Assembly (NCBI GenBank): GCA_019913005.1
Contig: JAIOHL010000034.1
Span: 1 to 64,000, forward strand
Origin: Anaerolineae bacterium
GTDB taxonomy: Bacteria; Chloroflexota; Anaerolineae; Aggregatilineales; J027
DNA length: 64,000 nt
Direction of reading: 5' to 3'
Below the pieces are notes generated by a model that was not told where the DNA came from, did not search any database, and was given only the letters and a program-made list of their open reading frames with translations. Positions 1 to 64,000 of the stretch are shown one piece after another; positions within the stretch are counted from its first letter, which is position 1; the number at the start of each line of letters is the position of its first letter. The translations under genes were made by a program, and so were the position numbers.

Positions 1-807
1 CCCCTCTGGCTACCCACTCCCGCTCATATTCGCCAAGCCAGTGTTGAAAAAACAATGGATGAGATGGTCTTCCGCCTGATCACCGAGCGACGGGCTTCGG
101 CAGTGGATCGGGGCGACTTGCTCTCGATGCTGCTCATGACAACGGATGAGTCCGGCAACGGCATGAATGATAAGCAAATCAGAGACGAAGTGGTGACGTT
201 ATTCCTCGCCGGGCACGAAACCACGGCGAATGCCTTAAATTGGACATGGTATCTATTGGCCCAGCACCCCGAAGTTGAGGCAGCATTACACAACGAACTA
301 GACGCTGTTCTGCAGGACAATCCACCAACCTTGGCCGACCTCAAACGCCTACCGTATACCGAGCGGGTCATCAAAGAATCGATGCGGTTATATCCTCCGG
401 TATGGAGCATGAGTCGACAAGCCATTGAAACGGTGGACATTGGCGGCTACCGTATTGCCAAAGGGAGTGAAGTGAACATCATTACATATGCCACACATCA
501 TGATTCTAGATGGTGGGATGAACCCGAACACTTCCTGCCCGAACGATTCAGTCCAGAGCAGGAAAAACAGTTCCCAAAACTGGCGTACCTCCCGTTCAGT
601 AGTGGGCCGCGTGTCTGTATTGGCAATAGTTTCGCTATGGTGGAGGCGCAATTGATTCTGGCAACCATTGCCCAACGCTATCGCTTGGCGCTCACCGATG
701 GGTACAACATGCAGCCTGAAGCCTTAATTACGCTACGCCCCCGCCATGGGCTACCGATGGTGGCACGTCAACGGGCGACGATATTGGAGACCCACCACTC
801 AACCTAG
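1..807 (+). CDS. Cytochrome P450, C-terminal part (5' end outside window)
   Basis: This is the C-terminal 268 residues of a haem-thiolate monooxygenase; the reading frame is open from the first base. The I-helix oxygen-activation motif AGHETT is encoded near nt 208, the K-helix ExxR (ESMR) at 376-387, and the haem-ligand loop FSSGPRVCIG near 595-624, with the cysteine codon at 616-618. The order and spacing of these motifs are normal for soluble bacterial P450s of the CYP102/CYP4-like type. The substrate cannot be told from the sequence. The next gene begins 125 nt downstream behind its own promoter, so this gene is probably not co-transcribed with the ArsR gene. Confidence 0.93.
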   Translation, partial: PLWLPTPAHIRQASVEKTMDEMVFRLITERRASAVDRGDLLSMLLMTTDESGNGMNDKQIRDEVVTLFLAGHETTANALNWTWYLLAQHPEVEAALHNELDAVLQDNPPTLADLKRLPYTERVIKESMRLYPPVWSMSRQAIETVDIGGYRIAKGSEVNIITYATHHDSRWWDEPEHFLPERFSPEQEKQFPKLAYLPFSSGPRVCIGNSFAMVEAQLILATIAQRYRLALTDGYNMQPEALITLRPRHGLPMVARQRATILETHHST

Positions 808-868
808 TTCGCATAAATCAGATATCTATAGGCTTCTAGCGGATCGGCAAATTGATCGTCGCGGCTGC

Positions 869-918
869 TTGACAAATGGACGAGGTTCAAAGTACACTAT
901 TCTATAATTCTATAGAAT
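869..918 (+). promoter_or_regulatory. Promoter and palindromic operator of the arsR-rhodanese gene
   Basis: A TTGACA -35 box (869-874) lies 18 nt before a TACACT -10 box (893-898). Immediately downstream is the perfect 12-bp palindrome ATTCTATAGAAT (907-918), preceded by a related half (ATTCTATAAT). A palindrome overlapping the start region is the usual place for an ArsR-type repressor to bind and autoregulate. The same 12-mer recurs at 43895-43906. Confidence 0.7.
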
Positions 919-931
919 ACTGGAATAAGAG

Positions 932-1597
932 ATGAACCACCGCGATTTCAAGACCGCCTTAAATGAACAGTTTGCCCGTATCGCCAAAGCGGTGGCTAAT
1001 CCCCACCGCATTGAGATATTAGACATCCTCGCGCAGGGAGAACACAGTGTCGAAGAGATTGCGAAGGAAGCCTCACTAACTATTGGAAATGCCTCGCAGC
1101 ATTTACAGGGATTACGCGAATCCCGGCTGATTACCTCCCGCAAACATGGACTATATGTCTACTATCGCCTGACCGATCCTTCGGTCTTTCGTCTCATTCA
1201 GATCATCCGTGAAATTGCCCAAACGCAATTGGCTGAGGTCAACCTGCTGGTTGAGAGTTACTTCACCAATCGGGCATCCCTTGAGGCCATTACCCTTGAT
1301 GAACTCTATGCACGCCTGCGTGAACCAGATTTGGTGGTGTTAGATGTGCGTCCAAGCGCGGAATATGCTCAGGGACACATTCCGGGGGCGCGTTCCATTC
1401 CAGTTGATGAACTGGAACAGCGTCTCGGCGAACTTACATTAGGGCAAACAATCGTCGCCTACTGTCGAGGGCCATACTGTGTATTAGCGGATGAAGCCGT
1501 CGAACTCCTCAGCGCACAGGGTTATCAAGTACAACGGCTGCAAGAGGGGTATCCCGATTGGCTGCTGGCCCAATTACCCACCGAAACCAACGAATGA
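932..1597 (+). CDS. ArsR-family repressor fused to a rhodanese domain
   Basis: The protein has 221 residues. Residues 1-100 form an ArsR/SmtB winged helix (recognition region NASQHLQGLRESRLI). Residues about 115-215 form a rhodanese domain with the active-site loop CRGPYC. Proteins of this layout couple DNA binding to sulfur transfer; the rhodanese cysteine may sense persulfide or metal, which is an inference. No classical CxC metal site of ArsR is visible in the helix region. The gene has its own promoter and palindrome and is followed 13 nt later by a persulfide-dioxygenase-like gene, which points to a sulfane-sulfur response. The start is set by GGAATAAGAG just upstream of ATG. Confidence 0.88.
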   Translation: MNHRDFKTALNEQFARIAKAVANPHRIEILDILAQGEHSVEEIAKEASLTIGNASQHLQGLRESRLITSRKHGLYVYYRLTDPSVFRLIQIIREIAQTQLAEVNLLVESYFTNRASLEAITLDELYARLREPDLVVLDVRPSAEYAQGHIPGARSIPVDELEQRLGELTLGQTIVAYCRGPYCVLADEAVELLSAQGYQVQRLQEGYPDWLLAQLPTETNE

Positions 1598-1610
1598 ACT
1601 GGAGACTGCC

Positions 1611-2366
1611 ATGATTTTTCGTCAAATTCTACATCCACCAACGGGCTGTGCTTCTTATCTTTTCGGCTGCACAGGTAAGGCTAAACTCGCCGTCGTTGAT
1701 CCACATCGTGAGCATATCGAGGATTACCTCGTCATTGCTCAACAAGCCAATTCCCCGATTGTGGCAATCTTTGAAACGCATGTCCAAGCCGATCATCTGT
1801 CCGGGGCACAAATTCTAGCTGCACAGACAGGGGCAACCCTTTATTTACATGAGTCAGCCCAAGTCCACTTTCCGTTCAGCCCGCTGCATGACGGGGATGT
1901 GATTGAACTCGGCAATGATTATGTCCAAGTGCTGCATACCCCCGGTCACTCCCCGGACAGTGTGTGTCTGGTGGTGGGCGATAAAGTACGTACTGAAACC
2001 CATTGGTTTGTCTTGACGGGGGATACCCTGTTTGTAGGTGATGTGGGTCGCCCGGATTTACATGGTGAGAACCACACGACTGCGTTTGCCGAGCAGCTTT
2101 ATGACAGTGTCTTTAACAAACTGCTTCAACTAGAGGATACCCTAGAGATATACCCCAGCCACTTTGCCGGATCCGCTTGTGGCCGTGCCATGAGTGGCAA
2201 ACCTAGCTCCACGATTGGCTTTGAGCGGCGGTTCAATCCGGCTCTACAATATCATGACCGTGAAGCATTTGTTAGCTTTGTGCAGCAGAATCAGACCCCT
2301 GCACCCGCTGAGTTTACGACTATCCGACAGGCGAACCTTAACGGACAAATCGGTGAAACCGCCTGA
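1611..2366 (+). CDS. MBL-fold hydrolase, persulfide dioxygenase (ETHE1/SdoA)-like
   Basis: A 251-residue metallo-beta-lactamase fold protein. The metal-binding signature THVQADHLSG (HxxxDH) is followed by GHSPDSV, GDTLFVGDVGRPDL and YPSHFAGSACG, in the order found in ETHE1-type persulfide dioxygenases, which oxidise glutathione persulfide to sulfite. The ATG at 1611 follows GGAGACTGCC. A longer frame exists upstream but overlaps the arsR gene and lacks a ribosome site. Placed directly after an ArsR-rhodanese regulator, it is likely part of the same sulfur-detoxification operon. A glyoxalase-II-like role is less likely given the THVQADH and YPSHFAGSACG motifs. Confidence 0.86.
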   Translation: MIFRQILHPPTGCASYLFGCTGKAKLAVVDPHREHIEDYLVIAQQANSPIVAIFETHVQADHLSGAQILAAQTGATLYLHESAQVHFPFSPLHDGDVIELGNDYVQVLHTPGHSPDSVCLVVGDKVRTETHWFVLTGDTLFVGDVGRPDLHGENHTTAFAEQLYDSVFNKLLQLEDTLEIYPSHFAGSACGRAMSGKPSSTIGFERRFNPALQYHDREAFVSFVQQNQTPAPAEFTTIRQANLNGQIGETA

Positions 2367-2421
2367 TAGAAGACGACAGCTTGCCGGTTTGTGGTAATTA
2401 AGAAGAGAACTGGAGGAGCCT

Positions 2422-2997
2422 ATGAAAGTACGTGAAAGCGGTATGCCTGAGGAAGCCTATTGGGAGAGCTTTTTTGATCCTGATGCCACCCTGCAAATAC
2501 TCTTCAACACCAGTGGGTTAACGGGACATCTCGTCGAATTTGGGTGTGGTTATGGCACTTTCACTCTGGCAGCCGCACGGCACACGCATGGGGTTGTCAC
2601 TGCATTGGACATTGAGCCACCGATGGTGGAGCGTGTCCAACAGAAGGCCGATGCGCTCGGATTATCCAATGTGCGGGTCGAGGTGCGGGATTTTGTCGCC
2701 ATTGGGAGCGGATTGGAAAGCGGCACCCAAGATCACGCCCTGATTTTCAACCTACTGCACCTAGAACAACCCATTTTATTGTTGCAGGAAACCCACCGCG
2801 TATTGCGCGAAGGCGGAATGCTTTTTGTCATGCACTGGCGCAGCGACATTCCGACTCCACGTGGCCCTTCTCTTGCCATACGTCCACGACCGGAACAGTG
2901 TCAAGGGTGGCTGGAAGAGGTTGGCTTTCAGCAAATTGAATGGGTCAATTTGGAGTCCTGCTGCCCCTATCATTATGGGCTAATGGCACGGCGCTAA
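2422..2997 (+). CDS. Class I SAM-dependent methyltransferase
   Basis: A 191-residue Rossmann methyltransferase. The SAM-binding glycine motif VEFGCGYGTFT is at residues about 38-48 and the acidic end of beta-2 (ALDIEPPMVERV) at about 62. The C-terminus is short, as in UbiE/Tam-like small methyltransferases. The ATG at 2422 sits behind a strong GGAGGAG site 55 nt after the MBL gene, so the two are probably co-transcribed. The substrate is unknown. Neighbouring sulfur and metal genes make a thiol or metalloid acceptor conceivable, but nothing in the sequence proves it. Confidence 0.82.
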   Translation: MKVRESGMPEEAYWESFFDPDATLQILFNTSGLTGHLVEFGCGYGTFTLAAARHTHGVVTALDIEPPMVERVQQKADALGLSNVRVEVRDFVAIGSGLESGTQDHALIFNLLHLEQPILLLQETHRVLREGGMLFVMHWRSDIPTPRGPSLAIRPRPEQCQGWLEEVGFQQIEWVNLESCCPYHYGLMARR

Positions 2998-3071
2998 TTC
3001 CTTCAACATAACACAAGTAAATCTACAACGTTCATGATAAGAACGACCCATTCGGGCGTCCGAAAGGCATT

Positions 3072-4367
3072 ATGAATACCCCATCTATCCGGCTTGGATT
3101 GCGGGCCAACTGGCAACAATTTGCCCTACTGGTGTTGGTCAATGCTTTTGTGGGGGCGATGGTGGGCTTGGAGCGTACACTCGTCCCTCAGATTGCGGCT
3201 GAGGAATTTGACCTCGCCTCGGTGAGTGTCGCCTTATCTTTTATTATCAGCTTTGGTATCGTGAAGGCGCTCACCAATCTTTTTGCCGGACGTAATGCAG
3301 ATCGTTGGGGACGCAAACCCCTTTTGGTTGCAGGCTGGCTGATTGGCTTACCCGTACCATTGCTCGTGATGGTTGCACCCCGTTGGGAATGGATTGTTTT
3401 TGCCAACGTGCTGTTGGGTATCAACCAAGGACTCTGTTGGTCAACGGCTGTCATTATGAAAATAGACCTTGTAGGGAAAGCCGGACGCGGCCTAGCGATG
3501 GGACTGAACGAATTCGCGGGCTACCTCGCAATGGCACTCTCGACGGTGGCAAGTGGCTGGATTGCGTCCCAAACCGCCTTACGCCCTTATCCTTTCTACA
3601 TGGGGATGGTATTCGTGGTGAGTGGGTTGCTGATCACTCTCGTTTGGGTACATGAAACCATAGGACACGCTCAACACGAAGCCATCCAATCGTCCACAGC
3701 ATCCGAAAGTTGGGGTTTTGGCAAGATTTTCCGACAAGTCAGTTGGCAAAACAGAACCTTTTTTAGTCTTTCCCAAGGCGGCTTGGTCAATAACCTGAAT
3801 GATGTCGTTATTTGGGGCTTGTTGCCACTCTTAGCCTTACAAAAAGACCTGCGAGTAGAACAAGCTGCTACCATTGGCGCAGTCTATTTGGCGGTCTGGG
3901 GTAGCAGTCAACTATTGACCGGCCCATTAAGTGACCGTCTGGGTCGCAAACCCCTTATCACAGGCGGTTTACTGCTTCAGTCGGTCGGTATTTTGCTGTT
4001 GGCGTTGCTCACGGATTATGTCGGTTGGCTCATCGCGGCAGGCATCATGGGGATTGGCACTGGCATGGTCTACCCAACACTTCTGGCAGCGGTCAGTGAT
4101 GTGGCGAATCCACTCTGGCGTGCCTCAGCACTGGGGGTCTATCGGCTTTGGCGTGATAGTGGGTATGCCTTCGGTGCGCTTTTTGGAGGCATTTTAGCTG
4201 ATTTGTTCACCCTGCAAGCAGCGGTGGTTGCTATTGGCTTGCTCACATTGACCTCTAGCCTTGTCACTATGGTTCTATTGCCTGAAACGCTTCCTCGTTT
4301 ATCCATATCCTTACCTGAACCTGATAAGAGATCACACGATGCCTCTCTCTCACATCCCATTGCTTAA
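3072..4367 (+). CDS. Major facilitator superfamily transporter
   Basis: A 431-residue integral membrane protein with about 12 hydrophobic segments in two related halves. Each half carries the MFS loop 2-3 signature (ADRWGRKPLLVAGW and GPLSDRLGRKPLITGGL). It is probably a proton-coupled exporter or importer. The substrate cannot be deduced. Its 3' end overlaps the start of the nucleoside phosphorylase pseudogene by 29 nt, which suggests the two were translated together and hints at a nucleoside-related or drug-efflux role. The ATG at 3072 lies downstream of CGAAAGG, a moderate ribosome site. Confidence 0.88.
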   Translation: MNTPSIRLGLRANWQQFALLVLVNAFVGAMVGLERTLVPQIAAEEFDLASVSVALSFIISFGIVKALTNLFAGRNADRWGRKPLLVAGWLIGLPVPLLVMVAPRWEWIVFANVLLGINQGLCWSTAVIMKIDLVGKAGRGLAMGLNEFAGYLAMALSTVASGWIASQTALRPYPFYMGMVFVVSGLLITLVWVHETIGHAQHEAIQSSTASESWGFGKIFRQVSWQNRTFFSLSQGGLVNNLNDVVIWGLLPLLALQKDLRVEQAATIGAVYLAVWGSSQLLTGPLSDRLGRKPLITGGLLLQSVGILLLALLTDYVGWLIAAGIMGIGTGMVYPTLLAAVSDVANPLWRASALGVYRLWRDSGYAFGALFGGILADLFTLQAAVVAIGLLTLTSSLVTMVLLPETLPRLSISLPEPDKRSHDASLSHPIA

Positions 4368-5141
4368 TCATAAGATGTATGATGCGCCTTCCATATTCAC
4401 CCCTATCAATTTGCTGCGCGAAGCACGGCGGCAAAAAGGCATGGCTGAGGCCTCTATCCCACAGGTGTGTATTCTCGATCCTGATGGTGATTTAGCCCAA
4501 TATCTGGTGGATACAGGTCAGGCGCATCGGCATCCGCATTGGGCATGTTATCATACGCGCCTTTATGCCTTTACCCTCAACGGTGTTGAGTATGGAATCA
4601 TTCCCCATGCGGTCGGGGCTTCTTTTGCGGTGTTGGTCGCCGAAGAGTTATTTGTTTGTGGTTGCGAACTGCTCATCAGTATTACCTCGGCTGGACAGAT
4701 TCTCGCATTAGGGCAGCCACCCTATTTTGTATTGATCGAAAAAGCCCTGCGCGATGAAGGCACGAGTTATCATTACTGCCCCCTTCGGATTACAGCCACC
4801 TCCAACCGACCTTGTTGAGCGCCTTAGAGCCTATGTTATCGCTTGCTTCACGTCCCATTCTTCGCGGCACTACATGGACAACCGATGCGCCTTTCCGCGA
4901 AACGGAAACCGCCATTAACGCGGCCCACGCAGCAGGTATTTTAGGCGTTGAAATGGAGGCTTCAGCCCTCTATGCTTTTGCCCAAGCTCATCAACGCAAA
5001 GTCGTTTGTTTTGCCCATATCACGAACCAAATGGGCAGCATTGAAGGCGACTTTGAAAAAGGTGAGGCCCAAGGTAGCCTAGATGCGCTAGATGTCATCC
5101 GGTTAGCGACCCAAGCCCTGTTAGGAGAAAAAGAAGTATGA
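4339..5141 (+). pseudogene. Nucleoside (uridine-type) phosphorylase, frameshifted
   Basis: Two frames together make a complete phosphorylase. Residues encoded at 4339-4776 give the N-terminal part, including VGASFAVLVAEELFVCG and ALRDEGTSYHY. A second frame from about 4777 to 5141 continues with LPPSDYSHLQPTLLSALEP, then GTTWTTDAPFRET and the purine/uridine phosphorylase signature GVEMEASALYAFA. The break falls inside the text TATCATTACTGCCC near 4776. One extra C there (TACCTG) would restore a single frame. The first frame as it stands ends at 4818. This is either a real recent inactivation or a sequencing error, since the rest of the gene is undamaged. Confidence 0.82.
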
Positions 5142-5491
5142 AAACCCTATTTATTATCCATGACGCCCCGTATGGCTCGGAAAAAACCTACAACGCCCTA
5201 CGACTGGCCATGGCTCTTCAGAAAGAACATACCCAAGTGGAAGTGCTGGTTTTTCTGATGGCCGATGCTGTCACCAGTGCTATTGCTCAACAAAAAACAC
5301 CCCAAGGGTATTACAACATCGAACGGATGATTAGATCCGTCATCCATAAGGATGGTCAAGTGAAACTCTGCGGTAGTTGTTGTGAAGCGCGTGGTCTCAC
5401 CCAAACAACTTTAATTGAAGGAACTGAAATCAGTACGATGAGCCAGCTGGCTCAATGGGTTGTGGAAGCGGATAAGGTCTTGACGTTCTAA
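5138..5491 (+). CDS. DsrE-family sulfur-relay protein
   Basis: A 117-residue DsrE/TusD-like protein. It opens with the beta-strand MKTLFIIHDAPYGSEKTYNA and carries a cysteine cluster CGSCCEARG near residue 78, in the position where DsrE proteins hold the sulfur-carrying cysteine. It is cytoplasmic and expected to bind persulfide sulfur. It starts within the stop codon of the phosphorylase (ATGA, 5138-5141), so the two genes were one transcription unit. A decayed second copy of its C-terminus lies about 170 nt downstream. Confidence 0.85.
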   Translation: MKTLFIIHDAPYGSEKTYNALRLAMALQKEHTQVEVLVFLMADAVTSAIAQQKTPQGYYNIERMIRSVIHKDGQVKLCGSCCEARGLTQTTLIEGTEISTMSQLAQWVVEADKVLTF

Positions 5492-5666
5492 TCCCAAAAC
5501 AACCCATCTGCAAAGCTTGGTGCCTTTGTAGGAAAACACTCACTTTGGGCGACGCAAAAATACTCTACTTGTCCAGTTTACTATGGGCTATTGCTTTGGC
5601 TTGAATATAGGTCTCTATGTCGCACCCGCACTCAGCTTGTTGAAAAAGTCTCCAAGCAGGGGGCGT

Positions 5667-5786
5667 GGTACGTACGCCGATGCTCGTGGGCTACATAAGC
5701 TAATGCCCGTTGCGGGAGTGGAACCTAGTACGATGAGCCAATTGGCGGCGTGGGTTGTTCAAACCGATCAAGTGCTAACTTTTTGA
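5667..5786 (+). pseudogene. Remnant of a second DsrE gene
   Basis: The translation ends in EPSTMSQLAAWVVQTDQVLTF-like text that matches the C-terminus of the adjacent DsrE protein (EISTMSQLAQWVVEADKVLTF). Upstream, RGTYADARGL aligns to CGSCCEARGL with the cysteines lost. The N-terminal half of the domain is missing. This looks like what is left of a tandem duplication or a neighbouring paralogue. A short functional peptide cannot be excluded but is unlikely. Confidence 0.65.
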
Positions 5787-5910
5787 TAGATCTCGCAATA
5801 AATAGCCCCCGTCTCCTTGCCCCTTTTCTCTGCAAGGGGTGGAAGTTTGGCTTAGGGGGATTATTTCAATGGGGGTACATCTATTGGAGGAGAAGAAAGG
5901 AGGCTGTAAG

Positions 5911-6135
5911 ATGGGCATGATGGCCTTGATAATCGCAGTGGGGGTTGCAGTCTTCATGGTCATAAGTTTCTCGGCGGTGGTCGGTGTTGCAGCAACTGCC
6001 AAGCGCAAGCAGCGCCTGATGGAGGAGGGCTCCGAGAAGCCCAAACGGGGTCGCTTCATGCTCGCCGATGATGGCGAATTGGTAGGCGTCGAGGAGGATG
6101 AGCCGACAGACATTAGCAAATTCAAGGAACCCTAA
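5911..6135 (+). CDS. Small single-span membrane protein, unknown function
   Basis: A 74-residue protein with an N-terminal hydrophobic segment (MALIIAVGVAVFMVISFSAV), a short basic linker AKRKQR, and an acidic tail rich in Glu and Asp ending in DEPTDISKFKEP. The start at 5911 follows AAGGAGGCTGTAAG, a strong ribosome site; a longer upstream start (5839) has none. No domain is recognised. The cytoplasmic acidic tail could be a partner-binding or metal-binding extension. Confidence 0.6.
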   Translation: MGMMALIIAVGVAVFMVISFSAVVGVAATAKRKQRLMEEGSEKPKRGRFMLADDGELVGVEEDEPTDISKFKEP

Positions 6136-6498
6136 AAATTCACTCCCCCATGGAACTTGTTAAAAGAATAGGAAGTATAAAGCGCATTGCTGCAAACGAC
6201 GTTTTCGTCATGTCAGTCGGGCAACTTTAAGTGGGTAAGGATATAGAACTACGCGGAAAAACGACGGCGGTAGTGGATAAGATGGTCACCCTCATGCTAG
6301 GTCGCCCTAAAATCCGGTATATGATAGGACTGAACGTTCTGTCGGAAAACGAAATTTTGACTCGAGCAGCCGCGCCGAACCTTATGCTGTGCCGATGGTG
6401 CATTTTGGCGTGAACGGCGCCAATTAAAAGAACAGGCCAGAGTTATTGTGTGTAACCCCCGGCCTGTTCTTTAAACTAGCAATTGGTCGGTTAGAAAT
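6136..6498. other. Intergenic stretch, no supported gene
   Basis: About 360 bases without a convincing reading frame. A 60-codon GTG-initiated frame (6231-6413) has no ribosome site and no recognisable similarity. The right end holds a strong hairpin, listed separately. Confidence 0.6.
6427..6472. terminator. 12-bp perfect hairpin, bidirectional terminator candidate
   Basis: AAAGAACAGGCC (6427-6438) pairs perfectly with GGCCTGTTCTTT (6461-6472) around a 22-nt loop. The T-rich end (TTCTTTAA) on the plus strand and the A-rich start (TTAAAAG), which reads as T on the minus strand, allow termination in both directions. It sits just beyond the stop of the minus-strand gene ending at 6499. Confidence 0.65.
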
Positions 6499-7344
6499 TT
6501 AATCAATTTCATTGGTGCTGGCAATGAAATTGCCGTGCCAAGCGTGAAGCCAGACCTGCCCGGTGTAGCCATTCACACTCAACATGCCCGTAATCTGGTC
6601 ATCTTGCAGAATTTCCAATGTGTAGTAGCCGTAGAAGGTCTCGGCTTCCTCGCTGATCGTCAGGGTGGGATCGTAGTTGGTCAAATACTCTTGGGCCAAT
6701 TCACGAGCACGTTCGGGGGTGATGGACATTTCAACGCCGTCGTTATTGGGGGTCGTGCCAGTCCCTACACCGTACACACCGCCATACATCATCCCATAGC
6801 GCAGGTTCCACATCATATTTGGGCCGGGTTCAAGATAGACATTGCCAGTGGACGGGTTAATCAGAAATTCGAAAGCCCCACGCCCAGTATCCGTCTCAAG
6901 GGCTGTCCCATAAAAGTTGTTGTCAAATTGTAGGACTTCGCCCAGAGCCAGATTAGGATTTTGCCATGTCACAAGGTAAGCCTCAGCGATTTTTGTCGCT
7001 CTCTCAAGATCGAGTGGGATGCCACTCGCAGGAGTCAAATCAGTTGGCGGTGCCCAGACGCCCATCATTGTCCCCATATAGCCCATCATGGAGCAACCAG
7101 CGTTGCCCATCATGCCATGATGCCCTCCGCCTTGGCCGTTCCAGCCTGAACCGTTCATCATCCCTTGCCCCATCATGCCCCCATTATTCCCTGTCCAGTT
7201 CGAACCGTAGGGGCCAGAGTCATGACAGTTACCATTGCCACCCGGCCCTTGGGCCAATGTCACTGCCGTGTTGGCGAGGATGAGGGCAGCGATAGCTGCA
7301 ATAACGATCATCACTAAGCTAAAGAGTTTCCGTTGTTGATTCAT
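6499..7344 (-). CDS. Secreted Met/Gly/His-rich protein with PepSY-like repeats
   Basis: A 281-residue exported protein. After a signal peptide (MNQQRKLFSLVMIVIAAIAA...) comes a low-complexity segment rich in Met, Gly, His and Asn (GGMMGQGMMNGSGWNGQ, HHGMMG), as in periplasmic copper-binding proteins. The rest contains two PepSY-like units: one from about residue 108 (LDLERATKIAEAYL) and one from about 205 (ITPERARELAQEYL). Metal capture outside the membrane is inferred from composition and neighbours. Its start codon overlaps the stop of the upstream SHOCT gene (ATGA, 7341-7344), so the pair is one operon. Confidence 0.75.
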   Translation of the reverse strand: MNQQRKLFSLVMIVIAAIAALILANTAVTLAQGPGGNGNCHDSGPYGSNWTGNNGGMMGQGMMNGSGWNGQGGGHHGMMGNAGCSMMGYMGTMMGVWAPPTDLTPASGIPLDLERATKIAEAYLVTWQNPNLALGEVLQFDNNFYGTALETDTGRGAFEFLINPSTGNVYLEPGPNMMWNLRYGMMYGGVYGVGTGTTPNNDGVEMSITPERARELAQEYLTNYDPTLTISEEAETFYGYYTLEILQDDQITGMLSVNGYTGQVWLHAWHGNFIASTNEID

Positions 7345-7604
7345 GATCTCCCTCCATTGGGTGTGTGTAAGTCTTTCAAAATGGCAAGATACTCATCGTG
7401 CACGATCTCGCCGTGTGCATAGCGACGTTTCACAATGGCTTCCGCGTCTTCAGTGGGCGGCGGGGTGTATTGATGATGGGTGGGTTGTGGCCTTGAAAAC
7501 AATAACCCGATCCCCCAGATGACCAGCAGGATGGCTGCCAACCAGAACCCCAACATCACCACCCCACCACCCCAGAACATATGACCACCGTCGTAGCCGT
7601 ACAT
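7341..7604 (-). CDS. Small membrane protein with C-terminal SHOCT domain
   Basis: An 87-residue protein: a Gly-rich N-terminus (MYGYDGGHMFWGGG), one transmembrane helix (VVMLGFWLAAILLVIWGIGLLF), and a SHOCT-type motif at the C-terminus (EAIVKRRYAHGEIVHDEYLAILKDL). SHOCT proteins often accompany heavy-metal and envelope-stress genes in bacteria, but their biochemical role is unknown. It is the first gene of a two-gene minus-strand operon with the secreted Met-rich protein. Confidence 0.82.
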   Translation of the reverse strand: MYGYDGGHMFWGGGVVMLGFWLAAILLVIWGIGLLFSRPQPTHHQYTPPPTEDAEAIVKRRYAHGEIVHDEYLAILKDLHTPNGGRS

Positions 7605-7914
7605 GGTTATCCAATCCTTTTCTCGCTTGCTTATGGGTGAGGATAGCAGACGATTTTGAAGTTACCGTGTTGCTTATATGAAGATTTGGTAAAATTCAGG
7701 TGAAGATTTTCGGTCTAGCTGGACTGCTGGTAGCACTTTACTGAGCGATGGGATATTGGTGTTTCGCTCAAGATGCCAACAAAAACATCAGCCGGGACAA
7801 TAAAAGAATTCACAGCGGTCAGCCAGAAATCGAGTTTCCACTTTATCGAGACTTAGGAATTCATGATCTTTTAGGCCACTTGCAAAACTTCTTAAGGAGC
7901 CCAAAATTTATCCT
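7605..7914. other. Divergent intergenic region, no gene
   Basis: 310 bases between the SHOCT gene (minus) and the EamA transporter (plus). An 88-codon frame at 7748 runs into the transporter out of frame and has no ribosome site. No copy of the island's CGCC...GGCG promoter motif is present. I see nothing else definable. Confidence 0.55.
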
Positions 7915-8991
7915 ATGTCACGTTCCCATATCTATCCAATACTTCAAGCCCTGCTCGCGGCAGTGTTGTTTGGAGCCAGTGCCCCTATCGCCAAACTATT
8001 GTTGGGGGAAATAGAGCCGATCCCTCTCGCGGCATTTTTGTATCTGGGGAGTGGTATCGGCGTTCTATTCTTCAAAACAACATTGGGTACAAGCCAATCC
8101 GGTACGCAAATGGAAGCACGGATCCGTCAACCTGATTTAGTTTGGTTAGCCGGAGCGGTGTTGACGGGTGGGATTGCTGCTCCCATTCTGCTTCTCTTTA
8201 GTTTACGAGACACAGCAGCATCCACCGCCTCTTTACTGCTGAATTTCGAAGGCGTTGCTACAACACTCATTGCCGTGCTTATCTTCAAAGAAGCGGTTGG
8301 TAAACGGGCACTCTGGGCCATCATCTGTGTGACTTCAGCAACTATCCTGCTCTCTTGGGATACGAGCAGCGGCCAATGGAATCTATCGCTCGGAGCACTT
8401 GGTATTTTAGGCGCCTGTGTTCTTTGGGGCATTGATAATAACTTGACCCGGAATATTTCAGACAAAGACCCACTAACGATTGTACTGGTAAAGGGGTTAG
8501 GGGCGGGTTCGTTTTCGTTGGGACTGACGCTCGTTTTGCGAAATCCCTTGCCCGTCCTTCCAACCGTGTTGGGCGCATTACTCTTGGGAAGCCTCAGCTA
8601 CGGATTAAGTATTGTGCTATTTATTCGAGCGATGCGCGCCTTAGGTGCAGCACGAACTAGCGCTCTGTTTGGGACAGCCCCACTAGTGGGTGTGGCGCTC
8701 GCTTTGGTATTTTTTAGAGAAACGCCCAACTTACTCTTCTTCATTGCCCTGCCTCTCATGGTGACTGCCACGCTACTATTGTTGCGTGAACAACATAGCC
8801 ACTACCATATTCATGAAGCGATTACACACGAACACGGCCATCGCCATGATGACGGTCATCACACGCACGATCACCCAGAAATGGTGTCGCGCAAACTTTG
8901 GCATTCTCATCCCCACACCCATGAACGCTTGGCGCATAAGCATCCTCATCTCCCTGACATGCATCATCGTCATACGCATTCAGCAGAATAG
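7915..8991 (+). CDS. EamA/DMT-family transporter with His-rich C-terminal tail
   Basis: A 358-residue protein with ten predicted membrane helices in two EamA halves (starting ILQALLAAVLFGASAPIAKLLL and GALGILGACVLWGIDNNLTR). After the last helix, residues about 290-358 form a hydrophilic tail dense in His and Asp (HYHIHEAITHEHGHRHDDG, HTHDHPE, HPHTHERLAHKHPH). EamA proteins usually move small metabolites. The tail is of the kind seen in zinc, nickel and copper transporters and suggests metal sensing or export; this is an inference. AAGGAG lies rather far (17 nt) from the ATG. Confidence 0.85.
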   Translation: MSRSHIYPILQALLAAVLFGASAPIAKLLLGEIEPIPLAAFLYLGSGIGVLFFKTTLGTSQSGTQMEARIRQPDLVWLAGAVLTGGIAAPILLLFSLRDTAASTASLLLNFEGVATTLIAVLIFKEAVGKRALWAIICVTSATILLSWDTSSGQWNLSLGALGILGACVLWGIDNNLTRNISDKDPLTIVLVKGLGAGSFSLGLTLVLRNPLPVLPTVLGALLLGSLSYGLSIVLFIRAMRALGAARTSALFGTAPLVGVALALVFFRETPNLLFFIALPLMVTATLLLLREQHSHYHIHEAITHEHGHRHDDGHHTHDHPEMVSRKLWHSHPHTHERLAHKHPHLPDMHHRHTHSAE

Positions 8992-9700
8992 CACCGCCGA
9001 TTTTTTGTATACAGGACTCTTTCGATAGGTTGAAATGAATGGTGTGGTGTCATAAGCTTCAAGTAGATCGGTAAGAAATCCATAACTCAATGCGATCTGC
9101 CCCTCGAATTAGGCCAAGCTGGGTGAGCATATTTTTATTTTTTAGAACGCGGAATATTTGATGACAAAGGGGTGTACAACTTGATTTTCATGCTCAGCAG
9201 GCTCACTTGCCCCAATTACCACTAACACGTCTTCAATCACTTCCCCGATGGCAGCATCACAATGAACCAAAATGATCCCCAGCATGAGCTTACCTGCTCG
9301 GACGCGATACTCGCGTTTTCACATCGAACGCTCTGTAGTATACGCTCATCTAAGTTCTACCCAGCTAAAAAACGCATTAGGCACGTTTCTGCTTGCGTTC
9401 GATCAGCTGTAAGCGGAAGCTAAACAGCTTTGGTTGGTTTGTCTCAATTTTGCGATACACATGCTCAGCAACTAGGTCTTGCTGATGGATGGACTCATCC
9501 ATCTCTTCATGATGGTTCAGATAGTAGGCAATTACCGCATAGGCATCTACCTAGGACAAAACATCAAAACTGTTCACCACCTATTCTGATGAATCTCCCT
9601 CATGAAAGGCTGAGATAGTCGTTTCCAAGGGAACCCGAAGTGTCACGCTGTCGGAATTGCCTTACCTACAGCGTTTTTAGTGGATATAGGAAGCAAAACC
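8992..9700. other. Decayed intergenic region
   Basis: About 700 bases without an intact gene. The minus strand holds pieces resembling DUF433-type proteins and their usual partner (listed separately). The far right end carries a promoter motif for the next gene and, around 9639-9656, a fragment (AAGTGTCACGCTGTCGGAA) resembling part of the hairpin element at 37598 and 55718. Confidence 0.5.
9160..9560 (-). pseudogene. Decayed DUF433-like gene and partner remnant
   Basis: Read on the minus strand, 9554-9378 gives VDAYAVIAYYLNHHEEMDES..., ending LIERKQKRA, which looks like the C-terminal part of a DUF433-type protein. A stop codon precedes it in frame. Further on (about 9285-9150) the frame reads ILVHCDAAIGEVIEDVLVVIGASEPAEH..., reminiscent of the end of the DUF5615-like partner often found beside DUF433 genes. 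Neither has an intact start. The family assignment is from memory of sequence style and is tentative. Confidence 0.4.
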
Positions 9701-9745
9701 CGCCGAATGGCGTATTGATGGATGATTATCTCTACACAATACTAT
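9701..9745 (+). promoter_or_regulatory. Copper-regulon site S1 with candidate -10 box
   Basis: CGCCGAATGGCG (9701-9712) matches the recurring palindrome of the island. The best -10 candidate, TACTAT (9740-9745), is 27 nt downstream, slightly more than the usual 24-25. It precedes the cytochrome c/CopB operon. Confidence 0.6.
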
Positions 9746-9779
9746 AGGGAAAATGCTCAATACATTGAAGGCACACATC

Positions 9780-10331
9780 ATGACGATATTTCAGCGATTT
9801 AGTGCTGCTCTATTGCTCTTGTTCCTTGGGTTTTTTCTTGCAGCCTGTGGTAACAAGTCCGAATCCAACAACAATAATGAAAACTCATCAATACCGTCAC
9901 AAAATCCGCCTCCCGGCATGATGACTATTCCCACAGTTGAACGCCCAGTCGCCCCAACTCCGCCAGACAATGTGTTGAGTTTTTTCCCTATTCAACAAAC
10001 ATCTGGCGATGATTTTACACGAGGGAAAGATCTATATGAAGCGAATTGCGCCAGTTGTCATGGTCTCAACGGTGAGGGTCAATTACCTGATCCGCTGGGG
10101 CCAAATATGGCGCCCCCGCACAATAATGATGGACATACTTGGCATCACCCCGATCAAGTTAATTTTGAGACGGTCTGGTATGGGCGCAATATTGCCGGAG
10201 ACATGCCTGCTTTCTATGGCAAACTCAATTCAGAGGAAATTCTACTGATCTTGGCTTATATCAAAACGTGGTGGAACGAAGAAAATCTGAACATCCAATT
10301 AGACCGAACACGCACCGCAGGTCTTCAATAA
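9780..10331 (+). CDS. Cytochrome c lipoprotein
   Basis: A 183-residue exported lipoprotein. The signal peptide ends in the lipobox LAAC, followed by an Asn/Ser/Pro-rich linker ([17 protein letters not shown]). The single c-type haem site CASCH ([13 protein letters not shown]) starts the cytochrome domain, and a Met near the C-terminal part ([10 protein letters not shown]) is the likely axial ligand. It is anchored on the outer face of the membrane. Start at 9780 is preferred because it gives a standard signal peptide; an in-frame ATG at 9753 would add nine residues. It lies 13 nt before the CopB ATPase, so a redox role tied to copper export is plausible. Confidence 0.85.
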
Positions 10332-10344
10332 GGAAAATATACCC

Positions 10345-12453
10345 ATGCAATCATCTGACCACGAACATCACCATCAGTCTGGACATCAGTCAGACTTACA
10401 GACTTCGCACGATATACCTCATGACATGAGGACACAAGCACTAGGAGAGGGACATTCAGCAAGTCATGGCGATCACGGAGCCCACGCTGACCACACAGGT
10501 CACGAAACTATGTTTAGGAATCGTTTCTGGGTTTCACTGGCCTTGACTATTCCGGTGCTGTTGTTTAGTCCCATGATTCAAGAATGGGTTGGTTTTTCCA
10601 TATCAGAATTTAGGGGCGATGAGTTAATCTCACCTATCTTTTCCATCATCATCTTTCTCTACGGAGGTGTTCCATTTCTGCAAATGGCTCTTCCAGAGAT
10701 CAAAAACCGACAACCCGGTATGATGCTACTGATTTCTCTAGCAATTTCCGTTGCGTTTTTTTACAGTCTCGCCGCAGTGTTTTTCGACCCCGAGAGTGGG
10801 TTCTTCTGGGAAATGGCGACGCTCATTGACATTATGTTACTAGGGCACTGGCTAGAGATGCGGAGTATCCGGCAGGCATCGGGTGCCTTGCAAGAATTGG
10901 CAAAACTCATGCCTGATACTGCCGAACTAATCATGGCTGCCGGGGAAACAGAAACGGTTCCAGTCAGCAAACTTCAAACCGGTAATATGGTGCTAGTACG
11001 TCCGGGGGCAAGCATCCCTGCTGACGGGGTGGTGGAAGACGGTAAATCGGATGTCAACGAGGCCATGATTACAGGTGAATCTATGCCCGTCTCTAAGCAA
11101 ATTGGAGATAAAGTCATTGCAGGCACGATTAATGGTGACGGTAGCTTACGGATACGTGTCAATGCCATTGGGGAGCAGACGACGCTGGCGGGCATTATGC
11201 GGCTGGTTGAGCAGGCCCAACAAAGTAAGTCACGCACGCAAGTGTTAGCGGATAAAGCGGCGGGCTGGCTTTTCTACATTGCGTTAGCCGTGGCCGTATT
11301 AACCGCTGTTGCTTGGCTAATTGCCGTTGGTTTTGAGGTTGAAGTGTTGGAGCGAATTGTGACGGTGTTGGTCATCGCATGTCCCCACGCACTGGGCCTA
11401 GCTGTACCTTTGGTGGTCGCTATCAGTACCTCACTTGCAGCCCGGAACGGCGTTTTGGTCAGAGATCGCCTTGCATTCGAAGCCGTCCGTGAAGTTGATG
11501 TGATCATTTTTGACAAAACTGGCACCTTGACCAAAGGGGAGCAGGGTGTAGTAAGCATTGCAACCGTGGATGGATGGGCTGAAAATGACGCCTTAGCTGT
11601 CATCGCTGCTATTGAAGGCGATTCAGAACACATTGTTGCCCGCAGTATTCGCCAAGTGGCTGAAGAACGTCAGCTTAGGTTGCCGGAAGTCAGTAATTTT
11701 GAAGCCCTTAAGGGACGAGGGATACGCGCTACCCACAAGGGCAAAACGATTTATGCTGGTGGGCCACGCTTATTAGAAATGCTGCACATCAACCCCGTTG
11801 GAGATTTACAACGTTTCACGGATGAATCGGGCAGGAAAGGCCAAACGGTTGTTTATTTGGTGGAAGAGACCGCCATAGTAGCGGCTTTCGCACTGGCCGA
11901 TGTCATCCGACCTGAGAGCAAAATCGCAGTTGAACGTCTCCACCAAATGGGGATTGAGGTCGCAATGCTTACCGGCGATAGTCAAGCGGTTGCTAAAGCT
12001 GTTGCTGCGGAACTGAACATCGACCACTACTTTGCCGAAGTTCTCCCAGAGCATAAAGATCAAAAAGTGGCTGAGTTCCAACAACAGGGCAAGAAGGTCG
12101 TTATGGTCGGTGATGGGATCAACGATGCGCCTGCCCTCACTCGTGCCGACATCGGAATTGCAATTGGCAGCGGCACGGATGTTGCTATTGAATCAGCAGG
12201 TATCATCCTTATCCAAAGCAATCCGCTTGATGTGGTCAAAATCATTGAACTCAGTCGGGCCAGCTATCGCAAGATGATTCAGAACTTAGTGTGGGCCACA
12301 GGTTACAACATAATTGCTCTACCACTGGCGGCAGGGGTGCTTGCACCCATTGGTATATTGTTGTCTCCTGCAATTGGCGCTGTCTTTATGTCGCTGAGCA
12401 CTATTGTAGTGGCTATCAACGCCCAACTGCTGAGGCGCGTACAGCTGCCTTGA
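10345..12453 (+). CDS. copB: CopB-type P1B copper-transporting ATPase
   Basis: A 702-residue heavy-metal P-type ATPase. The N-terminus (residues 1-55) is His-rich ([28 protein letters not shown]) and has no CxxC HMA domain. The membrane metal site is CPH ([12 protein letters not shown]), the mark of P1B-3/CopB pumps, rather than the CPC of CopA. Other signatures are [13 protein letters not shown] (phosphorylated Asp), a serine-glutamate-histidine triplet in SEHIVARS for the HP motif position, and [10 protein letters not shown]. It exports copper from the cytoplasm. It is in one operon with the cytochrome c gene upstream. Confidence 0.93.
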
Positions 12454-12501
12454 ATTGAGTTTTTCAATTGTTTACCCATAAGAAATGGGTTGAGGTGTTG
12501 A

Positions 12502-13092
12502 ATGAGTAAAAAAGCGATGGCCCATAAAAAATTGACAAAAACTGGCAAAAACAAAAGGTGGCGTAATCGTTTCTCTCCTGAAACTCTGATTACCGTCGGG
12601 ATAATTTTTGCCGCTGTTGCTATTTTTGCTGCCTTTATCATCAGCAGTCAAGGTGGTGATTCATCTGGTTACGATCCAAGCATCCCTGATGAAAGTATTG
12701 GCATTGATGTTCTGACTTCTCCTCACATTGAACCTGATGAAGTGCCTTCCGGTTATAACTCGAATCCACCGACATCAGGTGAACATTATGTTCAGTCTGC
12801 ACCTTGGGGTGTTTATGCAGAAACCCTCCCAGACCAAACCCTGATTCATAATCTTGAACACGGCGGCATTTGGATTTCGTATCGAGATAAGAATGATAAA
12901 GATACTGTCAAAGCGTTAGAAGACATCGCCAAAAAGTACGATTCTCATCTTATTGTTACGTATCGCCCTGAAAATGATAGCCCAATCATCGTAACTGCAT
13001 GGGGACGGTTACTGAAATTAAATGAGGTAAATAAAGGGCAAATTGTCAATTTTATTGCCCGGTATCGCTTCAAAGGCCCGGAGAGTGCCTAA
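12502..13092 (+). CDS. DUF3105 membrane-anchored protein
   Basis: A 196-residue protein with a basic N-terminus, one transmembrane anchor (TVGIIFAAVAIFAAFIISS) and an extracytoplasmic DUF3105 domain. The conserved texts YNSNPPTSGEHY, WGVY and LIHNLEHGGIWISY are all present and contain the His residues typical of the family. DUF3105 proteins recur near copper and thiol genes, but no activity has been established. It follows CopB by 48 nt and a DUF2085 gene starts 1 nt after it, so these form an operon. Confidence 0.83.
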   Translation: MSKKAMAHKKLTKTGKNKRWRNRFSPETLITVGIIFAAVAIFAAFIISSQGGDSSGYDPSIPDESIGIDVLTSPHIEPDEVPSGYNSNPPTSGEHYVQSAPWGVYAETLPDQTLIHNLEHGGIWISYRDKNDKDTVKALEDIAKKYDSHLIVTYRPENDSPIIVTAWGRLLKLNEVNKGQIVNFIARYRFKGPESA

Positions 13093-13093
13093 A

Positions 13094-13942
13094 ATGACTA
13101 CTATATCGCTTCCCCATTCACGATTACCTCGTAGTGTCTATGTTTCGCGGAGTATCGCTCGACATTGGTTGGCGATTTTTCTTGTCCTCTTTGGGGTATT
13201 TAACTTCCTGCCCTTTCTAGCGCCCGTTTTTATGCGACTAGATTGGAAGCCTGCTGGCAATGCTATCTATACTCTGTATTCGCCGCTGTGCCATCAAATG
13301 GCTCAACGTTCTTTTTTCTTCTTCGGGTCACAGGTGATGTATAACGCGGATGAATTGCCAGTAGAGCTTAATGGCAACCAAGCATCCGATACTTGGACCC
13401 TACGCCGTTTTCGAGGAAATGAAGAGGTGGGTTGGAAAGTCGCATGGTCAGATCGAATGGTCTACTTGTATGGCGGTGTTTGGCTAGCCGCCATAGCCTA
13501 TGCGTTTTTAACCCGTAATCGCCGAATAAAACCCATTTCTCTTTGGCTTTTTGCGTTGCTCCTTTTGCCAATCCTTGTAGACGGTGCAACGCATTTTATT
13601 AGTGATCTGGATGGTTTAACAAACGGCTTTCGTTATGATAATGCTTGGCTGGCTACTTTAACAGGTCATCTACTACCCGACAGCTTTTATGTAGGGGATA
13701 CCCTTGGATCCTTTAACTCGTTGATGCGCTTGATAACGGGTCTTTTGGTGGGAATTGCAGGCATGTGGCTGGCTTTACCTTACATAGACAGTCAAATGCG
13801 GGAAGTAGATAGAAGTTTGTCTGGGAAACTCCAGCAGTGGCAGGAAAATCAATGGCGACTTGCTAAGGAATTGACCTCAGTAATAGAGGGGCACAGTTTA
13901 CCCAATGAGCAAGAGGTTGGTTATGCAGGTAACCAGACATGA
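13094..13942 (+). CDS. DUF2085 multi-span membrane protein
   Basis: A 282-residue membrane protein with about five helices. The DUF2085 signature is YTLYSPLCHQMAQRSFFFFG near residue 60; its CHQ residues are the conserved core of this family. A soluble stretch with RYDNAWLATLTGHLLPDSFY follows, and the C-terminus is cytoplasmic and charged. The start at 13094 directly follows the stop of the DUF3105 gene. A longer frame from 13043 overlaps that gene and is unlikely. The function is unknown; the family co-occurs with metal and quinone-linked redox genes. Confidence 0.8.
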   Translation: MTTISLPHSRLPRSVYVSRSIARHWLAIFLVLFGVFNFLPFLAPVFMRLDWKPAGNAIYTLYSPLCHQMAQRSFFFFGSQVMYNADELPVELNGNQASDTWTLRRFRGNEEVGWKVAWSDRMVYLYGGVWLAAIAYAFLTRNRRIKPISLWLFALLLLPILVDGATHFISDLDGLTNGFRYDNAWLATLTGHLLPDSFYVGDTLGSFNSLMRLITGLLVGIAGMWLALPYIDSQMREVDRSLSGKLQQWQENQWRLAKELTSVIEGHSLPNEQEVGYAGNQT

Positions 13943-14139
13943 TGCACCTGCACGGGTCGGGAAAATTTAAAAAAGATGGCCCCATATGGCCGGGGATACT
14001 GGTACTCACAATTACGATCATGATGGTGATTGGCGCATTTATCAGGATTGGGTGGCTAGCCTTGGCGCCTTTTGGGTTTGCAGCATTTCTGCTTTTCACA
14101 GCCCTTTGGTTGATGCGAGTTTCTGACCGCCGCGACTAG
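13939..14139 (+). CDS. Small two-helix membrane protein
   Basis: A 66-residue protein starting within the stop codon of the DUF2085 gene (ATGA, 13939-13942). It has a short charged start (MMHLHGSGKFKKDG) and two hydrophobic helices (ILVLTITIMMVIGAFI and LALAPFGFAAFLLFTALWLM), ending in RVSDRRD. No family is recognised. Tight translational coupling suggests that it works with the DUF2085 protein. Confidence 0.65.
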   Translation: MMHLHGSGKFKKDGPIWPGILVLTITIMMVIGAFIRIGWLALAPFGFAAFLLFTALWLMRVSDRRD

Positions 14140-14170
14140 CCAATAATCGAATAAAGTCCGCGTTTTCCAC

Positions 14171-14407
14171 TCAATCAATATCCCCAAATTGGTGATACCA
14201 TAACTGCCCTACAAAGTATCCCAAGACTCCAGCCAAAAGTCCCGTTAACCAGTGTAAAGGATGGGGTCTGGTGTTAATCACCATTTCCGCAACTATATAA
14301 CCTATCAGCCCTAGTCCTCCAATCCATGCGTAAACTACTAGAGGCCAATCTTTTTGTTTGTGACGGGACTTTGACCCTGCCATACTTGGTTTTTTACTCT
14401 TGCTCAT
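14171..14407 (-). CDS. Small two-helix membrane protein, unknown
   Basis: A 78-residue protein with a very basic N-terminus (MSKSKKPSMAGSKSRHKQKD) and two hydrophobic segments (LVVYAWIGGLGLIGYIVAEMV and WLTGLLAGVLGYFVGQLWY). It lies 21 nt after the Met-rich secreted protein on the same strand and is probably co-transcribed with it from the motif-bearing promoter at 14785. No family is recognised. Confidence 0.62.
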   Translation of the reverse strand: MSKSKKPSMAGSKSRHKQKDWPLVVYAWIGGLGLIGYIVAEMVINTRPHPLHWLTGLLAGVLGYFVGQLWYHQFGDID

Positions 14408-14428
14408 GATAACCCTGCCATTTTGGTA

Positions 14429-14680
14429 TTAGTGCCCCATATCATCCATATTATCCCCATCTGGGGTTTGAGGAGTGAGGACACTAGTTTGGTCTAGACC
14501 ATGCTCCATGCTTGGGGTTGCATTTGGAGTCATCGTCATTTCGTCCTCTTGCATATCGTCTGACATTCCTGGCATTGAGCGCATAGGGTCGGTAGAGGTA
14601 TCTTGGGTATCACCAAAAGCGTAAGTCAGGGCGACTATCCCAACTAAAATGAATACAAAAACAATGATGTTTTTCCGCAT
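14429..14680 (-). CDS. Small exported Met-rich protein
   Basis: An 83-residue protein with an N-terminal signal or anchor (KNIIVFVFILVGIVALTYAFG), then a soluble region with repeated Met-containing pieces (MRSMPGMSDDMQEDEMTMT, MEHGLDQ, DNMDDMGH). Such Met/Asp/His patterns bind Cu(I) in periplasmic copper proteins; binding here is an inference. AAGGGGGATAAAG precedes the ATG. A copy of the island's promoter motif with a TACACT -10 box lies upstream, which supports membership of the copper regulon. Confidence 0.7.
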   Translation of the reverse strand: MRKNIIVFVFILVGIVALTYAFGDTQDTSTDPMRSMPGMSDDMQEDEMTMTPNATPSMEHGLDQTSVLTPQTPDGDNMDDMGH

Positions 14681-14699
14681 GGTTCTTTATCCCCCTTAA

Positions 14700-15001
14700 T
14701 TACTGCGAGGTCTACGATGTAGGAAAAAAGACAGTTTTGTTCGCAGTCTGTCCAGTGTAATAAATTTTGTCAGTCCAACATATACGCCAAATAGCGTGTT
14801 TTTGGTATACATGGAGTATTCAAAACACGAGTAATGAGAAGGTAGTTCTTGGGGCGACTATGCTTAACCTTACATACCCTAGACATGGTTGAATTTTTCA
14901 ACGATTAGAATAGGTGATGTCAACAGGGAAGCAAAACTTGTTGATTTAGCCTGTGGTTAGACTAGCTAGGATTGCATGAGATCAAAACAAACTGAGCCGG
15001 G
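14700..15001. other. Intergenic region between two minus-strand operons
   Basis: About 300 bases with no gene. Its left part is the promoter of the Met-rich gene (site S2). The right part leads into the terminator hairpin of the long copper operon. Confidence 0.6.
14754..14796 (-). promoter_or_regulatory. Copper-regulon site S2 with -10 box
   Basis: On the minus strand CGCTATTTGGCG (14785-14796) is followed after 25 nt by TACACT (14754-14759). It precedes the small Met-rich secreted protein gene starting at 14680. Confidence 0.75.
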
Positions 15002-15059
15002 GAGTTCAGGGATTAGCCTCGAACAACTTAACAGTGTTCGCAAAATAATCCCCGAACTC
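15002..15059 (-). terminator. Two-tiered hairpin terminating the long copper operon
   Basis: GAGTTCAGGGATTA (15002-15015) pairs with TAATCCCCGAACTC (15046-15059) with one mismatch. Inside it CGAACA pairs with TGTTCG. On the minus strand the stem is followed by a T-rich run (GTTTGTTTTG). It lies just after the stop of the methyltransferase gene. Confidence 0.6.
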
Positions 15060-15072
15060 GCATTGCCCAAAG

Positions 15073-15756
15073 CTAATGACTATCTATCTTGATTATTGGG
15101 GATGGCTCCTTCACTTGCACCCGTTTGAAATGAGGGAAGAAAGCAGGGGTAGTTGCCGCGTATGTGGCATATTCATTGGGAAACTGGACAAGAGCCTCTT
15201 GTTCTTCCCTATGAGCTAACCTGATATACATCACCACCAAAATTGGGAACATAATCAAGGTCAATAGAGTAGGCCATTGAGCCAGAAAGCCTAGCATGAT
15301 GATTACGAAACCCACATATTGCGGATGGCGTACAAAGGTATAGGGACCAGAAATGGCAAGTTGGCCTCTTACCTGAGCCTGATATAGAACCGTCCAAGAA
15401 CGAGCCAGCAAGACAAAGCCCGCGAGGATCAAAATACTGCTCAAGATGTGGAGGAAGCCAAAATGAGGATCACCCTTCATCCCTAAGAGGGTTTCCCAAA
15501 GATGACCCGCGTTATGTGAAAACACATCAATGTCAGGATAGCGGCGGGCCAACCAGCCTGAGAGTAGGTAAATTGTCAAAGGGAAACCATACATCTCGGT
15601 GAAGAGCGCCACAATAAAGGCTGTGAAAGCTCCAAACGAGCGCCAATCACGTCTCGTGCGTGGTCGTGTGAAACTGAAGGCGAAGATGATGAAGACTGCC
15701 GCATTGATGACGACCAGTGCCCATAGGCCATAGGCAGGTGAATCTGAGTATTCCAT
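15073..15756 (-). CDS. ICMT/PEMT-like membrane methyltransferase
   Basis: A 227-residue membrane protein of about five helices. The C-terminal part carries the isoprenylcysteine-carboxyl-methyltransferase/PEMT signature GPYTFVRHPQYVGFV with a downstream acidic pair (HREEQEAL), the SAM-binding elements of this fold. The acceptor is unknown. It is the last gene of the copper operon, 12 nt after the DUF2933 gene. Similar genes are often found at the end of copper-resistance clusters, but the reaction there has not been defined. Confidence 0.8.
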   Translation of the reverse strand: MEYSDSPAYGLWALVVINAAVFIIFAFSFTRPRTRRDWRSFGAFTAFIVALFTEMYGFPLTIYLLSGWLARRYPDIDVFSHNAGHLWETLLGMKGDPHFGFLHILSSILILAGFVLLARSWTVLYQAQVRGQLAISGPYTFVRHPQYVGFVIIMLGFLAQWPTLLTLIMFPILVVMYIRLAHREEQEALVQFPNEYATYAATTPAFFPHFKRVQVKEPSPIIKIDSH

Positions 15757-15768
15757 CGCTAATCTCCT

Positions 15769-15987
15769 TTAATGTTTATGTTGTCCACCATGATTCCCAT
15801 GCCCGCCGTGCATAAACAAATGCATCACAAGGCATAAGGCCACGAGACCATAAGGCAGGACACCCAAAACATGGGCGGTGTGTTCTGTGGCTAGAAAGAA
15901 GGCAGCAATCGCCAAGAACACCACTAGAGCAAAACCAGATTTTGAGTGCAACAACTGCCCGATGATTGATGAATCTTTGTTAGTCAC
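15769..15987 (-). CDS. DUF2933 small membrane protein
   Basis: A 72-residue protein with two helices (GFALVVFLAIAAFFLATEHTAHVLG and LVALCLVMHLFMH) and a Gly/His-rich tail (HGGHGNHGGQHKH). DUF2933 proteins are small, His-tailed and common in heavy-metal operons. The tail is suited to binding copper or zinc. It lies 10 nt after the cupredoxin gene in the same operon. Confidence 0.85.
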   Translation of the reverse strand: MTNKDSSIIGQLLHSKSGFALVVFLAIAAFFLATEHTAHVLGVLPYGLVALCLVMHLFMHGGHGNHGGQHKH

Positions 15988-15997
15988 GAGGCTCTCC

Positions 15998-16378
15998 TTA
16001 TTCCACCACTAACTTGCCACGAAACATACCCATTTGACAGCTAAACTCGTATTCACCTGCTTTTTCCGGTAGAAATTCAATCGTCACCGTTTCACCAGTG
16101 GGCAGCTTGGCACTTTTGCCAAAGTCATTAAAAATGACCATTTCCGAGCAGGCAGCAGTTTCTTCACGCCGAAAGTACAGACGAACGGGCTTGTCATGCT
16201 GTACGACGATGACATCGGGGGTATAGCCACCTTTGACCAGCACCATTGCTTCTTGATAGCCGTTGGATGCGAGCGCCGCACGGGTGCCACTTCGCCGAGG
16301 CCCCCAGAAGAACAGCGCAATTCCGAGATTGATCGCTATTCCTCCTAAAATGATGAAAATATCTCCTAGAGTTGTCAT
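15998..16378 (-). CDS. Membrane-anchored cupredoxin
   Basis: A 126-residue protein with one N-terminal helix ([20 protein letters not shown]) and a cupredoxin domain. Typical texts are [29 protein letters not shown] and the C-terminal loop [12 protein letters not shown]. It has two Cys and Met residues placed as in copper-binding domains that follow CopA. The start at 16378 overlaps the CopA stop codon (ATGA, 16375-16378) and has a GGAGAAATTAGC ribosome site; a longer start at 16402 is less likely. It probably accepts or delivers copper at the outer membrane face next to CopA. Confidence 0.85.
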
Positions 16379-18897
16379 GCTAATTTCTCCTTTGGTTGCC
16401 AACCACGCAAGCGATTGGCGTTTGTTACTACGGTTACTGAACTCGAGGCCATGGCTGCGGCTGCGATAAGCGGACTTAATAGAACCCCTAGGAAGGGATA
16501 GAGTAGCCCCATTGCAATAGGGATGCCCAAGATGTTGTAAGCGAAAGCTCCGAAGAGGTTCTGATAGACGTTACGCATGGTGACTTTAGAAATCTCAAAG
16601 GCGATGACAACACCATTCAGGCTACCGCTAATGAGCGTGATATCTCCGGCTTCGATAGCCACATCGGTACCTGTGCCGATGGCAAAGCCAATATCGGCTT
16701 GAGCCAATGCGGGAGCATCATTGATGCCATCCCCAACCATGCTGACTTTCTTCCCCGCAAGCTGAAGTTTGCGAATCTCATGGGCTTTGTCCTGTGGCAA
16801 CACTTCGGCGAGAACACGATTAACCCCCACCTGACGCCCAATCGCTTCTGCCGTGCGTCGGTTATCACCAGTCAACATGACGACTTCAAGACCGAGACTT
16901 TGAAGTGCCGCAATCGCAGTTTTGGAATCCTCTTTAACCGTGTCCGCTACCGCAATGAGACCTGCCAGTTTTTCATCCACAACCACATACATCGGCGTTT
17001 TGCCATCATCCGCTAAGCGACGGGCTTCTTCTTCCCAGCCACCCAAAAGAATGTTCTTCTGGGACATCAGCTTGGCATTTCCCAGTAGCACTAAATGCCC
17101 CTCAACTTGAGCTTCGACACCATAACCGGGTATGGCGTTAAATTCGCTGGCTTCTGGTACCACTAAATTGGATGTTTTGCCCCCCTCCACAATGGCTGTA
17201 GCAAGCGGATGTTCAGAGTTGTGTTCAACAGCGGCGGCATAGCGAAGCACCGCTTCTTCATTGAATCCCGCTGCGGCCACAATATTGGTGAGTTCGGGTT
17301 TGCCTTTGGTAATTGTCCCAGTCTTATCGAGGACGACAGTGTTGAGCTTGGTGGCGGTTTGCAGCGCATCACCGGAACGAATGAGGATGCCTTGTTCCGC
17401 GCCTTTGCCAATCCCAACTGTTAGACTGGTGGGGGTAGCAAGACCCAGCGCACATGGGCAGGCAATGATGAGCGTAGTGACAAAGACAATGATGCCGTAG
17501 ACCAACGCAGGCGTGGGGCCGAAAACAAACCAGAGGGTTGCCGAAGACACCGCCAGCATCATCACCGTCGGGACGAAATAATGAGAAACTTGGTCAACAA
17601 CCCGCTGTATAGGGGCTTTTGAGCCTTGAGCATCCTGCACCAAGCGAATAATCTGGGCAAGAGCGGTGTCTTTGCCCACTTTGGTAGCCCGGAAGTGGAA
17701 GCTACCCGTCTGATTGATGGTTGCGCCAATGACTTCATCGTCGGCGTGTTTTTCAACCGGAATTGATTCGCCAGTAATCATACTATCGTCAACCGAAGAA
17801 CTGCCCTCGGTGATGATTCCGTCCACTGGAATTTTCTCGCCCGGACGTACCACGATGATGTCACCCACCAGCACTTCTTCAATAGGAATATCGGTTTCGA
17901 TGCCAGTGCGGATGACACGCGCCATTTTAGCCTGTAAACCAATCAATTTCTTGATGGCTTCACTGGTGCGTCCACGCGCTTTGAGTTCCAGCGCCAAGCC
18001 TAGATTGACCAAGGCGACCACCACCGCTGTCACATCGTAAAAGACTTCCGCCAGTTTTGCGGATGGGAAAATTTGCGGCATAGCAATGGCAATCCCGGAA
18101 TAAATCCAAGCCGCTGAAATGCCGATGGCGATCAGGGTATGCATATTGGCTTGGCGGTGTTTTAAGCCCTGCCACATACCCGTGAAGAAATGACTGCCCG
18201 CCCAGAACATGACTGGGAGGGTCAAAATTCCCAGAAATCCCCAGACAATCCGCCGAGTATCACTGCCTTCGGTTAGCCAGTCTCGCAATACCGGGAAAAA
18301 GTCTGGATAAGAGAAGATAATCACTGGCAGCGAGATAATGGCTGCGAACCAGAACTTGAGAAGTAGGGCGCCATATTCTTGGCTACGCTCCTGTTCTTCA
18401 CGGTCAAGGGCTGATTCTGTGGGTGCTGAAGTTTCACGCGCCTGATAACCATTCCCTTCAATAGCACTCACCAAGCCTTTTAAATCAACATGTCCGGGCA
18501 CATATTCAATATGGGCTTTTTCCGTAGCGAGGTTCACACTGGCAGAAAGTACACCGGGAGTCCTGAGCAGCGCATCCTCAATGATGGTCACACAAGAAGC
18601 GCAATGCATTCCCTGAATATTCAGTTGTGTGGTCGCTGTTCCAACGGCATAACCTGTGTCGTGGATAGACTTGATCAGTGTATCCACCCTTAACTGTGTA
18701 GGGTCATAAGTAACACGCAGCAGCTTGCCTTTTGCGTTAGCAGTCACTGCCCACACGCCATCAAGGGCTAAAAGCCTTTCTTTAAGATGGACTGCTCCCT
18801 GCTGGTTCAAATCAGCGATAGGGAGTTCAATCGAGCGCAAACCGGAGTTTTTGGCTGTGCCTGTCGTTGCCGAGATGGCTGTATGCTGATGGTTCAT
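16375..18897 (-). CDS. copA: CopA-type Cu(I)-exporting P1B ATPase (first copy)
   Basis: An 840-residue copper pump. Two HMA domains lie at the N-terminus. The first (residues about 22-88) has lost its CxxC, while the second has GMHCASC (C99, C102). Later motifs are TGES, CPC in the membrane ([14 protein letters not shown]), DKTGTITKG, the HP motif SEHPLA, and [14 protein letters not shown]. It exports Cu(I) from the cytoplasm. It lies inside a minus-strand operon with the ABC/YHS system upstream and the cupredoxin downstream. A second, differently built CopA is at 50772. Confidence 0.95.
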
Positions 18898-18922
18898 GTT
18901 TTTTCTCTCCTTTAATACAACC

Positions 18923-19801
18923 CTAGTCTAAGGAGTGTTCCTGATGGATAGCTGAGGGCGAGCTGATAACATCCTGATGAGTTTGAAAACGAGCAGGATT
19001 GTCCAAGAATTCATGGCGGCAGCCCTCCGAGCAAAAATAGAAGGCTTGACCATCCCATACTGCCGAGGTCGCTTTATCACGTTCCAACGCCATGCCACAG
19101 ACTGGATCAGTGACCATCGTCACCATATCTTTGAAGCGCCCATCTTCAAGCCATAGCACACGATCTGCGATGTCTTTGATGCGTTGATCATGGGATACTA
19201 TGATCAGGCTTCGTCCTTGTTCCTTAGCAATGTGACGCAGCAGTCGCATAATCTGAAGCCCAATCTTTGAATCAAGATTAGCCGTTGGTTCGTCCGCCAA
19301 AATAATGCGGGGTTCGTTAATCAGCGCACGGGCCACCGCGACACGTTGCTTCTCTCCACCAGAAAGTTTTTCGGGCAGAAAGGTCAGCCGTTCTCCGAGT
19401 CCTAATTCAGTCAGTAAGTCGGCTGCTTTGCGACGGGCGGCCTTAGTGGTCATGCCAGCCAGCTCAGCTACAATTGCCACGTTATCAAGGACTGTCAGCG
19501 CAGACAGGAGCTTGAAATCTTGGAAGATGAATCCTAGTTGGCGCAGGCGAATATCTGGCAATGCTCGCTCATTTAGGGAAGTGAGATCCAGACCATCAAG
19601 CCAAATACTACCTTCTGTTGGCTTGAGTAGCGCACCCACCATGAGGAGCAGGGTGGTTTTCCCGGAGCCAGAAGGACCCATAATTAGGACAATTTCCCCT
19701 TGGGCGACTGTGAGGGAAATGTCGGAAATCGCCGCCACTTCGGTAGTCCCTGACCCATACCGTTTGGTGATGCCGTTAACTTGAAGTGCAAAGTTAGTCA
19801 T
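18923..19801 (-). CDS. ABC transporter ATPase (LolD/MacB type) fused to a YHS domain
   Basis: A 292-residue protein. Residues 1-220 are a complete ABC ATPase: Walker [11 protein letters not shown]-loop FIFQDFKLL, signature [15 protein letters not shown], Walker [12 protein letters not shown] and H-loop IVSHD. From about residue 230 a YHS metal-binding domain follows ([15 protein letters not shown], then [18 protein letters not shown]). The start at 19801 has GAGGAGCATAAC upstream; a longer frame overlaps the permease gene. It powers the two permeases encoded just upstream. The YHS fusion suggests that copper binding regulates, or is served by, the transporter. Confidence 0.9.
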
Positions 19802-19802
19802 G

Positions 19803-20915
19803 TTATGCTCCTCGAAATACTGCGGCGGGTTCAAGCTGGGCGATTTGCTTCACAGGCAAAACGGCGGCTAGACCCGCAATAAGCAGGGATACAGTGGAAA
19901 CTTTCAATAAAGATGCTGGGCTAACTTGAAGGGTGAGTTTTACATCTAAAAGGGACACAATTGCCGACATGAGCAGTGTAAAAAGCAGCGCCAGCACCAG
20001 CCCTATCACGACGCTAATCAAGGTCTGTGTGAGAACAACACGATACAGAAAGCTGCTGCGTACCCCCAGTGCCTTGAGTAAGCCGTACTCCCGCCTGCGT
20101 GCAAAAGTAGCGATATAAATGGTGAGTGCCATCACCGCCAGCCCTATCAGAAATCCGATCAGGTTCATGATGGTTACGATGTCGGTACTCATGTCACCCA
20201 CGACACGCCGTTCTTGCGTGGCAAACTCTGCCCGTAATTGAACATTAACATCCCCCACATTTGTCCTTATCAGGTCGGCGACTGCGGTGGGTGATTCGCC
20301 TGCCTTGACCTTGACCAGTACAAAACTTATGGCTTCGGTGTTACCACGCAGTTGGGCAAAATCGTCGAAGGAAATAAACACAACCGAGTTAATGAAGGTG
20401 TCCGTTCCTTCAGATAAGCCTGCAATGCGAAACTCTTTGGAAAGGATTCTCACACTGTCGCCAAGACCTATACCGATGGCATCCGCAATACCACGATCAA
20501 TGATGATTTCTCCGTCCTTCGGTATGGCTACCCCTTGAGTAATTTGCCATGGACCACCTGCTTGTGCATCTTTAGGCAACCCAATCACATAGGCGGGATA
20601 GCGGTCATCGCCCGCTGCAATGATGTTCCCTAAATATCGAATGGGTGTTACTGATTCCACTCCCACCACACCCCGCACTTGATCAAGGACAGTTAAAGGA
20701 AGTGTAGAAGATGCCATGTGCATATTCCGTACACCGGGCTGGGAAACAAAGATATCTGCGCCTGAGTGATCAATATAGGTGGTGATTTTTGCTTGAATGC
20801 CGTTGACGATGGCATCCAACGAGAGGATCAGCATGAGTGCCAGTGCCATACCCCCGACCGACGCCAAGAAGTAAGCTTTTTTATGGAATAAGTTGCGGAA
20901 AGCAAAACGCAGCAT
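19803..20915 (-). CDS. FtsX/MacB-like ABC permease
   Basis: A 370-residue permease with the usual plan: one N-terminal helix (FLASVGGMALALMLILSLDAIV), a large extracytoplasmic MacB-like domain, and three C-terminal helices (LIGFLIGLAVMALTIYIATF, LISVVIGLVLALLFTLLM, LLIAGLAAVLPV). The text RREYGLLKALGVRS is the conserved cytoplasmic loop of these permeases. It forms a transporter with the paralogous permease upstream and the ATPase-YHS fusion downstream. The cargo is unknown. Confidence 0.88.
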   Translation of the reverse strand: MLRFAFRNLFHKKAYFLASVGGMALALMLILSLDAIVNGIQAKITTYIDHSGADIFVSQPGVRNMHMASSTLPLTVLDQVRGVVGVESVTPIRYLGNIIAAGDDRYPAYVIGLPKDAQAGGPWQITQGVAIPKDGEIIIDRGIADAIGIGLGDSVRILSKEFRIAGLSEGTDTFINSVVFISFDDFAQLRGNTEAISFVLVKVKAGESPTAVADLIRTNVGDVNVQLRAEFATQERRVVGDMSTDIVTIMNLIGFLIGLAVMALTIYIATFARRREYGLLKALGVRSSFLYRVVLTQTLISVVIGLVLALLFTLLMSAIVSLLDVKLTLQVSPASLLKVSTVSLLIAGLAAVLPVKQIAQLEPAAVFRGA

Positions 20916-20924
20916 CGCTATACC

Positions 20925-22037
20925 CTACTTTCGGAATACTTCAGCTGGTGCCAGCCGAGTCACCATACGGATGGAGAAGAATGCCCCTAATAACGCCATA
21001 ACCATGCCAGCCAGCATCGCTTCAACCATAGGGGTTGGTTCAATCCGGATAAGGAACTGTGGACGTATTGACATGATTAGGCGTGCCACGCCAAAAGTAA
21101 GTGCGACGCCTGCCAGAGAACCTAGGCTGGCAACAATCAGCGATTGGATAGCTACCGTCTTATAGAGCAAAGCATTGTGTGTACCAACAGCCTTCAAGAC
21201 CCCATATTCCTGCTGGTGTTCGGCAGTCGCAGTGTAGATGATCAAGCCGACGATTAGCGTGCCTATCAGGAAAGCGATACCAACCATCAGTTGGAGTGGT
21301 GCACTGAAAAAACGCGCAAAGAGGTTTAAGTCATTGGCAATAACGGTATCCTCTGGAGTGGCTTGTGTGCCAAATACAGCATTGAGATTTTCGATCAGCT
21401 TTTGCGGTGTAACCCCTGCTTTTGCTGTGACCAGCACGAAGCTAGAGTCACCAGTTAGCCCCAACAAGGATTCCATCGTTGACTTGGGCATAAACACGTA
21501 ACTCGTCATCCATGAGGCAGTTTCGTCTGACAAACCCACCACTGTAAACTGCTGTCCAAGGATATTGAAGGTGTCATTGACCTTAATTTGGTGGCGATTG
21601 GCTAGGGTGCGGTCAAAAACCACCTCGTTACCTGTAAGCGCTTCACGACCCGCAGCCAATTGCCAAGGGCCTCCACCGATAGAAGGGTCGTACCCAATCA
21701 AGTAGGCAGGTTGCTTCTTGTCATGTAATTCCAGAATGATGAACTGGGACAAAATGGGAATCGCGCTGGAAACACCTTCTGTCTCTGAAATGGCATCAAC
21801 AGTGCTGCTAGAAAGTGTGGAAGTTGCTCCGATAAAGTTATTGATCCCTGCTTGGCTGACAACAACTGATCCCGGCGTATGCCTCAGATAAGATCCAAAT
21901 TGCTCATATAAACCCGCCAGAAGGCTATTCAGCAAGAGGATTAGCATGACTGCCAATGTAATTCCACTCATGCTTAGGGCGAAGCGTGTTTTCTCTTGAA
22001 TTAAATTGCGATAGCCGAGAGATTGTTTGATACTCAT
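20925..22037 (-). CDS. FtsX/MacB-like ABC permease (paralogue)
   Basis: A 370-residue permease with the same plan as its neighbour: N-terminal helix (FALSMSGITLAVMLILLLNSLLAG), extracytoplasmic domain, three C-terminal helices and the loop QQEYGVLKAVGTHN. The two permeases have equal length and are only 9 nt apart, so they likely form a heterodimer. Its placement between an HMA-like protein and the CopA block suggests export or envelope handling of a copper-linked substrate, which is not proven. Confidence 0.88.
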   Translation of the reverse strand: MSIKQSLGYRNLIQEKTRFALSMSGITLAVMLILLLNSLLAGLYEQFGSYLRHTPGSVVVSQAGINNFIGATSTLSSSTVDAISETEGVSSAIPILSQFIILELHDKKQPAYLIGYDPSIGGGPWQLAAGREALTGNEVVFDRTLANRHQIKVNDTFNILGQQFTVVGLSDETASWMTSYVFMPKSTMESLLGLTGDSSFVLVTAKAGVTPQKLIENLNAVFGTQATPEDTVIANDLNLFARFFSAPLQLMVGIAFLIGTLIVGLIIYTATAEHQQEYGVLKAVGTHNALLYKTVAIQSLIVASLGSLAGVALTFGVARLIMSIRPQFLIRIEPTPMVEAMLAGMVMALLGAFFSIRMVTRLAPAEVFRK

Positions 22038-22049
22038 TGAATCTAGCCT

Positions 22050-22292
22050 TTACTGGATGCGTGGAGTGCCTGCTTGGAAACCAACCCGTTTCACTACGCT
22101 GACTAGATGTTGGGGAGTGGTCAATTCGGGATTGTATTCAACGTAAGCCATCTCGGTTGCCGGATTAACATAGGCATTCAAAACACCAACTTCTCGTTCT
22201 AAGGCACGCTGAATAGTTAAAACACCACCGCCACCACACCCCAGCCCATAAATTGAGATGATAAACCGTTTTGCTTCAGTTTGAGTTGCCAT
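22050..22292 (-). CDS. HMA-like protein with a degenerate metal loop
   Basis: An 80-residue protein with the fold pattern of a copper-chaperone HMA domain (FIISIYGLGCGG..., ALEREVGVLNAYVNPATEMAYVEYNP, LVSVVKRVGFQAG). The usual MxCxxC loop reads GLGCGGGG, so only one of the two copper-binding cysteines remains. It may bind metal differently or have become a regulatory partner. The start at 22292 follows GGAGGCGTAT. It heads the ABC/CopA part of the operon, 12 nt before the first permease. Confidence 0.78.
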   Translation of the reverse strand: MATQTEAKRFIISIYGLGCGGGGVLTIQRALEREVGVLNAYVNPATEMAYVEYNPELTTPQHLVSVVKRVGFQAGTPRIQ

Positions 22293-22412
22293 ATACGCCT
22301 CCATACTGAACAGTGTTTATATATAAGGTAGTTCTTTCCTCTGATGGATGGCTGATGAAAAACTGAGGATTTACTGAGGGATTTCGTGTGGGGTAGCTAA
22401 GGGTGAGAAATT

Positions 22413-23825
22413 CTAGAGTTGCCCGATTGGTAGGAATACCCTAATCGCGGTGCCTTCTCCTAGTGTACTGGTCACAGCAATCCGACCTTTGTGCTGTTCT
22501 GTAATCCAACGCGCAATGGACAACCCTAAGCCTGTACCACCCGGATCGTGAGAGCGAGCAGGATCAGCCCTGTAGAAACGATCAAAAATATGCGGCAGTG
22601 CTTCAGCGGGTATCCCTATGCCGGTATCTTGGACAACGATTTCAGCCGTGTTAGCTTTCCGGTGTAGCTCCACACGTACTTGCCCACCGGATGCTGTGTA
22701 TTTGATAGCATTATCCAGCAAAATAAGCATGAGTTGCTTGAGGCGGTCTTCATCTCCTATGATCTGGACGGGTTCAAAAGTATCGAGCACAAGCGTCTGC
22801 CCGTGTGCCAGTTGGTTTCCTTCACGGAAAGCAGTTAGAACAATAGCATCAAGTTCAACTGGGTATTGTCTGAGACCAGTTCCACTGTCGGCTCTTGCTA
22901 AGGTTAAAAGATCAGCCACAAGGCGGCTCAAACGCACCGTTTCTTTTTGGATTTCGGACAGCATCTCTTGCCGTTCACCCTCGGAGATATTTTGATGCCG
23001 AGCGAAAAGTTCCAGATTGCCTTGAATGATAGTGAGTGGTGCGCGTAACTCGTGCGAAGCATCTGCTACAAAACGCTGCTGGGCGTAATATGCCGCTTGC
23101 AGGCTTGCCAGCATTTCATTGAGTGTTTCCGCCAGATGTCCGAGTTCGTCATGACGTGCTGGCAGCGGTACTCGCTGCGAGAAATTGCGTGAAAGGGCGA
23201 TGCTTCGTGCTGTTTTATCAACCACTGTAATGGGCAGCAAGGCGCGACTGGCTACTGCCCAACTTCCTAACACGGCTGCCGCTAGCCCGATCAAACCCAA
23301 GACAGCCATCACGATCCGCAAGGCGCGAACTGCTCTATCCAATGCGTCAAGCGATACCAACACCTCAATGTATCCATCTTGTTTGAGAGGCAAAACATAG
23401 ATACGCCAACGTCGTCCTCCATCCGAAATAACCCCGAAAGCGCCCTCTGTCGTGTGAGGGCGTTCGAGGATGGATGGAACCAGATTCGCTATCGGATCAA
23501 AAGGGGGTTTAGCTGGTACTGCCAGTATAGCTTGGGGTGAAGAGGGGGAAAATTCTCCTGCTTTTGCTGTGGTTTCCAGCAAAGTGCCATTCGCATCGTA
23601 GAGACGTAAAGACACTTCTAAATCCGCCCCAATCCGTTCAAGTCGTGGGCTATCAAGTTCGCTTATAGGTTCATTAGCGGCATGATCGGCGCTGGTAATG
23701 AGCGCGTGGTCGAGGGCATCATAGTGGCTGCGAACATGAAAGGCATAACTCAACCCCATGACAACGAATAAGATAACAACGAAAAGCCCCCCATACCACA
23801 AAACAAAACGAATTCGTAATGGCAT
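22413..23825 (-). CDS. Sensor histidine kinase, OmpR-system type
   Basis: A 470-residue kinase. Two membrane helices (LWYGGLFVVILFVVMGLSYAF and the segment around VMAVLGLIGLAAAVLGSWAVA) frame a periplasmic sensor of about 140 residues. HAMP, HisKA (VADASHELRAPLTIIQ, phosphorylated His) and HATPase_c follow, with N-box LLDNAIKY, G1 VQDTGIGIP, F-box FYRADPARS and G2 GGTGLGLSIA. It is encoded directly after its response regulator. CusS-like copper sensing is likely from context. Its downstream neighbour is the HMA/ABC/CopA gene set. Confidence 0.92.
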   Translation of the reverse strand: MPLRIRFVLWYGGLFVVILFVVMGLSYAFHVRSHYDALDHALITSADHAANEPISELDSPRLERIGADLEVSLRLYDANGTLLETTAKAGEFSPSSPQAILAVPAKPPFDPIANLVPSILERPHTTEGAFGVISDGGRRWRIYVLPLKQDGYIEVLVSLDALDRAVRALRIVMAVLGLIGLAAAVLGSWAVASRALLPITVVDKTARSIALSRNFSQRVPLPARHDELGHLAETLNEMLASLQAAYYAQQRFVADASHELRAPLTIIQGNLELFARHQNISEGERQEMLSEIQKETVRLSRLVADLLTLARADSGTGLRQYPVELDAIVLTAFREGNQLAHGQTLVLDTFEPVQIIGDEDRLKQLMLILLDNAIKYTASGGQVRVELHRKANTAEIVVQDTGIGIPAEALPHIFDRFYRADPARSHDPGGTGLGLSIARWITEQHKGRIAVTSTLGEGTAIRVFLPIGQL

Positions 23826-24500
23826 TTATTCCTCACGCAAAATATAACCAACACCCCATATAGTGTGGATCAAGCGTGTTTCGCCATTTGCCCCCAATTT
23901 TTGACGAAGCTGCTTCACATAGACCTCTACAACATTCGCATTTCCACCAAAATCATAATCCCAAACTCGTTCTAGCAAGATTTCTTTGGAAAGCACTTGC
24001 CGAGGGTGTTCCATGAAGGTTTGCAGTAACTTGAACTCAAGACTTGTTAGAGTCAGCTCATGCTCCCCACGCCATACAGTGTGCGCTCCGCTGTCAAGAA
24101 TCAAATCGGCAAACCGCAACACCTTGAGTTGTTCTGGCTGCCGGCGCCGCAGAAGAACATGCACCCGTGCCAATAAAACCTCAAAAGTGAAAGGCTTGAC
24201 AATATAATCTTCTGCTCCCGCTTCAAGACCCTTTACCTGATCAGCTGGGGCGTCTTTCGCCGTTAGAAAGAGGATAGGTAGCCCTTCATCAGCAGCGTGT
24301 AGGCGTCGCAAAACTTCAAGACCATCAAGACCCGGCATCATAATATCAAGGATCACTAAATCTGGTAGATGCTCACGCGCAACGGCAATCCCCTCCTCGC
24401 CGGATTGGGCTACATTTACAAGGTAGCCTTCATACGTCAACCCCCGTTTGAGCAAATTTGTTACGGAAGGATCATCGTCAATGACGAGAATACGTTGCAT
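23826..24500 (-). CDS. Response regulator, OmpR/PhoB family
   Basis: A 224-residue regulator: receiver domain with the acidic pair IDDD, phosphorylated Asp in DLVILDIMMPGLDG, Thr/Lys switch residues (FLTAKD, YIVKPF), and a C-terminal winged helix (NVVEVYVKQLRQKLG, IHTIWGVGYIL). It is encoded next to its kinase with no gap. It most likely controls the copper operon that follows. No copy of the island's palindrome is found in front of this operon, so this pair appears separate from the LuxR-type regulon. Confidence 0.93.
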   Translation of the reverse strand: MQRILVIDDDPSVTNLLKRGLTYEGYLVNVAQSGEEGIAVAREHLPDLVILDIMMPGLDGLEVLRRLHAADEGLPILFLTAKDAPADQVKGLEAGAEDYIVKPFTFEVLLARVHVLLRRRQPEQLKVLRFADLILDSGAHTVWRGEHELTLTSLEFKLLQTFMEHPRQVLSKEILLERVWDYDFGGNANVVEVYVKQLRQKLGANGETRLIHTIWGVGYILREE

Positions 24501-24527
24501 CCCTTATTTTTATTTCCCTGTGACTTT

Positions 24528-24881
24528 CTATTTCACTGATGCCATCTCTTGTGGTACATCAACAACTAATGCCTTCGTGTTTCCAATTAATTCGGCATAA
24601 TAGTAGCGACAAACTTGCTTGCCAATGGTACCTATAATTTGCCGCAAATCATTCGGATTAACGCTGGAAGGGTCATAGGTTGCAGCTACAATACCTTGCT
24701 CAACACAAACATCCACAAATAGAACCCCATCACATTCTAGGAGGCCATTTTGCAGCCACGCAGTACATTTTGAGCAGCCCATGTGAGTAACGTCAAAAAA
24801 TGCTGTCATAGCTGTCAAAAGTGTGGGCCTTACAATTGGTTTACTATAGTTGAAATTAGACTGACCTAACATGATTTTCAC
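24528..24881 (-). CDS. HMA-domain protein (copper-chaperone-like)
   Basis: A 117-residue cytoplasmic protein. The HMA core runs from about residue 25 to 95 with the intact copper loop THMGCSKCTAW (CxxC), then VLFVDVCVEQGIVAATYDPS. The N- and C-terminal extensions are unlike plain CopZ proteins. It is the first gene of the minus-strand copper operon, 27 nt before the OmpR-type regulator, and could present copper to that system or to CopA. The GTG start at 24881 has AAGGTAATG upstream. Confidence 0.75.
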   Translation of the reverse strand: MKIMLGQSNFNYSKPIVRPTLLTAMTAFFDVTHMGCSKCTAWLQNGLLECDGVLFVDVCVEQGIVAATYDPSSVNPNDLRQIIGTIGKQVCRYYYAELIGNTKALVVDVPQEMASVK

Positions 24882-25114
24882 CCATTACCTTGCACGAGCT
24901 TAGCCTATAGATTCTCATTCTACGCCTCATCCTTGCAGCGCGTCACCCGCAGTTCGGCTTATTAATAAATAACATATAAGGATGACTTAAATCTCTTTGA
25001 TGCCACTCAGCAGGCCTTTAACCCATTCGCTCTTTATGACGCCATTCGCCTTTTTTATACTGGATTTCCTCAATCTTAACCATGTGTTGGGAACTGTTGT
25101 AGTCATCAAAAACA

Positions 25115-25157
25115 CGCCAAATGGCGTATTACTAGGTTTTTGAGAGTCGCTTACAAT
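25115..25157 (+). promoter_or_regulatory. Copper-regulon site S3 with -10 box
   Basis: CGCCAAATGGCG (25115-25126), flanked as ACGCC...GGCGT, is followed after 25 nt by TACAAT (25152-25157). It precedes the secreted Met-containing protein gene. Confidence 0.8.
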
Positions 25158-25234
25158 GACACTTGAACACCCCATCCTATCCTTCACCGTCATCGGGTGC
25201 CCTAATCAAATTCTCAATCATTAAGGTGACATCA

Positions 25235-25831
25235 ATGCGTATCAAACTTCTGCTTCCTATAACCGCAACTGCCTTCATCCTTGCACTGGGTTTAGTTATC
25301 TTGGCGGCCCCAACGACTATCAATGCGATGGGTGGCTCAACACCAACGCCGACGCCAGAAGGCTCTGATATGGGTATGGAAATGGATAATGGCTATTCGG
25401 TCGATGAACTTGCTCCCTTGGCGATGGCCTATTATGAAGGGCAAGAGGTCTATTTTGTTCACCCCGAAGCATCGGACCCCGGTGTGGCTCAGGTATTAAC
25501 CGACATGATGGGAACCGATGTGATGACCGTGCCTAGCCTCGCTGAAATTCCCGCCGAATTGCTGGGGAACGTTTATGTATTTACCAATGGGATTGAAGAT
25601 ATGGGGCCATTAGATTTCCAACCCGACGTGTTCGACTCGGTACCCGGCGACGAAAATTACACCCCACTGCGGGCCGTGAGTTTGGTGACATGGCAAGCGG
25701 ATGTTGCGGCACGCCTATTGGTATCAGTCGACGAAATTCTTGCGGCGGAAGAATCTGGCGAACTGACTATTGAACAACCCGGTGTTGTGGTCAATATGCC
25801 TATTCTCGTGTGGGGCGAAAACCACCGTTAA
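25235..25831 (+). CDS. Secreted conserved protein (DUF7482-like, tentative)
   Basis: A 198-residue exported protein. A signal peptide (LLLPITATAFILALGLVILAAPTTINA) is followed by a Thr/Pro linker and an acidic, Met-rich patch (EGSDMGMEMDNGY). The domain that follows has texts such as VYFVHPEASDPGVAQVL, NVYVFTNGI and PGVVVNMPILVWGENHR, which I recall from a conserved secreted family; the family name is tentative. The start at 25235 gives a clean signal peptide after TAAGGTGACATCA. It is preceded by promoter site S3, which ties it to the copper regulon. Confidence 0.68.
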   Translation: MRIKLLLPITATAFILALGLVILAAPTTINAMGGSTPTPTPEGSDMGMEMDNGYSVDELAPLAMAYYEGQEVYFVHPEASDPGVAQVLTDMMGTDVMTVPSLAEIPAELLGNVYVFTNGIEDMGPLDFQPDVFDSVPGDENYTPLRAVSLVTWQADVAARLLVSVDEILAAEESGELTIEQPGVVVNMPILVWGENHR

Positions 25832-25882
25832 TCTAAGCGCGGATTTGATGGGTGGTCTATTCATCGAGAGGCCGCCCGATTT

Positions 25883-27574
25883 TTACTGCCCGATTTTATC
25901 GAGTATTGAAATAGGGACTTGGACATGGATTTGGGTCCCTTTCTCCTTCTGACTATTGATTTGAAGATTAGCCTCTATTAACTGGGTTCTTTCTCGAATC
26001 CCCACCAGACCATAGTGACCTGAAATCGGCAATGTCTGAAGTTCAGGCGGGTCAAAGCCACAACCATTATCTTGAATAGTTAATGTGACCCCCTCGGGGG
26101 AAAAAGCGAGTTTAATCGTCGCTTCGGAGGCTTGGCTATGTTTGCGGGTATTGCTGAGAGCCTCTTGGGTAATGCGATAGAGCGCAAGCTCGATTTTGTC
26201 TGAAAGCCGCTGTTCATCTCCTTGCATTTGGAAAGTTGCGGACAGTGAGTTTTCTTGTTCGGCCAACATTTCCAAAGCTGAGGCTAGACCCAACTCCGCT
26301 AAATACGAAGGGCGTAGGCCATGAATCATGCGACGGATGTCTTCAATCGCCTGTTGCGAAATCTGCCGCACCTCGGTGAGGCGTGCCGATGCAGCCAAAG
26401 GATCACGATCCAAATTGCGCTGAGCCATTTGAACCTGTTGACTGAGCGAAATGAGTGTCTGAACTGTATCATCATGGAGATCACGAGCCAAGCGGGTGCG
26501 CTCATCCTCTTGGGCGGTGGTAATCGCTCCGATATACCCATGCAGGCGGGATTGGGCTTGCTGAACCGCACGGGCCATTTCGACCAAGGCAGTTTGTAGA
26601 TCTTCAATCTCTTGGATACCCCCGACTGGCCCTGCAATGGCTGAAAAATCACCTTTGACCAGTTGCCCAGCTTTGACTTTGAGGCGCTGTAAGGGGCGGA
26701 TAACCCCATACATACTAAACACGAAAACCAATAACCCCAGTAAGGTAATCAGCACTAACACCAAAATCACTGAATGGGTTACTTGTAATTGCGAACTTGT
26801 AACGGCGTGCCACGGCTCTTCGACCACCAAACTCCATTGCAGGCGTGGAATCGGGCTGTAGCCAATGATCATATCTTCATCATTATGATTTTGGATGATG
26901 CTATGCCCTTGTTGGTATCCAGCCTGCGTGTTTCTGACAATCTTTAAAGCGGATTTGGAGGCTAAATTACCCGTGATGGTGTGGTCTGAATCAAAGAGGA
27001 TGTGTCCATCTTCGTCTATCAAATAGGCACTTGCATCTTCGTGAAGTATAAGACTATCTAAGATTTCGTGAATGCCAAGTGATTCGAGCGAGGTGATTCC
27101 ATAAAGATACTGGTTATCCGAGAGTGGGGTTGAAAAAATGACCAACACCTGTTGCTCAAAATGACCGATAAAGGTTGGTATATCCCCTCCAACACTGCGC
27201 CAATCCCACTCTCCCACTGGAAGGTTTTTACTCAGATTATCTGCTGTTTCGATGAACAAGCCGTAATCAAATAGGTCGGTGGTGGTTTGTGGATGGGGTA
27301 AATCATGACCATTCACAGCATCTGTGGCAATGAGCGCTAACAAGATTTCACGCTGATGCAGCCGTTCAGCGAGATTATCCGCAGCGGCTTGAGTGGCGCG
27401 GGCATCGCGTTGGCCGACAAGTTCCTGCATGGCTTGTTGATGGAGAATGGCGCTGCCGACTGTGACTACCATCAGAATAATGGCAGTTGGGACGACAAAC
27501 ACCAATAAAAGTTGAATGTGTAACCCCTTTACCAAGCGATGATAGACCCGCTGCAAAATATTTCGATTCTTCAT
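25883..27574 (-). CDS. Sensor histidine kinase, HisKA_3/NarX-like, with Cache-like sensor
   Basis: A 563-residue kinase. A first helix (LLLVFVVPTAIILMVVTVGSA) and a second (VILVLVLITLLGLLVFVFSMYG) enclose a 230-residue extracellular region resembling a double-Cache domain (DASAYLIDEDGHILFDSD, YSPIPRLQWSLVVEEPW). HAMP and HisKA_3 (RDLHDDTVQTLISLSQQVQ) follow, then HATPase_c (ALSNTRKHSQ, DNGCGFD, GLVGIRER). Kinases of this type pair with LuxR/NarL regulators. No regulator gene is adjacent; the candidates are those at 32603 and 49269. It has the same domain plan as the kinase at 47660. Confidence 0.9.
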   Translation of the reverse strand: MKNRNILQRVYHRLVKGLHIQLLLVFVVPTAIILMVVTVGSAILHQQAMQELVGQRDARATQAAADNLAERLHQREILLALIATDAVNGHDLPHPQTTTDLFDYGLFIETADNLSKNLPVGEWDWRSVGGDIPTFIGHFEQQVLVIFSTPLSDNQYLYGITSLESLGIHEILDSLILHEDASAYLIDEDGHILFDSDHTITGNLASKSALKIVRNTQAGYQQGHSIIQNHNDEDMIIGYSPIPRLQWSLVVEEPWHAVTSSQLQVTHSVILVLVLITLLGLLVFVFSMYGVIRPLQRLKVKAGQLVKGDFSAIAGPVGGIQEIEDLQTALVEMARAVQQAQSRLHGYIGAITTAQEDERTRLARDLHDDTVQTLISLSQQVQMAQRNLDRDPLAASARLTEVRQISQQAIEDIRRMIHGLRPSYLAELGLASALEMLAEQENSLSATFQMQGDEQRLSDKIELALYRITQEALSNTRKHSQASEATIKLAFSPEGVTLTIQDNGCGFDPPELQTLPISGHYGLVGIRERTQLIEANLQINSQKEKGTQIHVQVPISILDKIGQ

Positions 27575-27681
27575 AGCTTACTCTATCCGCCCAATGCCCT
27601 AAACAATTGTTTTGTGCCATACGGCACACTCTATGCCCATAGACAAATCGCAGTTTTTTACAACAGGCTTATAAAAAGACA

Positions 27682-27724
27682 CGCCAATTGGCGCATAGAA
27701 AGAGATATGGTCTTACTGTAGCAT
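27682..27724 (+). promoter_or_regulatory. Copper-regulon site S4 with -10 candidate
   Basis: The perfect palindrome CGCCAATTGGCG (27682-27693) is followed after 25 nt by TAGCAT (27719-27724). It lies in the divergent region between the kinase (minus) and the DUF305 gene (plus). Confidence 0.7.
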
Positions 27725-27766
27725 GAAATCTACACCTCTTTACAACGATATAGGAGAAGCAATTCG

Positions 27767-28528
27767 ATGAAAAAATTAAGCATACTCTTTGGCCTCGTCA
27801 TGATTGTAGTCACCGCCTTTCCTCTCTCCTCTGTCCTCGCTGATGGCCCAATCGAGGGTCGGGCGGGACGAGCCGAAGTACGCTACTTAGAAGGCATGAT
27901 TGATCATCACCAAATGGCCCTAGATATGGCCCAAGATTGTCTCAATAAGGCGACAACCGAGTCCGTCAGGACATTGTGTCAAAACATCCTTGATGCTCAA
28001 AGCACCGAAATTGAAACCATGCAAGGTTGGTTGCAAGACTGGTATGGCATTGACTATACCCCTATGTCCATGGCAGACCATATGTCTATGATGAGCATGA
28101 TGGAGATGATGCAGGGCATGTCGATGGAAGACATGATGGGCATGATGGAAGGCATGGATATGTCTGGCAACATGATGGAGATGATGATGCAAATGATGAG
28201 CATGATGGGAGGTGACATGCCCGGCATGGAAGGCATGGGTGGCATGGGTGGCATGGGTGGCATGAATGGGATGGGCCAAATGGGTGATATGCCGATGATG
28301 ATGGGTATGATGGCTGGTCTTAACCAACTCGAAGGTGTTGAGTATGAAATCGCGTGGTTGGAAGCCATGATTGACCACCATGATGACGCCGTGCATATGT
28401 CGGAGCGTATCTTGGAAATCGCCGAGCACGAAGAACTCCGCACGTTGGCACAGTCTATCATTGATGCTCAGACCAGCGAAATCGAAGCTATGGAAGGACT
28501 AATTACAGAACTGAGTACAGTCCAGTAA
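27767..28528 (+). CDS. Secreted DUF305 protein with Met-rich middle
   Basis: A 253-residue exported protein: signal peptide (MKKLSILFGLVMIVVTAFPLSSVLA), a DUF305 half with YLEGMIDHHQMALDMAQ, a central tract of about 90 residues that is extremely rich in Met and Gly (repeated MMEMM, GMGGMGGMGG), and a second DUF305 half with WLEAMIDHHDDAVHMSE. The HH pairs of the four-helix bundle and the Met tract are both suited to copper binding. It is likely a periplasmic copper sponge or chaperone. GGAGAAGCAATTCG precedes the ATG. Confidence 0.88.
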   Translation: MKKLSILFGLVMIVVTAFPLSSVLADGPIEGRAGRAEVRYLEGMIDHHQMALDMAQDCLNKATTESVRTLCQNILDAQSTEIETMQGWLQDWYGIDYTPMSMADHMSMMSMMEMMQGMSMEDMMGMMEGMDMSGNMMEMMMQMMSMMGGDMPGMEGMGGMGGMGGMNGMGQMGDMPMMMGMMAGLNQLEGVEYEIAWLEAMIDHHDDAVHMSERILEIAEHEELRTLAQSIIDAQTSEIEAMEGLITELSTVQ

Positions 28529-28547
28529 TTCAGATTGTTTATGATAT

Positions 28548-28578
28548 GTGGGGAGGTAATTTATTTATCTCCCCTCAC
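28548..28578 (+). terminator. Hairpin between DUF305 and multicopper oxidase genes
   Basis: GTGGGGAG (28548-28555) pairs with CTCCCC-T-CAC (28569-28578), with one bulged T. There is no following T-run, so it may attenuate or protect message ends rather than terminate fully. Confidence 0.4.
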
Positions 28579-28603
28579 AAAGTATTGAACTCAAGGAGAT
28601 AAG

Positions 28604-30757
28604 ATGCGCCTAAAAACCACCATCACACTTTCATTGTGGCTTACATTGATGAGCGGACTCATCCTAGTTATTGCCCTTGCGCCTACTACGACTCAAGCGC
28701 TTTCCCCAACGCCTACGCCCACTAGCGCCCATACATCGCATCACACTTCAGATTTTGAGGGAACAGTCTGGGTAGCGGATGAATATGGTAACAGTGTGAC
28801 CGTGATTGATGCGGCACAGAATGAAGTCATCACAACATTGACGGGTATTGAAGCCCCTCATAATATTCAAGCGTCACCTGACGGCAAAACTATCTGGGCC
28901 ATTAGTGGGCACGATTCACTTGCGGTGCAAATAGATGCAAGCACCTATGCCGTCGTTGGGACAGCCCCTACCGGTAATCATCCAGCCCATATTGTCTTGG
29001 CCCCGGATAATCAAGCCGCGTATGTCACGAACAGTGAGGATAATACCGTCTCTGTGATTGATGTAGCCTCTATGGAAGTTATAGCAACTATTCCAGTCGG
29101 CAACTATCCACATGGGATGCGCCCTAGCCCCGATGGAAAATGGCTCTATGTTGCCAATATGCAAGACACCACCCTGAGTGTGATTGAAACCAGCACCAAT
29201 ACTAAAATGGCGGACATTGAAGTTGGCAATGCTCCTGTTCAAGTTGGCTTTTCGCCAGAGGGTGAGTTCGTTTATGCTTCTCTCAACGGTGAAAACAAAC
29301 TTGTAAAAGTGGAAGTATCAACCCGCCACGTCCTCGACAAGGTAGAGGTTGGGGTTGGGCCGGTACAAGTATTTGTAACCCCAGACAATCGTTACATTTT
29401 GGTAGCCAATCAGGGAACCCCGGAGAACCCCAGCACAACGGTTTCCATTGTTGATGTCGCGTCATTTTTAGTAACCGCGACAATTGAAACGGGACAGGGT
29501 GCACATGGAATTGTTGTTGATCCCTCCGGCAAATATGCCTATATCACCAATATCTACGATAATACGGTCGCGGTACTGGACATCGCTGAACAGGAAGTGA
29601 TCAAGGTTATCCCAAGTGGGGAAGGCCCGAACGGAATTACATTTTCAGCCCTTACTCCTGCCAGCCCTGCCGTCGCAACTCTGACGTTGGAACTACCCGA
29701 ACACAGCGAAGGAGAAACTCAAGCGGCCAATGATGGACGCGACGAACATCATGTAGAAACACCTACGCCGAGTGCTGAACATGATATGGATGGTATGGCA
29801 GGTATGGACGGCATGGACATGGACAACAGTGGTTCATCTGGTGGTGGACATGCGATGCAGCCGGTCAGCAGCGAGGGAGTGCCGCTGGCGGAAGAAACCG
29901 TTGGCGGGCAGCCACTGGAATACCGCCTTGAAGATGGGGTGAAAGTCTTTGAAATAACGGCCCGCCCGGTCATTTGGAATATCCTAGCGGATGTGGCAGT
30001 CACGGCATGGACATATAACGGGACAGTGCCGGGTCCAATGATTCGAGTCACAGAAGGCGACCCAGTGCGGATTGTCTTCAAAAATGAACTCCCGCAAGCG
30101 ACGACCATTCACTGGCATGGTGTAGAAGTACCCAATGCCATGGATGGTGTCCCGGGAGTCACTCAAGATCCTGTTCAACCCGGCGAAACCTTTGTCTATG
30201 AATTTACGGCGAAACCTGCTGGAACGTTTATGTATCATTCCCACTATGAAGGGGATACACAGGTTGGTTTGGGCCTCTATGCGCCGTTTATCATTGATCC
30301 CGCCGAACCAGTGGAACCTGCGCCGGATGTAGATGTAACCCTGATGCTTTCCGAGTGGCGTGTCGCCGACGGTGAAACATATCCGGCTATGCCGTTGGCT
30401 GGGATGGAACCAAACTATTTCACAATTAATGGCAAAGCGTTCCCATCTACTGAGGCGATTCAGGTGAAGATTGGTCAGCGGGTGCGTATTCGTGTCATCA
30501 GTATCGGGCAGTTTGCTCACCCCATGCACTTGCATGGCATGGCGTTCAAAGTGGTGGCAACTGATGGTTGGCCTGTACCAGAGGCAGCCCAATTGACCAA
30601 AGATACTATCAATGTTGCGCCGGGTGAGCGTTATGACATTGAGTTCGTGGCAACTGAACCGGGTTTATGGCTATTCCATTGCCATATCTTGCATCATACC
30701 ACTAACGATGGTGTGGATGGGGGAGGATTAATTATCCCCATCAACATTGAGGAATAA
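28604..30757 (+). CDS. Beta-propeller fused to a two-domain multicopper oxidase
   Basis: A 717-residue secreted protein. After the signal peptide, residues about 45-350 contain repeated YVTN-type propeller blades (VWVADEYGNSVTVIDAAQ, AYVTNSEDNTVSVIDVAS, LYVANMQDTTLSVIETS). A Met/His-rich linker (MDGMAGMDGMDMDNSG) leads to a multicopper oxidase with two cupredoxin domains: HWHG and HSH in the first, HPMHLHG and HCHILHH in the second. It probably oxidises Cu(I) or phenols outside the cell. At the type 1 site the usual axial Met position after HCHILHH is a Gly. It lies 75 nt after the DUF305 gene and is preceded by AAGGAGATAAG. Confidence 0.9.
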   Translation: MRLKTTITLSLWLTLMSGLILVIALAPTTTQALSPTPTPTSAHTSHHTSDFEGTVWVADEYGNSVTVIDAAQNEVITTLTGIEAPHNIQASPDGKTIWAISGHDSLAVQIDASTYAVVGTAPTGNHPAHIVLAPDNQAAYVTNSEDNTVSVIDVASMEVIATIPVGNYPHGMRPSPDGKWLYVANMQDTTLSVIETSTNTKMADIEVGNAPVQVGFSPEGEFVYASLNGENKLVKVEVSTRHVLDKVEVGVGPVQVFVTPDNRYILVANQGTPENPSTTVSIVDVASFLVTATIETGQGAHGIVVDPSGKYAYITNIYDNTVAVLDIAEQEVIKVIPSGEGPNGITFSALTPASPAVATLTLELPEHSEGETQAANDGRDEHHVETPTPSAEHDMDGMAGMDGMDMDNSGSSGGGHAMQPVSSEGVPLAEETVGGQPLEYRLEDGVKVFEITARPVIWNILADVAVTAWTYNGTVPGPMIRVTEGDPVRIVFKNELPQATTIHWHGVEVPNAMDGVPGVTQDPVQPGETFVYEFTAKPAGTFMYHSHYEGDTQVGLGLYAPFIIDPAEPVEPAPDVDVTLMLSEWRVADGETYPAMPLAGMEPNYFTINGKAFPSTEAIQVKIGQRVRIRVISIGQFAHPMHLHGMAFKVVATDGWPVPEAAQLTKDTINVAPGERYDIEFVATEPGLWLFHCHILHHTTNDGVDGGGLIIPINIEE

Positions 30758-30776
30758 ATTCCTCGAATATGGAAAT

Positions 30777-30802
30777 CATGAGTCATCCCGATTTTTAGCC
30801 AA
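30777..30802 (-). repeat. Left copy of a 26-bp inverted repeat
   Basis: Reverse-complemented, this reads TTGGCTAAAAATCGGGATGACTCATG and matches 31854-31879 at 24 of 26 positions. The two copies face each other across the DUF305 membrane protein gene. Related TGAGTCA cores also occur at about 30847 and 30878. Confidence 0.6.
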
Positions 30803-30957
30803 CAGACTTCCTCTAAGTAGTCTGACGCTTATCCACAAATTGGAGATGACTCACGTTCCTATCCATAGCTTCCGACTTGAGTCAGTGGCGCAACGGCTCT
30901 GGTTAGCTTTGCGATAGTCTACTGATTGAAAGCATTTACGAAATTATCACCCCTACC

Positions 30958-30999
30958 CTCCATTTGGCCTACCTGAAGATAATCCCAGTCTCCTACGTT
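30958..30999 (+). promoter_or_regulatory. Copper-regulon site S12, weaker match
   Basis: CTCCATTTGGCC (30958-30969) matches the reverse consensus CGCCATTTGGCG at 10 of 12 positions. TACGTT (30994-30999) lies 24 nt downstream, the usual spacing. It precedes the DUF305 membrane protein. Confidence 0.5.
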
Positions 31000-31064
31000 G
31001 GGCGGCGTAAATGGGGATAGACTTGGCGTCGGTTGTAAAATTTCCCTGCCCAGTGGAGGTCACC

Positions 31065-31727
31065 ATGAACCACGAAAAGCAAGGCATGAATCACGAAAAA
31101 CAGGGTAATTACATCACGTTCGCGGCGATGATCGCAACGTCAACGATTGTGATGTTTGGGGTGATGTATCTCAACATCTACCAATTTTCGGATGCACGCT
31201 GGAGCGAGACGAACTTTTATATGACCCTTATGATGGGCGCGACCATGACAGTGATTATGCTCGGTTTTATGCACAGCATGTATAAGAACATGCGGATGAA
31301 TGTCGCAATCTACCTCGTCAGTGTGGTGGTCTTTCTGGTGATGCTCTATCTCGTCCGAAGTCATACGACTGTGCAAGATGTTTCCTATATGCGAACCATG
31401 ATTCCACATCATTCAATGGCTATTCTGAGCAGTGAACACGCCGAGATTGAGGATGTGCGGGTGCGTGCGCTTGCCGATGACATTATCGAGTCCCAGCGCC
31501 GTGAGATCAAGGAAATGGATTGGTTAATCAAGGATATTCGTGAAAATGGCATCGCCTCAACCCAAGCAGAGGCCGACGCTCGTCCAGTGCCTAATTTCGA
31601 GGTCAACGTGAGTTATCCTGAATTTGTGGATCAGCACGCTACTGCTCAAAGGAAGCTCGGCGTGGCTTTGGTATGGGAGGGGTTGAGGTTCTCTAACGAA
31701 ACAATCAGGTTATCAGGGTTTTGGTAA
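31065..31727 (+). CDS. DUF305 membrane protein
   Basis: A 220-residue protein beginning with the tandem repeat MNHEKQG-MNHEKQG, then three hydrophobic helices (about residues 20-100) and a soluble DUF305 domain with YMRTMIPHHSMAILSSEHA. The HH pair and Met residues are the likely metal site. The start at 31065 follows GTGGAGGTCACC; a longer frame from 31011 lacks a ribosome site. The last 40 residues do not resemble the family and may reflect local decay. The gene is bracketed by 26-bp inverted repeats. Confidence 0.8.
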   Translation: MNHEKQGMNHEKQGNYITFAAMIATSTIVMFGVMYLNIYQFSDARWSETNFYMTLMMGATMTVIMLGFMHSMYKNMRMNVAIYLVSVVVFLVMLYLVRSHTTVQDVSYMRTMIPHHSMAILSSEHAEIEDVRVRALADDIIESQRREIKEMDWLIKDIRENGIASTQAEADARPVPNFEVNVSYPEFVDQHATAQRKLGVALVWEGLRFSNETIRLSGFW

Positions 31728-31853
31728 GGGCGGATTGACCAACTTTTTCTTACGGGTCACTTGTTAGCATTTTAACTGATTAAAGATCATCAACTCCTTC
31801 TCTACAGCTAGGGACGGCGGTAGCGGATGCCTCTGTACTCCGCTGAAAGCTCG

Positions 31854-31879
31854 TTGGCTGAAACTCGGGATGACTCATG
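31854..31879 (+). repeat. Right copy of a 26-bp inverted repeat
   Basis: The sequence TTGGCTGAAACTCGGGATGACTCATG is the inverted partner of 30777-30802, with two differences. It lies between the DUF305 gene and the convergent methyltransferase gene. Confidence 0.6.
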
Positions 31880-31921
31880 TTTTTCAACTTGGTTTATCAA
31901 AAGAAGAGACCTAAAGAGCGA

Positions 31922-32581
31922 TCACGCTGGTTTAGTGATTTGATAAAGTCTGAGTGTTCCAAATAAGGTATTAAAATAACGTTGCTCAATCACCGGATTG
32001 AAGTCAGCTTGTACAAACATCTCTGGTAGCTTGCCTTGAACATTGCCTGAAGTCGTATTGAAGCCATCCAACAACTGTACCCATAAAAACAATCCCCGCA
32101 TCACAGGATTGCTAGGTCTACCCCAGTCCGCAATATGTAGCATACCGTTAGGTTTTAAAACTCGATAAACTTCCCTCAGTGTTTTTTCTTTGTTCTCGTA
32201 AGTCAAATGATGAAATAATAGACTCGAAAACACGCGATTAAATGAATCACTGGAATAGGGTAGATTGAAAGACAAGCCCTTATCAAAATGAAGCTCCATC
32301 TGGACTTTTTGCGCTTTAGCCTGTGCAATCACCAGTGCTTGCCCTTCACCATCGAGGCCAATCACGTCTGTCGTCGGGTATTGTTTCTTAAGTAGGAGTG
32401 TCAAGGTTGCTGTGCCACAGCCGAGGTCAAGTATCTGTTGGTTAGGCGTGATTTCCGCTTGGCTAACTAGGGTTGATTTGAATGCCAATTCCCGTACAGT
32501 TAAGGCGAGTACATAATCGTAAAAGCGAGTCAACCAGTGATAACGAAGCGCGGGGACATAATGAGCGTCTTGGAAAATCAC
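31922..32581 (-). CDS. Class I SAM-dependent methyltransferase
   Basis: A 219-residue UbiE-like methyltransferase with motif I ILDLGCGTATLTLLL, motif II VIGLDGEGQALVIAQ and motif III-like LKPNGMLHIADWGRP. It lies 21 nt downstream of the LuxR-type regulator on the same strand and so belongs to an operon driven by promoter site S5b. The substrate is unknown. Its inclusion in the putative copper regulon is unusual. Confidence 0.85.
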   Translation of the reverse strand: MIFQDAHYVPALRYHWLTRFYDYVLALTVRELAFKSTLVSQAEITPNQQILDLGCGTATLTLLLKKQYPTTDVIGLDGEGQALVIAQAKAQKVQMELHFDKGLSFNLPYSSDSFNRVFSSLLFHHLTYENKEKTLREVYRVLKPNGMLHIADWGRPSNPVMRGLFLWVQLLDGFNTTSGNVQGKLPEMFVQADFNPVIEQRYFNTLFGTLRLYQITKPA

Positions 32582-32602
32582 CTTGTTCCTTACCCCTCCC
32601 CG

Positions 32603-33241
32603 TTAGCGACTTTGGATAAGATTGAGACTGATGGCTTTTAGGGTCGCCTCAGTTCTTCCAGCCACGTCTAATTTGTTGTAGATACTCGCTAAATGCCCTT
32701 GGACGGTGCGGTCACTAATGGAAAGTTGAAACCCAATGGCTTTGTTTGTTAGCCCCCGCGAAGCCAATTGCAAAATTTCAAGTTCCCGCTCGGTCAAAGC
32801 AATCGAGGCCTCTAGGATGGGAGTAGAAGCGGTCTTGTTTAATAGACTGGCGGTGACAACCCTTCGACCCTCATAGGTATCATGCACGGCGGCAATTAGA
32901 TCGTCCGCATCGGCGGATTTCATAATATAGCCATTGGCTCCAGCCGAAAGCGCCGCCCGAATATAGGGTGGGTCGTTGTAAGCAGTGAGAATGAGAATGC
33001 CAATATTTTCGCCATAGCGTTTACGCAACTGACGGGCTACATCGAGACCATTTGGATTAGGCATTTGAATATCCAGAATTGCCACATCGGGGTGATAGCG
33101 TTCAACACATTCAAGCGCTTCTAAACCATTTTCGGCTTCAGCAATCACATTGATCGAACCAGATTCATGTAAAAATTCACGGATACCGCGCCGCACAAAT
33201 CCGTGATCATCGGCCAGCAGGACTTGTATGATGTCACTCAT
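32603..33241 (-). CDS. Response regulator, LuxR/NarL family (first copy)
   Basis: A 212-residue regulator: receiver domain (LADDHGFVRRG, phosphorylated Asp in VAILDIQMPNPNG, switch residues ILTAYN and YIMKSAD) and a LuxR-type helix-turn-helix (LTERELEILQLASRGLTNKA, recognition helix SDRTVQGHLASIYNKL). The recognition helix shares DRTVQGH with the regulator at 49269. It has its own copy of the palindrome with a good TAAAAT -10 box. The matching kinase is probably the HisKA_3 kinase at 25883 or the one at 47660. Confidence 0.93.
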   Translation of the reverse strand: MSDIIQVLLADDHGFVRRGIREFLHESGSINVIAEAENGLEALECVERYHPDVAILDIQMPNPNGLDVARQLRKRYGENIGILILTAYNDPPYIRAALSAGANGYIMKSADADDLIAAVHDTYEGRRVVTASLLNKTASTPILEASIALTERELEILQLASRGLTNKAIGFQLSISDRTVQGHLASIYNKLDVAGRTEATLKAISLNLIQSR

Positions 33242-33282
33242 AATTACTTACCCCATTTGAATATCTCCTGTCTCTACTAGGC

Positions 33283-33325
33283 ATTTTATCATCGTAGAGA
33301 AACTGCCCCTATAGGCTATTCGGCG
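33283..33325 (-). promoter_or_regulatory. Copper-regulon site S5b with -10 box
   Basis: On the minus strand CGCCGAATAGCC (33314-33325) is followed after 25 nt by TAAAAT (33283-33288). It drives the LuxR-type regulator gene, which suggests autoregulation. Confidence 0.75.
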
Positions 33326-33394
33326 TGACTTTTTCCGAGTCAGACATAAATGTTGGGCACGGTGTGTGACAAAAGTCATCAAAAACGGGTTATG

Positions 33395-33436
33395 CGCCAA
33401 ATGGCGGTGATGGCAGGGGCAGGGATTCACTACACT
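33395..33436 (+). promoter_or_regulatory. Copper-regulon site S5 with -10 box
   Basis: CGCCAAATGGCG (33395-33406) is followed after 24 nt by TACACT (33431-33436). It drives the PCYCGC/CuA operon, back to back with site S5b. Confidence 0.8.
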
Positions 33437-33480
33437 CATAGCTATGAATTGAATCTTGAAGAAATGATGGAAACCACAGC

Positions 33481-33924
33481 ATGAACGCACATCGCCTAAT
33501 CATTAAGTTATTGGCCCTTAGCCTCGTGCTTGCCTTCGGTTTATTGCTATCGGGCTGTAGCAGTAACAGTAGCAAAACCCAAATGAGTGAGGAATCGGAC
33601 ATGCCGGATTTTGTGAAAGATGCGCCTGTCCGAGTCAAAGAAGCCTATCAATATGCAATGGATCACCCCGACGAGCTTGCCAAATATCCCTGCTACTGTG
33701 GCTGTGGCAACATGGGTCATGCCAGTAATTTAAGTTGCTTTATCAAGCCGGAAAATTTTGGTTTTGAAAGTCATGCAGCCGGGTGTGGCATCTGTGTGGA
33801 TATTGCCCAAGATGTTATGCGCCTAAAAGGTGAAGGCCAGTCCTCCCCACAAATTCGAAACTATATTGACGCCAAATACAGCGCCTTTGGCCCTTCCACC
33901 GATACGCCATTCCCGACGGAATAA
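33481..33924 (+). CDS. PCYCGC-motif lipoprotein
   Basis: A 147-residue lipoprotein with signal peptide and lipobox LLSGC. The motif YPCYCGCGNMGHASNLSCF and a second cluster AAGCGICVDIAQDVM carry seven cysteines plus His and Met residues, a likely metal or disulfide centre. Proteins with a PCYCGC motif are known as a conserved bacterial lipoprotein family without a defined activity. It is the first gene of a five-gene redox operon with two CuA-type proteins, which suggests that it binds or delivers copper to them. Confidence 0.88.
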   Translation: MNAHRLIIKLLALSLVLAFGLLLSGCSSNSSKTQMSEESDMPDFVKDAPVRVKEAYQYAMDHPDELAKYPCYCGCGNMGHASNLSCFIKPENFGFESHAAGCGICVDIAQDVMRLKGEGQSSPQIRNYIDAKYSAFGPSTDTPFPTE

Positions 33925-33930
33925 ATAGCC

Positions 33931-34443
33931 ATGAGTCGGGTTCAGAAATCATTTGCGTGGATGCGTCAGCATTGGGTGATCCTCATAGGGATCATCCTCG
34001 CCATCGGGGTGATGACCTTTCCAATCCCCCAAATAACCGATCCACAAACCCGAACCATCACACTCGATGCACGGCAATTTGAATTCGCCCCCCATCGCAT
34101 TCACATCAACAAAGGCGATCGGGTCATCATTCAATTCACGGCTTCGGATGTGGTACATGGCTTTTACTTGGATGGCTACGGCATTCAGGAGCGCGTGGAA
34201 CCGGGAATTACTAAACAAATTGAGTTTGTCGCGGAGCACACGGGCAAATTCCGCTATCGTTGCTCAGTCAGTTGTGGCTCACTCCATCCCTTCATGATTG
34301 GGGAACTGGTGGTCGGCCCCAATGAACCCTTTTGGCGAGCTATCGCGTTTGTCATTGTCAGTGTCATCACTTTAATCGCTTATCAATTTTTCTCGAAAGG
34401 AACTTCCTATGAGCACGCAACACTCGGAACATCACCAGCGTAG
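33931..34443 (+). CDS. CuA-type cupredoxin (cytochrome oxidase subunit II-like)
   Basis: A 170-residue protein with an N-terminal membrane helix, a cupredoxin domain (TLDARQFEFAPHRIHINKGD) and a C-terminal helix (AIAFVIVSVITLIAYQFF). The binuclear copper site is complete: a His in VVHGFYL, then CSVSCGSLHPFM with the CxxxCxxxHxxM spacing of CuA. It resembles cytochrome oxidase subunit II, but no subunit I gene lies nearby, so it is likely an electron-transfer or copper-relay module. It overlaps the next gene by 35 nt. Confidence 0.9.
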   Translation: MSRVQKSFAWMRQHWVILIGIILAIGVMTFPIPQITDPQTRTITLDARQFEFAPHRIHINKGDRVIIQFTASDVVHGFYLDGYGIQERVEPGITKQIEFVAEHTGKFRYRCSVSCGSLHPFMIGELVVGPNEPFWRAIAFVIVSVITLIAYQFFSKGTSYEHATLGTSPA

Positions 34444-34981
34444 CCGCGCCACCCATCGGCGGAAACGCACTTGGGCAAAAAACAGCCTTGTTTGGATGGT
34501 GGGCACAGTGATAGCTATTCTCGCCGTCATCGCTCTGTTTTCATCCAATACCAAAACAGGGAATAGCAAAATACCTGCCAATCAGCCTGCCGCAGATTTC
34601 AGTAACCGCCCCATCCCGGACTTTACGCCGGTAGCTGGCGAGGGGCCACGCATTGAAGTATCACAGGATACGCTGGACTATGGCGACGTGGAATATAACG
34701 TTCCGGTCAACGCCGTGTTTTATGTACGGAACGTTGGCGATGAGCCGCTGATTCTGGAAGACACCCCACAGATTGAAGTGGTCAAAGGCTGCTGCCCACC
34801 CCAAGTGCTGGTGAGTTCCAAGACGATTCCACCGGGCACGGAATCCACCATTAGCATGACGTTCTCGATGCACGAGGGTATGGATGGCTTCCACGAATTC
34901 CGGCTCTATGTGCGGACGAATGACCCTGTTCAACCCGTTAAAGAACTCAAGGTACTCTCCAATTGGATTCCACCAGCATGA
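34409..34981 (+). CDS. DUF1573 membrane-anchored protein
   Basis: A 190-residue protein with a basic N-terminus, one membrane anchor (SLVWMVGTVIAILAVIALFSS) and an extracytoplasmic DUF1573 immunoglobulin-like domain (DYGDVEYNVPVNAVFYVRNVGDEPLIL). A vicinal cysteine pair (EVVKGCCPPQV) may bind copper or form a disulfide. It overlaps the genes on both sides, so translation is coupled across the operon. The family's function is unknown. Confidence 0.85.
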   Translation: MSTQHSEHHQRSRATHRRKRTWAKNSLVWMVGTVIAILAVIALFSSNTKTGNSKIPANQPAADFSNRPIPDFTPVAGEGPRIEVSQDTLDYGDVEYNVPVNAVFYVRNVGDEPLILEDTPQIEVVKGCCPPQVLVSSKTIPPGTESTISMTFSMHEGMDGFHEFRLYVRTNDPVQPVKELKVLSNWIPPA

Positions 34982-36360
34982 TAAGGTCACAACGTATCAA
35001 CGTCCTTCAGCATGTGCCCTTTTTGCGCGGGATCTTAAAATCGCGCCTGTTTCAACCCGTGCTGACGATCTCGACCCTGTTTTTCTTCACCCTCGCCATT
35101 GTGACCGGGTTGTTTGGGACACCAGTGGGCAATCGCAACTTTGGCATCGTGTTTGTCTGGATTGTCTGGTGGGGACTGTTGATTATTTTGTTAGTGCCAT
35201 TTTTAGGGCGGTTGTGGTGCGCGGCCTGTCCTATTCCCGTTCCGGGTGAATGGCTGCAACGGCGGGGGATTATCAATCGCCGCAAAGGACGCCTATCTAC
35301 CTTGCGTTGGAAGTTTCCAAAACGCCTGCGCAATATGTGGCTGCAAAACTTCGGGTTTTTGGGCATCGCCATTTTCAGCGCGATCATTTTGACCCGCCCT
35401 GAGGTCAGTGCATGGCTTTTGTTGGGGTTTTCGCTCATTGGGATTGTTTTGAGCATCCTCTATGAGAATCGGGTGTTTTGCCGCTATGTCTGTCCAGTGG
35501 GTGGATTTATTGGCCTCTATTCGCTGATGGCCCCCATCGAAGTGCGTGTGCAAGACCCTGCGGTATGTGCTACCCACACCCCCAAAGACTGCATTATCGG
35601 CAATGAATATGCCTATGGCTGCCCTTGGATGGTGTTTCCCGGTACGCTGGAACGCAATACCTATTGTGGGATGTGCATGGAATGTATCAAGGCCTGCCCC
35701 AAAAACAATGTTGTCATTAATCTTCGTCCGGTGGGTAGCGATCTGATGGTTGCCAAAGAACGACGGCTGGATGAAGCCTATAAAGCCTTTATCATGCTGG
35801 CCTGTGCCTTGCTCTATTCGGTGGTATTGCTTGGCCCGTGGGGCTGGCTCAAGCAGTGGGCCAATATGGATACCTTGCCCCATTGGTTGGCCTATGCCGG
35901 GGTATTTTTGCTGGCAAATCTGCTGCTGCTGCCCGGTCTGTTCACCCTCACCACTTTACTCAGCCGACGATTAGGAGGCATCCAACTGCCATTGCGACAA
36001 CTCGTGACGGATTATGCTTATACCCTTGTGCCACTCGGATTGACGGCATGGATTGCGTTCAGCTTCAGTCTTGTGTTTACCAACGGGAGTTATGCCGTTG
36101 CTGTCCTGTCCGATCCATTTGGCTGGGGCTGGAATCTTTTTGGAACCACTGAAAGCGCATGGACTCCCTTCGGGTCATCGCTGATGCCATTTTTGCAAAC
36201 GGGGATTTTAACCGCCGGGATGTTATTTGCCGTAAATACCGCCTATAAGATTGCGGGCCAGTACACTCCCGATCCTCGGCGGGCGCTGCGAGGGATGTTG
36301 CCTATCGCCGGGTTCATCACCTCCATTACTTTTGTTTTCTTGTGGCTCTACTTGGGATAA
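34978..36360 (+). CDS. Polyferredoxin membrane protein (NapH/NosR/CcoG-like)
   Basis: A 460-residue membrane protein with about eight helices. Cysteine motifs occur as CAACPIPVPGEW after the second helix, CRYVCPVGGFIG near residue 171, and the ferredoxin cluster CGMCMECIKACPKNN near residue 233, with an intervening CATHTPKDC...GCPW. Proteins of this kind pass electrons across the membrane by 4Fe-4S clusters. The ATG at 34978 overlaps the stop of the DUF1573 gene (ATGA). Here it probably links the quinone pool to the CuA proteins on either side; the terminal acceptor is not encoded in the window. Confidence 0.88.
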   Translation: MIRSQRINVLQHVPFLRGILKSRLFQPVLTISTLFFFTLAIVTGLFGTPVGNRNFGIVFVWIVWWGLLIILLVPFLGRLWCAACPIPVPGEWLQRRGIINRRKGRLSTLRWKFPKRLRNMWLQNFGFLGIAIFSAIILTRPEVSAWLLLGFSLIGIVLSILYENRVFCRYVCPVGGFIGLYSLMAPIEVRVQDPAVCATHTPKDCIIGNEYAYGCPWMVFPGTLERNTYCGMCMECIKACPKNNVVINLRPVGSDLMVAKERRLDEAYKAFIMLACALLYSVVLLGPWGWLKQWANMDTLPHWLAYAGVFLLANLLLLPGLFTLTTLLSRRLGGIQLPLRQLVTDYAYTLVPLGLTAWIAFSFSLVFTNGSYAVAVLSDPFGWGWNLFGTTESAWTPFGSSLMPFLQTGILTAGMLFAVNTAYKIAGQYTPDPRRALRGMLPIAGFITSITFVFLWLYLG

Positions 36361-36362
36361 CC

Positions 36363-37376
36363 ATGAAACGCGAATTATTAGCCATCGGCATCGTCATCTT
36401 GATTCTCATTGGTCTCCCAGTTGGCGTATTTATTTATAACCGTCAACACACAAATCCAGACTCCCCCGAGCGCTTGATTACTATTCAAGCGGCAGTACCG
36501 GAAGCAGGTGGTTTTCAACCCAGTGCCATCAAAGTGACTGCCGGAGAAACGGTCACTTTGCGGTTTACCTCAGTGGATGTGACACATGGCATCGCCATTG
36601 GGCCGGGTTTAGGTATCGACTTGGGCCATGTTGACCCCGGTCATGTCCAAGAAGTCAGCCTGACATTTGAAAAAGCGGGTACCTATACCTTTTATTGCAA
36701 TACATGGTGCAGCCCTGACCACTGGCGAATGCGTGGCACAGTGGATGTGATTGATCCTGCCAATCCCGATGCTGCACCGAGTCCCTATCATGACCCTATT
36801 ATTGAGCAATTGGTGGAGGAGGGGGTGAATATTGACGCAAATACCACGATGGACATGCCGGATCACCCTCAACCGGATGTCCTGAGGTTTGACCAACCAG
36901 CCTCGATTGAGCAGGGACATATTTTGGCGGCTTCACTAGTGATTCCAACTGAACTAGCAGATACAGAATGGCGGCTGACCCATACGCCGATAGAAGGTCT
37001 AGCGCTACTGGAAAACAACAATCCATCTATCTCAATGAGCGATCTAATTAACGTCATCGCCTATATGTGGACTTCTGATACCCCACCCGAGGATATACAG
37101 TGGGCTGAAGAATATTACAACAAAAATTGTGCGGCCTGTCATGGGCAGACAGGGGAGGGGAATGGCCCAGCGGCTGACCAAACGGCCCAATCTCCAGTGG
37201 CCTTTGCTGATTTCACCTATATGTTTGGAATGCGGAGTGATGTCTTGTATGCCAAGATACGACGCGGCGGGATGGGTACGGATATGCCCAATTTTGGAAC
37301 GCTCCTAACCCCCGAAGAAACGTTGCGGTTAGTGGGCTACCTCTGGCAACTTGCATTCAAAGATAGGCCCAACTAA
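36363..37376 (+). CDS. CuA cupredoxin fused to cytochrome c
   Basis: A 337-residue protein. N-terminal helix (AIGIVILILIGLPVGVFIY), then a cupredoxin domain with a full CuA site (VTHGIAIG and CNTWCSPDHWRM), a linker, and a C-terminal c-type cytochrome with NCAACHGQTGEG and a later Met (GTDMPNFG). This is the layout of caa3-type oxidase subunit II, but without a catalytic subunit nearby. It is probably the last electron carrier of the operon. The ATG at 36363 starts 2 nt after the previous stop; a longer upstream start overlaps that gene. Confidence 0.9.
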   Translation: MKRELLAIGIVILILIGLPVGVFIYNRQHTNPDSPERLITIQAAVPEAGGFQPSAIKVTAGETVTLRFTSVDVTHGIAIGPGLGIDLGHVDPGHVQEVSLTFEKAGTYTFYCNTWCSPDHWRMRGTVDVIDPANPDAAPSPYHDPIIEQLVEEGVNIDANTTMDMPDHPQPDVLRFDQPASIEQGHILAASLVIPTELADTEWRLTHTPIEGLALLENNNPSISMSDLINVIAYMWTSDTPPEDIQWAEEYYNKNCAACHGQTGEGNGPAADQTAQSPVAFADFTYMFGMRSDVLYAKIRRGGMGTDMPNFGTLLTPEETLRLVGYLWQLAFKDRPN

Positions 37377-37649
37377 GCACCAGAGTTGGCAACAACTGTG
37401 GTGCGTTACATCGAATTCCCGTTGAATCTAAGAACTTTAGATCAGCGAGGGAATTCAAATCAGGTGAAAATGTCCCATTTTGGTCGGGACATTTCGGTAT
37501 CGGGTCACCAATAGGGTAGTGACCCAGTTTGATATAAGTGTTGGTACTTTTAGCATAGAGTCTGCTTTACCAGAAAGCACAACGAAAAACAAACCTCAAA
37601 GTGTCAGTAGTGTCATACTGTCGGAACTGTCGATATGCTACTGACACTT
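37377..37649 (+). ncRNA. Highly structured intergenic RNA candidate with five hairpins
   Basis: Five inverted repeats follow one another in 273 nt: 37377-37404 (GCACCA/TGGTGC with inner AGTTG/CAACT), 37413-37456 (GAATTCCC/GGGAATTC with inner ATCTAA/TTAGAT), 37468-37494 (AAATGTCCC/GGGACATTT, perfect 9 bp), 37502-37525 (GGGTCAC/GTGACCC) and 37598-37649 (12-bp stem). No ribosome-preceded reading frame fits. The first could end the upstream operon; the function of the rest is unknown. Confidence 0.5.
37598..37649 (+). repeat. Repeated hairpin element, copy 1
   Basis: AAGTGTCAGTAG pairs with CTACTGACACTT around a 27-nt loop that contains ACTGTCGGAACTGTC. A near copy lies at 55718-55771 with the same stem and a related loop. 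Both are downstream of genes. Confidence 0.65.
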
Positions 37650-37765
37650 CTCCTCGGAAAGAGCTGATTCCTAAATTTTCATCTTTGGAACACACTAAGC
37701 GCAAACCAAGATTCTTTGTTAAGCAAACAACTCCACAGTGGCATGAGAGTGAAGTTAAACATGCA

Positions 37766-37807
37766 CGCTATTCGGCGTGTTCCCATTCCGCTATAGAGCG
37801 CTATCTG
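37766..37807 (+). promoter_or_regulatory. Copper-regulon site S6 with -10 box
   Basis: CGCTATTCGGCG (37766-37777), flanked as CACGC...GCGTG, is followed after 24 nt by TATCTG (37802-37807). It precedes the cupredoxin/DsbD-like operon. Confidence 0.7.
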
Positions 37808-37856
37808 ACTGTTTCCCAGCTTTTTATACTTAATGAATATATAGAAGGAGACCAAA

Positions 37857-38324
37857 ATGAGCCATCGAAACTCACGAACCCGAAGTAAACGGCATGTCAC
37901 AAAGCACCGGGATATGAGGTCAATTCGCAAAGTAGTTTTTGGGATCATCGTTGTTACTGTATTAGGCTTGGCAGTTTATTTACTCTCCTCATCGCTTGAG
38001 TCCAAAACACCTCCTCCTGCCGAGAACACGATTGATGTCAGTGCCTCCATGGGTGGATTTGATAAAGATGTGATTCGGGTCAAGGTGGGAGAGCCAATTA
38101 CTATTCGCCTAACAAGTCAGGACAATCAGTATCACATGGATGGGGGCGGTAAACATCAGTGGGCAGTTGATGAATTGGACCTAAATGTAATTGCGCCTCC
38201 TGAAGGTAGTGAATGGGTCACATTTACACCCGCCAAACCCGGTGAATACACCTTTTATTGTGACATCTGCTGCGGTGGCCGTGCTAATCCCACCATGCAG
38301 GGCACACTCATTGTAGAGGCATAG
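37857..38324 (+). CDS. Membrane-anchored cupredoxin with altered copper loop
   Basis: A 155-residue protein with a basic N-terminus, one membrane helix (VVFGIIVVTVLGLAVYLLSS) and a cupredoxin domain (MGGFDKDVIRVKVGEPITI). The C-terminal metal loop reads YCDICCGGRANPTMQG. The two cysteines keep the CxxxC spacing of CuA, but a third Cys is present and the His of CxxxH is replaced by Ala. His residues in YHMDGGGKHQW may complete a different site. A strong AAGGAG site precedes the ATG. It is encoded 3 nt before the DsbD-like protein. Confidence 0.82.
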   Translation: MSHRNSRTRSKRHVTKHRDMRSIRKVVFGIIVVTVLGLAVYLLSSSLESKTPPPAENTIDVSASMGGFDKDVIRVKVGEPITIRLTSQDNQYHMDGGGKHQWAVDELDLNVIAPPEGSEWVTFTPAKPGEYTFYCDICCGGRANPTMQGTLIVEA

Positions 38325-38327
38325 ACG

Positions 38328-39137
38328 ATGATAGCACGCAATGTTGCCGCTGTTTCTATTCTTGGGGTAATAGCGCTGGGCGCAATCGCCCTAGCTGGAT
38401 TTTGGCATCCCAATATGGCAATGGATAGCATGGAGTATCTACCAAAAATTACTCTACCGACCATTATCATGGCAGGGCTATTAGACGGCATTAATCCATG
38501 CGCCTTTACAGTGCTTCTGTTATTCATTACCGCATTGACTAGTACCTTAAAAGCTGAAGAGGCCAATGTAAAAACGCTCCGCGTCCGTCTTATGAGCATG
38601 GGGAGTATTTACATTGGCGCGATTTTTCTCACTTACCTAGCACTTGGGGTGGGCTTACTGAAATCCATCAGCTTTTTCACGGAACAGCACGCTCCGGCAC
38701 GGATTGGAGCGCTTGTCGCCGTTTTGTTAGGACTATGGATGCTGAAAGATTACTTTGTGCCGGAATTAGGCTGGAACTTGCACGCCCCCGCATGGATCGG
38801 CGCAAGAGCACGGCGGATGGGTAAAAAAGCTACCATTCCAGCACTAGTAGTCGGCGGGTTTCTGATCGGACTCTGCACTGTGCCTTGCAGCGGCGCAGTT
38901 TATTTGGCAGTGCTAAGTCTTCTAGCGCTTCAATCCAGCGCGCTTTTAGGATATGCCTATCTTGTTCTATATAATGTGGTCTTTATTCTGCCCCTCATTA
39001 CTATTCTGGCGGCGGCGGCCTCGCGTCCCAGTTTGAATAGATTGGCACACTGGAACCTCCATCACAAAGAATGGGTACGTCTAGTGTTGGGCAGTGGTGT
39101 TGTCTTGATGGGGTTGCTTATCCTTGCAACGGTCTAG
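38328..39137 (+). CDS. DsbD/CcdA-like thiol-disulfide membrane transporter
   Basis: A 269-residue protein of about seven helices. Two conserved cysteines lie in the paired motifs GINPCAFTVLLLF and CTVPCSGAVYLA, as in CcdA/DsbD proteins that carry reducing equivalents from cytoplasmic thioredoxin to the periplasm. It follows the unusual three-Cys cupredoxin by 3 nt, so it probably keeps that protein's cysteines reduced for copper loading. A clear terminator follows. Confidence 0.87.
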   Translation: MIARNVAAVSILGVIALGAIALAGFWHPNMAMDSMEYLPKITLPTIIMAGLLDGINPCAFTVLLLFITALTSTLKAEEANVKTLRVRLMSMGSIYIGAIFLTYLALGVGLLKSISFFTEQHAPARIGALVAVLLGLWMLKDYFVPELGWNLHAPAWIGARARRMGKKATIPALVVGGFLIGLCTVPCSGAVYLAVLSLLALQSSALLGYAYLVLYNVVFILPLITILAAAASRPSLNRLAHWNLHHKEWVRLVLGSGVVLMGLLILATV

Positions 39138-39148
39138 ATACTGAGGAG

Positions 39149-39184
39149 AAGATCAGTCTAGAAGCGAGCGGCTGATCTTTTTTC
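39149..39184 (+). terminator. Rho-independent terminator
   Basis: AAGATCAG (39149-39156) pairs with CTGATCTT (39172-39179), followed by a T-run. It ends the cupredoxin/DsbD-like operon. Confidence 0.8.
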
Positions 39185-39323
39185 TTAAATTACCACAAGC
39201 CTATTGGGAAAATGTCCGCATCTATTAGTAGTTTTTTCCTGCTGCCCTAACAATTTACAATATTTATTCATCTAGCCCTTATAGTCTGGACAGGCAGGTA
39301 ACGACTTCGGGCATTTTGTAATC

Positions 39324-40187
39324 TTAGCGGTGATCTACCCAAAAGATGCTGCTTAGGCTCAATATAGCGCCTACAATTTCTAAGACTTCCAACTTTTCGT
39401 TGAAGAATAGAGTTCCAATCAGCAAGGCGAAAACAGGAGTGAGAAAAGTAAAGGCATTCAGCCGATTTAAATCACCTTTATGCAGCAATCCAAACCATAG
39501 CGTAAAAGCTAGGGCAGTACCCGCCAGACTCAATATCAGTAAAGTGATGATAAAACGAAAACTCCATGTAATCTGCGTCGGCTCTTCCAAACTCAAAGCA
39601 ATGAATAATAGGGGTATACCGCCTAGGATAAACTGCCATGCGGTGGCTACGAGGGGATCAATCTGTCCGCCGAGCCGCTTGAGCAACACGTTTCCGACAG
39701 CTACCCCCAAAGCTCCTAGCAAGATGTAGCCGACACCACTGACACTTCCACTTATCCCTTGGGTTCCAAATTCGGGTAGGGTAGTGAGAATGATTCCAGC
39801 AAAACCGAGGAATATGCCTGTGCCACGACGTAATCCTAATTGTTCGTTGAGAGCAAAATAAGCAATACAAGCGGCAATGAGGGGCTGTGCATTCGCAATC
39901 ACCGTTGCCAGCCCCGGGCTAACCCGCCCCCCTCCCAGAAACATACCGCCGAAACCAAGTGTGGTTGAACTAAACCCTACACCAAGTAAAATTAGCCATA
40001 TTTGCCTAGTGTGTGGTAGGGGTCGACGCAGCGCATATGCGGGTACGAGCAGCCCTACACCCGCAATGAGTGAACGCAGAGCCGCAAAGTAAATGGGTGG
40101 TGCTGTTGTGAGTCCTATAGAGATCAGAGGAAAGCATAACGCCCATAAAAACATGACTAGGATTAAGCGAACACGATCAGACAGCAT
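39324..40187 (-). CDS. EamA/DMT-family transporter
   Basis: A 287-residue transporter with ten helices in two EamA halves (VRLILVMFLWALCFPLISIGL and YILLGALGVAVGNVLLKRLGG). Unlike the EamA protein at 7915 it has no His-rich tail. The ATG at 40187 overlaps the end of the cyclopropane synthase gene by 11 nt and gives a normal length; the longer frame upstream runs through that gene in another frame. The substrate is unknown. Confidence 0.87.
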   Translation of the reverse strand: MLSDRVRLILVMFLWALCFPLISIGLTTAPPIYFAALRSLIAGVGLLVPAYALRRPLPHTRQIWLILLGVGFSSTTLGFGGMFLGGGRVSPGLATVIANAQPLIAACIAYFALNEQLGLRRGTGIFLGFAGIILTTLPEFGTQGISGSVSGVGYILLGALGVAVGNVLLKRLGGQIDPLVATAWQFILGGIPLLFIALSLEEPTQITWSFRFIITLLILSLAGTALAFTLWFGLLHKGDLNRLNAFTFLTPVFALLIGTLFFNEKLEVLEIVGAILSLSSIFWVDHR

Positions 40188-41493
40188 GACAATGCCGGAC
40201 GTGCGGGAGTGGGAGGTTGCGGCTGTTAAGCGGTTTGTAGAATAAGGCCTGGTTGACATTGATGCTACCAGTTTCAAAACCATATATGGCAGTTGACATA
40301 TAGAGTTTCCAAGCTCGATAGGTTGCCTCGTCGGTAAGCTGAATAGCCTGAGTGCGATGGTCATCCAATCGTTTAAGCCAGTGCCGCAGTGTCAGAACAT
40401 AATGTTCGCGTAGGTTTTCGAGGTGATATATCTCAAAGCCAAACTTTTCTGCTGCAAGATTGACTTCGCTGACGGGAACAAGCTCACTGTCAGGAAAAAC
40501 TTTATTTTGAATAAAAGTACCCGATCCCAGAACCGCATTTTCGGCAAGTCGTTTCCAAGCTGGGCGGGGTTCTCGCCAAGCTGGTGACGGATGGACTGAA
40601 ATTCCTTGATTAAGAAACAGGCCACCCGGTTTTAGTAGGCGGTAAACCTGAGCGAAGTACTCCGAGAGTTGGGCATGACCAAGGTGCTCGAAAATGCCAA
40701 TACTGGCAATCTTATCAAAGGTTCCTCCCGTTAAGTCACGGTAATCAATCAGCTTAACTACTGTGCTACCTAAGTTAGCAGCCGCAATACGCTGATTGGC
40801 AAAGAACTGCTGGGGCTGCCTCAATGTTATCCCCAGAACATTCACGCCGTAATGCTTTGCGGCATGAAGCACAAGTCCTCCCCAACCACAACCAATGTCA
40901 AGCAGTCTTTCACCCGGTTCTAACCTAAGCTTGTGGCAAATCAGGTCTAGTTTATGTTCCTGTGCGGTGTCCAAATCTTCATCGCCAGTTGAGAAGTAAG
41001 CGCAGGAATAAACCATCTGTGTATCAAGCCAAAGTGCATAAAAATCGTTCCCAGCATCATAGCGATATTGGGTCGCTTTTCGACTGCGCTCTCTGGAACG
41101 GTGTTCATCATAAAGACGTGTTGATCGCGGAGTAATGACCTGAGCAGAGCGAGTTTCATTAGGAAGAGAAAGCCATAAGTGAGCTAGTGTTGGGAGCTTA
41201 CCCACAACCTTGCTTGCTAGCATATGGAATATCTCAAAAACCTTTATGAAATCACCTTCAATATCGAAATCACCCCGGATGTACGCTTCACTGAGTGAAC
41301 GGTCCAGTGGAGGACGAAACATCCTACGAAGTGATGTTGGGGATTTGATGACAATGGTAGGTGCCCCAGCTATTTGAGCCTCTAGCTGTGTACCGTCCCC
41401 AAAACGCACCGTAACAGAGCTTGGCTCCGAAAAAAGCTCGCTGAAAAACGCCCGTACCGCTGTAAGTTCAGGACTTGTCTGTAACTCATTCAT
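40177..41493 (-). CDS. cfa: Cyclopropane-fatty-acyl-phospholipid synthase
   Basis: A 438-residue enzyme that adds a methylene group from SAM to membrane lipid double bonds. The N-terminal lipid-binding region has RGDFDIEGDF. The methyltransferase core has LLDIGCGWGGLVLHAAKHYGV, QMVYSCAYFSTGDEDLDTAQEHK, and SIGIFEHLGH. The ATG at 41493 has GGAGGAATGTCA upstream with good spacing; an ATG two codons earlier sits too close to the ribosome site. Lipid cyclopropanation protects membranes under acid or metal stress, consistent with the island. Confidence 0.92.
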   Translation of the reverse strand: MNELQTSPELTAVRAFFSELFSEPSSVTVRFGDGTQLEAQIAGAPTIVIKSPTSLRRMFRPPLDRSLSEAYIRGDFDIEGDFIKVFEIFHMLASKVVGKLPTLAHLWLSLPNETRSAQVITPRSTRLYDEHRSRERSRKATQYRYDAGNDFYALWLDTQMVYSCAYFSTGDEDLDTAQEHKLDLICHKLRLEPGERLLDIGCGWGGLVLHAAKHYGVNVLGITLRQPQQFFANQRIAAANLGSTVVKLIDYRDLTGGTFDKIASIGIFEHLGHAQLSEYFAQVYRLLKPGGLFLNQGISVHPSPAWREPRPAWKRLAENAVLGSGTFIQNKVFPDSELVPVSEVNLAAEKFGFEIYHLENLREHYVLTLRHWLKRLDDHRTQAIQLTDEATYRAWKLYMSTAIYGFETGSINVNQALFYKPLNSRNLPLPHVRHCHAV

Positions 41494-41589
41494 TGACATT
41501 CCTCCAGATGCTTAGCGCTGTGTTTCCGCCAAACCTGACCATGAGAAAGCGTTTTTTGAGGGCAGAAGGGCTAAATAAAAAAGGTGCGG

Positions 41590-42705
41590 CTATTGACGCA
41601 CTGCCCACGCAGGTAGATCATCGCGGTACTCGCCGCTGCTGTACACATAGACCCATGTATCTTCATCTACCCTTGTCCACTCATACAACCAGTAAGCATC
41701 CATCAGAGAGAGATTTACGCACCCTCGTGACTGTCGATAGCCAAATTTATCGTGCCAATACGCTGCATGAAGGGCAATGTCACCATCAAAGTACATAATG
41801 TTGGCAATATTCTCAATATAATAAGCATCGCCTAAATAACCTGTTGCACCAGACATCGGACCGTAAAGCCAGCGCTGGTATATTTTGAATAACCCTTCAT
41901 TAGTTGACCATTGAGGTAATCCAGTTGAAGCTAACGTCGCAAAAACTATGCGATCCCCTTCATAAGCCACCACAGCCTGCTCAAAAAGATCGACAGCAAT
42001 CCATAATTCTTCTACTCCAATCTCGCTAGGTCGTTTGACAGGCTTGATTTTTGCAACACGTATTTGGTGCAACCACTGGTTCGGCCCAATAAGATACCAT
42101 TCCCAGCCATCAACGATCTCAACCCCATAAATGTTGACAATTTGATAGCGTTCCACAACATCATAGCCTGCGAATTCGGGACTGCCCGGATACATGCTGG
42201 GGCGTGCAGGTGCTAACATCCAAGCGAAAGGGTGTGTCAGAGGCTCATTGATTTGAACACCCGTAAAGGTAGAAACATCATAGGCACGGGTCTGGTCAAT
42301 TGGAACCCATTCGTTCTGTCGCAGTTGTACCCAGTCGCCAACCACCTGAATATAAGTGACTAGACTCAAGCCCTCACCCATTGTCCGAATAATGTTTCCA
42401 TTCGGTGTATCGTAAACAGGCGCACCTGCAAACACCCGACGATATTTCCACTTATATAGAACCTCATCCAAAGATTCTATTTGGATAATAGGCGGTGTTG
42501 GATGGTTAGACATTTCAGCATAGGCAGCTCGCATATCCAAAGCAGACATTCCCGTGGATATACATTCCGGTATTGAGCTGATGGTTGTATCGAACGCCGT
42601 TTCACATTTTTCACGTCGTGGATGCCCCGAAGCATTACCAACCCCAAAGAGCATTAGGGTACCAAACACTAGCAGAGCAAGGGGATAATGTTTACGTAAC
42701 TTCAT
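41590..42705 (-). CDS. L,D-transpeptidase (YkuD family), secreted
   Basis: A 371-residue exported enzyme. A signal peptide (YPLALLVFGTLMLFGVGNASG) is followed by SH3-like segments and a C-terminal YkuD domain with the active site HAAYWHDKFGYRQSRGCVNLS (His, Ser-Arg-Gly-Cys). It cross-links peptidoglycan through the catalytic Cys. The gene is single, in front of a promoter with site S7. Cell-wall remodelling enzymes of this family can be induced by copper stress in other bacteria, so inclusion in the regulon is plausible. Confidence 0.88.
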   Translation of the reverse strand: MKLRKHYPLALLVFGTLMLFGVGNASGHPRREKCETAFDTTISSIPECISTGMSALDMRAAYAEMSNHPTPPIIQIESLDEVLYKWKYRRVFAGAPVYDTPNGNIIRTMGEGLSLVTYIQVVGDWVQLRQNEWVPIDQTRAYDVSTFTGVQINEPLTHPFAWMLAPARPSMYPGSPEFAGYDVVERYQIVNIYGVEIVDGWEWYLIGPNQWLHQIRVAKIKPVKRPSEIGVEELWIAVDLFEQAVVAYEGDRIVFATLASTGLPQWSTNEGLFKIYQRWLYGPMSGATGYLGDAYYIENIANIMYFDGDIALHAAYWHDKFGYRQSRGCVNLSLMDAYWLYEWTRVDEDTWVYVYSSGEYRDDLPAWAVRQ

Positions 42706-43201
42706 ATTATTTCCTAATTCCTATACTGGCTAAAGCTCCAACCCGCCTTGAGACATCGCGGTTTCGCCATACCCTCATGAAGTCTATCGGTTGCTAGAAC
42801 CTTAACACACTTCCCGAATGAGAAACATGCGCCAAATAGCGTGTATTCGGTGAATAAAGCTAGCAGGCTTTTGCTAGCTATGTTAAGAAGCTATAGTCCG
42901 CTAAAGGGCTTATCTTGGGATCATGTGTACAAAGGAAGCGAAAAATACTATAAGTGAACGAATCTGGGGAGGCGGCTACAGAATGGACAAAGCGCACGGT
43001 AGCATGTCTTGGATTTGCAAAAGTCGCACCTCATTGACCATTCAACTACAGTGGAAGATTGTGCCGGACGGATTGCACATAATATCAGAGGTTGAGGTGG
43101 AAAGTTTATAACCTTTGTAGAAAAAGGATTTGAAATGGCAAGAGAGCGACACAATCACAGACCGCGCCGCTCAATGAACAAAGGACTATGCGCTGTTGTA
43201 G
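42706..43201. other. Intergenic region with promoter site and hairpin
   Basis: About 500 bases. The left part contains site S7 and its -10 box. A 7-bp hairpin AGCTAGC/GCTAGCT lies at 42858-42879. A 62-codon plus-strand frame (42923-43111) has no clear ribosome site and no recognisable similarity, so I do not call it a gene. Confidence 0.5.
42799..42841 (-). promoter_or_regulatory. Copper-regulon site S7 with -10 candidate
   Basis: CGCCAAATAGCG (42830-42841 on the plus strand) is followed on the minus strand after 25 nt by TAAGGT (42799-42804). It precedes the L,D-transpeptidase gene. Confidence 0.65.
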
Positions 43202-43456
43202 CTATCGCTGAATATCAGCAGGTAACGATTCAAACTGGTCAGTGAGGGGTACAGGTTTGTGTTCGCTGTGATCGTGATGACCGCCCATCATAGAACGCAT
43301 CATTACCAAATGTAGTAGCGGACACAACAAAATCATGCCATAAAAGAAAACCCCGCTAGATGGAAGACCTAGCAGAAAAACAGCCGTCAGTCCAATGATG
43401 GGAACCAAACAGCAAATCAGCATAATGAACAAGTGTTTCTTCGCCACAGAGAGCAT
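43202..43456 (-). CDS. DUF2933-like small membrane protein
   Basis: An 84-residue protein with two helices (HLFIMLICCLVPIIGLTAVFLLG and GVFFYGMILLCPLLHLVMM), a His-rich segment (GGHHDHSEHK) and a polar tail. It has a CC pair in the first helix and matches the general form of DUF2933 proteins in metal operons. It lies 81 nt after the HMA gene on the same strand and is likely co-transcribed with it. Confidence 0.78.
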   Translation of the reverse strand: MLSVAKKHLFIMLICCLVPIIGLTAVFLLGLPSSGVFFYGMILLCPLLHLVMMRSMMGGHHDHSEHKPVPLTDQFESLPADIQR

Positions 43457-43537
43457 CCTTTTCTAAACTGATGTCTGGTTAGACCGTGTATTGACTCTAG
43501 TTACGCACCTTGCTATCTACTTGAAGGAGTATTCCAT

Positions 43538-43867
43538 TCATCCCCAGTAGAAACGAAGCGGAGACGCGCCAACAGGTTCCTCAGACAGAAACACAGCCTT
43601 GTAAATGTGCCGACCGCCATTCCCAGCGGCAGCAATCGCTTCTATCAAGTTATCCATGGTCCGCGTCTGCTGGTCGTAAGCAACCGCCACAATGTTTTCA
43701 TAAAAAGTACAGGCGAGAACTCCCTCTGTACGGAGCAAGCTGTTCGCCACTCGTGTAGCGCAGCGCTCACATCCTATGCCAGATACCTCTAAATAGGCAA
43801 CTGTGGCGTTGGATAAGGCGGCCTTGTCAACAGGTTTTTCAAACGGTTCAACATGACATTCACTCAT
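43538..43867 (-). CDS. HMA-domain protein
   Basis: A 109-residue protein with a metal-binding HMA core. The copper loop is SGIGCERCATRV (CxxC), followed by LLRTEGVLACTFYENIVAVAYDQQT. It is probably a cytoplasmic copper chaperone for one of the CopA pumps or a sensor partner. Two different palindromes lie upstream: a form of the island's motif (43948-43959) and ATTCTATAGAAT (43895-43906), which overlaps the likely -10 TACAAT. The ATG follows AGGAGAATAACTA. Confidence 0.83.
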   Translation of the reverse strand: MSECHVEPFEKPVDKAALSNATVAYLEVSGIGCERCATRVANSLLRTEGVLACTFYENIVAVAYDQQTRTMDNLIEAIAAAGNGGRHIYKAVFLSEEPVGASPLRFYWG

Positions 43868-43894
43868 TAGTTATTCTCCTCTTTTACTCAATTC

Positions 43895-43959
43895 ATTCTA
43901 TAGAATTGTAGAGGCATCCACAGGCGTATTTTAGCGTTCCAGCGATAGGCAAAATGGCT
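43895..43959 (-). promoter_or_regulatory. HMA gene promoter with two different operators
   Basis: On the minus strand, AGCCATTTTGCC (43948-43959) resembles copper-regulon site S10. The likely -10 TACAAT (43905-43910) overlaps the palindrome ATTCTATAGAAT (43895-43906), identical to the ArsR operator at 907-918. The spacing between the first site and the -10 box is 37 nt, unlike the other sites. Confidence 0.55.
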
Positions 43960-44144
43960 TATTAGGGGATTTAAAACAAAACTGAGGCACTTGCAGAATG
44001 GTGCCAAGTTCGGGTTAAACCCGTTTTCCGTGTAGGCTTAAGTTGACCACTATAACGCTGCTGAAGATCATTGCGAAGCAACCAGCATCAGCGGGCCGGC
44101 TTCCAGAACTCTCTTTACCGAAAATCTTGCTGCTGCTATTGATG

Positions 44145-45071
44145 TTATACGCTGCAATTGCCTGCTTGCGTCGGTGATCCCGGTATCGGCCCAACTTGTA
44201 GCGCAATCTCATAGGCCGATGGCCCACTCGAATAATCTGAGCCTAACACGATGACAGGATCAATTTCTGACCAGACCGTGCCTTGTGCCTCGAAGTAGGC
44301 CGCGAGGGTGATGTAGGTATCCTGAAAAGCATAACTGTTGAAGGTAAGGGCAGTTTCGTACAATTCGGTTGCGGTTGCCCCTTGTGACGCCATAAGTTCG
44401 AGCAAACCTAGTAGAGCCATGCCATGATTACAATCGGGATAGGACGTGTGGTTGCCGCAGCATGGACGGAAAATGGTTTCGGCGATCTGATACACCAAAT
44501 CTTGCTGCTTGGAGGTCAATTTGATCAACTCGGTACTGCTATAAAGATCAACCGCATCGCGCTTGCCAAGCGTCCATCCACCCGTTGAAGCATAATTCCC
44601 AAGCGGCACCTCAGCGGCGTATTGCATCATTGGCCCTTCATCCAAAACCTTGCTGTGTTGGGTCAAGCCGAGTGCCCAGAGGACATTTGTCCAGAATTGA
44701 ATATTGTCAGGGGTAATCGTGATCTGTTGAAGTGTATCGTGCAGGAGGATTGCTTGTTGCTCGTCACTCAAATTGCCAATCAGGGTTTCATACTCAGTTA
44801 AATCAATTGCGCCCGCATCCACTAGCTTTTGGCCCATATCACCCCATTTCACGGCAATCGTTGTGCCCGATGTTGGGGCCACTTGTTCGGTTAATTCGGC
44901 ATAGGTGAAATTTTGTCCAATGGGTGTCGGGGGAGCGGTTAACACTAACTCGGGGTAAGTGGGTGGTTGACTCAGTTGAAATATATTCAATACCTGCCCT
45001 AATTTAAAGACCATGAACCATAGGCTTATAACCCCTATGAATACCCCTAATCCCCAAATTGCTTTTCTCAC
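44145..45071 (-). CDS. Membrane-anchored protein of unknown family with Cys cluster
   Basis: A 308-residue protein with one N-terminal helix (AIWGLGVFIGVISLWFMVFKLGQVL) and a large outer domain. The most conserved-looking text is FRPCCGNHTSYPDCNHGMALLG near residue 205, with a CC pair, a third Cys, two His and a Met that could bind copper or another metal. No named family is recognised. It stands alone between the HMA pair and the CsoR-like gene, all on the same strand. The neighbours suggest a copper-related role, which is an inference. Confidence 0.72.
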   Translation of the reverse strand: MRKAIWGLGVFIGVISLWFMVFKLGQVLNIFQLSQPPTYPELVLTAPPTPIGQNFTYAELTEQVAPTSGTTIAVKWGDMGQKLVDAGAIDLTEYETLIGNLSDEQQAILLHDTLQQITITPDNIQFWTNVLWALGLTQHSKVLDEGPMMQYAAEVPLGNYASTGGWTLGKRDAVDLYSSTELIKLTSKQQDLVYQIAETIFRPCCGNHTSYPDCNHGMALLGLLELMASQGATATELYETALTFNSYAFQDTYITLAAYFEAQGTVWSEIDPVIVLGSDYSSGPSAYEIALQVGPIPGSPTQAGNCSV

Positions 45072-45280
45072 GGTGTTTTCTCCCTACTTATTTGAGGTCT
45101 CACGACTGTGCCTTTTACCTCACCCTGATCCCCTTGCTGGTATGGAAAGAGAATTGGGCGAGCTTCATTCATCCTTTGCCAGAGTTCAATTCGTGGGTGA
45201 TGAGATCACGAACGAGAGCTGTCGCTTTCACAAATACCCTACTGGATTGTTGATAGTTGGAGGTGTCCCGCATGTTTATG

Positions 45281-45333
45281 ATTATGACCCCTCGTGCTTC
45301 GCATCATCACCTGACGGAAATCAGGGTCATAAT
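45281..45333 (-). terminator. Hairpin downstream of the CsoR-like gene
   Basis: ATTATGACCC (45281-45290) pairs with GGGTCATAAT (45324-45333), with an inner CTGA/TCAG. It follows the stop of the minus-strand CsoR-like gene. There is no clear T-run. Confidence 0.45.
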
Positions 45334-45354
45334 CGAGAAAACCGCCTCATAATG

Positions 45355-45672
45355 TTATCGAAGTGCGTCAATAGCATTTTCTGACAGTCTATCCAAACAA
45401 CCGTAGAGTCCACTAATCTCATGCAAGACTTCATCAACACGCTCCAAATTGCTGAGCGCGGCAAGGCATTTAGTCAAGTGGATGTTCACTAGCTGGGCAT
45501 TTGCTGTCGAGAGTGCCGACTCAACTGATTGGATACGTTTAATGATTTCAATACAGGAATCTTCCTGCTCAAACATTAAAGTACATTCTTTAAGCACGTC
45601 TAACTGAAGACGCAGTTGATGGCTTAACAGTTTTTTGTGTGAGCGATGGATACGGATGTTTTTCATGAGCAT
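45355..45672 (-). CDS. CsoR/RcnR-family metal-sensing repressor
   Basis: A 105-residue all-helical protein that follows the CsoR pattern: HKKLLSHQLRLQLDVLKECTLM, then SCIEIIKRIQSVESALSTAN and NIHLTKCLAAL. The Cys-His-Cys copper ligands of CsoR are in place (C in EDSC, H and C in IHLTKC). Such repressors release DNA when Cu(I) binds. It may control the neighbouring HMA genes or a CopA gene. AGAGGGAATCAG precedes the ATG. The C-terminus is slightly longer than in typical members. Confidence 0.72.
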   Translation of the reverse strand: MLMKNIRIHRSHKKLLSHQLRLQLDVLKECTLMFEQEDSCIEIIKRIQSVESALSTANAQLVNIHLTKCLAALSNLERVDEVLHEISGLYGCLDRLSENAIDALR

Positions 45673-45846
45673 CTGATTCCCTCTACTTGTAATTTAACGG
45701 AACAGATTGACTCTTGATAGCGCAATATAGCTTAGGGTGAATAAGCAAAATTGCCTATATACAGCAAATACTTTAGGGGTAATTTTGCTAAATCGTGATT
45801 TTCACTTCCACAAATGAGCATTTGAAAAACACACTTGAAAAAAATG

Positions 45847-45858
45847 CGCCATATAGCG
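45847..45858 (+). promoter_or_regulatory. Copper-regulon site S8 upstream of the YHS gene
   Basis: CGCCATATAGCG matches the motif at most positions. No -10 box is seen at the usual 24-25 nt; TAAGAT (45872-45877) is closer. It precedes the YHS gene that was broken by an insertion sequence. Confidence 0.5.
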
Positions 45859-46047
45859 CAGTAATGATGGGTAAGATGGCTCTGCTTGGTAAATCCTTAA
45901 GCTCATATAATAGATAAATACTGTCTGACATACGTTGGCTACTATGGAAAGGGAAACCTCAATGCGTGTTACAGACCCAGTGTGTAAGATGGAAATAGAC
46001 TCGAAGCGGTATGTGTCAAGGAGTTTGAAACAACTTCGCAAAAAAGA

Positions 46048-47031
46048 TTAAGGAAGATTCTCCGGTGACTTAGGCGGGTTGATGTAAACCGCTGTTGGGG
46101 CACCCTTCACGCTAGGCATCCCGCCCCGAAAACGCTCTGGACAGGCCTCAAAAACGGCTGACATCACGCTTTGCCGGTGCTGTTGCACGGCGATGGCCTC
46201 CCCGAAATGAACACTGGCAGGGGTCATCAAGTTCAGTCCCGAATGGTAATGTTCATGGTTGTACCAAGCGAAAAAGCTTCTGGCCCACGTCCGAGCATCG
46301 TCAAGGGAGGCGAAACGGTCAGGATAATCGGGACGGTATTTCATAGTCTTGAAGTGCGCCTCACTGAACGGGTTGTCATCGGAAGTATGGGGGCGGCTGT
46401 GGCTTGGGGTGATCCCCAGATCAAGCAGCAGTTGGCTCAAGGGCTGGCCTTTCATCGGACTGCCATTATCAGCGTGTAAGATGAGTTGGTCGGGCTGAAT
46501 GCCTTGTTTGCGGGTGGTTGCCGCGATGAGTTGCTTGGCTAGGTCACTACTCTCGATTTCAGCCACCATCCAACCGACGACATAGCGGCTGAAAATATCC
46601 AGCACGGTGTAGAGCTTGTAACCGCTCCACTTGACCGGGCCGCGCAGGTGGGTAATGTCCCATGACCAGACTTCGTTGGGACGTTCGGCCAGCAATTCAG
46701 GCTTGTGGTAAGTCGGATGGCGACGGATGAGGCGACGTTCATGCACTTCGTGATGGGCGTGCAGGATACGATACATCGTGCGCCAGTGGCACAGATAGTC
46801 CCCCTCATCCAGCAAAGTCGCATAGACCTGACGCGGGGCTTGATCCATGAAACGCTCGCTGTTGAGTGTATCGCGCACCTGGATCTGTTCCTCAAGCGAT
46901 AAGGCATGAGCGGGTGTTGGACGCGGGACAGGTGCCGCTTGGGGCTGCCGTGCGCGGTAAACGCGACTGCGCGGCACATTCAGCACCTCACAAGCCGCCT
47001 TCACGCCGATGGTGCTGGCAAGCGCATTCAT
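46048..47031 (-). CDS. IS3-family transposase OrfB (integrase core)
   Basis: A 327-residue DDE transposase with HTH_21-like start (GVKAACEVLNVPRSRVYRAR) and an rve catalytic core: WSWDITHLRGP (first D), ILHADNGSPM (second D) and SEAHFKTMKY (E). It begins within the OrfA stop codon (ATGA) and is in the -1 frame. OrfA has A AAA AAG at 47062-47068, the standard slippery site for making the OrfAB fusion, and the -1 frame is open from there into OrfB. The catalytic core appears complete, so the element may still be active. Confidence 0.9.
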   Translation of the reverse strand: MNALASTIGVKAACEVLNVPRSRVYRARQPQAAPVPRPTPAHALSLEEQIQVRDTLNSERFMDQAPRQVYATLLDEGDYLCHWRTMYRILHAHHEVHERRLIRRHPTYHKPELLAERPNEVWSWDITHLRGPVKWSGYKLYTVLDIFSRYVVGWMVAEIESSDLAKQLIAATTRKQGIQPDQLILHADNGSPMKGQPLSQLLLDLGITPSHSRPHTSDDNPFSEAHFKTMKYRPDYPDRFASLDDARTWARSFFAWYNHEHYHSGLNLMTPASVHFGEAIAVQQHRQSVMSAVFEACPERFRGGMPSVKGAPTAVYINPPKSPENLP

Positions 47032-47384
47032 GATTGCTCCTCCTCCAGCAGGCGTGCCAACTTTTTTTGGGCCTCAATGATCAGTTCTGCCCGTTCCAAC
47101 TGCCGCTTCAAACGGATGTTCTCGGCCTCGAGACGCCGCATCTCAGCACGATTCGGGTTGGCAACCGGCCCGCGTGGCTTGCCTAATGTTCCCGCCGCAT
47201 GAGCGATACGCCACTTGCCCATCTGGGCATAGGTCAAGCCCTCACGCCGCAAGAGTGATCCTAACTCCCCATGCTGACACTGCTCCGCTTCGACCACGAT
47301 CCGCCGCTTATATTCGGCACTGAAACGGCGGCGTTCCGGCTTAGGCTGAACTTCTGGATTGGCTCTGCCACTCTTTTCTGACAT
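47028..47384 (-). CDS. IS3-family transposase OrfA
   Basis: A 118-residue DNA-binding subunit: HTH region (FSAEYKRRIVVEAEQCQ, SLLRREGLTYAQMGKWR) and a leucine-zipper-like C-terminus (RLEAENIRLKRQLERAELI). The slippery heptamer near its 3' end allows -1 frameshifting to make the full transposase. It is transcribed toward the 5' half of the disrupted YHS gene. Confidence 0.9.
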   Translation of the reverse strand: MSEKSGRANPEVQPKPERRRFSAEYKRRIVVEAEQCQHGELGSLLRREGLTYAQMGKWRIAHAAGTLGKPRGPVANPNRAEMRRLEAENIRLKRQLERAELIIEAQKKLARLLEEEQS

Positions 47385-47659
47385 GTTCCTTGTCCCTGTT
47401 CTCCGCCCTTCATTTCTATACTAAACTTGAACGGCGAAGTTGTTTGTTCCATTATGGCACATAGGGAAGGAAGCAACTGCCCAATCCGAATACCAAGGGC
47501 AAACCTACTATTTTTGCTCGACTGGCTGCAAGAAAGCCTTCGATAAAGACCCGGCTAAATATGTTGGTACCCAGCACGAACACAGCAGTCATCACCATCA
47601 TAATTGAGCTAAAAATCAATTGAATTCTTCGGGGCGTGATGGAGAGGTTACACCCCGAA

Positions 47660-49285
47660 CTATAGTTGCTTGAAGTCTTGAGAAGGTGTCGTTCCAATAG
47701 CCAGACGGATTGTAATAGTTGTGCCGCCCTCTGTCGTCGATACAATCTGGAAATAAGCACCAATCAATGCTGCCCGCTCGTACATGCCCATAATGCCAAA
47801 GTGCCTATTACCTGAGCGGGTAATCTCGCTAGGATGCTGAGGTGCGGAAAAACCGTGCCCGTTATCCCGCACAGAAACTATAACATTCTCATCCGAAAAA
47901 CTCACAGAAATCCAAACATGATCTGCGCCACTATGCTGCCAAGCATTGTTTAGCGCTTCCTGCGCGATACGATACAGTACGATCTCCTGCTCTGTGGAGA
48001 GACGGCGGGGCGTGCCTTGCTTCTCAAATTGAATAGTCATTTGATCGCCTAGGTCAAGGTCACGCGCTAACATTTGCAGTGCTGGAGCTAATCCCAACTG
48101 TTCAAGCGAAACGGGTCGCAAGGCCCTCACAATACGCCGTAAGTCTTCGATACTTTGCGTAATATTCAATCTTGTTTCGCTCATCAAGATCGTTGCTTCC
48201 GGGTCATCCGAGAGAAAGGGTTTCAACATTTGAACCTGATGATTGAGCGCTACCAGTGCCTGCGCGGTCTGATCATGCAGCTCACGCGCCACCCTCAAAC
48301 GCTCATCTTCCTGGGCGCGGGTAACTGCCCCAATGTAATTGTGCATCTCAGCTTGGGCTGTCCGAATGCGCTGCACCATATTGCGTAGCGTAGCATGAAG
48401 GCGTTGAATTTCCTCAATCCCACCAACTTCGGACTCAATAGCATCATAATTACCCCAATCTAGGCTGGTTGCTTGTTTTTCAAGGCGTTGTAGGGGACGG
48501 ACAATCTTGCGGATACCAACGCCAACCAGTAGCAGTACCAAAAGTAGACCGGGCACTAGCACCAATGGGGCCGCCTGAGAGTATCGCATTAAGGGACTCA
48601 GTTCCTTCTGCCAATTTTCTTCCTGTACCAATCGCCACTCGGTCTGGGGAATCGGTGCAGAAATGACAATGACATCTTCACTCTTGGATTGAGAAGCTAT
48701 TGTGCCAATTAGGGCTGGATTGCTATGGTAAAGAATTCTGTTATCGGCATCAAGGATGTAAGCAAACGTATGCGATTTGCCATGTAAACTGGACAGAATT
48801 TCCGCTGCTGGGAGCGTGGATAAAGAAACAACCCCTATGGCCGAATTGCCTTCAACCTCAGCGATGATGGCGATATATAACTCGGCTTTATTAGGAGCCA
48901 ATAGCGGAATAAAAGGGCTGTTGGATGTGGCGCCAAAAATTGTCTGAAATGTGGCAACATCTATGATAGAGGCACGGCCTACGATGGATACCACTCCGTT
49001 TCGGTATTGAGCAATACCACCGTCAAAAAGCATTTGTAACTCTGGCGAAGGAGTGGGGGAAGCTCGCTCCAGCCACATCTGTAGTGCTGTCCGGCGTTGC
49101 TCCAGTTGACGTGAGATGTTGTTTGCTATACCCGGTACAATGCGTCCATCATGTTCGACCAATGTTTCACGCATGGAGCGCTGGTGTAAAGTAATGCTGC
49201 CAAAGGCAACGCCAACTAGCAACACCAAGAGTGGCAAAACCAGAAAAATAAACAGTTGCAGGAAGGAATCAGTGAGACGTTTCAT
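47660..49285 (-). CDS. Sensor histidine kinase, HisKA_3/NarX-like, with Cache-like sensor
   Basis: A 541-residue kinase with the same plan as that at 25883. First helix (LFIFLVLPLLVLLVGVAFGS), an extracellular region resembling a Cache domain (TFAYILDADNRILYHSN, SAPIPQTEWRLVQEENW), second helix, HAMP, HisKA_3 (ARELHDQTAQALVALNHQVQ) and HATPase_c (NNAWQHSG, DNGHGFS, GIMGMYER). The start at 49285 overlaps the response regulator gene by 17 nt, so the two are co-translated. Copper sensing is inferred from context. Confidence 0.9.
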   Translation of the reverse strand: MKRLTDSFLQLFIFLVLPLLVLLVGVAFGSITLHQRSMRETLVEHDGRIVPGIANNISRQLEQRRTALQMWLERASPTPSPELQMLFDGGIAQYRNGVVSIVGRASIIDVATFQTIFGATSNSPFIPLLAPNKAELYIAIIAEVEGNSAIGVVSLSTLPAAEILSSLHGKSHTFAYILDADNRILYHSNPALIGTIASQSKSEDVIVISAPIPQTEWRLVQEENWQKELSPLMRYSQAAPLVLVPGLLLVLLLVGVGIRKIVRPLQRLEKQATSLDWGNYDAIESEVGGIEEIQRLHATLRNMVQRIRTAQAEMHNYIGAVTRAQEDERLRVARELHDQTAQALVALNHQVQMLKPFLSDDPEATILMSETRLNITQSIEDLRRIVRALRPVSLEQLGLAPALQMLARDLDLGDQMTIQFEKQGTPRRLSTEQEIVLYRIAQEALNNAWQHSGADHVWISVSFSDENVIVSVRDNGHGFSAPQHPSEITRSGNRHFGIMGMYERAALIGAYFQIVSTTEGGTTITIRLAIGTTPSQDFKQL

Positions 49286-49943
49286 CGAGAGATGGCAGAT
49301 CAAGGAGGCCGAGTTGTGAAGCTTTAACGACAGCTTCGGTGCGGCTGGCAGCATTCAATTTCTCGAAAATTCGACGGAAGTGACCTTGCACAGTGCGATC
49401 ACTAATATCTAGCAACATACCAATGGCCTTATTGGTCAGTCCGCGTGTGGCTACTCGCAGGACTTCCAGTTCTCGCTCAGAGAGTGCCGGGTAAGTAATA
49501 TCAGGTTTGTGAGAGGCAGTGACGGCTCGCATTAATTTCGGAATAACATTGCGATCCATTACGGATTGTCCCTCGTGAACCGCTCGAACGGCCTCGACAA
49601 TTTCCTCCATATCGGCTGTTTTGAGCATGAAGCCATTGACCCCTGCTTCTAGGGCCGCCATGATAAAGGGATCATCGTCAAAAGCAGTCAGGATTAGCAG
49701 GCCAACTGGCAAAGCTTTAGCCCGTACTTGACGTGCCACTTCAATCCCATTGTAAATTGGCATTTGAATGTCCAGTACAGCAACGTCCGGTTGATGTTGT
49801 ACGATTATTTGAAGGGCGCGTTCACCATTTTCAGCCGTTGCTACAACATCAATGCCAGCCTTTGACAATATCTGTTGAATGCCATGTCGAACTACTTGAT
49901 GATCATCTGCGAGGACAACACGGATACTTTTCTCTTCAGCCAT
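49269..49943 (-). CDS. Response regulator, LuxR/NarL family (second copy)
   Basis: A 224-residue regulator: receiver with LADDHQVVRHG and phosphorylated Asp in VAVLDIQMPIYNG, switch residues ILTAFD and FMLKTAD, and a LuxR-type HTH with LSERELEVLRVATRGLTNKA and recognition helix SDRTVQGHFRRIFEKL. DRTVQGH is identical to the regulator at 32603, which predicts the same DNA target. AGGAGGATCAA precedes the ATG at 49943; a longer frame starting at 50129 lacks a ribosome site. Its promoter carries site S9. Confidence 0.93.
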   Translation of the reverse strand: MAEEKSIRVVLADDHQVVRHGIQQILSKAGIDVVATAENGERALQIIVQHQPDVAVLDIQMPIYNGIEVARQVRAKALPVGLLILTAFDDDPFIMAALEAGVNGFMLKTADMEEIVEAVRAVHEGQSVMDRNVIPKLMRAVTASHKPDITYPALSERELEVLRVATRGLTNKAIGMLLDISDRTVQGHFRRIFEKLNAASRTEAVVKASQLGLLDLPSLDETSH

Positions 49944-49971
49944 TTGATCCTCCTTGTAGTAAACCAATTTA

Positions 49972-50014
49972 AGTGTACGATGCAAACACCTGCCTGTATA
50001 CCCGCCAAATCGCC
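49972..50014 (-). promoter_or_regulatory. Copper-regulon site S9 with -10 box
   Basis: CGCCAAATCGCC (50003-50014 on the plus strand) is followed on the minus strand after 25 nt by TACACT (49972-49977). It drives the second LuxR-type regulator and its kinase, another sign of autoregulation. Confidence 0.75.
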
Positions 50015-50095
50015 TATTTAGTCTACGCTGAATATCGCTGGTGGACACTCTTAAAACCTGTAAACTAGCAGGTAAAAAGTATAAGGTGCTGATCA

Positions 50096-50452
50096 ATGGG
50101 CTATGAAATAACTGTCCTATGCTCACCATCGGCTGCTGTAGTGCAAGTCGCTGAAAGGTTAAGAGCAGCCGGATTTTGCGTAAATCAGTCTTTTAATTTG
50201 CAGGTGGCTTCTCGAATGGACGCTACCTGTAACCGTCCGCATCTTGGCACAGCACCATGTACCTGTCAGGTGGCGGTGCTGCTGGTTTATGATGCCCTTG
50301 GACATGCACCGCTGACGCTCCTAATACATGGTCACGAAGGTCATAGTTTAATTCTTGTTCCTGACAACTTGGCAACTGACCTAGACTTACAAGCAGATGT
50401 ATTTGAAAGTCTTTTCCAGTTCGATCTCACAGCCGAGGGGAAAACAACGTAA
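50096..50452 (+). CDS. Conserved-looking hypothetical protein with Cys motif
   Basis: A 118-residue cytoplasmic protein, no family recognised. It has a mixed alpha/beta pattern (MGYEITVLCSPSAAVVQVAERLRAAGF) and a cysteine motif GTAPCTCQVAVLLVYDA, followed by the His-containing PLTLLIHGHEGHSLILVPDN. The CxC and His residues could bind metal. The ATG at 50096 has only a weak ribosome site. It is transcribed away from the LuxR-type regulator and is followed by a likely terminator. Confidence 0.55.
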   Translation: MGYEITVLCSPSAAVVQVAERLRAAGFCVNQSFNLQVASRMDATCNRPHLGTAPCTCQVAVLLVYDALGHAPLTLLIHGHEGHSLILVPDNLATDLDLQADVFESLFQFDLTAEGKTT

Positions 50453-50468
50453 TTTATGCCAATAAATG

Positions 50469-50515
50469 CTCACAGGGACTTTCCTCCGTAAGGTACTACC
50501 GCGTGTGAGTTTTTC
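50469..50515 (+). terminator. Terminator candidate
   Basis: CTCACA (50469-50474) pairs with TGTGAG (50504-50509), followed by TTTTT. The 29-nt loop is long for an efficient terminator. Confidence 0.45.
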
Positions 50516-50667
50516 GTTGTGCTACACCATACATTGCACACAGCTTGTCTGAATCAATCAGGGCCTTGCTACGATCATTTATGTTTTGTTTCAAATCAAG
50601 CTCCTGTTTAGGTAGGTTCGATTCAATTAATAATGCTATGGTAAGCCTCGGTAGGGTAAGTTGAGCA

Positions 50668-50710
50668 CGCCATTTTGCCTATCCCCACTACGCCTCTTAA
50701 CGCTTATCCA
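50668..50710 (+). promoter_or_regulatory. Copper-regulon site S10 with -10 candidate
   Basis: CGCCATTTTGCC (50668-50679) is followed after 25 nt by TATCCA (50705-50710). Its core and flank (GCCATTTTGCCTATC) are identical to the site on the minus strand at 43948. It precedes the second CopA gene. Confidence 0.6.
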
Positions 50711-50771
50711 CTTTAAATAGGGATGATAACTTAGAAGGGCTAGTGAATTAGCTGCTTTATAGAAACGCAGC

Positions 50772-53243
50772 ATGAAACCAATCATAAAGGGAAAGAAATC
50801 GGTGAGCACTCAAACGATCACATTACCTGTCATCGGTATGACCTGTGCAAGCTGTGCGGCGACCATTGAGCGTAGCGTTCGCAAACTCCAAGGGATTCAG
50901 CAAGCCAACGTCAATTTTGCGGCGGAGCGCATCAATCTGACTTACGATGATGCGAAGGTCAGAATTACGGATATAGCCGAACGTATACACCAAGCTGGCT
51001 ATATTGTCCCCGGAGAGAAGCTAGAACTTGCTATTATAGGCATGACCTGTGCAAGTTGCGTTACTACGGTGACACGCACACTTAGAAGTGTGGCAGGGGT
51101 GACAGAAGCGGTTGTTAGTTTTGCCTCTGAGCGTGCATTGGTCACGCTGCAACCGGGTGTGCAGCCTGAAGCCCTAATTGTGGCACTCGAGAAGGCGGGA
51201 TATGGGGCAGTGCTAGCATCCAATGAAGAAGAGCTTCAGGATGCTGAACAGCAAGCGCGTGAAGCCGAAATGCGTCACCAGATGAAACGACTGGTGATCG
51301 GTACGCTGTTTACTGTTCCACTCTTTATACTCACCATGCTACGAGACTTTGGAGCGCTGGGAATGATCGAACACTTAGCAGGCTTTGATGTGCTGCTGCT
51401 GGCGCTTGCGACCCCCGTTCAGTTCTACGTAGGTTGGGATTATTATACCGGTGGGTACAAAGCCCTTCGCAATCGAGCCGCTAACATGGATTTACTGGTG
51501 GCATTGGGCACAACTGTAGCCTACATTTACAGTGTGCTGGTGCTGCTGAAGCTCCTACCCGGTCATGTCTACTTTGAAACAGCTGCCGTCATTGTCGTGC
51601 TGATTGTACTAGGGAAACTGTTAGAAGCACGCGCCAAGGGACGTGCCAGCGAAGCCATCAAGAAGCTCATGGGACTCCAAGCTAAAGTTGCTCGAATAGA
51701 ACATGATGGTATTGAAGTTGATATTCCAGTTGAACAGGTCAAGGTCAAAGATATTGTGATCGTTCGTCCCGGTGAAAAAATTCCGGTTGATGGCGTTGTT
51801 TTGCACGGACATAGTACCGTAGACGAAAGCATGATTACAGGGGAAAGCCTGCCTGTGGATAAAGCACCGGGCGATACTATTGTTGGCGCAACGATCAATA
51901 AACAGGGCTTGTTAAAGTTTGAAGCGACCAAAGTTGGACGTGAAACTGCCCTTGCTCAGATTATCCGGCTAGTGGAGCAGGCACAGGGCAGCAAAGCCCC
52001 AATTCAAAAGCTGGTTGATCAGGTTTCCGCAGTTTTTGTTCCAGTAGTAATCGCCTTTGCCATACTGGTCTTTATCATTTGGCTTGCTGGAACGGGAGAT
52101 GTAACTGCTGCCACTGTGCGCTTGATTACAATCCTTGTGATTGCTTGCCCCTGCGCGATGGGATTGGCAACTCCAACAGCGATCATGGTCGGTATGGGCA
52201 AAGGCGCTGAAAATGGCATCCTGTTCAAAAACAGTGAGTCATTGGAACGTGCCCATAAACTTTCGGCGATGGTGTTGGACAAAACTGGAACCCTGACCAA
52301 AGGTGAACCCAGTGTCACCAACATTGTTACCAACCAGCGAAGCCCGCTTAATCCTGAGCAGTTGCTTATCTTGGCGGCCAGTGCCGAACGCGGCAGTGAA
52401 CATCCGCTTGGTGAATCAATCGTTCGCGCAGCCCAAGAAGGTGGACTCTCGCTCTATCAGCCTCAACAGTTTGAAGCTATCACTGGACAAGGTATTTATG
52501 CCAAAGTTGAAGGCCAAGTGGTTTTGGTGGGCAATGCGAAGTTGATGTTGGGCTATGGCGTTCACCTAGATGATATGAAATCAGAGGTCGAAAAGCTTCA
52601 GCTCGAAGCAAAAACGGCCATGTGGGTTGCAGTTGACGGTCAAGTGGCTGGCATAATTGCCGTCGCGGATACCATCAAAGAAGGTTCAATTGAAGCCGTT
52701 CAACTAATGCACAATCTTGGCATTACTGTCGTGATGATGACAGGTGACAATCGGGGTACAGCCGAAGCGATTGCCCGCGAAGTCGGTATTGAACGGATCT
52801 TCGCAGAAGTTAAGCCAGAGGAAAAGGCGGCTTATGTCCAAAAACTGCAAGATGAAGGATATCTCGTCGGTATGGTCGGTGATGGTATTAATGATGCACC
52901 AGCCTTGGCTCAAGCGGATGTAGGAATTGCCATTGGAACAGGGACAGATGTCGCCATTGAAGCTTCCGATGTGACCTTGATTAGCGGTGACTTACGAGGC
53001 GTAACCCGTGCAATTAAGCTGAGCAAGGGAACAATGCGAACAATCCGCGAAAACCTCTTCTGGGCGTTTGGCTACAACACCATTCTTATCCCGGTTGCAG
53101 CAGGAGTGCTGGTTTTGTTCAGTATTGTTCCGGAGTTCTTGCAAGAGTTGAATCCTATTCTCGCCGCGGGGGCAATGGCCTTCAGTTCCGTGAGTGTGGT
53201 TGCCAACAGCCTAAGGCTCCGTAGTATTAAGTTGCATATATAG
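50772..53243 (+). CDS. copA: CopA-type Cu(I)-exporting P1B ATPase (second copy)
   Basis: An 823-residue copper pump with two intact HMA domains (GMTCASC at C25/C28 and C93/C96). Other motifs are TGES, CPC in the membrane ([14 protein letters not shown]), [17 protein letters not shown] and [14 protein letters not shown]. It differs from the CopA at 16375, where the first HMA lost its CxxC. Start: the ATG at 50772 has no ribosome site, while GTG at 50802 follows GGGAAAGAAAT and may be the real start, removing ten residues. It stands alone under site S10 and ends at a terminator. Confidence 0.95.
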
Positions 53244-53261
53244 ACGGAAGTGTTGTCAAGC

Positions 53262-53295
53262 ATGAGCAAGGTTGCTTTGCCTTGCTCATATTTTT
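53262..53295 (+). terminator. Rho-independent terminator after copA
   Basis: ATGAGCAAGG (53262-53271) pairs with CCTTGCTCAT (53280-53289), followed by ATTTTT. A strong 10-bp stem. Confidence 0.85.
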
Positions 53296-53393
53296 CAAAG
53301 ACAGGTTCTCAGCTGAGGAATGTGGTTGCCTGTGTTGCTAGGCATGTATATGGACGAGCAGCGTGAACAAAAATATCCGAGTGAAAACGCTCT

Positions 53394-55646
53394 GTGCGGA
53401 TGAAATTTCTCATGATACGAATATTCCTTAAAAGTGCTGCCGGGTTACTGATTCTCATCGTTATAGTCACAACGTATCGTTCTGTACAGCCTAACAAGGC
53501 CTTAGACCAAAGAACAGACATTGTGCACCTTGCTGATCAGAATATGTCAACCCAACTCGCTGCCATATTCTTGGAAGCGTGGTCACGGCAGGATTACAGC
53601 ACCATGTATGATCTAATCACGCCGAATGCACGGGCTATGTATATTCAGAGTGCGTTTGTAGAAGCCTACCAGAGCATCTGGCGCGATCTAGAATTGCAGT
53701 CGTTAAAATGGGAGCAAAAGGAAGTTTCCACGCACGGAACCACCGTCCTTTTTAATTATGATCTGACATTTACCTCTGCCAATCTGGGTCAATTTACTGA
53801 CTCAAATCGATTGATCCGCTTTGTGCCCTCTGCTGAGGGAATGCGGATTGCGTGGTCACTAATGGATATTTTTGAAGATTGGACAAGCGGGACACGACTG
53901 AGGGTTGAGTATACGCTGCCACCCCGCGGAAATATCTACGATTCGCAGGGACGTGCCCTAGCGATACAGGATGGCACGGCTGTTGCTATTTATCTTGCCA
54001 GAAATCGTATTCCTGATGAAGGTCGGTGTATTGACGAACTTAAAGCGTTACTAGGGCGTGACGTTAGTGATTTAGCTGAGTTCTTTGGTCAGTACAACCC
54101 GGATACTGAATTTTTTGTGGGTAACACTGACTACGAAATCCTGCAAACACATGCACAGGTCTTACAATCGGTCTGCCGTCCCACCAACCTGATTGAACAT
54201 CCAACCCGTCGCTATTTTGGGAGCATTGCGCCACATCTTATTGGCTATGTGGGAAGTGTTCCAGCGGAACAGGCCGACCAATATAGAGATTATCCTTCAG
54301 ATGCATTGGTTGGCCTTATGGGTATTGAATCTAGTTGGGAGGCACAATTACGTGGCACAATCGGGAGCCGTTTCAGCTTGTTTTCATTGACGAATGATCC
54401 CATCCGGGTCATTGCGGAACAACCGTCTATACCCGGTCAGGATATCTATCTTACAATAGATAGAGAACTACAACAGTCGATTGTCCAAGCGTTTGCCGAT
54501 GCCTATGCATTGGCCGAATCCACTTGGGCAAACACATCGCTGGGGGCAGCGGCAGTGGTACTTGATGTTAACACAGGAGCGGTACTGGCAATGGTCAGCT
54601 ATCCCAGCTTTGATCCCGAAGTTTTCAATCCTCACAATCTGTATTTTGACCCTCTTCAGCAGATTCAGTCCTATCAGCTTGATCCGCGCCGCCCGATGCT
54701 GAATCATGTGACTCAGGCACAACTCCCTCTAGGTTCGGTCTTTAAGCTCATTTCCTCGATTGCTGGCGCAGATAGCGGGGTTGTTCCCATCAATACAACT
54801 TTTGCTTGTAATGATAAGTGGTATGGAGAAGAATTCGGCGACAGTCTGCCTTATCGAACGGATTGGTATACAGGCGGACGTGGGATGATTGACGGAAAGC
54901 AGGCCATTATTTACTCGTGCAATCCCTACTACTGGCAGTTGGCTGTTAGCCTCGACGCAATTGACCCCAACTTGCTGCCTAAGTACGCAAGTCTGTTTGG
55001 GTTGGGGCAATATACCGGGATTAATGGTGTTGAAGAAGAACCGGGTTTTATTCCCTCGCCACTGGCCTTGCAAAATAGTGGACAGACTTGGAGCCTACCT
55101 TTCACTTTAAACCTCGTCATTGGACAAGGGGAAGTTATGGTGAATCCTCTTCAAGTAGTAAGGATGGTTGCAGCGATTGCGAATGGAGATAAACTCTTTA
55201 CACCCTATGTTGTACAACAAGTAGCACGACCCAATGAGGCCCCTTCTTTCGTCTCCACTCCCGAATTTACCGCTTTAGATGTAAATCCAGAAGTCTTGGC
55301 CGAAGTTCAGGATGCAATGTGCAAAGTCACAACCGAAGGCACGGCTGAGTTTGTCTTTTCAGAGTGGTATGTGTTCCAGACTGATGAGCCGCTCATTTGT
55401 GGAAAAACAGGCACAGCGCAATCTAGTGAAACCCAACCGCCTCATGCTTGGTTTGTTTCTTTTGCTTCTGCTGATAACCCAGAAATTGCAGTCGTTGTCG
55501 TTGTCGAAAATTCATGTGAAGGCTCAGAGGTTGCTGCTCCTCTGGCTCGTCGTATCTACGAAATTTACTACGATCTACCACAAAGTGAATGGCCGCCTTT
55601 ATGGGAGACTGGCTGCACACCTTTAGAGGTAGGTTATGACTACTAG
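53394..55646 (+). CDS. Penicillin-binding protein, class B, MecA/NTF2-like N-terminus
   Basis: A 750-residue cell-wall transpeptidase. One N-terminal helix, then an NTF2-like MecA_N domain (about residues 45-175), a dimerisation region (PPRGNIYDSQGRALAIQD), and a transpeptidase domain with SxxK in LPLGSVFKLISS (Ser near residue 447), SxN in YSCNPYYW and KTG in CGKTGTAQSS. It cross-links peptidoglycan on the outer face. GTG at 53394 or ATG at 53400 could be the start. It has no copper motif and may belong to the transfer region or be an unrelated cargo gene. Confidence 0.9.
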   Translation: MRMKFLMIRIFLKSAAGLLILIVIVTTYRSVQPNKALDQRTDIVHLADQNMSTQLAAIFLEAWSRQDYSTMYDLITPNARAMYIQSAFVEAYQSIWRDLELQSLKWEQKEVSTHGTTVLFNYDLTFTSANLGQFTDSNRLIRFVPSAEGMRIAWSLMDIFEDWTSGTRLRVEYTLPPRGNIYDSQGRALAIQDGTAVAIYLARNRIPDEGRCIDELKALLGRDVSDLAEFFGQYNPDTEFFVGNTDYEILQTHAQVLQSVCRPTNLIEHPTRRYFGSIAPHLIGYVGSVPAEQADQYRDYPSDALVGLMGIESSWEAQLRGTIGSRFSLFSLTNDPIRVIAEQPSIPGQDIYLTIDRELQQSIVQAFADAYALAESTWANTSLGAAAVVLDVNTGAVLAMVSYPSFDPEVFNPHNLYFDPLQQIQSYQLDPRRPMLNHVTQAQLPLGSVFKLISSIAGADSGVVPINTTFACNDKWYGEEFGDSLPYRTDWYTGGRGMIDGKQAIIYSCNPYYWQLAVSLDAIDPNLLPKYASLFGLGQYTGINGVEEEPGFIPSPLALQNSGQTWSLPFTLNLVIGQGEVMVNPLQVVRMVAAIANGDKLFTPYVVQQVARPNEAPSFVSTPEFTALDVNPEVLAEVQDAMCKVTTEGTAEFVFSEWYVFQTDEPLICGKTGTAQSSETQPPHAWFVSFASADNPEIAVVVVVENSCEGSEVAAPLARRIYEIYYDLPQSEWPPLWETGCTPLEVGYDY

Positions 55647-55717
55647 CTAGGAGCGAAGGACATAGTAGCTCTTCCCTTGTTTCACGTTTCAGTTTGTGGC
55701 GGCCTTAAAAGTTGGCT

Positions 55718-55771
55718 AAAGTGTCAGTATGTCGGTATGTCGAAACTGTCAGCTACCTACTGACACTTTTT
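55718..55771 (+). terminator. Hairpin terminator, repeated element copy 2
   Basis: AAAGTGTCAGTA (55718-55729) pairs with TACTGACACTTT (55758-55769), with T residues to 55771. It lies 72 nt after the penicillin-binding protein. The element closely resembles that at 37598-37649, including GTC repeats in the loop. Confidence 0.65.
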
Positions 55772-55877
55772 CAGTTAGAAACTCCAGCAGAAATACTCCC
55801 TCTGTCCACTTATTGAACACGCAACCACCATCTCATGCTGTAGGCTAGTGGAGATTATCCATAAGTTGCCTAATGGT

Positions 55878-57107
55878 ATGAGGTTTGGCTTGAAAAAATG
55901 GTCAGTCATTATTGGCATAGCTGTCCTTTTGGCTGCAAGCGGCTCTATTTCGGTGTACCTGCTGTTTAGGGGAAAAACTGACAAGCAGCACAGGCGAGAT
56001 ATCCCCGCAACATTTGCCTCAGCGACGGCCACCTTGGCTATACTGCCATCGCCGACGGTTGCTTTCACAGCCTCGCCAACTCCTACTGCGACCCTTAGCC
56101 CTTCGTCTACCCCTACTGCAACACTGGCAACGCGAGTGATGGTCGCCACGCTTGTCATCCCTGATGTGACCTTACCACCAAGGGCCTCGCCGTTACCGGA
56201 AAACCTCCAGATTTTGACCGATGTGCCTGAACCGATTGAACCGCTGCCGAATGCAACCTTATTGCCTTTGCCGTATACCAACTTCACCGATTGGGTTGCT
56301 TTTGAGAGCGATCATCCAGTTGTTCGCTATATAGCAGGCACTTGGATGCCTATCCGCTCACATCAGGCGAGTCAAGGCCAATATCACTTTACCGAGGATA
56401 CTGACGCCAGTGTGAGTTTCACCTTTACAGGGGAAGCGGTACGGGTGCGTTATGTGGGATTCACCAACGGTGGCGTCTGGAATGTCGTTTTGGATGGCCT
56501 GATGGTGGATGTCATTGATGCCTATGCCCCGGTAGCTACCTTCACAGGCACAAAAGTGTACATGCTTAGGGCAGGGGAGCACACGCTTGAACTTCAGAAT
56601 ACAGGGAATGCCGATCCTGCCAGCAACGGACACATGCTGGCGTTAGATGCGGTGCAGGTCTATCGTCCCGATGCCCAGACGTTAATCTTTTTAGGAGGGG
56701 TATTGCCGACCTCGACGCCTACACCAACCCTCATCCCAGCCAGCAGCATTGAACTCCTAGCGGCTCCGCCTTCGCCACAACCCACTGCCACCGAAGTTCC
56801 TATCCAAGTAGTGAGCGCCGCCATCGTGATGGGTTATGACGAAAACGCCAATGGCACGTTGGATGTCAGTGAAGGCGTGCGCGGGATTTCGGTGCGCTTG
56901 GTTGAGGTGGGGACCAATAATGTACTGGGCCATACCTTTACCGATGAACGAGGTTTTGCCCAACTACAAGCCTCCACCAACTCACCCGTGCTGCTGGTCG
57001 TGCCCTATTTTGGAGAGTCATGGACAGTGCAACCGCACGGGTCAGAGGCTGCTCAGACCTTTACACTGTTGTTGTCGCCCGGTAATCAACCGGGTTTAAT
57101 TCCATGA
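55878..57107 (+). CDS. Secreted Thr/Pro-rich protein of the transfer block
   Basis: A 409-residue protein with an N-terminal helix (WSVIIGIAVLLAASGSISVYLLF), a long Thr/Pro/Ala/Ser linker (TASPTPTATLSPSSTPTATL), a jelly-roll-like domain (YHFTEDTDASVSFTFTGEAVRVRYVGF) and a C-terminal SdrD B-like domain (MGYDENANGTLDVSEGVRGISVRLVEVG) of the type that forms isopeptide or calcium-linked stalks. It is probably surface-exposed. The start at 55878 is preferred over GTG 55848, though neither has a strong ribosome site. It opens the type IV secretion block. Confidence 0.72.
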   Translation: MRFGLKKWSVIIGIAVLLAASGSISVYLLFRGKTDKQHRRDIPATFASATATLAILPSPTVAFTASPTPTATLSPSSTPTATLATRVMVATLVIPDVTLPPRASPLPENLQILTDVPEPIEPLPNATLLPLPYTNFTDWVAFESDHPVVRYIAGTWMPIRSHQASQGQYHFTEDTDASVSFTFTGEAVRVRYVGFTNGGVWNVVLDGLMVDVIDAYAPVATFTGTKVYMLRAGEHTLELQNTGNADPASNGHMLALDAVQVYRPDAQTLIFLGGVLPTSTPTPTLIPASSIELLAAPPSPQPTATEVPIQVVSAAIVMGYDENANGTLDVSEGVRGISVRLVEVGTNNVLGHTFTDERGFAQLQASTNSPVLLVVPYFGESWTVQPHGSEAAQTFTLLLSPGNQPGLIP

Positions 57108-57117
57108 GGGGCTGTAG

Positions 57118-58293
57118 ATGAACCAAATGCGCGTCATTTCCATTGTTTTGCTCGTGGTGCTTTTATTGGCACTGGCTGGGCTAGCCTGCACCGGTGAACT
57201 TACCTCAGAATCCGTCACGATTGGGGATTTACCCCAGTATGTATGCCCATCCGCTACACCACGAGCGACGAACACACCGCTGCCAACCAGCCTGCCAACG
57301 TATCTCAGCTATTTCACAGCGAATCTGACCAACTATCAGATAGGGAACAATATCAACAGTGTCACCATCCAGTGGTTGGCCCAAAATGCTGGCACGATTT
57401 ACCTGAGTTATTCCGGCAGCATGAACACTGCACCATTTTATTGGGCTGGGGCCAGTAATGTCCCAGTGGGTTATTCCTTGCCCAATATGCCCGCCCAGAA
57501 TGGCTTTTATACCCTGTATATCCCGACGCAAGTGAGCAGTGCGACGCTGCGCATTTGGACGACAAACAACAGCTATTCTCAAACCTTCTCGGTTTATCGC
57601 ATCATGGGGAATGTCGTGCAGTTCTATCCACCACCTAGCTGGGGTGCGCCTTTGCCGATTTACCCAACACCACGCCCTACCTATACGCCGTATCCCACCC
57701 CCACACCTTATATCAGGACGAACGATTATTTCTTGAATGATCCGATCTACACCGCACCGGGTGAGCAACTGCTCAACATTCGGTTTCGGGTGACGGGGAT
57801 GCAGAGTCTGTCCTTTCAAGGCACCCCCACCCCTAATCCCCCTAAAACAGCAGTGCCGGGGGTTAATCCAACCACGATCTATCCGGAGTCTTTGTATGTC
57901 TGGACTTTCGAGATTAGGAACTTCAGCCGGAATCAGACCTACACCATTTATCCACCGGCCCAGAGTTTTGTCTCCTCTATTCTTTTGTCTAGTGGGGTCG
58001 AACAGAATGTCCTGCTATTCCCGACTTATACCGCCGCACAGTTGGCTGGATTCACGGATTTCGCGGGCTATCAGGCCCACAATCTTGCCCCCGGCCAACA
58101 AGCCACCCTGCGATTGGCAGCCAAAGGGCCACAAGGCTCACTTTATCGCGTGTCGTGGGTGATGGATGCCAGTGGACGCCCCACCCCGGTGAGTGGCACG
58201 GGACCTACGCCCATTGTAGTGGGTGACAACATCGTGTCATGGATTAACACCGTCAATACCGAGTGTGTGGGCGAAATCGCCGAGCCAAACTAG
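57118..58293 (+). CDS. Lipoprotein of the type IV secretion block
   Basis: A 391-residue lipoprotein: signal peptide (ISIVLLVVLLLALAGLAC) with lipobox LAGLAC, then Thr/Pro-rich linkers (SATPRATNTPLPTSLPTY, YPTPRPTYTPYPTPTPY) between beta-rich domains. No family is recognised. It starts 10 nt after the previous gene and ends 9 nt before a VirB6/TrbL-like protein, so it is part of the same operon and probably sits on the cell surface as part of the transfer apparatus. Confidence 0.75.
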   Translation: MNQMRVISIVLLVVLLLALAGLACTGELTSESVTIGDLPQYVCPSATPRATNTPLPTSLPTYLSYFTANLTNYQIGNNINSVTIQWLAQNAGTIYLSYSGSMNTAPFYWAGASNVPVGYSLPNMPAQNGFYTLYIPTQVSSATLRIWTTNNSYSQTFSVYRIMGNVVQFYPPPSWGAPLPIYPTPRPTYTPYPTPTPYIRTNDYFLNDPIYTAPGEQLLNIRFRVTGMQSLSFQGTPTPNPPKTAVPGVNPTTIYPESLYVWTFEIRNFSRNQTYTIYPPAQSFVSSILLSSGVEQNVLLFPTYTAAQLAGFTDFAGYQAHNLAPGQQATLRLAAKGPQGSLYRVSWVMDASGRPTPVSGTGPTPIVVGDNIVSWINTVNTECVGEIAEPN

Positions 58294-58302
58294 GAGCCTG
58301 CT

Positions 58303-60897
58303 TTGAAACGAATGCGTCTTGTTGCGGTTATCCTCTTGGTGGTACTGCTGCTGGCCTTCCCCCCAGCCGCGTTGGCCCAAGTGCCTAACCCATCGGATTG
58401 GATTGATGATCTGACTCAGGCGATTCAATTTATGATTGATGGCTTCTGGTACGATCTGCTGGCACTCCATGCTCAAATCCAGTGGTTTATGATGAAAGTG
58501 TTTTTTATCCTCGGCATCGTGATTGACCTGATGACCGATTTTATGGCTGAAAACGCCTTTGCCCCGCTCATCACCCAGAGCAACAGCCAATTTGGGATAG
58601 CCGTTTCGATGAGTTTCACCATTGCCATGCTGGTGCTGGGCATGAGTTATATGATTGCCCACTTCATTCGGTTTAACGTGGTCGAATTCAAAAGTGCCTT
58701 GACTTGGTACTTGCTGGCCGCCCTGTTTTTCCAGCTTGGCCCTGAGCTGTATTTGAGCATGAACCAGTTACGCTCGGACATCAACAGCTTCTTTTATGCG
58801 ACGGCCTTACAAACGGTCAACAACAGCGATTCACCGCTCGCCCCCTTAAATAACAACATGACGACGGAAGGCCTTCCGATGCTGCCGCCTTGTGATAACT
58901 TCGGCTGGCTGACGGGGCAGACGACCACACAACTGGGGGCGGGGGTCGACGGGTTAGATATTGCCATGTCGTACATGCTGGCGACTTCCGAGGATGTGCT
59001 CGGCCAGCCACCCGCCGTGTTTGGGAACTGCCGCACCCCTAATCCGGGCGGTTACGAGAATAACTTGCCCTTTCGCTGGTACTACACCGATGGTTATTTT
59101 GACGTGATGGTATCACCCGACACATGGGAGGTTATCCCAGCCGATGATCGGGAGCGTTCTTTGAGTATGGCCGCCGCCGCCCAGTACCGCCTGATTGGGG
59201 CATGGCCGCTTTTATGGCTCGGCATCTTCGAAAAGATTGTCTATCTGCTCGTCACCTTCGCGCAGGGGTTGAGTTTTATCTCCTTTGGCGTCGCGGCGAT
59301 TTTTGCTTTTTTCAAACGCACCGAAGGCATTGCCCGTTCGGTGGTGGATTTGTGGATTGAAATCATCGTGGCGAGTGTGGTCATCGCACTGGGCCAGTCC
59401 TTGATTGTATCCTTAGCCCTCGCCGCTGCCGCCACCCAAAATCCGTTGGCCTCGATTGGGGTCGGGTTGCTGTGTGCCGTGTTAATGCTCATCTTGATGA
59501 TCTCGGCCATGAAACTGGTCTGGAATGCCTTAACCCGGATTTTTGGTTCGATCAGTCAGGCAACCGGCGGGGCTATCCTGACACCGGGGCAGGTGGCAGC
59601 CGGGGCGGCAGTGGGTACCGTCGGCACAGCGGCGGCCATCGCCACAGGCGGTGGAACATTGGCGCTGGCTGGGGCTGCCATGAGTGGTATGAGTGCATCC
59701 GGCATTGGTGGGCCAGCCATGAACATGGCGGGTGGGCAATTGATGATGGCGGGACGGATGACGGCTCACGCCACGAGTGGTGCTGGGCGTGTGATGACGG
59801 GTGGAAGTTCGAACGAAACATCGCCCCCACCATTCCTAGAAATGGGTGAAGTGGAAAACACACGAGTAGAACCGCTTCTGCTGTCCAGCGGTCCAAGCAG
59901 GCCAAGTAATGGGTCTGCCAGTATCCCTGCTCCATTGTCTACGCCTTCACTTGCACCCCAGCCTATCAATATCGCCGGGTATGAGCCCGAGGATTTATTG
60001 CCCGACAGCAGCTTGGGTCGTCGCACCTCACGCATCCAAGCGCGTTTCACTCCTACCGATGAGCAGGCGACCGCTGTTCGCACGGATGCAACTGAGCAAG
60101 TACGCCTGAATGCCGATAATGAACGTGACGATGCGGCCCTCAGTTCCGCCCTCAACAGCGATAACCGCCGTGATGAAAGTGTGGCCCAAGCGCAGATGGA
60201 TGCGGATAACAGCCGCGATGATGCCGTACTGCGCGACACCCTCAAGACCACTGGCAGTGAGCAAAAGGTGACGGTGGATACCGCTGGTCTGGAACGGGCC
60301 GGGCGTGATTTGAGCGCGGCGGCAGGAGCACTCAAAACGATGGCTGACCAGCAACAGCGCGATCGAGTAGCGGGCCGCATGGATGTCACGGGCAGCCGTA
60401 ACGTGGGAGCAGTGGTGGCTGACGCGGTGGATATGGAGCGTGAATACCGCCAAAAAATGGACAAACCCATGTTGGATGGAGCAGGTGATCAGTTTGGCGG
60501 ACGGATGGCCCAGTCGGTCGGGATACAGCCTGCGGTGGGCCAAACTCCCATCAGTGATGCAGCGCGTTTTAATGCAGTCGGTGATCAGGCCCTGCGTCTG
60601 GGATTGCATGGTGGACACATCATGCAGGTGTTGAAAGACCAAGCGAGTGCGGAGGATGGACGCAGTGTGCAGCCCGCGACCTATGACCAACTCGTCCAGC
60701 ATGTCCGTATGACAACGGGTAGACGCCAGAGTGAGGCTCAGCAGCAGGTGGGGCGGTTTTTAACAGTCGCGGCGGCGATGCCGGATGAAGTCCGTATCAC
60801 GGGGTCTATCCCTCATACACGGCTCCTGCCAACTGCTGAAAGGAACACCCAACTGCAACTAAATAGCACCAGTATGGAGGGAACGGCTAAAGCATGA
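58303..60897 (+). CDS. VirB6/TrbL-like type IV secretion membrane protein
   Basis: An 864-residue protein with a signal-like start, several hydrophobic helices between residues about 50 and 390 (including FGIAVSMSFTIAMLVLGMSYMIAH and ASIGVGLLCAVLMLILMISAMKLVW), an Ala/Gly-rich segment (AAGAAVGTVGTAAAIATGGG) and a long soluble C-terminal region rich in Asp, Ala and Arg. This is the layout of VirB6/TrbL channel components. Start is TTG 58303 after TAGGAGCCTGC. The C-terminal domain has repeat-like blocks (TDATEQVRLNADNERDD, NSDNRRDESVAQAQMDADN) that may form a coiled structure. Confidence 0.75.
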   Translation: MKRMRLVAVILLVVLLLAFPPAALAQVPNPSDWIDDLTQAIQFMIDGFWYDLLALHAQIQWFMMKVFFILGIVIDLMTDFMAENAFAPLITQSNSQFGIAVSMSFTIAMLVLGMSYMIAHFIRFNVVEFKSALTWYLLAALFFQLGPELYLSMNQLRSDINSFFYATALQTVNNSDSPLAPLNNNMTTEGLPMLPPCDNFGWLTGQTTTQLGAGVDGLDIAMSYMLATSEDVLGQPPAVFGNCRTPNPGGYENNLPFRWYYTDGYFDVMVSPDTWEVIPADDRERSLSMAAAAQYRLIGAWPLLWLGIFEKIVYLLVTFAQGLSFISFGVAAIFAFFKRTEGIARSVVDLWIEIIVASVVIALGQSLIVSLALAAAATQNPLASIGVGLLCAVLMLILMISAMKLVWNALTRIFGSISQATGGAILTPGQVAAGAAVGTVGTAAAIATGGGTLALAGAAMSGMSASGIGGPAMNMAGGQLMMAGRMTAHATSGAGRVMTGGSSNETSPPPFLEMGEVENTRVEPLLLSSGPSRPSNGSASIPAPLSTPSLAPQPINIAGYEPEDLLPDSSLGRRTSRIQARFTPTDEQATAVRTDATEQVRLNADNERDDAALSSALNSDNRRDESVAQAQMDADNSRDDAVLRDTLKTTGSEQKVTVDTAGLERAGRDLSAAAGALKTMADQQQRDRVAGRMDVTGSRNVGAVVADAVDMEREYRQKMDKPMLDGAGDQFGGRMAQSVGIQPAVGQTPISDAARFNAVGDQALRLGLHGGHIMQVLKDQASAEDGRSVQPATYDQLVQHVRMTTGRRQSEAQQQVGRFLTVAAAMPDEVRITGSIPHTRLLPTAERNTQLQLNSTSMEGTAKA

Positions 60898-62294
60898 GCA
60901 AAGCCAAACGTGAACCCGTAACGCCCATCCCCGAAGTGGAAGAAGTGCAGTATCGGCCATTAGACGGATGGCAGATGTTGGAACTGGCCGAACTTGAAGA
61001 AACCTACTCCCTCGTGCCGACCCAGCGTCAGCAGTATTACCGCGAAGTGCTGGAACGGGAAGCGAGTAAGGTCAATGCCGTGACCGACGCCGAAGAACTG
61101 CAAGTCGTCCAAGCACTGCTGGCCCGTTTTGAGCAGGATGCACTGGTACCTGTCGGGGCACGTTGGGCCAAACCGCCCCAGCGGGTCAAAACTGCCGCGA
61201 TGCAGGGTGAACCCTTGAACTCGCCCGAAGAGGAGTATCTACCGAAGGGGAGTAACATCCCCAACCCGATGCTGCTCATCGTGGCAGGCGGCGGCTTATT
61301 TTTCTGTCTGTTATTAGTGCTGTTCATGGCGCGACGGGGCGGTGACGCTGATCCAACTTTGCAAGCCTTCAACCCTTATGCCTCACCAACCCTGCGGTAC
61401 ACGGTCACGCCGACCCCCATCGCCCTTGAAGAACAGGACACCATTATTAAGGATGGAGATCGGGACAGCAGTCGCACACTGGCCTACCCGGTGGGACTGC
61501 AAATCTATCCGCCGGGCGAACGGCAGCCGCGTGTGTTTGTGGTGCAGCGCCGGACGGTGGAGTATTCAGAATGGGAATACGACCCCAACCCGGATACGGC
61601 CAGTTACCTTTTGGGTATGTCGGTGCGGCGGGTGGTGGGTATCCCGTGGAGTGAAGAAAATGAAGACCTCTTTGATCGCCTGAGTGAAGGGGCAGTTTTT
61701 CATCTGATCCTCAACACCGGCGCGGTGATTGAATATACCTTTGAGCGCCAAACGGAAGTGCGCCGCAGTGATACAGCGGCCTTTCGTCAGATTTCGCCCG
61801 GCTTGGTGTTGGTCTTGATTGGTGAACTGGATGACGAGGGCGCACCAACAGCAACCCGGTTGCTCGTGGTGGGGCGCTATGAGGCTGAACAGGAACTGAC
61901 TCGTGAAGGCTTCCTATCCACCGATATTGAACAGGATATCCCACTGGCGACACCAATTCCGGTTTTTCCAACGGCTACACCACAGCCCGCCCGTGATTTG
62001 CTTTATGTGGAGTTGGTCAGTGTGGAGACTTCACCCGATGGTTATATGGTGACAAAAATGCGCCTCTACAATGGGCAGTATGAGCCTGTAACCCTATATC
62101 CCGATGACATCCAAATAGCATTTGGTCATCAGCCTAATCCGCCGGGGCCTTGGATCGCATCGGCTGGATTTGACCAATACTCCATCTTACCGGGGCAGGC
62201 GCTCGATTTGGAAATTATATGGAATTGGGACAATACTATGCCTTATGCAGTGCTTCAGGTCTTAAATTACCAGTTTGGTCTGCAATTCAATTGA
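60894..62294 (+). CDS. Single-span protein of the type IV secretion block
   Basis: A 466-residue protein: cytoplasmic N-terminal 120 residues rich in Glu and Arg, one transmembrane helix (MLLIVAGGGLFFCLLLVLFMA), and a large outer domain with a Thr/Pro linker (VTPTPIALEEQD) and a beta-rich C-terminus. No family is recognised. Its start overlaps the stop of the VirB6-like gene (ATGA, 60894-60897). It could take the place of a VirB8/VirB10-like scaffold in this apparatus; this is a guess from topology. Confidence 0.68.
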   Translation: MSKAKREPVTPIPEVEEVQYRPLDGWQMLELAELEETYSLVPTQRQQYYREVLEREASKVNAVTDAEELQVVQALLARFEQDALVPVGARWAKPPQRVKTAAMQGEPLNSPEEEYLPKGSNIPNPMLLIVAGGGLFFCLLLVLFMARRGGDADPTLQAFNPYASPTLRYTVTPTPIALEEQDTIIKDGDRDSSRTLAYPVGLQIYPPGERQPRVFVVQRRTVEYSEWEYDPNPDTASYLLGMSVRRVVGIPWSEENEDLFDRLSEGAVFHLILNTGAVIEYTFERQTEVRRSDTAAFRQISPGLVLVLIGELDDEGAPTATRLLVVGRYEAEQELTREGFLSTDIEQDIPLATPIPVFPTATPQPARDLLYVELVSVETSPDGYMVTKMRLYNGQYEPVTLYPDDIQIAFGHQPNPPGPWIASAGFDQYSILPGQALDLEIIWNWDNTMPYAVLQVLNYQFGLQFN

Positions 62295-62310
62295 TGGAGG
62301 CTAACCGACA

Positions 62311-62844
62311 ATGCCATCAGCGTTTGTTCATCATTTACAGACAGGCTCAGGTTGGACGAAATGTGATCTAATTTTCGTTGATGATGTCAATGCGCGAATC
62401 GAGCTCAATTCCAGTTGGATGGGCAGTGGATCTATTCGATTTAGATTGTCCTGTAGACGGCAGGTATTTTCTCAATACTATGGACTGTTGTATGTCAACC
62501 AAATCGAATCATATCCTTCGGTCTCCGCTGATGATACAGAGATAATCAATATTCGTGATTTGATGGGAGACCCAGAATTCTACGATGAACTGCATGATCC
62601 TCATCCTTCCGAATTCTTTGTTTTTGAGTACATCAAAATGCCTGAACCTGAAATATGGGTGGCGGATGATCGTGGATTACAAGAGCTACAACACTTCTTT
62701 GATCTTGCAAAATGGAATGAGACCTTTAGCCTCATCTTACTCTATCATTCGGAGTTGTTTTTCACGGATGATGCTTTTGAGGCGACAACACTTTGGAAAG
62801 CCATCCAATTGATGACCAAAATGAAGTTTACCGAAGTTGCCTGA
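62311..62844 (+). CDS. Hypothetical protein, 177 residues
   Basis: No family recognised. A soluble protein rich in Asp, Glu, Phe and Tyr (LIFVDDVNARIELNSSWMG, DPEFYDELHDPHPSEFFVFEY) with no signal peptide or membrane helix. GGAGGCTAACCGAC precedes the ATG, 16 nt after the previous gene. The lower GC content and different codon use than its neighbours suggest that it was acquired separately. It may be an immunity- or regulatory-type accessory gene within the transfer block. Confidence 0.62.
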   Translation: MPSAFVHHLQTGSGWTKCDLIFVDDVNARIELNSSWMGSGSIRFRLSCRRQVFSQYYGLLYVNQIESYPSVSADDTEIINIRDLMGDPEFYDELHDPHPSEFFVFEYIKMPEPEIWVADDRGLQELQHFFDLAKWNETFSLILLYHSELFFTDDAFEATTLWKAIQLMTKMKFTEVA

Positions 62845-62865
62845 CCGACCGGAGATGTTGGTGTG

Positions 62866-63300
62866 CTAAGTTTTGTCAGATTCTTTTAAGTCGGGTGGAT
62901 GTCCACCTGCTTTAATCCAGTAGTGCCGAGCATTGACCACCCGTTCCAAGTTGATCTTCAAGCGTTCAATAGTGGCCCGCCCAACTGGGGTCAAGCCTTT
63001 TAACCTTAGCCCATTCTCGATCCAAACAAAATGTTCTGACCACTGCTGTAGACGAGGGTTAAAAAGCGCAACCGTTTCCCCTGTATTCTGGTCAAAGCCA
63101 GTCACTGCTTTCGCTTTACTGAGATTACAAGTCGCACAAGAGAGACAGAGGTTGTCGGGTTCATCAGAGCCAGTCGGGTCAATATGTTCAACATGCATGG
63201 CCTGCCCAATGATTTCTTGGCTCGTCTGACAGTATTCACAGCAGTAGTTGGCTCGTTCATGTACCAGACGAACGGTGGCTGCCCATGATAATTCAGCCAC
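62866..63300 (-). CDS. HNH endonuclease-like protein
   Basis: A 144-residue protein with a classic HNH core: CEYCQTS, HVEHIDP (His pair), NLCLSCATCNLSKA (Asn and Cys pairs). The zinc-binding CxxC pairs are complete. The C-terminus is helical (RATIERLKINLERVVNARHYW). It overlaps the preceding RHH gene by 8 nt and is antisense to the transfer genes. It could be a nuclease toxin or a mobile module with its partner. Confidence 0.85.
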   Translation of the reverse strand: MAELSWAATVRLVHERANYCCEYCQTSQEIIGQAMHVEHIDPTGSDEPDNLCLSCATCNLSKAKAVTGFDQNTGETVALFNPRLQQWSEHFVWIENGLRLKGLTPVGRATIERLKINLERVVNARHYWIKAGGHPPDLKESDKT

Positions 63301-63700
63301 GTAAAGACTCGCGTGTAACTTTATAACCCCGCTCGGTGAGGAGAGCAGCCGCTTTGCCCTTGCGCAGCATCAGCTTTTGCCCCTGCTCCACTAGGTGTTC
63401 CAATTCTTGGTATTCGGCTTCCGATAAAGTGCCTTTGGTGTTGCCATCCATCAGCACCTGCATTCGTTCCTGACGAGGGCTAGGCATTTGTTCGCGTGCG
63501 ATAGTCCAGAGGGCTTCATCTGAAAGATAACTTAAGGCGCTTAATTCCGCCTCTTCATCTTCAGGTAGGGGTGGCAAAAAGGCATTTTCCAGTTCATGCA
63601 GAAAAACAGCTTCAAGTGGTTGGTCGGTGGTCTCCGCCACTTGTTGAGCGCGTTCATAGATATGTTCCGGTATTTGCAATGTGATGGTTTGAAGGGTCAT
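63293..63700 (-). CDS. Ribbon-helix-helix-like small protein (possible antitoxin)
   Basis: A 135-residue protein whose start (MTLQTITLQIPEHIYERAQQVAE) resembles a ribbon-helix-helix DNA-binding unit, followed by an acidic helical region. GAAAGGAGAGTGGCG precedes the ATG at 63700; a longer start is poorly supported. It is co-transcribed with the overlapping HNH gene, as in many two-gene toxin-antitoxin or restriction-like modules. Similar two-gene units also occur without known toxicity. Confidence 0.65.
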   Translation of the reverse strand: MTLQTITLQIPEHIYERAQQVAETTDQPLEAVFLHELENAFLPPLPEDEEAELSALSYLSDEALWTIAREQMPSPRQERMQVLMDGNTKGTLSEAEYQELEHLVEQGQKLMLRKGKAAALLTERGYKVTRESLRG

Positions 63701-63863
63701 CGCCACTCTCCTTTCGCCTATTATAGCGCAGATCAAATTGAAAATTGGAAGGGTTTGTTAGTTCGTTGACCGCTTATGTTCACTTATTGGACACTCCTCG
63801 CCATGCGCTCCCCTTATCCTAAAAACACAATGTCCGGTAGTGGTTTCTTGGAGGAAAGTGCCT

Positions 63864-64000
63864 ATGGGCAATCTCGGTACGGCGATTGAAGCATTCTTCA
63901 CCGATCTGAGAGCACTGGCGCAAATTGTAGCGCCCATCTTTGCCTTTCTCGGTGTGCTGGGGTTGGGGTTAATGTACCTCGGTTCATCCATTCCAGTAAT
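63864..64000 (+). CDS. VirB2/TrbC-like pilin or membrane protein, 5' part
   Basis: A gene that runs off the window: 45 residues beginning MGNLGTAIEAFFTDLRALAQ, then a hydrophobic stretch IVAPIFAFLGVLGLGLMYLG. GGAGGAAAGTGCCT precedes the ATG at 63864. Small two-helix proteins of this form, placed in type IV secretion blocks, are usually VirB2/TrbC-like pilins. Only the beginning is visible, so the call is tentative. Confidence 0.55.
   Translation, partial: MGNLGTAIEAFFTDLRALAQIVAPIFAFLGVLGLGLMYLGSSIPV

Follow-up and report, generated by a model that had tools for sequence, protein, structure and literature searches.

Two NarL-family response regulators, RR1 and RR2, and two histidine kinases, HK1 and HK2, likely form two paralogous two-component systems of the NarL type, which would exert positive control over a single copper/cupredoxin regulon and over their own genes. 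All four are encoded in the window, which is the whole 64,000-nucleotide stretch of DNA that we analyzed (Table 1). Comparison with related loci supports the palindromic site of this regulon, the distance from the site to a -10-like hexamer, copper genes as targets of the site, its association with the regulator clade that has SDRTVQGH in the recognition helix, and the adjacency of kinase and regulator genes in relatives.

Results

Table 1. Two-component genes and predicted regulator sites in the window
Feature	Position	Strand	Site score	Hexamer (nt downstream)	Basis
HK1, HisKA_3 kinase, putative RR1 partner	25883..27574	-			Pfam, synteny
RR1, NarL-family response regulator (REC + GerE), helix SDRTVQGHLASIYNK	32603..33241	-			Pfam, alignment
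HK2, HisKA_3 kinase, RR2 partner, overlaps RR2 3' end	47660..49285	-			Pfam, synteny
RR2, NarL-family response regulator, helix SDRTVQGHFRRIFEK	49269..49943	-			Pfam, structure model
Site before cytochrome c (9753) and copper-ATPase (10345) genes	9701..9712	+		TAnnnT (48)	
Site before 83-aa ORF (start 14680, no Pfam match)	14785..14796	-		TACACT (25)	
Best site of the window, before DUF7482 gene (start probably 25235)	25115..25126	+	26.6	TACAAT (25)	
Divergent site, DUF305/CopM-like gene (+) and HK1 (-)	27682..27693	.		TAGCAT (25) on +; TAnnnT (48) on -	
Weaker site before second DUF305 gene (31011)	30958..30969	+	14.2	TAnnnT (24 and 48)	
Site before RR1	33314..33325	-	16.8	TAAAAT (25)	
Site before PCYCGC/cupredoxin/DUF1573/Fer4_5/cytochrome gene run (33481-37376)	33395..33406	+		TACACT (24)	
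Site before cupredoxin and DsbD-like genes (37857-39137)	37766..37777	+		TATACT (47)	
Site before YkuD gene (start 42705)	42830..42841	-		TAAGGT (25)	
Site before small ORF 43538-43867 (subthreshold HMA match)	43948..43959	-	15.7	TAGAAT (47)	
Weak site before CsoR-like gene, outside the 13 scoring at least 14	45744..45755	-	12.5	TAAATT (47)	
Site 174 nt from CsoR-like start	45847..45858	-	16.9	none at usual offsets	
Site before RR2	50003..50014	-	19.0	TACACT (25)	
Site before CopA (50772)	50668..50679	+		TAACTT (47)	

The twin regulators

RR1 and RR2 are 52% identical, and each has a Response_reg receiver and a GerE domain above the Pfam cutoff, as in NarL/FixJ-type regulators. (The RR2 ORF is listed from 50129, and our reading puts its start at 49943 by homology.) The sequence-only reading had placed SDRTVQGH in the recognition helix of both proteins, and alignment confirmed this. 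In a predicted model of RR2 (mean pLDDT of 85), the recognition helix spans residues 182 to 196 and contains the motif. RR1 and RR2 are its only carriers among the 21 GerE proteins over the cutoff in this genome, which is 96% complete. The NCBIfam NarL ortholog model NF007935 scored RR1 at 131.8 bits and RR2 at 140.8 bits, below its curated cutoff of 250. In PDB sequence searches, RR1 matched ChrA (4yn8) best, and DevR (3c3w) was one among several PDB matches of similar score. A recent duplication in this lineage was not supported as the origin of the pair: RR2 groups with other genera and RR1, apart from it, with copies from the same genus.

The kinases and their pairing

HK1 and HK2 both contain HisKA_3 and HATPase_c in Pfam searches, which makes them HisKA_3 (HPK7-type) kinases, and the earlier claim of two kinases of matching type held. 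Their identical domain order, claimed at the same time, is likely but only partly borne out, because a HAMP match, itself subthreshold, was found in HK1 only. Both have a subthreshold dCache_1 match, and neither has a Pfam match that marks copper sensing. A sensor fold for HK1 predicted from its single sequence was too poor for use (pLDDT of 49). The HK2 ORF is listed from 49354, and our reading puts its start at 49285. NarX is also a HisKA_3 kinase.

As had been noted, HK2 is the only kinase of the two that adjoins a regulator in the window. Its ortholog adjoins the RR2 ortholog in seven of seven loci (L226 to L232). One of these loci, L231, comes from a Thermoflexus-type relative, which carries both the regulator and sites. 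Orthologs of HK1 (86% and 84%) adjoin orthologs of RR1 (91% and 89%) in two loci from the same genus, L244 and L257, and on this synteny we rejected the view of HK1 as an orphan. HK1 is thus most likely the displaced partner of RR1. In L074 (the other copy in genome G015), L099, L233, and L235, the kinase gene is separated from the regulator gene, as it is in the window. A separate two-component pair, with Trans_reg_C and HisKA domains, lies at 22413-24500.

The site and its spacing

The site is a 16-bp inverted repeat of the NarL "7-2-7" type, TACGCCA-NN-TGGCGTA. The window contains 13 sites with a score of at least 14, against 0.35 expected per 64 kb of first-order Markov sequence, although this count is partly circular because the scoring matrix was built from 10 window sites (a limitation that does not apply to the tests in other genomes). 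No site with that score occurred in the remaining 57,867 bases of the contig, and there was one in 65 kb around the 21 other GerE matches of the same genome. Across the genome, three of the six near-perfect 16-mers, defined as having at most one mismatch to a pattern taken from the window sites, were inside the window, which is 0.8% of the genome. A PMC search on the letters of the site returned matches concerning other topics.

A -10 box 25 nt downstream of the palindrome had been proposed for both regulator genes, and we found a -10-like hexamer at exactly this distance in each case (TAAAAT for RR1 and TACACT for RR2). We extended the analysis to 256 orientations in 79 loci outside the window. 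TAnnnT occurred 39, 29, 10, and 57 times at 24, 25, 47, and 48 nt, respectively, versus a mean of 3.05 and a maximum of 11 at other offsets beyond 3. Members of the 47/48 class had a second, weak site 24 bp on, with a mean score of -1.1 compared to an overall mean of -20.1. By analogy, this spacing and weak second site are the predicted layout of a NarL/DevR-type activator. Of 131 sites scoring at least 17, 31 fall inside called ORFs, and the ORF caller over-extends starts.

Targets of the site

In Chloroflexota loci, the site precedes genes for copper ATPases, multicopper oxidases, DUF305/CopM, DsbD, and regulators. We tallied 113 targets from the 79 loci (deduplicated ORFs of 75 aa or more that have a site scoring at least 17 located 25 to 260 nt upstream). 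For controls, we picked 113 of 384 ORFs at random and used 112 of them (L096:1009-4047 was left out). P-type ATPases made up 17 of the 113 targets versus 3 of the 112 controls. Multicopper oxidases (Cu-oxidase_3) accounted for 13 targets and were not among the 25 families listed for the controls, so at most one control had this domain. These Pfam tallies cover the first 25 families, with control hits assumed to be one each for HMA, YHS, and DsbD and none for multicopper oxidase. GerE regulators were the first gene downstream of the site in 17 of 113 cases. Copper ATPases, HMA, multicopper oxidase, and DUF305 led the named nonregulator targets. Genes of the little-known families DUF7482, PCYCGC, DUF1573, and DUF3105 are also predicted targets.

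We think it unlikely, though worth considering, that the signal is a related envelope or redox condition, such as periplasmic thiol or respiratory state, and that copper genes make up just a portion of what is controlled. The targets do include genes for cytochromes c, cupredoxins, and DsbD-like proteins, and the match in HK1 and HK2 is weakly Cache-like rather than to a known copper site. However, copper functions lead the named targets. Also, all five scanned short kinases of a distant subclade carry a YHS domain, a metal-binding domain for which an excerpt of PMC4626032 describes a probable copper-sensing role in another protein. This favors copper as the signal.

The site follows the regulators in other genomes

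The sequence-only reading had proposed autoregulation, with the regulators as binders of the site. Among Chloroflexota loci with the window excluded, a site scoring at least 17 was present in 63 of 79 loci with a TVQGH regulator versus 4 of 21 others (Fisher test, 5e-7). The remaining 16 TVQGH loci had none in the retrieved DNA, some of which is short. We analyzed 106 Chloroflexota-type loci, six of which are not represented by a separate row: L076, L083, L110, L116, and L243, whose identical regulators were merged, and L117, which is too short. We also placed RR1 and RR2 on the regulator tree, and they do not count toward the 63 of 79. Because the helix trait changes only about three times on this tree, the link is a clade association, and an independent-contrast test of helix against site, with two or three pairs, has no power.

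Of 121 genomes from the order, 33 have an RR2-like regulator (E value up to 1e-45) and 88 do not; a near-perfect site occurred in 19 of the 33 and in 11 of the 88. At least two were found in 10 of 33 versus 0 of 88. With the genome of the window excluded, the counts with an RR2-like regulator were 18 of 32 for one site and 9 of 32 for two or more (p 3e-6 for both). Sites scoring at least 12 directly upstream of the regulator gene occurred in 7 of 45 Chloroflexota loci (permuted matrices, mean of 0.16 and maximum of 4), but this search was too narrow because the regulator gene often follows other genes, and sites sit elsewhere in the cluster. Of seven RR2 orthologs outside the genus, two lacked an upstream site and four had only weak ones. 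None of 32 actinobacterial loci had a site scoring at least 14, which is a weak control (GC content of 71%, and the helices read are not QGH).

The case that the sequence-only reading had set against the regulators was binding by the CsoR-like protein encoded at 45355-45672. It is very improbable that the regulon is repressed by binding of this protein, or of another copper repressor of the CsoR family, to the site. The CsoR-family gene does have upstream sites, and the targets are copper genes. However, the window copy is a weak match to profile positions 22 to 73 of 78 only, and near-perfect sites do not track CsoR (22 of 82 genomes with PF02583 versus 8 of 39 without; p 0.5). Genomes G080, G086, G100, and G110 have the regulator and the site but no PF02583 match, and the fixed distances of the site place it where an activator stands in for the -35 box. 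We rejected CsoR as the binder on the pattern of co-occurrence over the 121 genomes. Autoregulation, and the regulators as the probable binders, are supported by a site that precedes regulator genes elsewhere, tracks the SDRTVQGH clade rather than CsoR, and has the size, symmetry, and spacing expected for a NarL-family activator.

Do the twins share every site?

After SDRTVQGH, RR1 continues L-A-S-I-Y and RR2 F-R-R-I-F. The position aligned with NarL K192, a third NarL contact, is A in RR1 and R in RR2. Common binding of every site is therefore not assured. RR1 might bind TACGCC-type sites and RR2 the hybrid or TAGGC/TAAGC-type sites near RR2 and the CsoR-like gene, giving two partly overlapping regulons, a possibility that we hold to be real but somewhat doubtful. 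Regulators of the LAHIF-helix clade (most of L207 to L221) have TAGGC/TAAGC-type sites, compared to TACGCC in most other clades, and two window sites, 43948 and 45744, belong to the TAGGC/TAAGC group. However, RR2 orthologs in another family (L227 to L232) have mostly TACGCC-type sites nearby, L234 has a LAHIF helix yet TACGCC-type sites, and the sites before RR1 and RR2 themselves are both hybrids. A single residue (F/Y after the helix core) that sets the C/G half-site was also considered; LRRIF regulators and L234, with their TACGCC-type sites, break this rule. The half-site difference follows clades instead of one residue, with the site drifting between clades.

Discussion

In the mechanism that we propose, a membrane HisKA_3 kinase would sense an envelope signal, most likely copper, and would phosphorylate its own regulator, as is usual for the family. 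The phosphorylated regulator would dimerize on the 7-2-7 repeat. One dimer centered near -43, in the place of the -35 box, would recruit RNA polymerase and so activate rather than repress. At promoters whose -43 site is weak, a strong site near -66, which is 24 bp farther upstream, would assist, presumably cooperatively. The sites may be divided between RR1 and RR2.

Characterized copper two-component regulators are mainly OmpR-type, including the OmpR-family regulators of CusRS, CopRS, and PcoRS. These systems resemble our proposal in two-component control of copper genes. However, they pair Trans_reg_C with HisKA, whereas RR1 and RR2 have GerE and HK1 and HK2 have HisKA_3. Cupriavidus metallidurans NA4 has 11 systems for metal resistance, and Zni, of the NarL family, is the only one not of the OmpR type (PMC7380067, in excerpt). 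The ChrSA and HrrSA systems resemble ours in that ChrA is the best sequence match of RR1 in the PDB and in their heme and respiratory targets. They differ in having a heme signal and in being actinobacterial.

Escherichia coli NarX/NarL also combines a NarL-type regulator with a 7-2-7 inverted site, for example the engineered site TACCCCTAAAGGGGTA (PMC4549865, in excerpt). NarL activates yeaR from one site lying immediately upstream of -35 and ogt from tandem sites centered at -44.5 and -77.5 (excerpts of PMC4549865 and PMC7419079). Those centers are 33 bp apart, versus 24 bp here. Targets and signal also differ, and RR1 and RR2 fall below the NarL model cutoff. The mycobacterial NarL-family regulator DevR (DosR) has two kinases, DevS and DosT, closely packed primary and weak secondary sites, a proximal site that overlaps -35, and autoregulation (PMC3029386, in excerpt). 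These features recur here as a predicted layout, with the hexamer at 24/25 or 48 nt, a second site 24 bp on, and start sites placed from sequence only. However, DevR responds to hypoxia and has a different site, and its two kinases feed one regulator, whereas here each regulator seemingly has one.

We found no report of this regulator-site pair in the titles and abstract openings of the top-ranked open-license PMC papers. RegPrecise 3.0 has a Chloroflexi collection, and the main text of its paper never mentions copper, two-component, or NarL. The chances seem evenly balanced that these systems represent a Chloroflexota-wide family of NarL-type copper sensors, with near-invariant SDRTVQGH heads, one grammar of activator sites (at -43 alone or at both -66 and -43), and kinase inputs that can be exchanged (most members having a Cache-like extracytoplasmic sensor and others a cytosolic YHS copper module), and that two pairs here co-regulate, and perhaps cross-feed through, one set of sites. 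For its copper genes, this mostly uncultured phylum seems to rely on a NarL-type activator whose promoter grammar is readable. If true, copper regulons would be predictable in Chloroflexota genomes. The QGH, QNH, QTH, and HSH helices and the TACGCC versus TAGGC sites also offer a natural series for the evolution of specificity in the NarL family.

RR1 and RR2 share a recognition-helix motif

The genome (7.65 Mb, 365 contigs) has 21 GerE proteins over the cut-off, from 23 matches in all, and among these 21 TVQGH occurs only in the response regulators RR1 and RR2. They are 52% identical, and their named relatives are mostly Chloroflexi/Anaerolineae records, by which the genome probably belongs to Chloroflexota. 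The sequence-only reading assigned one recognition-helix motif to both, and ISDRTVQGH is indeed in both GerE domains. RR2 residues 182-196, DRTVQGHFRRIFEKL, form one helix in an AlphaFold2 model (mean pLDDT 85). We take the base contacts of NarL to be K188, V189, and K192. The RR1 helix stretch pairs with TVKVHVKHM of NarL in a sequence alignment (PDB 1a04), and on the NarL contact numbering Q and G are common to RR1 and RR2, with A (RR1) or R (RR2) at the third position. Both proteins fell below the NCBIfam cut-offs for NarL, MadR, MctR, and the other models among the best 25 listed for each.

Features of the window and genes preceded by the site
Feature	Position	Strand	Remark
RR1, NarL-type response regulator	32603-33241	-	receiver and GerE, both above Pfam cut-off; site before it (33314)
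RR2, NarL-type response regulator	49269-49943	-	receiver and GerE, both above Pfam cut-off; site before it (50003)
HK1, HisKA_3 kinase	25883-27574	-	divergent site between HK1 and DUF305 genes
HK2, HisKA_3 kinase	47660-49285	-	
Second DUF305 gene			site before it
Cytochrome c/copper-ATPase run			site before it
CopA	50772		site before it
PCYCGC-cupredoxin-cytochrome run			site before it
Cupredoxin-DsbD genes			site before it
DUF7482 gene			site before it
YkuD gene			site before it
Two small ORFs			sites before them
CsoR-like gene	45355-45672		site before it; partial profile match, fuller match on contig C333
rve/HTH_Tnp_1 transposase genes	46048-47384		between CsoR-like gene and HK2
Additional two-component pair, OmpR-type regulator with HisKA kinase	22413-24500		in copper cluster beside HMA protein
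Multicopper oxidase	28604-30757		fused behind YVTN-type beta-propeller

Form and frequency of the site

The site has a 16-bp core, TACGCCA-NN-TGGCGTA, and its best window copy is ACACGCCAAATGGCGTAT, at 25115. An engineered 7-2-7 NarL site, TACCCCTAAAGGGGTA, has the same layout in an excerpt of PMC4549865. A matrix of 18 columns trained on 10 window sites matched the window 13 times at a score of at least 14 and 11 times at 16 or more (first-order Markov expectation per 64 kb, 0.35 and 0.1), a count that is partly circular because of that training. The rest of the contig (57,867 bases) had no match at 14 and two at 12, and the 65,283 bases around the 21 other GerE matches of this genome had one at 14 and none at 16. 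By our reading of the ORF table, no gene whose product is recognised contains any of the 13 sites, although small, mechanically called ORFs overlap several of them. Two further places score 12-14, and one of these, 19855, is inside a MacB-like gene.

The pattern ACGCCRAATGGCGYAT, also derived from window sites, occurs with at most one mismatch at six places genome-wide, three of them in the window. One of the others, C324:6379 (L031/L157), precedes a second DUF7482 gene copy, beyond which is an HK1-like reading frame with a late start (231 aa in the fetched piece). These two are perhaps a decaying duplicate.

Occurrence of the site with TVQGH regulators

In fetched DNA excluding the window, sites scoring at least 17 were present at 63 of 79 TVQGH-regulator loci versus 4 of 21 others (Fisher 5e-7); this is a clade signal only, because the helix trait changes about three times on the regulator tree and only two to three pairs are independent. 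Six of the 21 have TVQNH and are nested among the TVQGH regulators on the tree; two of these six have a site. Sixteen TVQGH loci lack a site at this score, and the DNA fetched for some of them is short.

We also compared 121 genomes of the order. Of the 33 that encode an RR2-like regulator (E up to 1e-45), 19 have at least one near-perfect 16-mer, versus 11 of the 88 that do not (p 1.3e-6); for at least two such 16-mers the counts are 10 and 0 (p 7e-7). The 88 may include genomes with more distant TVQGH regulators. Excluding our own genome left at least one in 18 of 32 and at least two in 9 of 32 (both p 3e-6). CsoR was rejected as a predictor of the site, which was in 22 of 82 genomes with a PF02583 match and 8 of 39 without (p 0.5). 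Four genomes (G080, G086, G100, and G110) have the regulator and the site and lack a PF02583 match.

Five of seven RR2 orthologs outside the genus (L042-L048, 73-79% identical) have a site 68-102 nt upstream, scoring 11.1-18.9 and mostly weak; the other two have no upstream site. The regulator of L077, from a record titled Clostridiales bacterium PH28_bin88, is a close tree neighbor of those of L078 and L079, which come from Chloroflexota records; this would reflect either transfer or a mis-binned contig.

Promoter layout

A -10-like hexamer 25 nt from the sites before RR1 and RR2 had been noted earlier, and the distance is exact at both 33314 and 50003. TAnnnT is at 24-25 or 47-48 nt in 14 of 15 gene-facing site orientations in the window, where the offsets were partly learned. 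We extended the analysis to sites scoring at least 17 in the 79 non-window TVQGH loci (both orientations, 256 in all). TAnnnT was counted 39 times at 24 nt, 29 at 25, 10 at 47, and 57 at 48; other offsets beyond 3 had a mean of 3.05 and a maximum of 11. If the hexamer is a -10 box, then the dyad is near -42.5/-43.5 in the 24/25 class and near -66 in the 47/48 class.

The 65 orientations of the 47/48 class have a second site, displaced by 24 bp in the direction of the gene, with a mean score of -1.1; the mean over the whole scan was -20.1, and offset means had an sd of 3.9. There was none in the 24/25 class (66 orientations, mean -15.1), and the signal was not clear in 14 window orientations taken alone. 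Because the second site is confined to the 47/48 class, a dimer position near -43 would be occupied in one of two ways, through a strong site or through a weak site assisted by a strong one at -66. Excerpts of published work describe similar layouts for NarL at yeaR and ogt (PMC4549865, PMC7419079) and for DevR primary and secondary boxes (PMC3029386). Judged from its sites, this layout would fit an activator.

Genes downstream of the site

All three window ATPases scanned match NCBIfam models of copper-translocating ATPases over the cut-off, and the 27767 protein is CopM-like at 89.8 bits, just below the cut-off of 90. In other genomes, 113 first genes 3' of sites included E1-E2 ATPase (17), GerE regulator (17), HMA (14), Cu-oxidase_3 (13), YHS (10), DsbD (8), and DUF305 (5). 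For 112 control genes from the same loci, ATPase (3) and GerE (11) were counted, and HMA, Cu-oxidase, YHS, and DsbD were not among the 25 families listed. Outside the window, 100 of 131 sites are outside called ORFs, in DNA of which an estimated 89% or so is in ORFs of at least 100 aa (20 loci).

In the LAHIF-helix clade (most of L207-L221) the sites resemble ATAGGCAATTTTGCCTAT, and in most other clades they are ACGCC-GGCGT. L207-L221, from one family of the class, have ATARGCMAWWTTGCCTAT-like rather than TACGCCA-type sites with the same kind of regulators. Sites of each kind are present in the window, 43948 and 45744 being TAGGC/TAAGC-like, as are hybrids of the two, and no single residue accounts for the difference. 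RR1 and RR2 may have only part of the sites in common.

We found no report of this regulon among the matches listed in full-text literature searches. The copper two-component regulators CusR, CopR, and PcoR are OmpR-type. According to an excerpt of PMC7380067, 10 of 11 metal systems of Cupriavidus are OmpR-family and Zni is NarL-family. We rate the parts as known and their combination, target set, and distribution as new.

Kinases and candidate signal

HK1 orthologs (86% and 84%) adjoin RR1 orthologs (91% and 89%) in L244 and L257, from same-genus genomes G021 and G015, and HK2 orthologs adjoin RR2 orthologs in all seven loci L226-L232. Therefore, HK1-RR1 and HK2-RR2 are most likely two cognate pairs, as judged from gene order. 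In the window, DUF305, multicopper oxidase, second DUF305, and methyltransferase genes separate HK1 from RR1; the two are also apart in a second G015 copy (L074).

The dCache_1 matches of HK1 and HK2 are sub-threshold. In a distant sub-clade (L110, L111, L113, L115, and L116), HisKA_3 kinases without an extracytoplasmic sensor are beside SDRTVQGH regulators, and all five have a C-terminal YHS domain over the cut-off, probably a cytosolic metal input. An excerpt of PMC4626032 proposes the YHS domain of a mycobacterial adenylyl cyclase as a copper sensor. These YHS domains favor copper as the signal, which for HK1 and HK2 would hold by analogy. Compared with L075 (G015:C25), RR2 is 99% identical and HK2 only 81%, a sharp change in divergence within one gene pair that perhaps reflects recombination.
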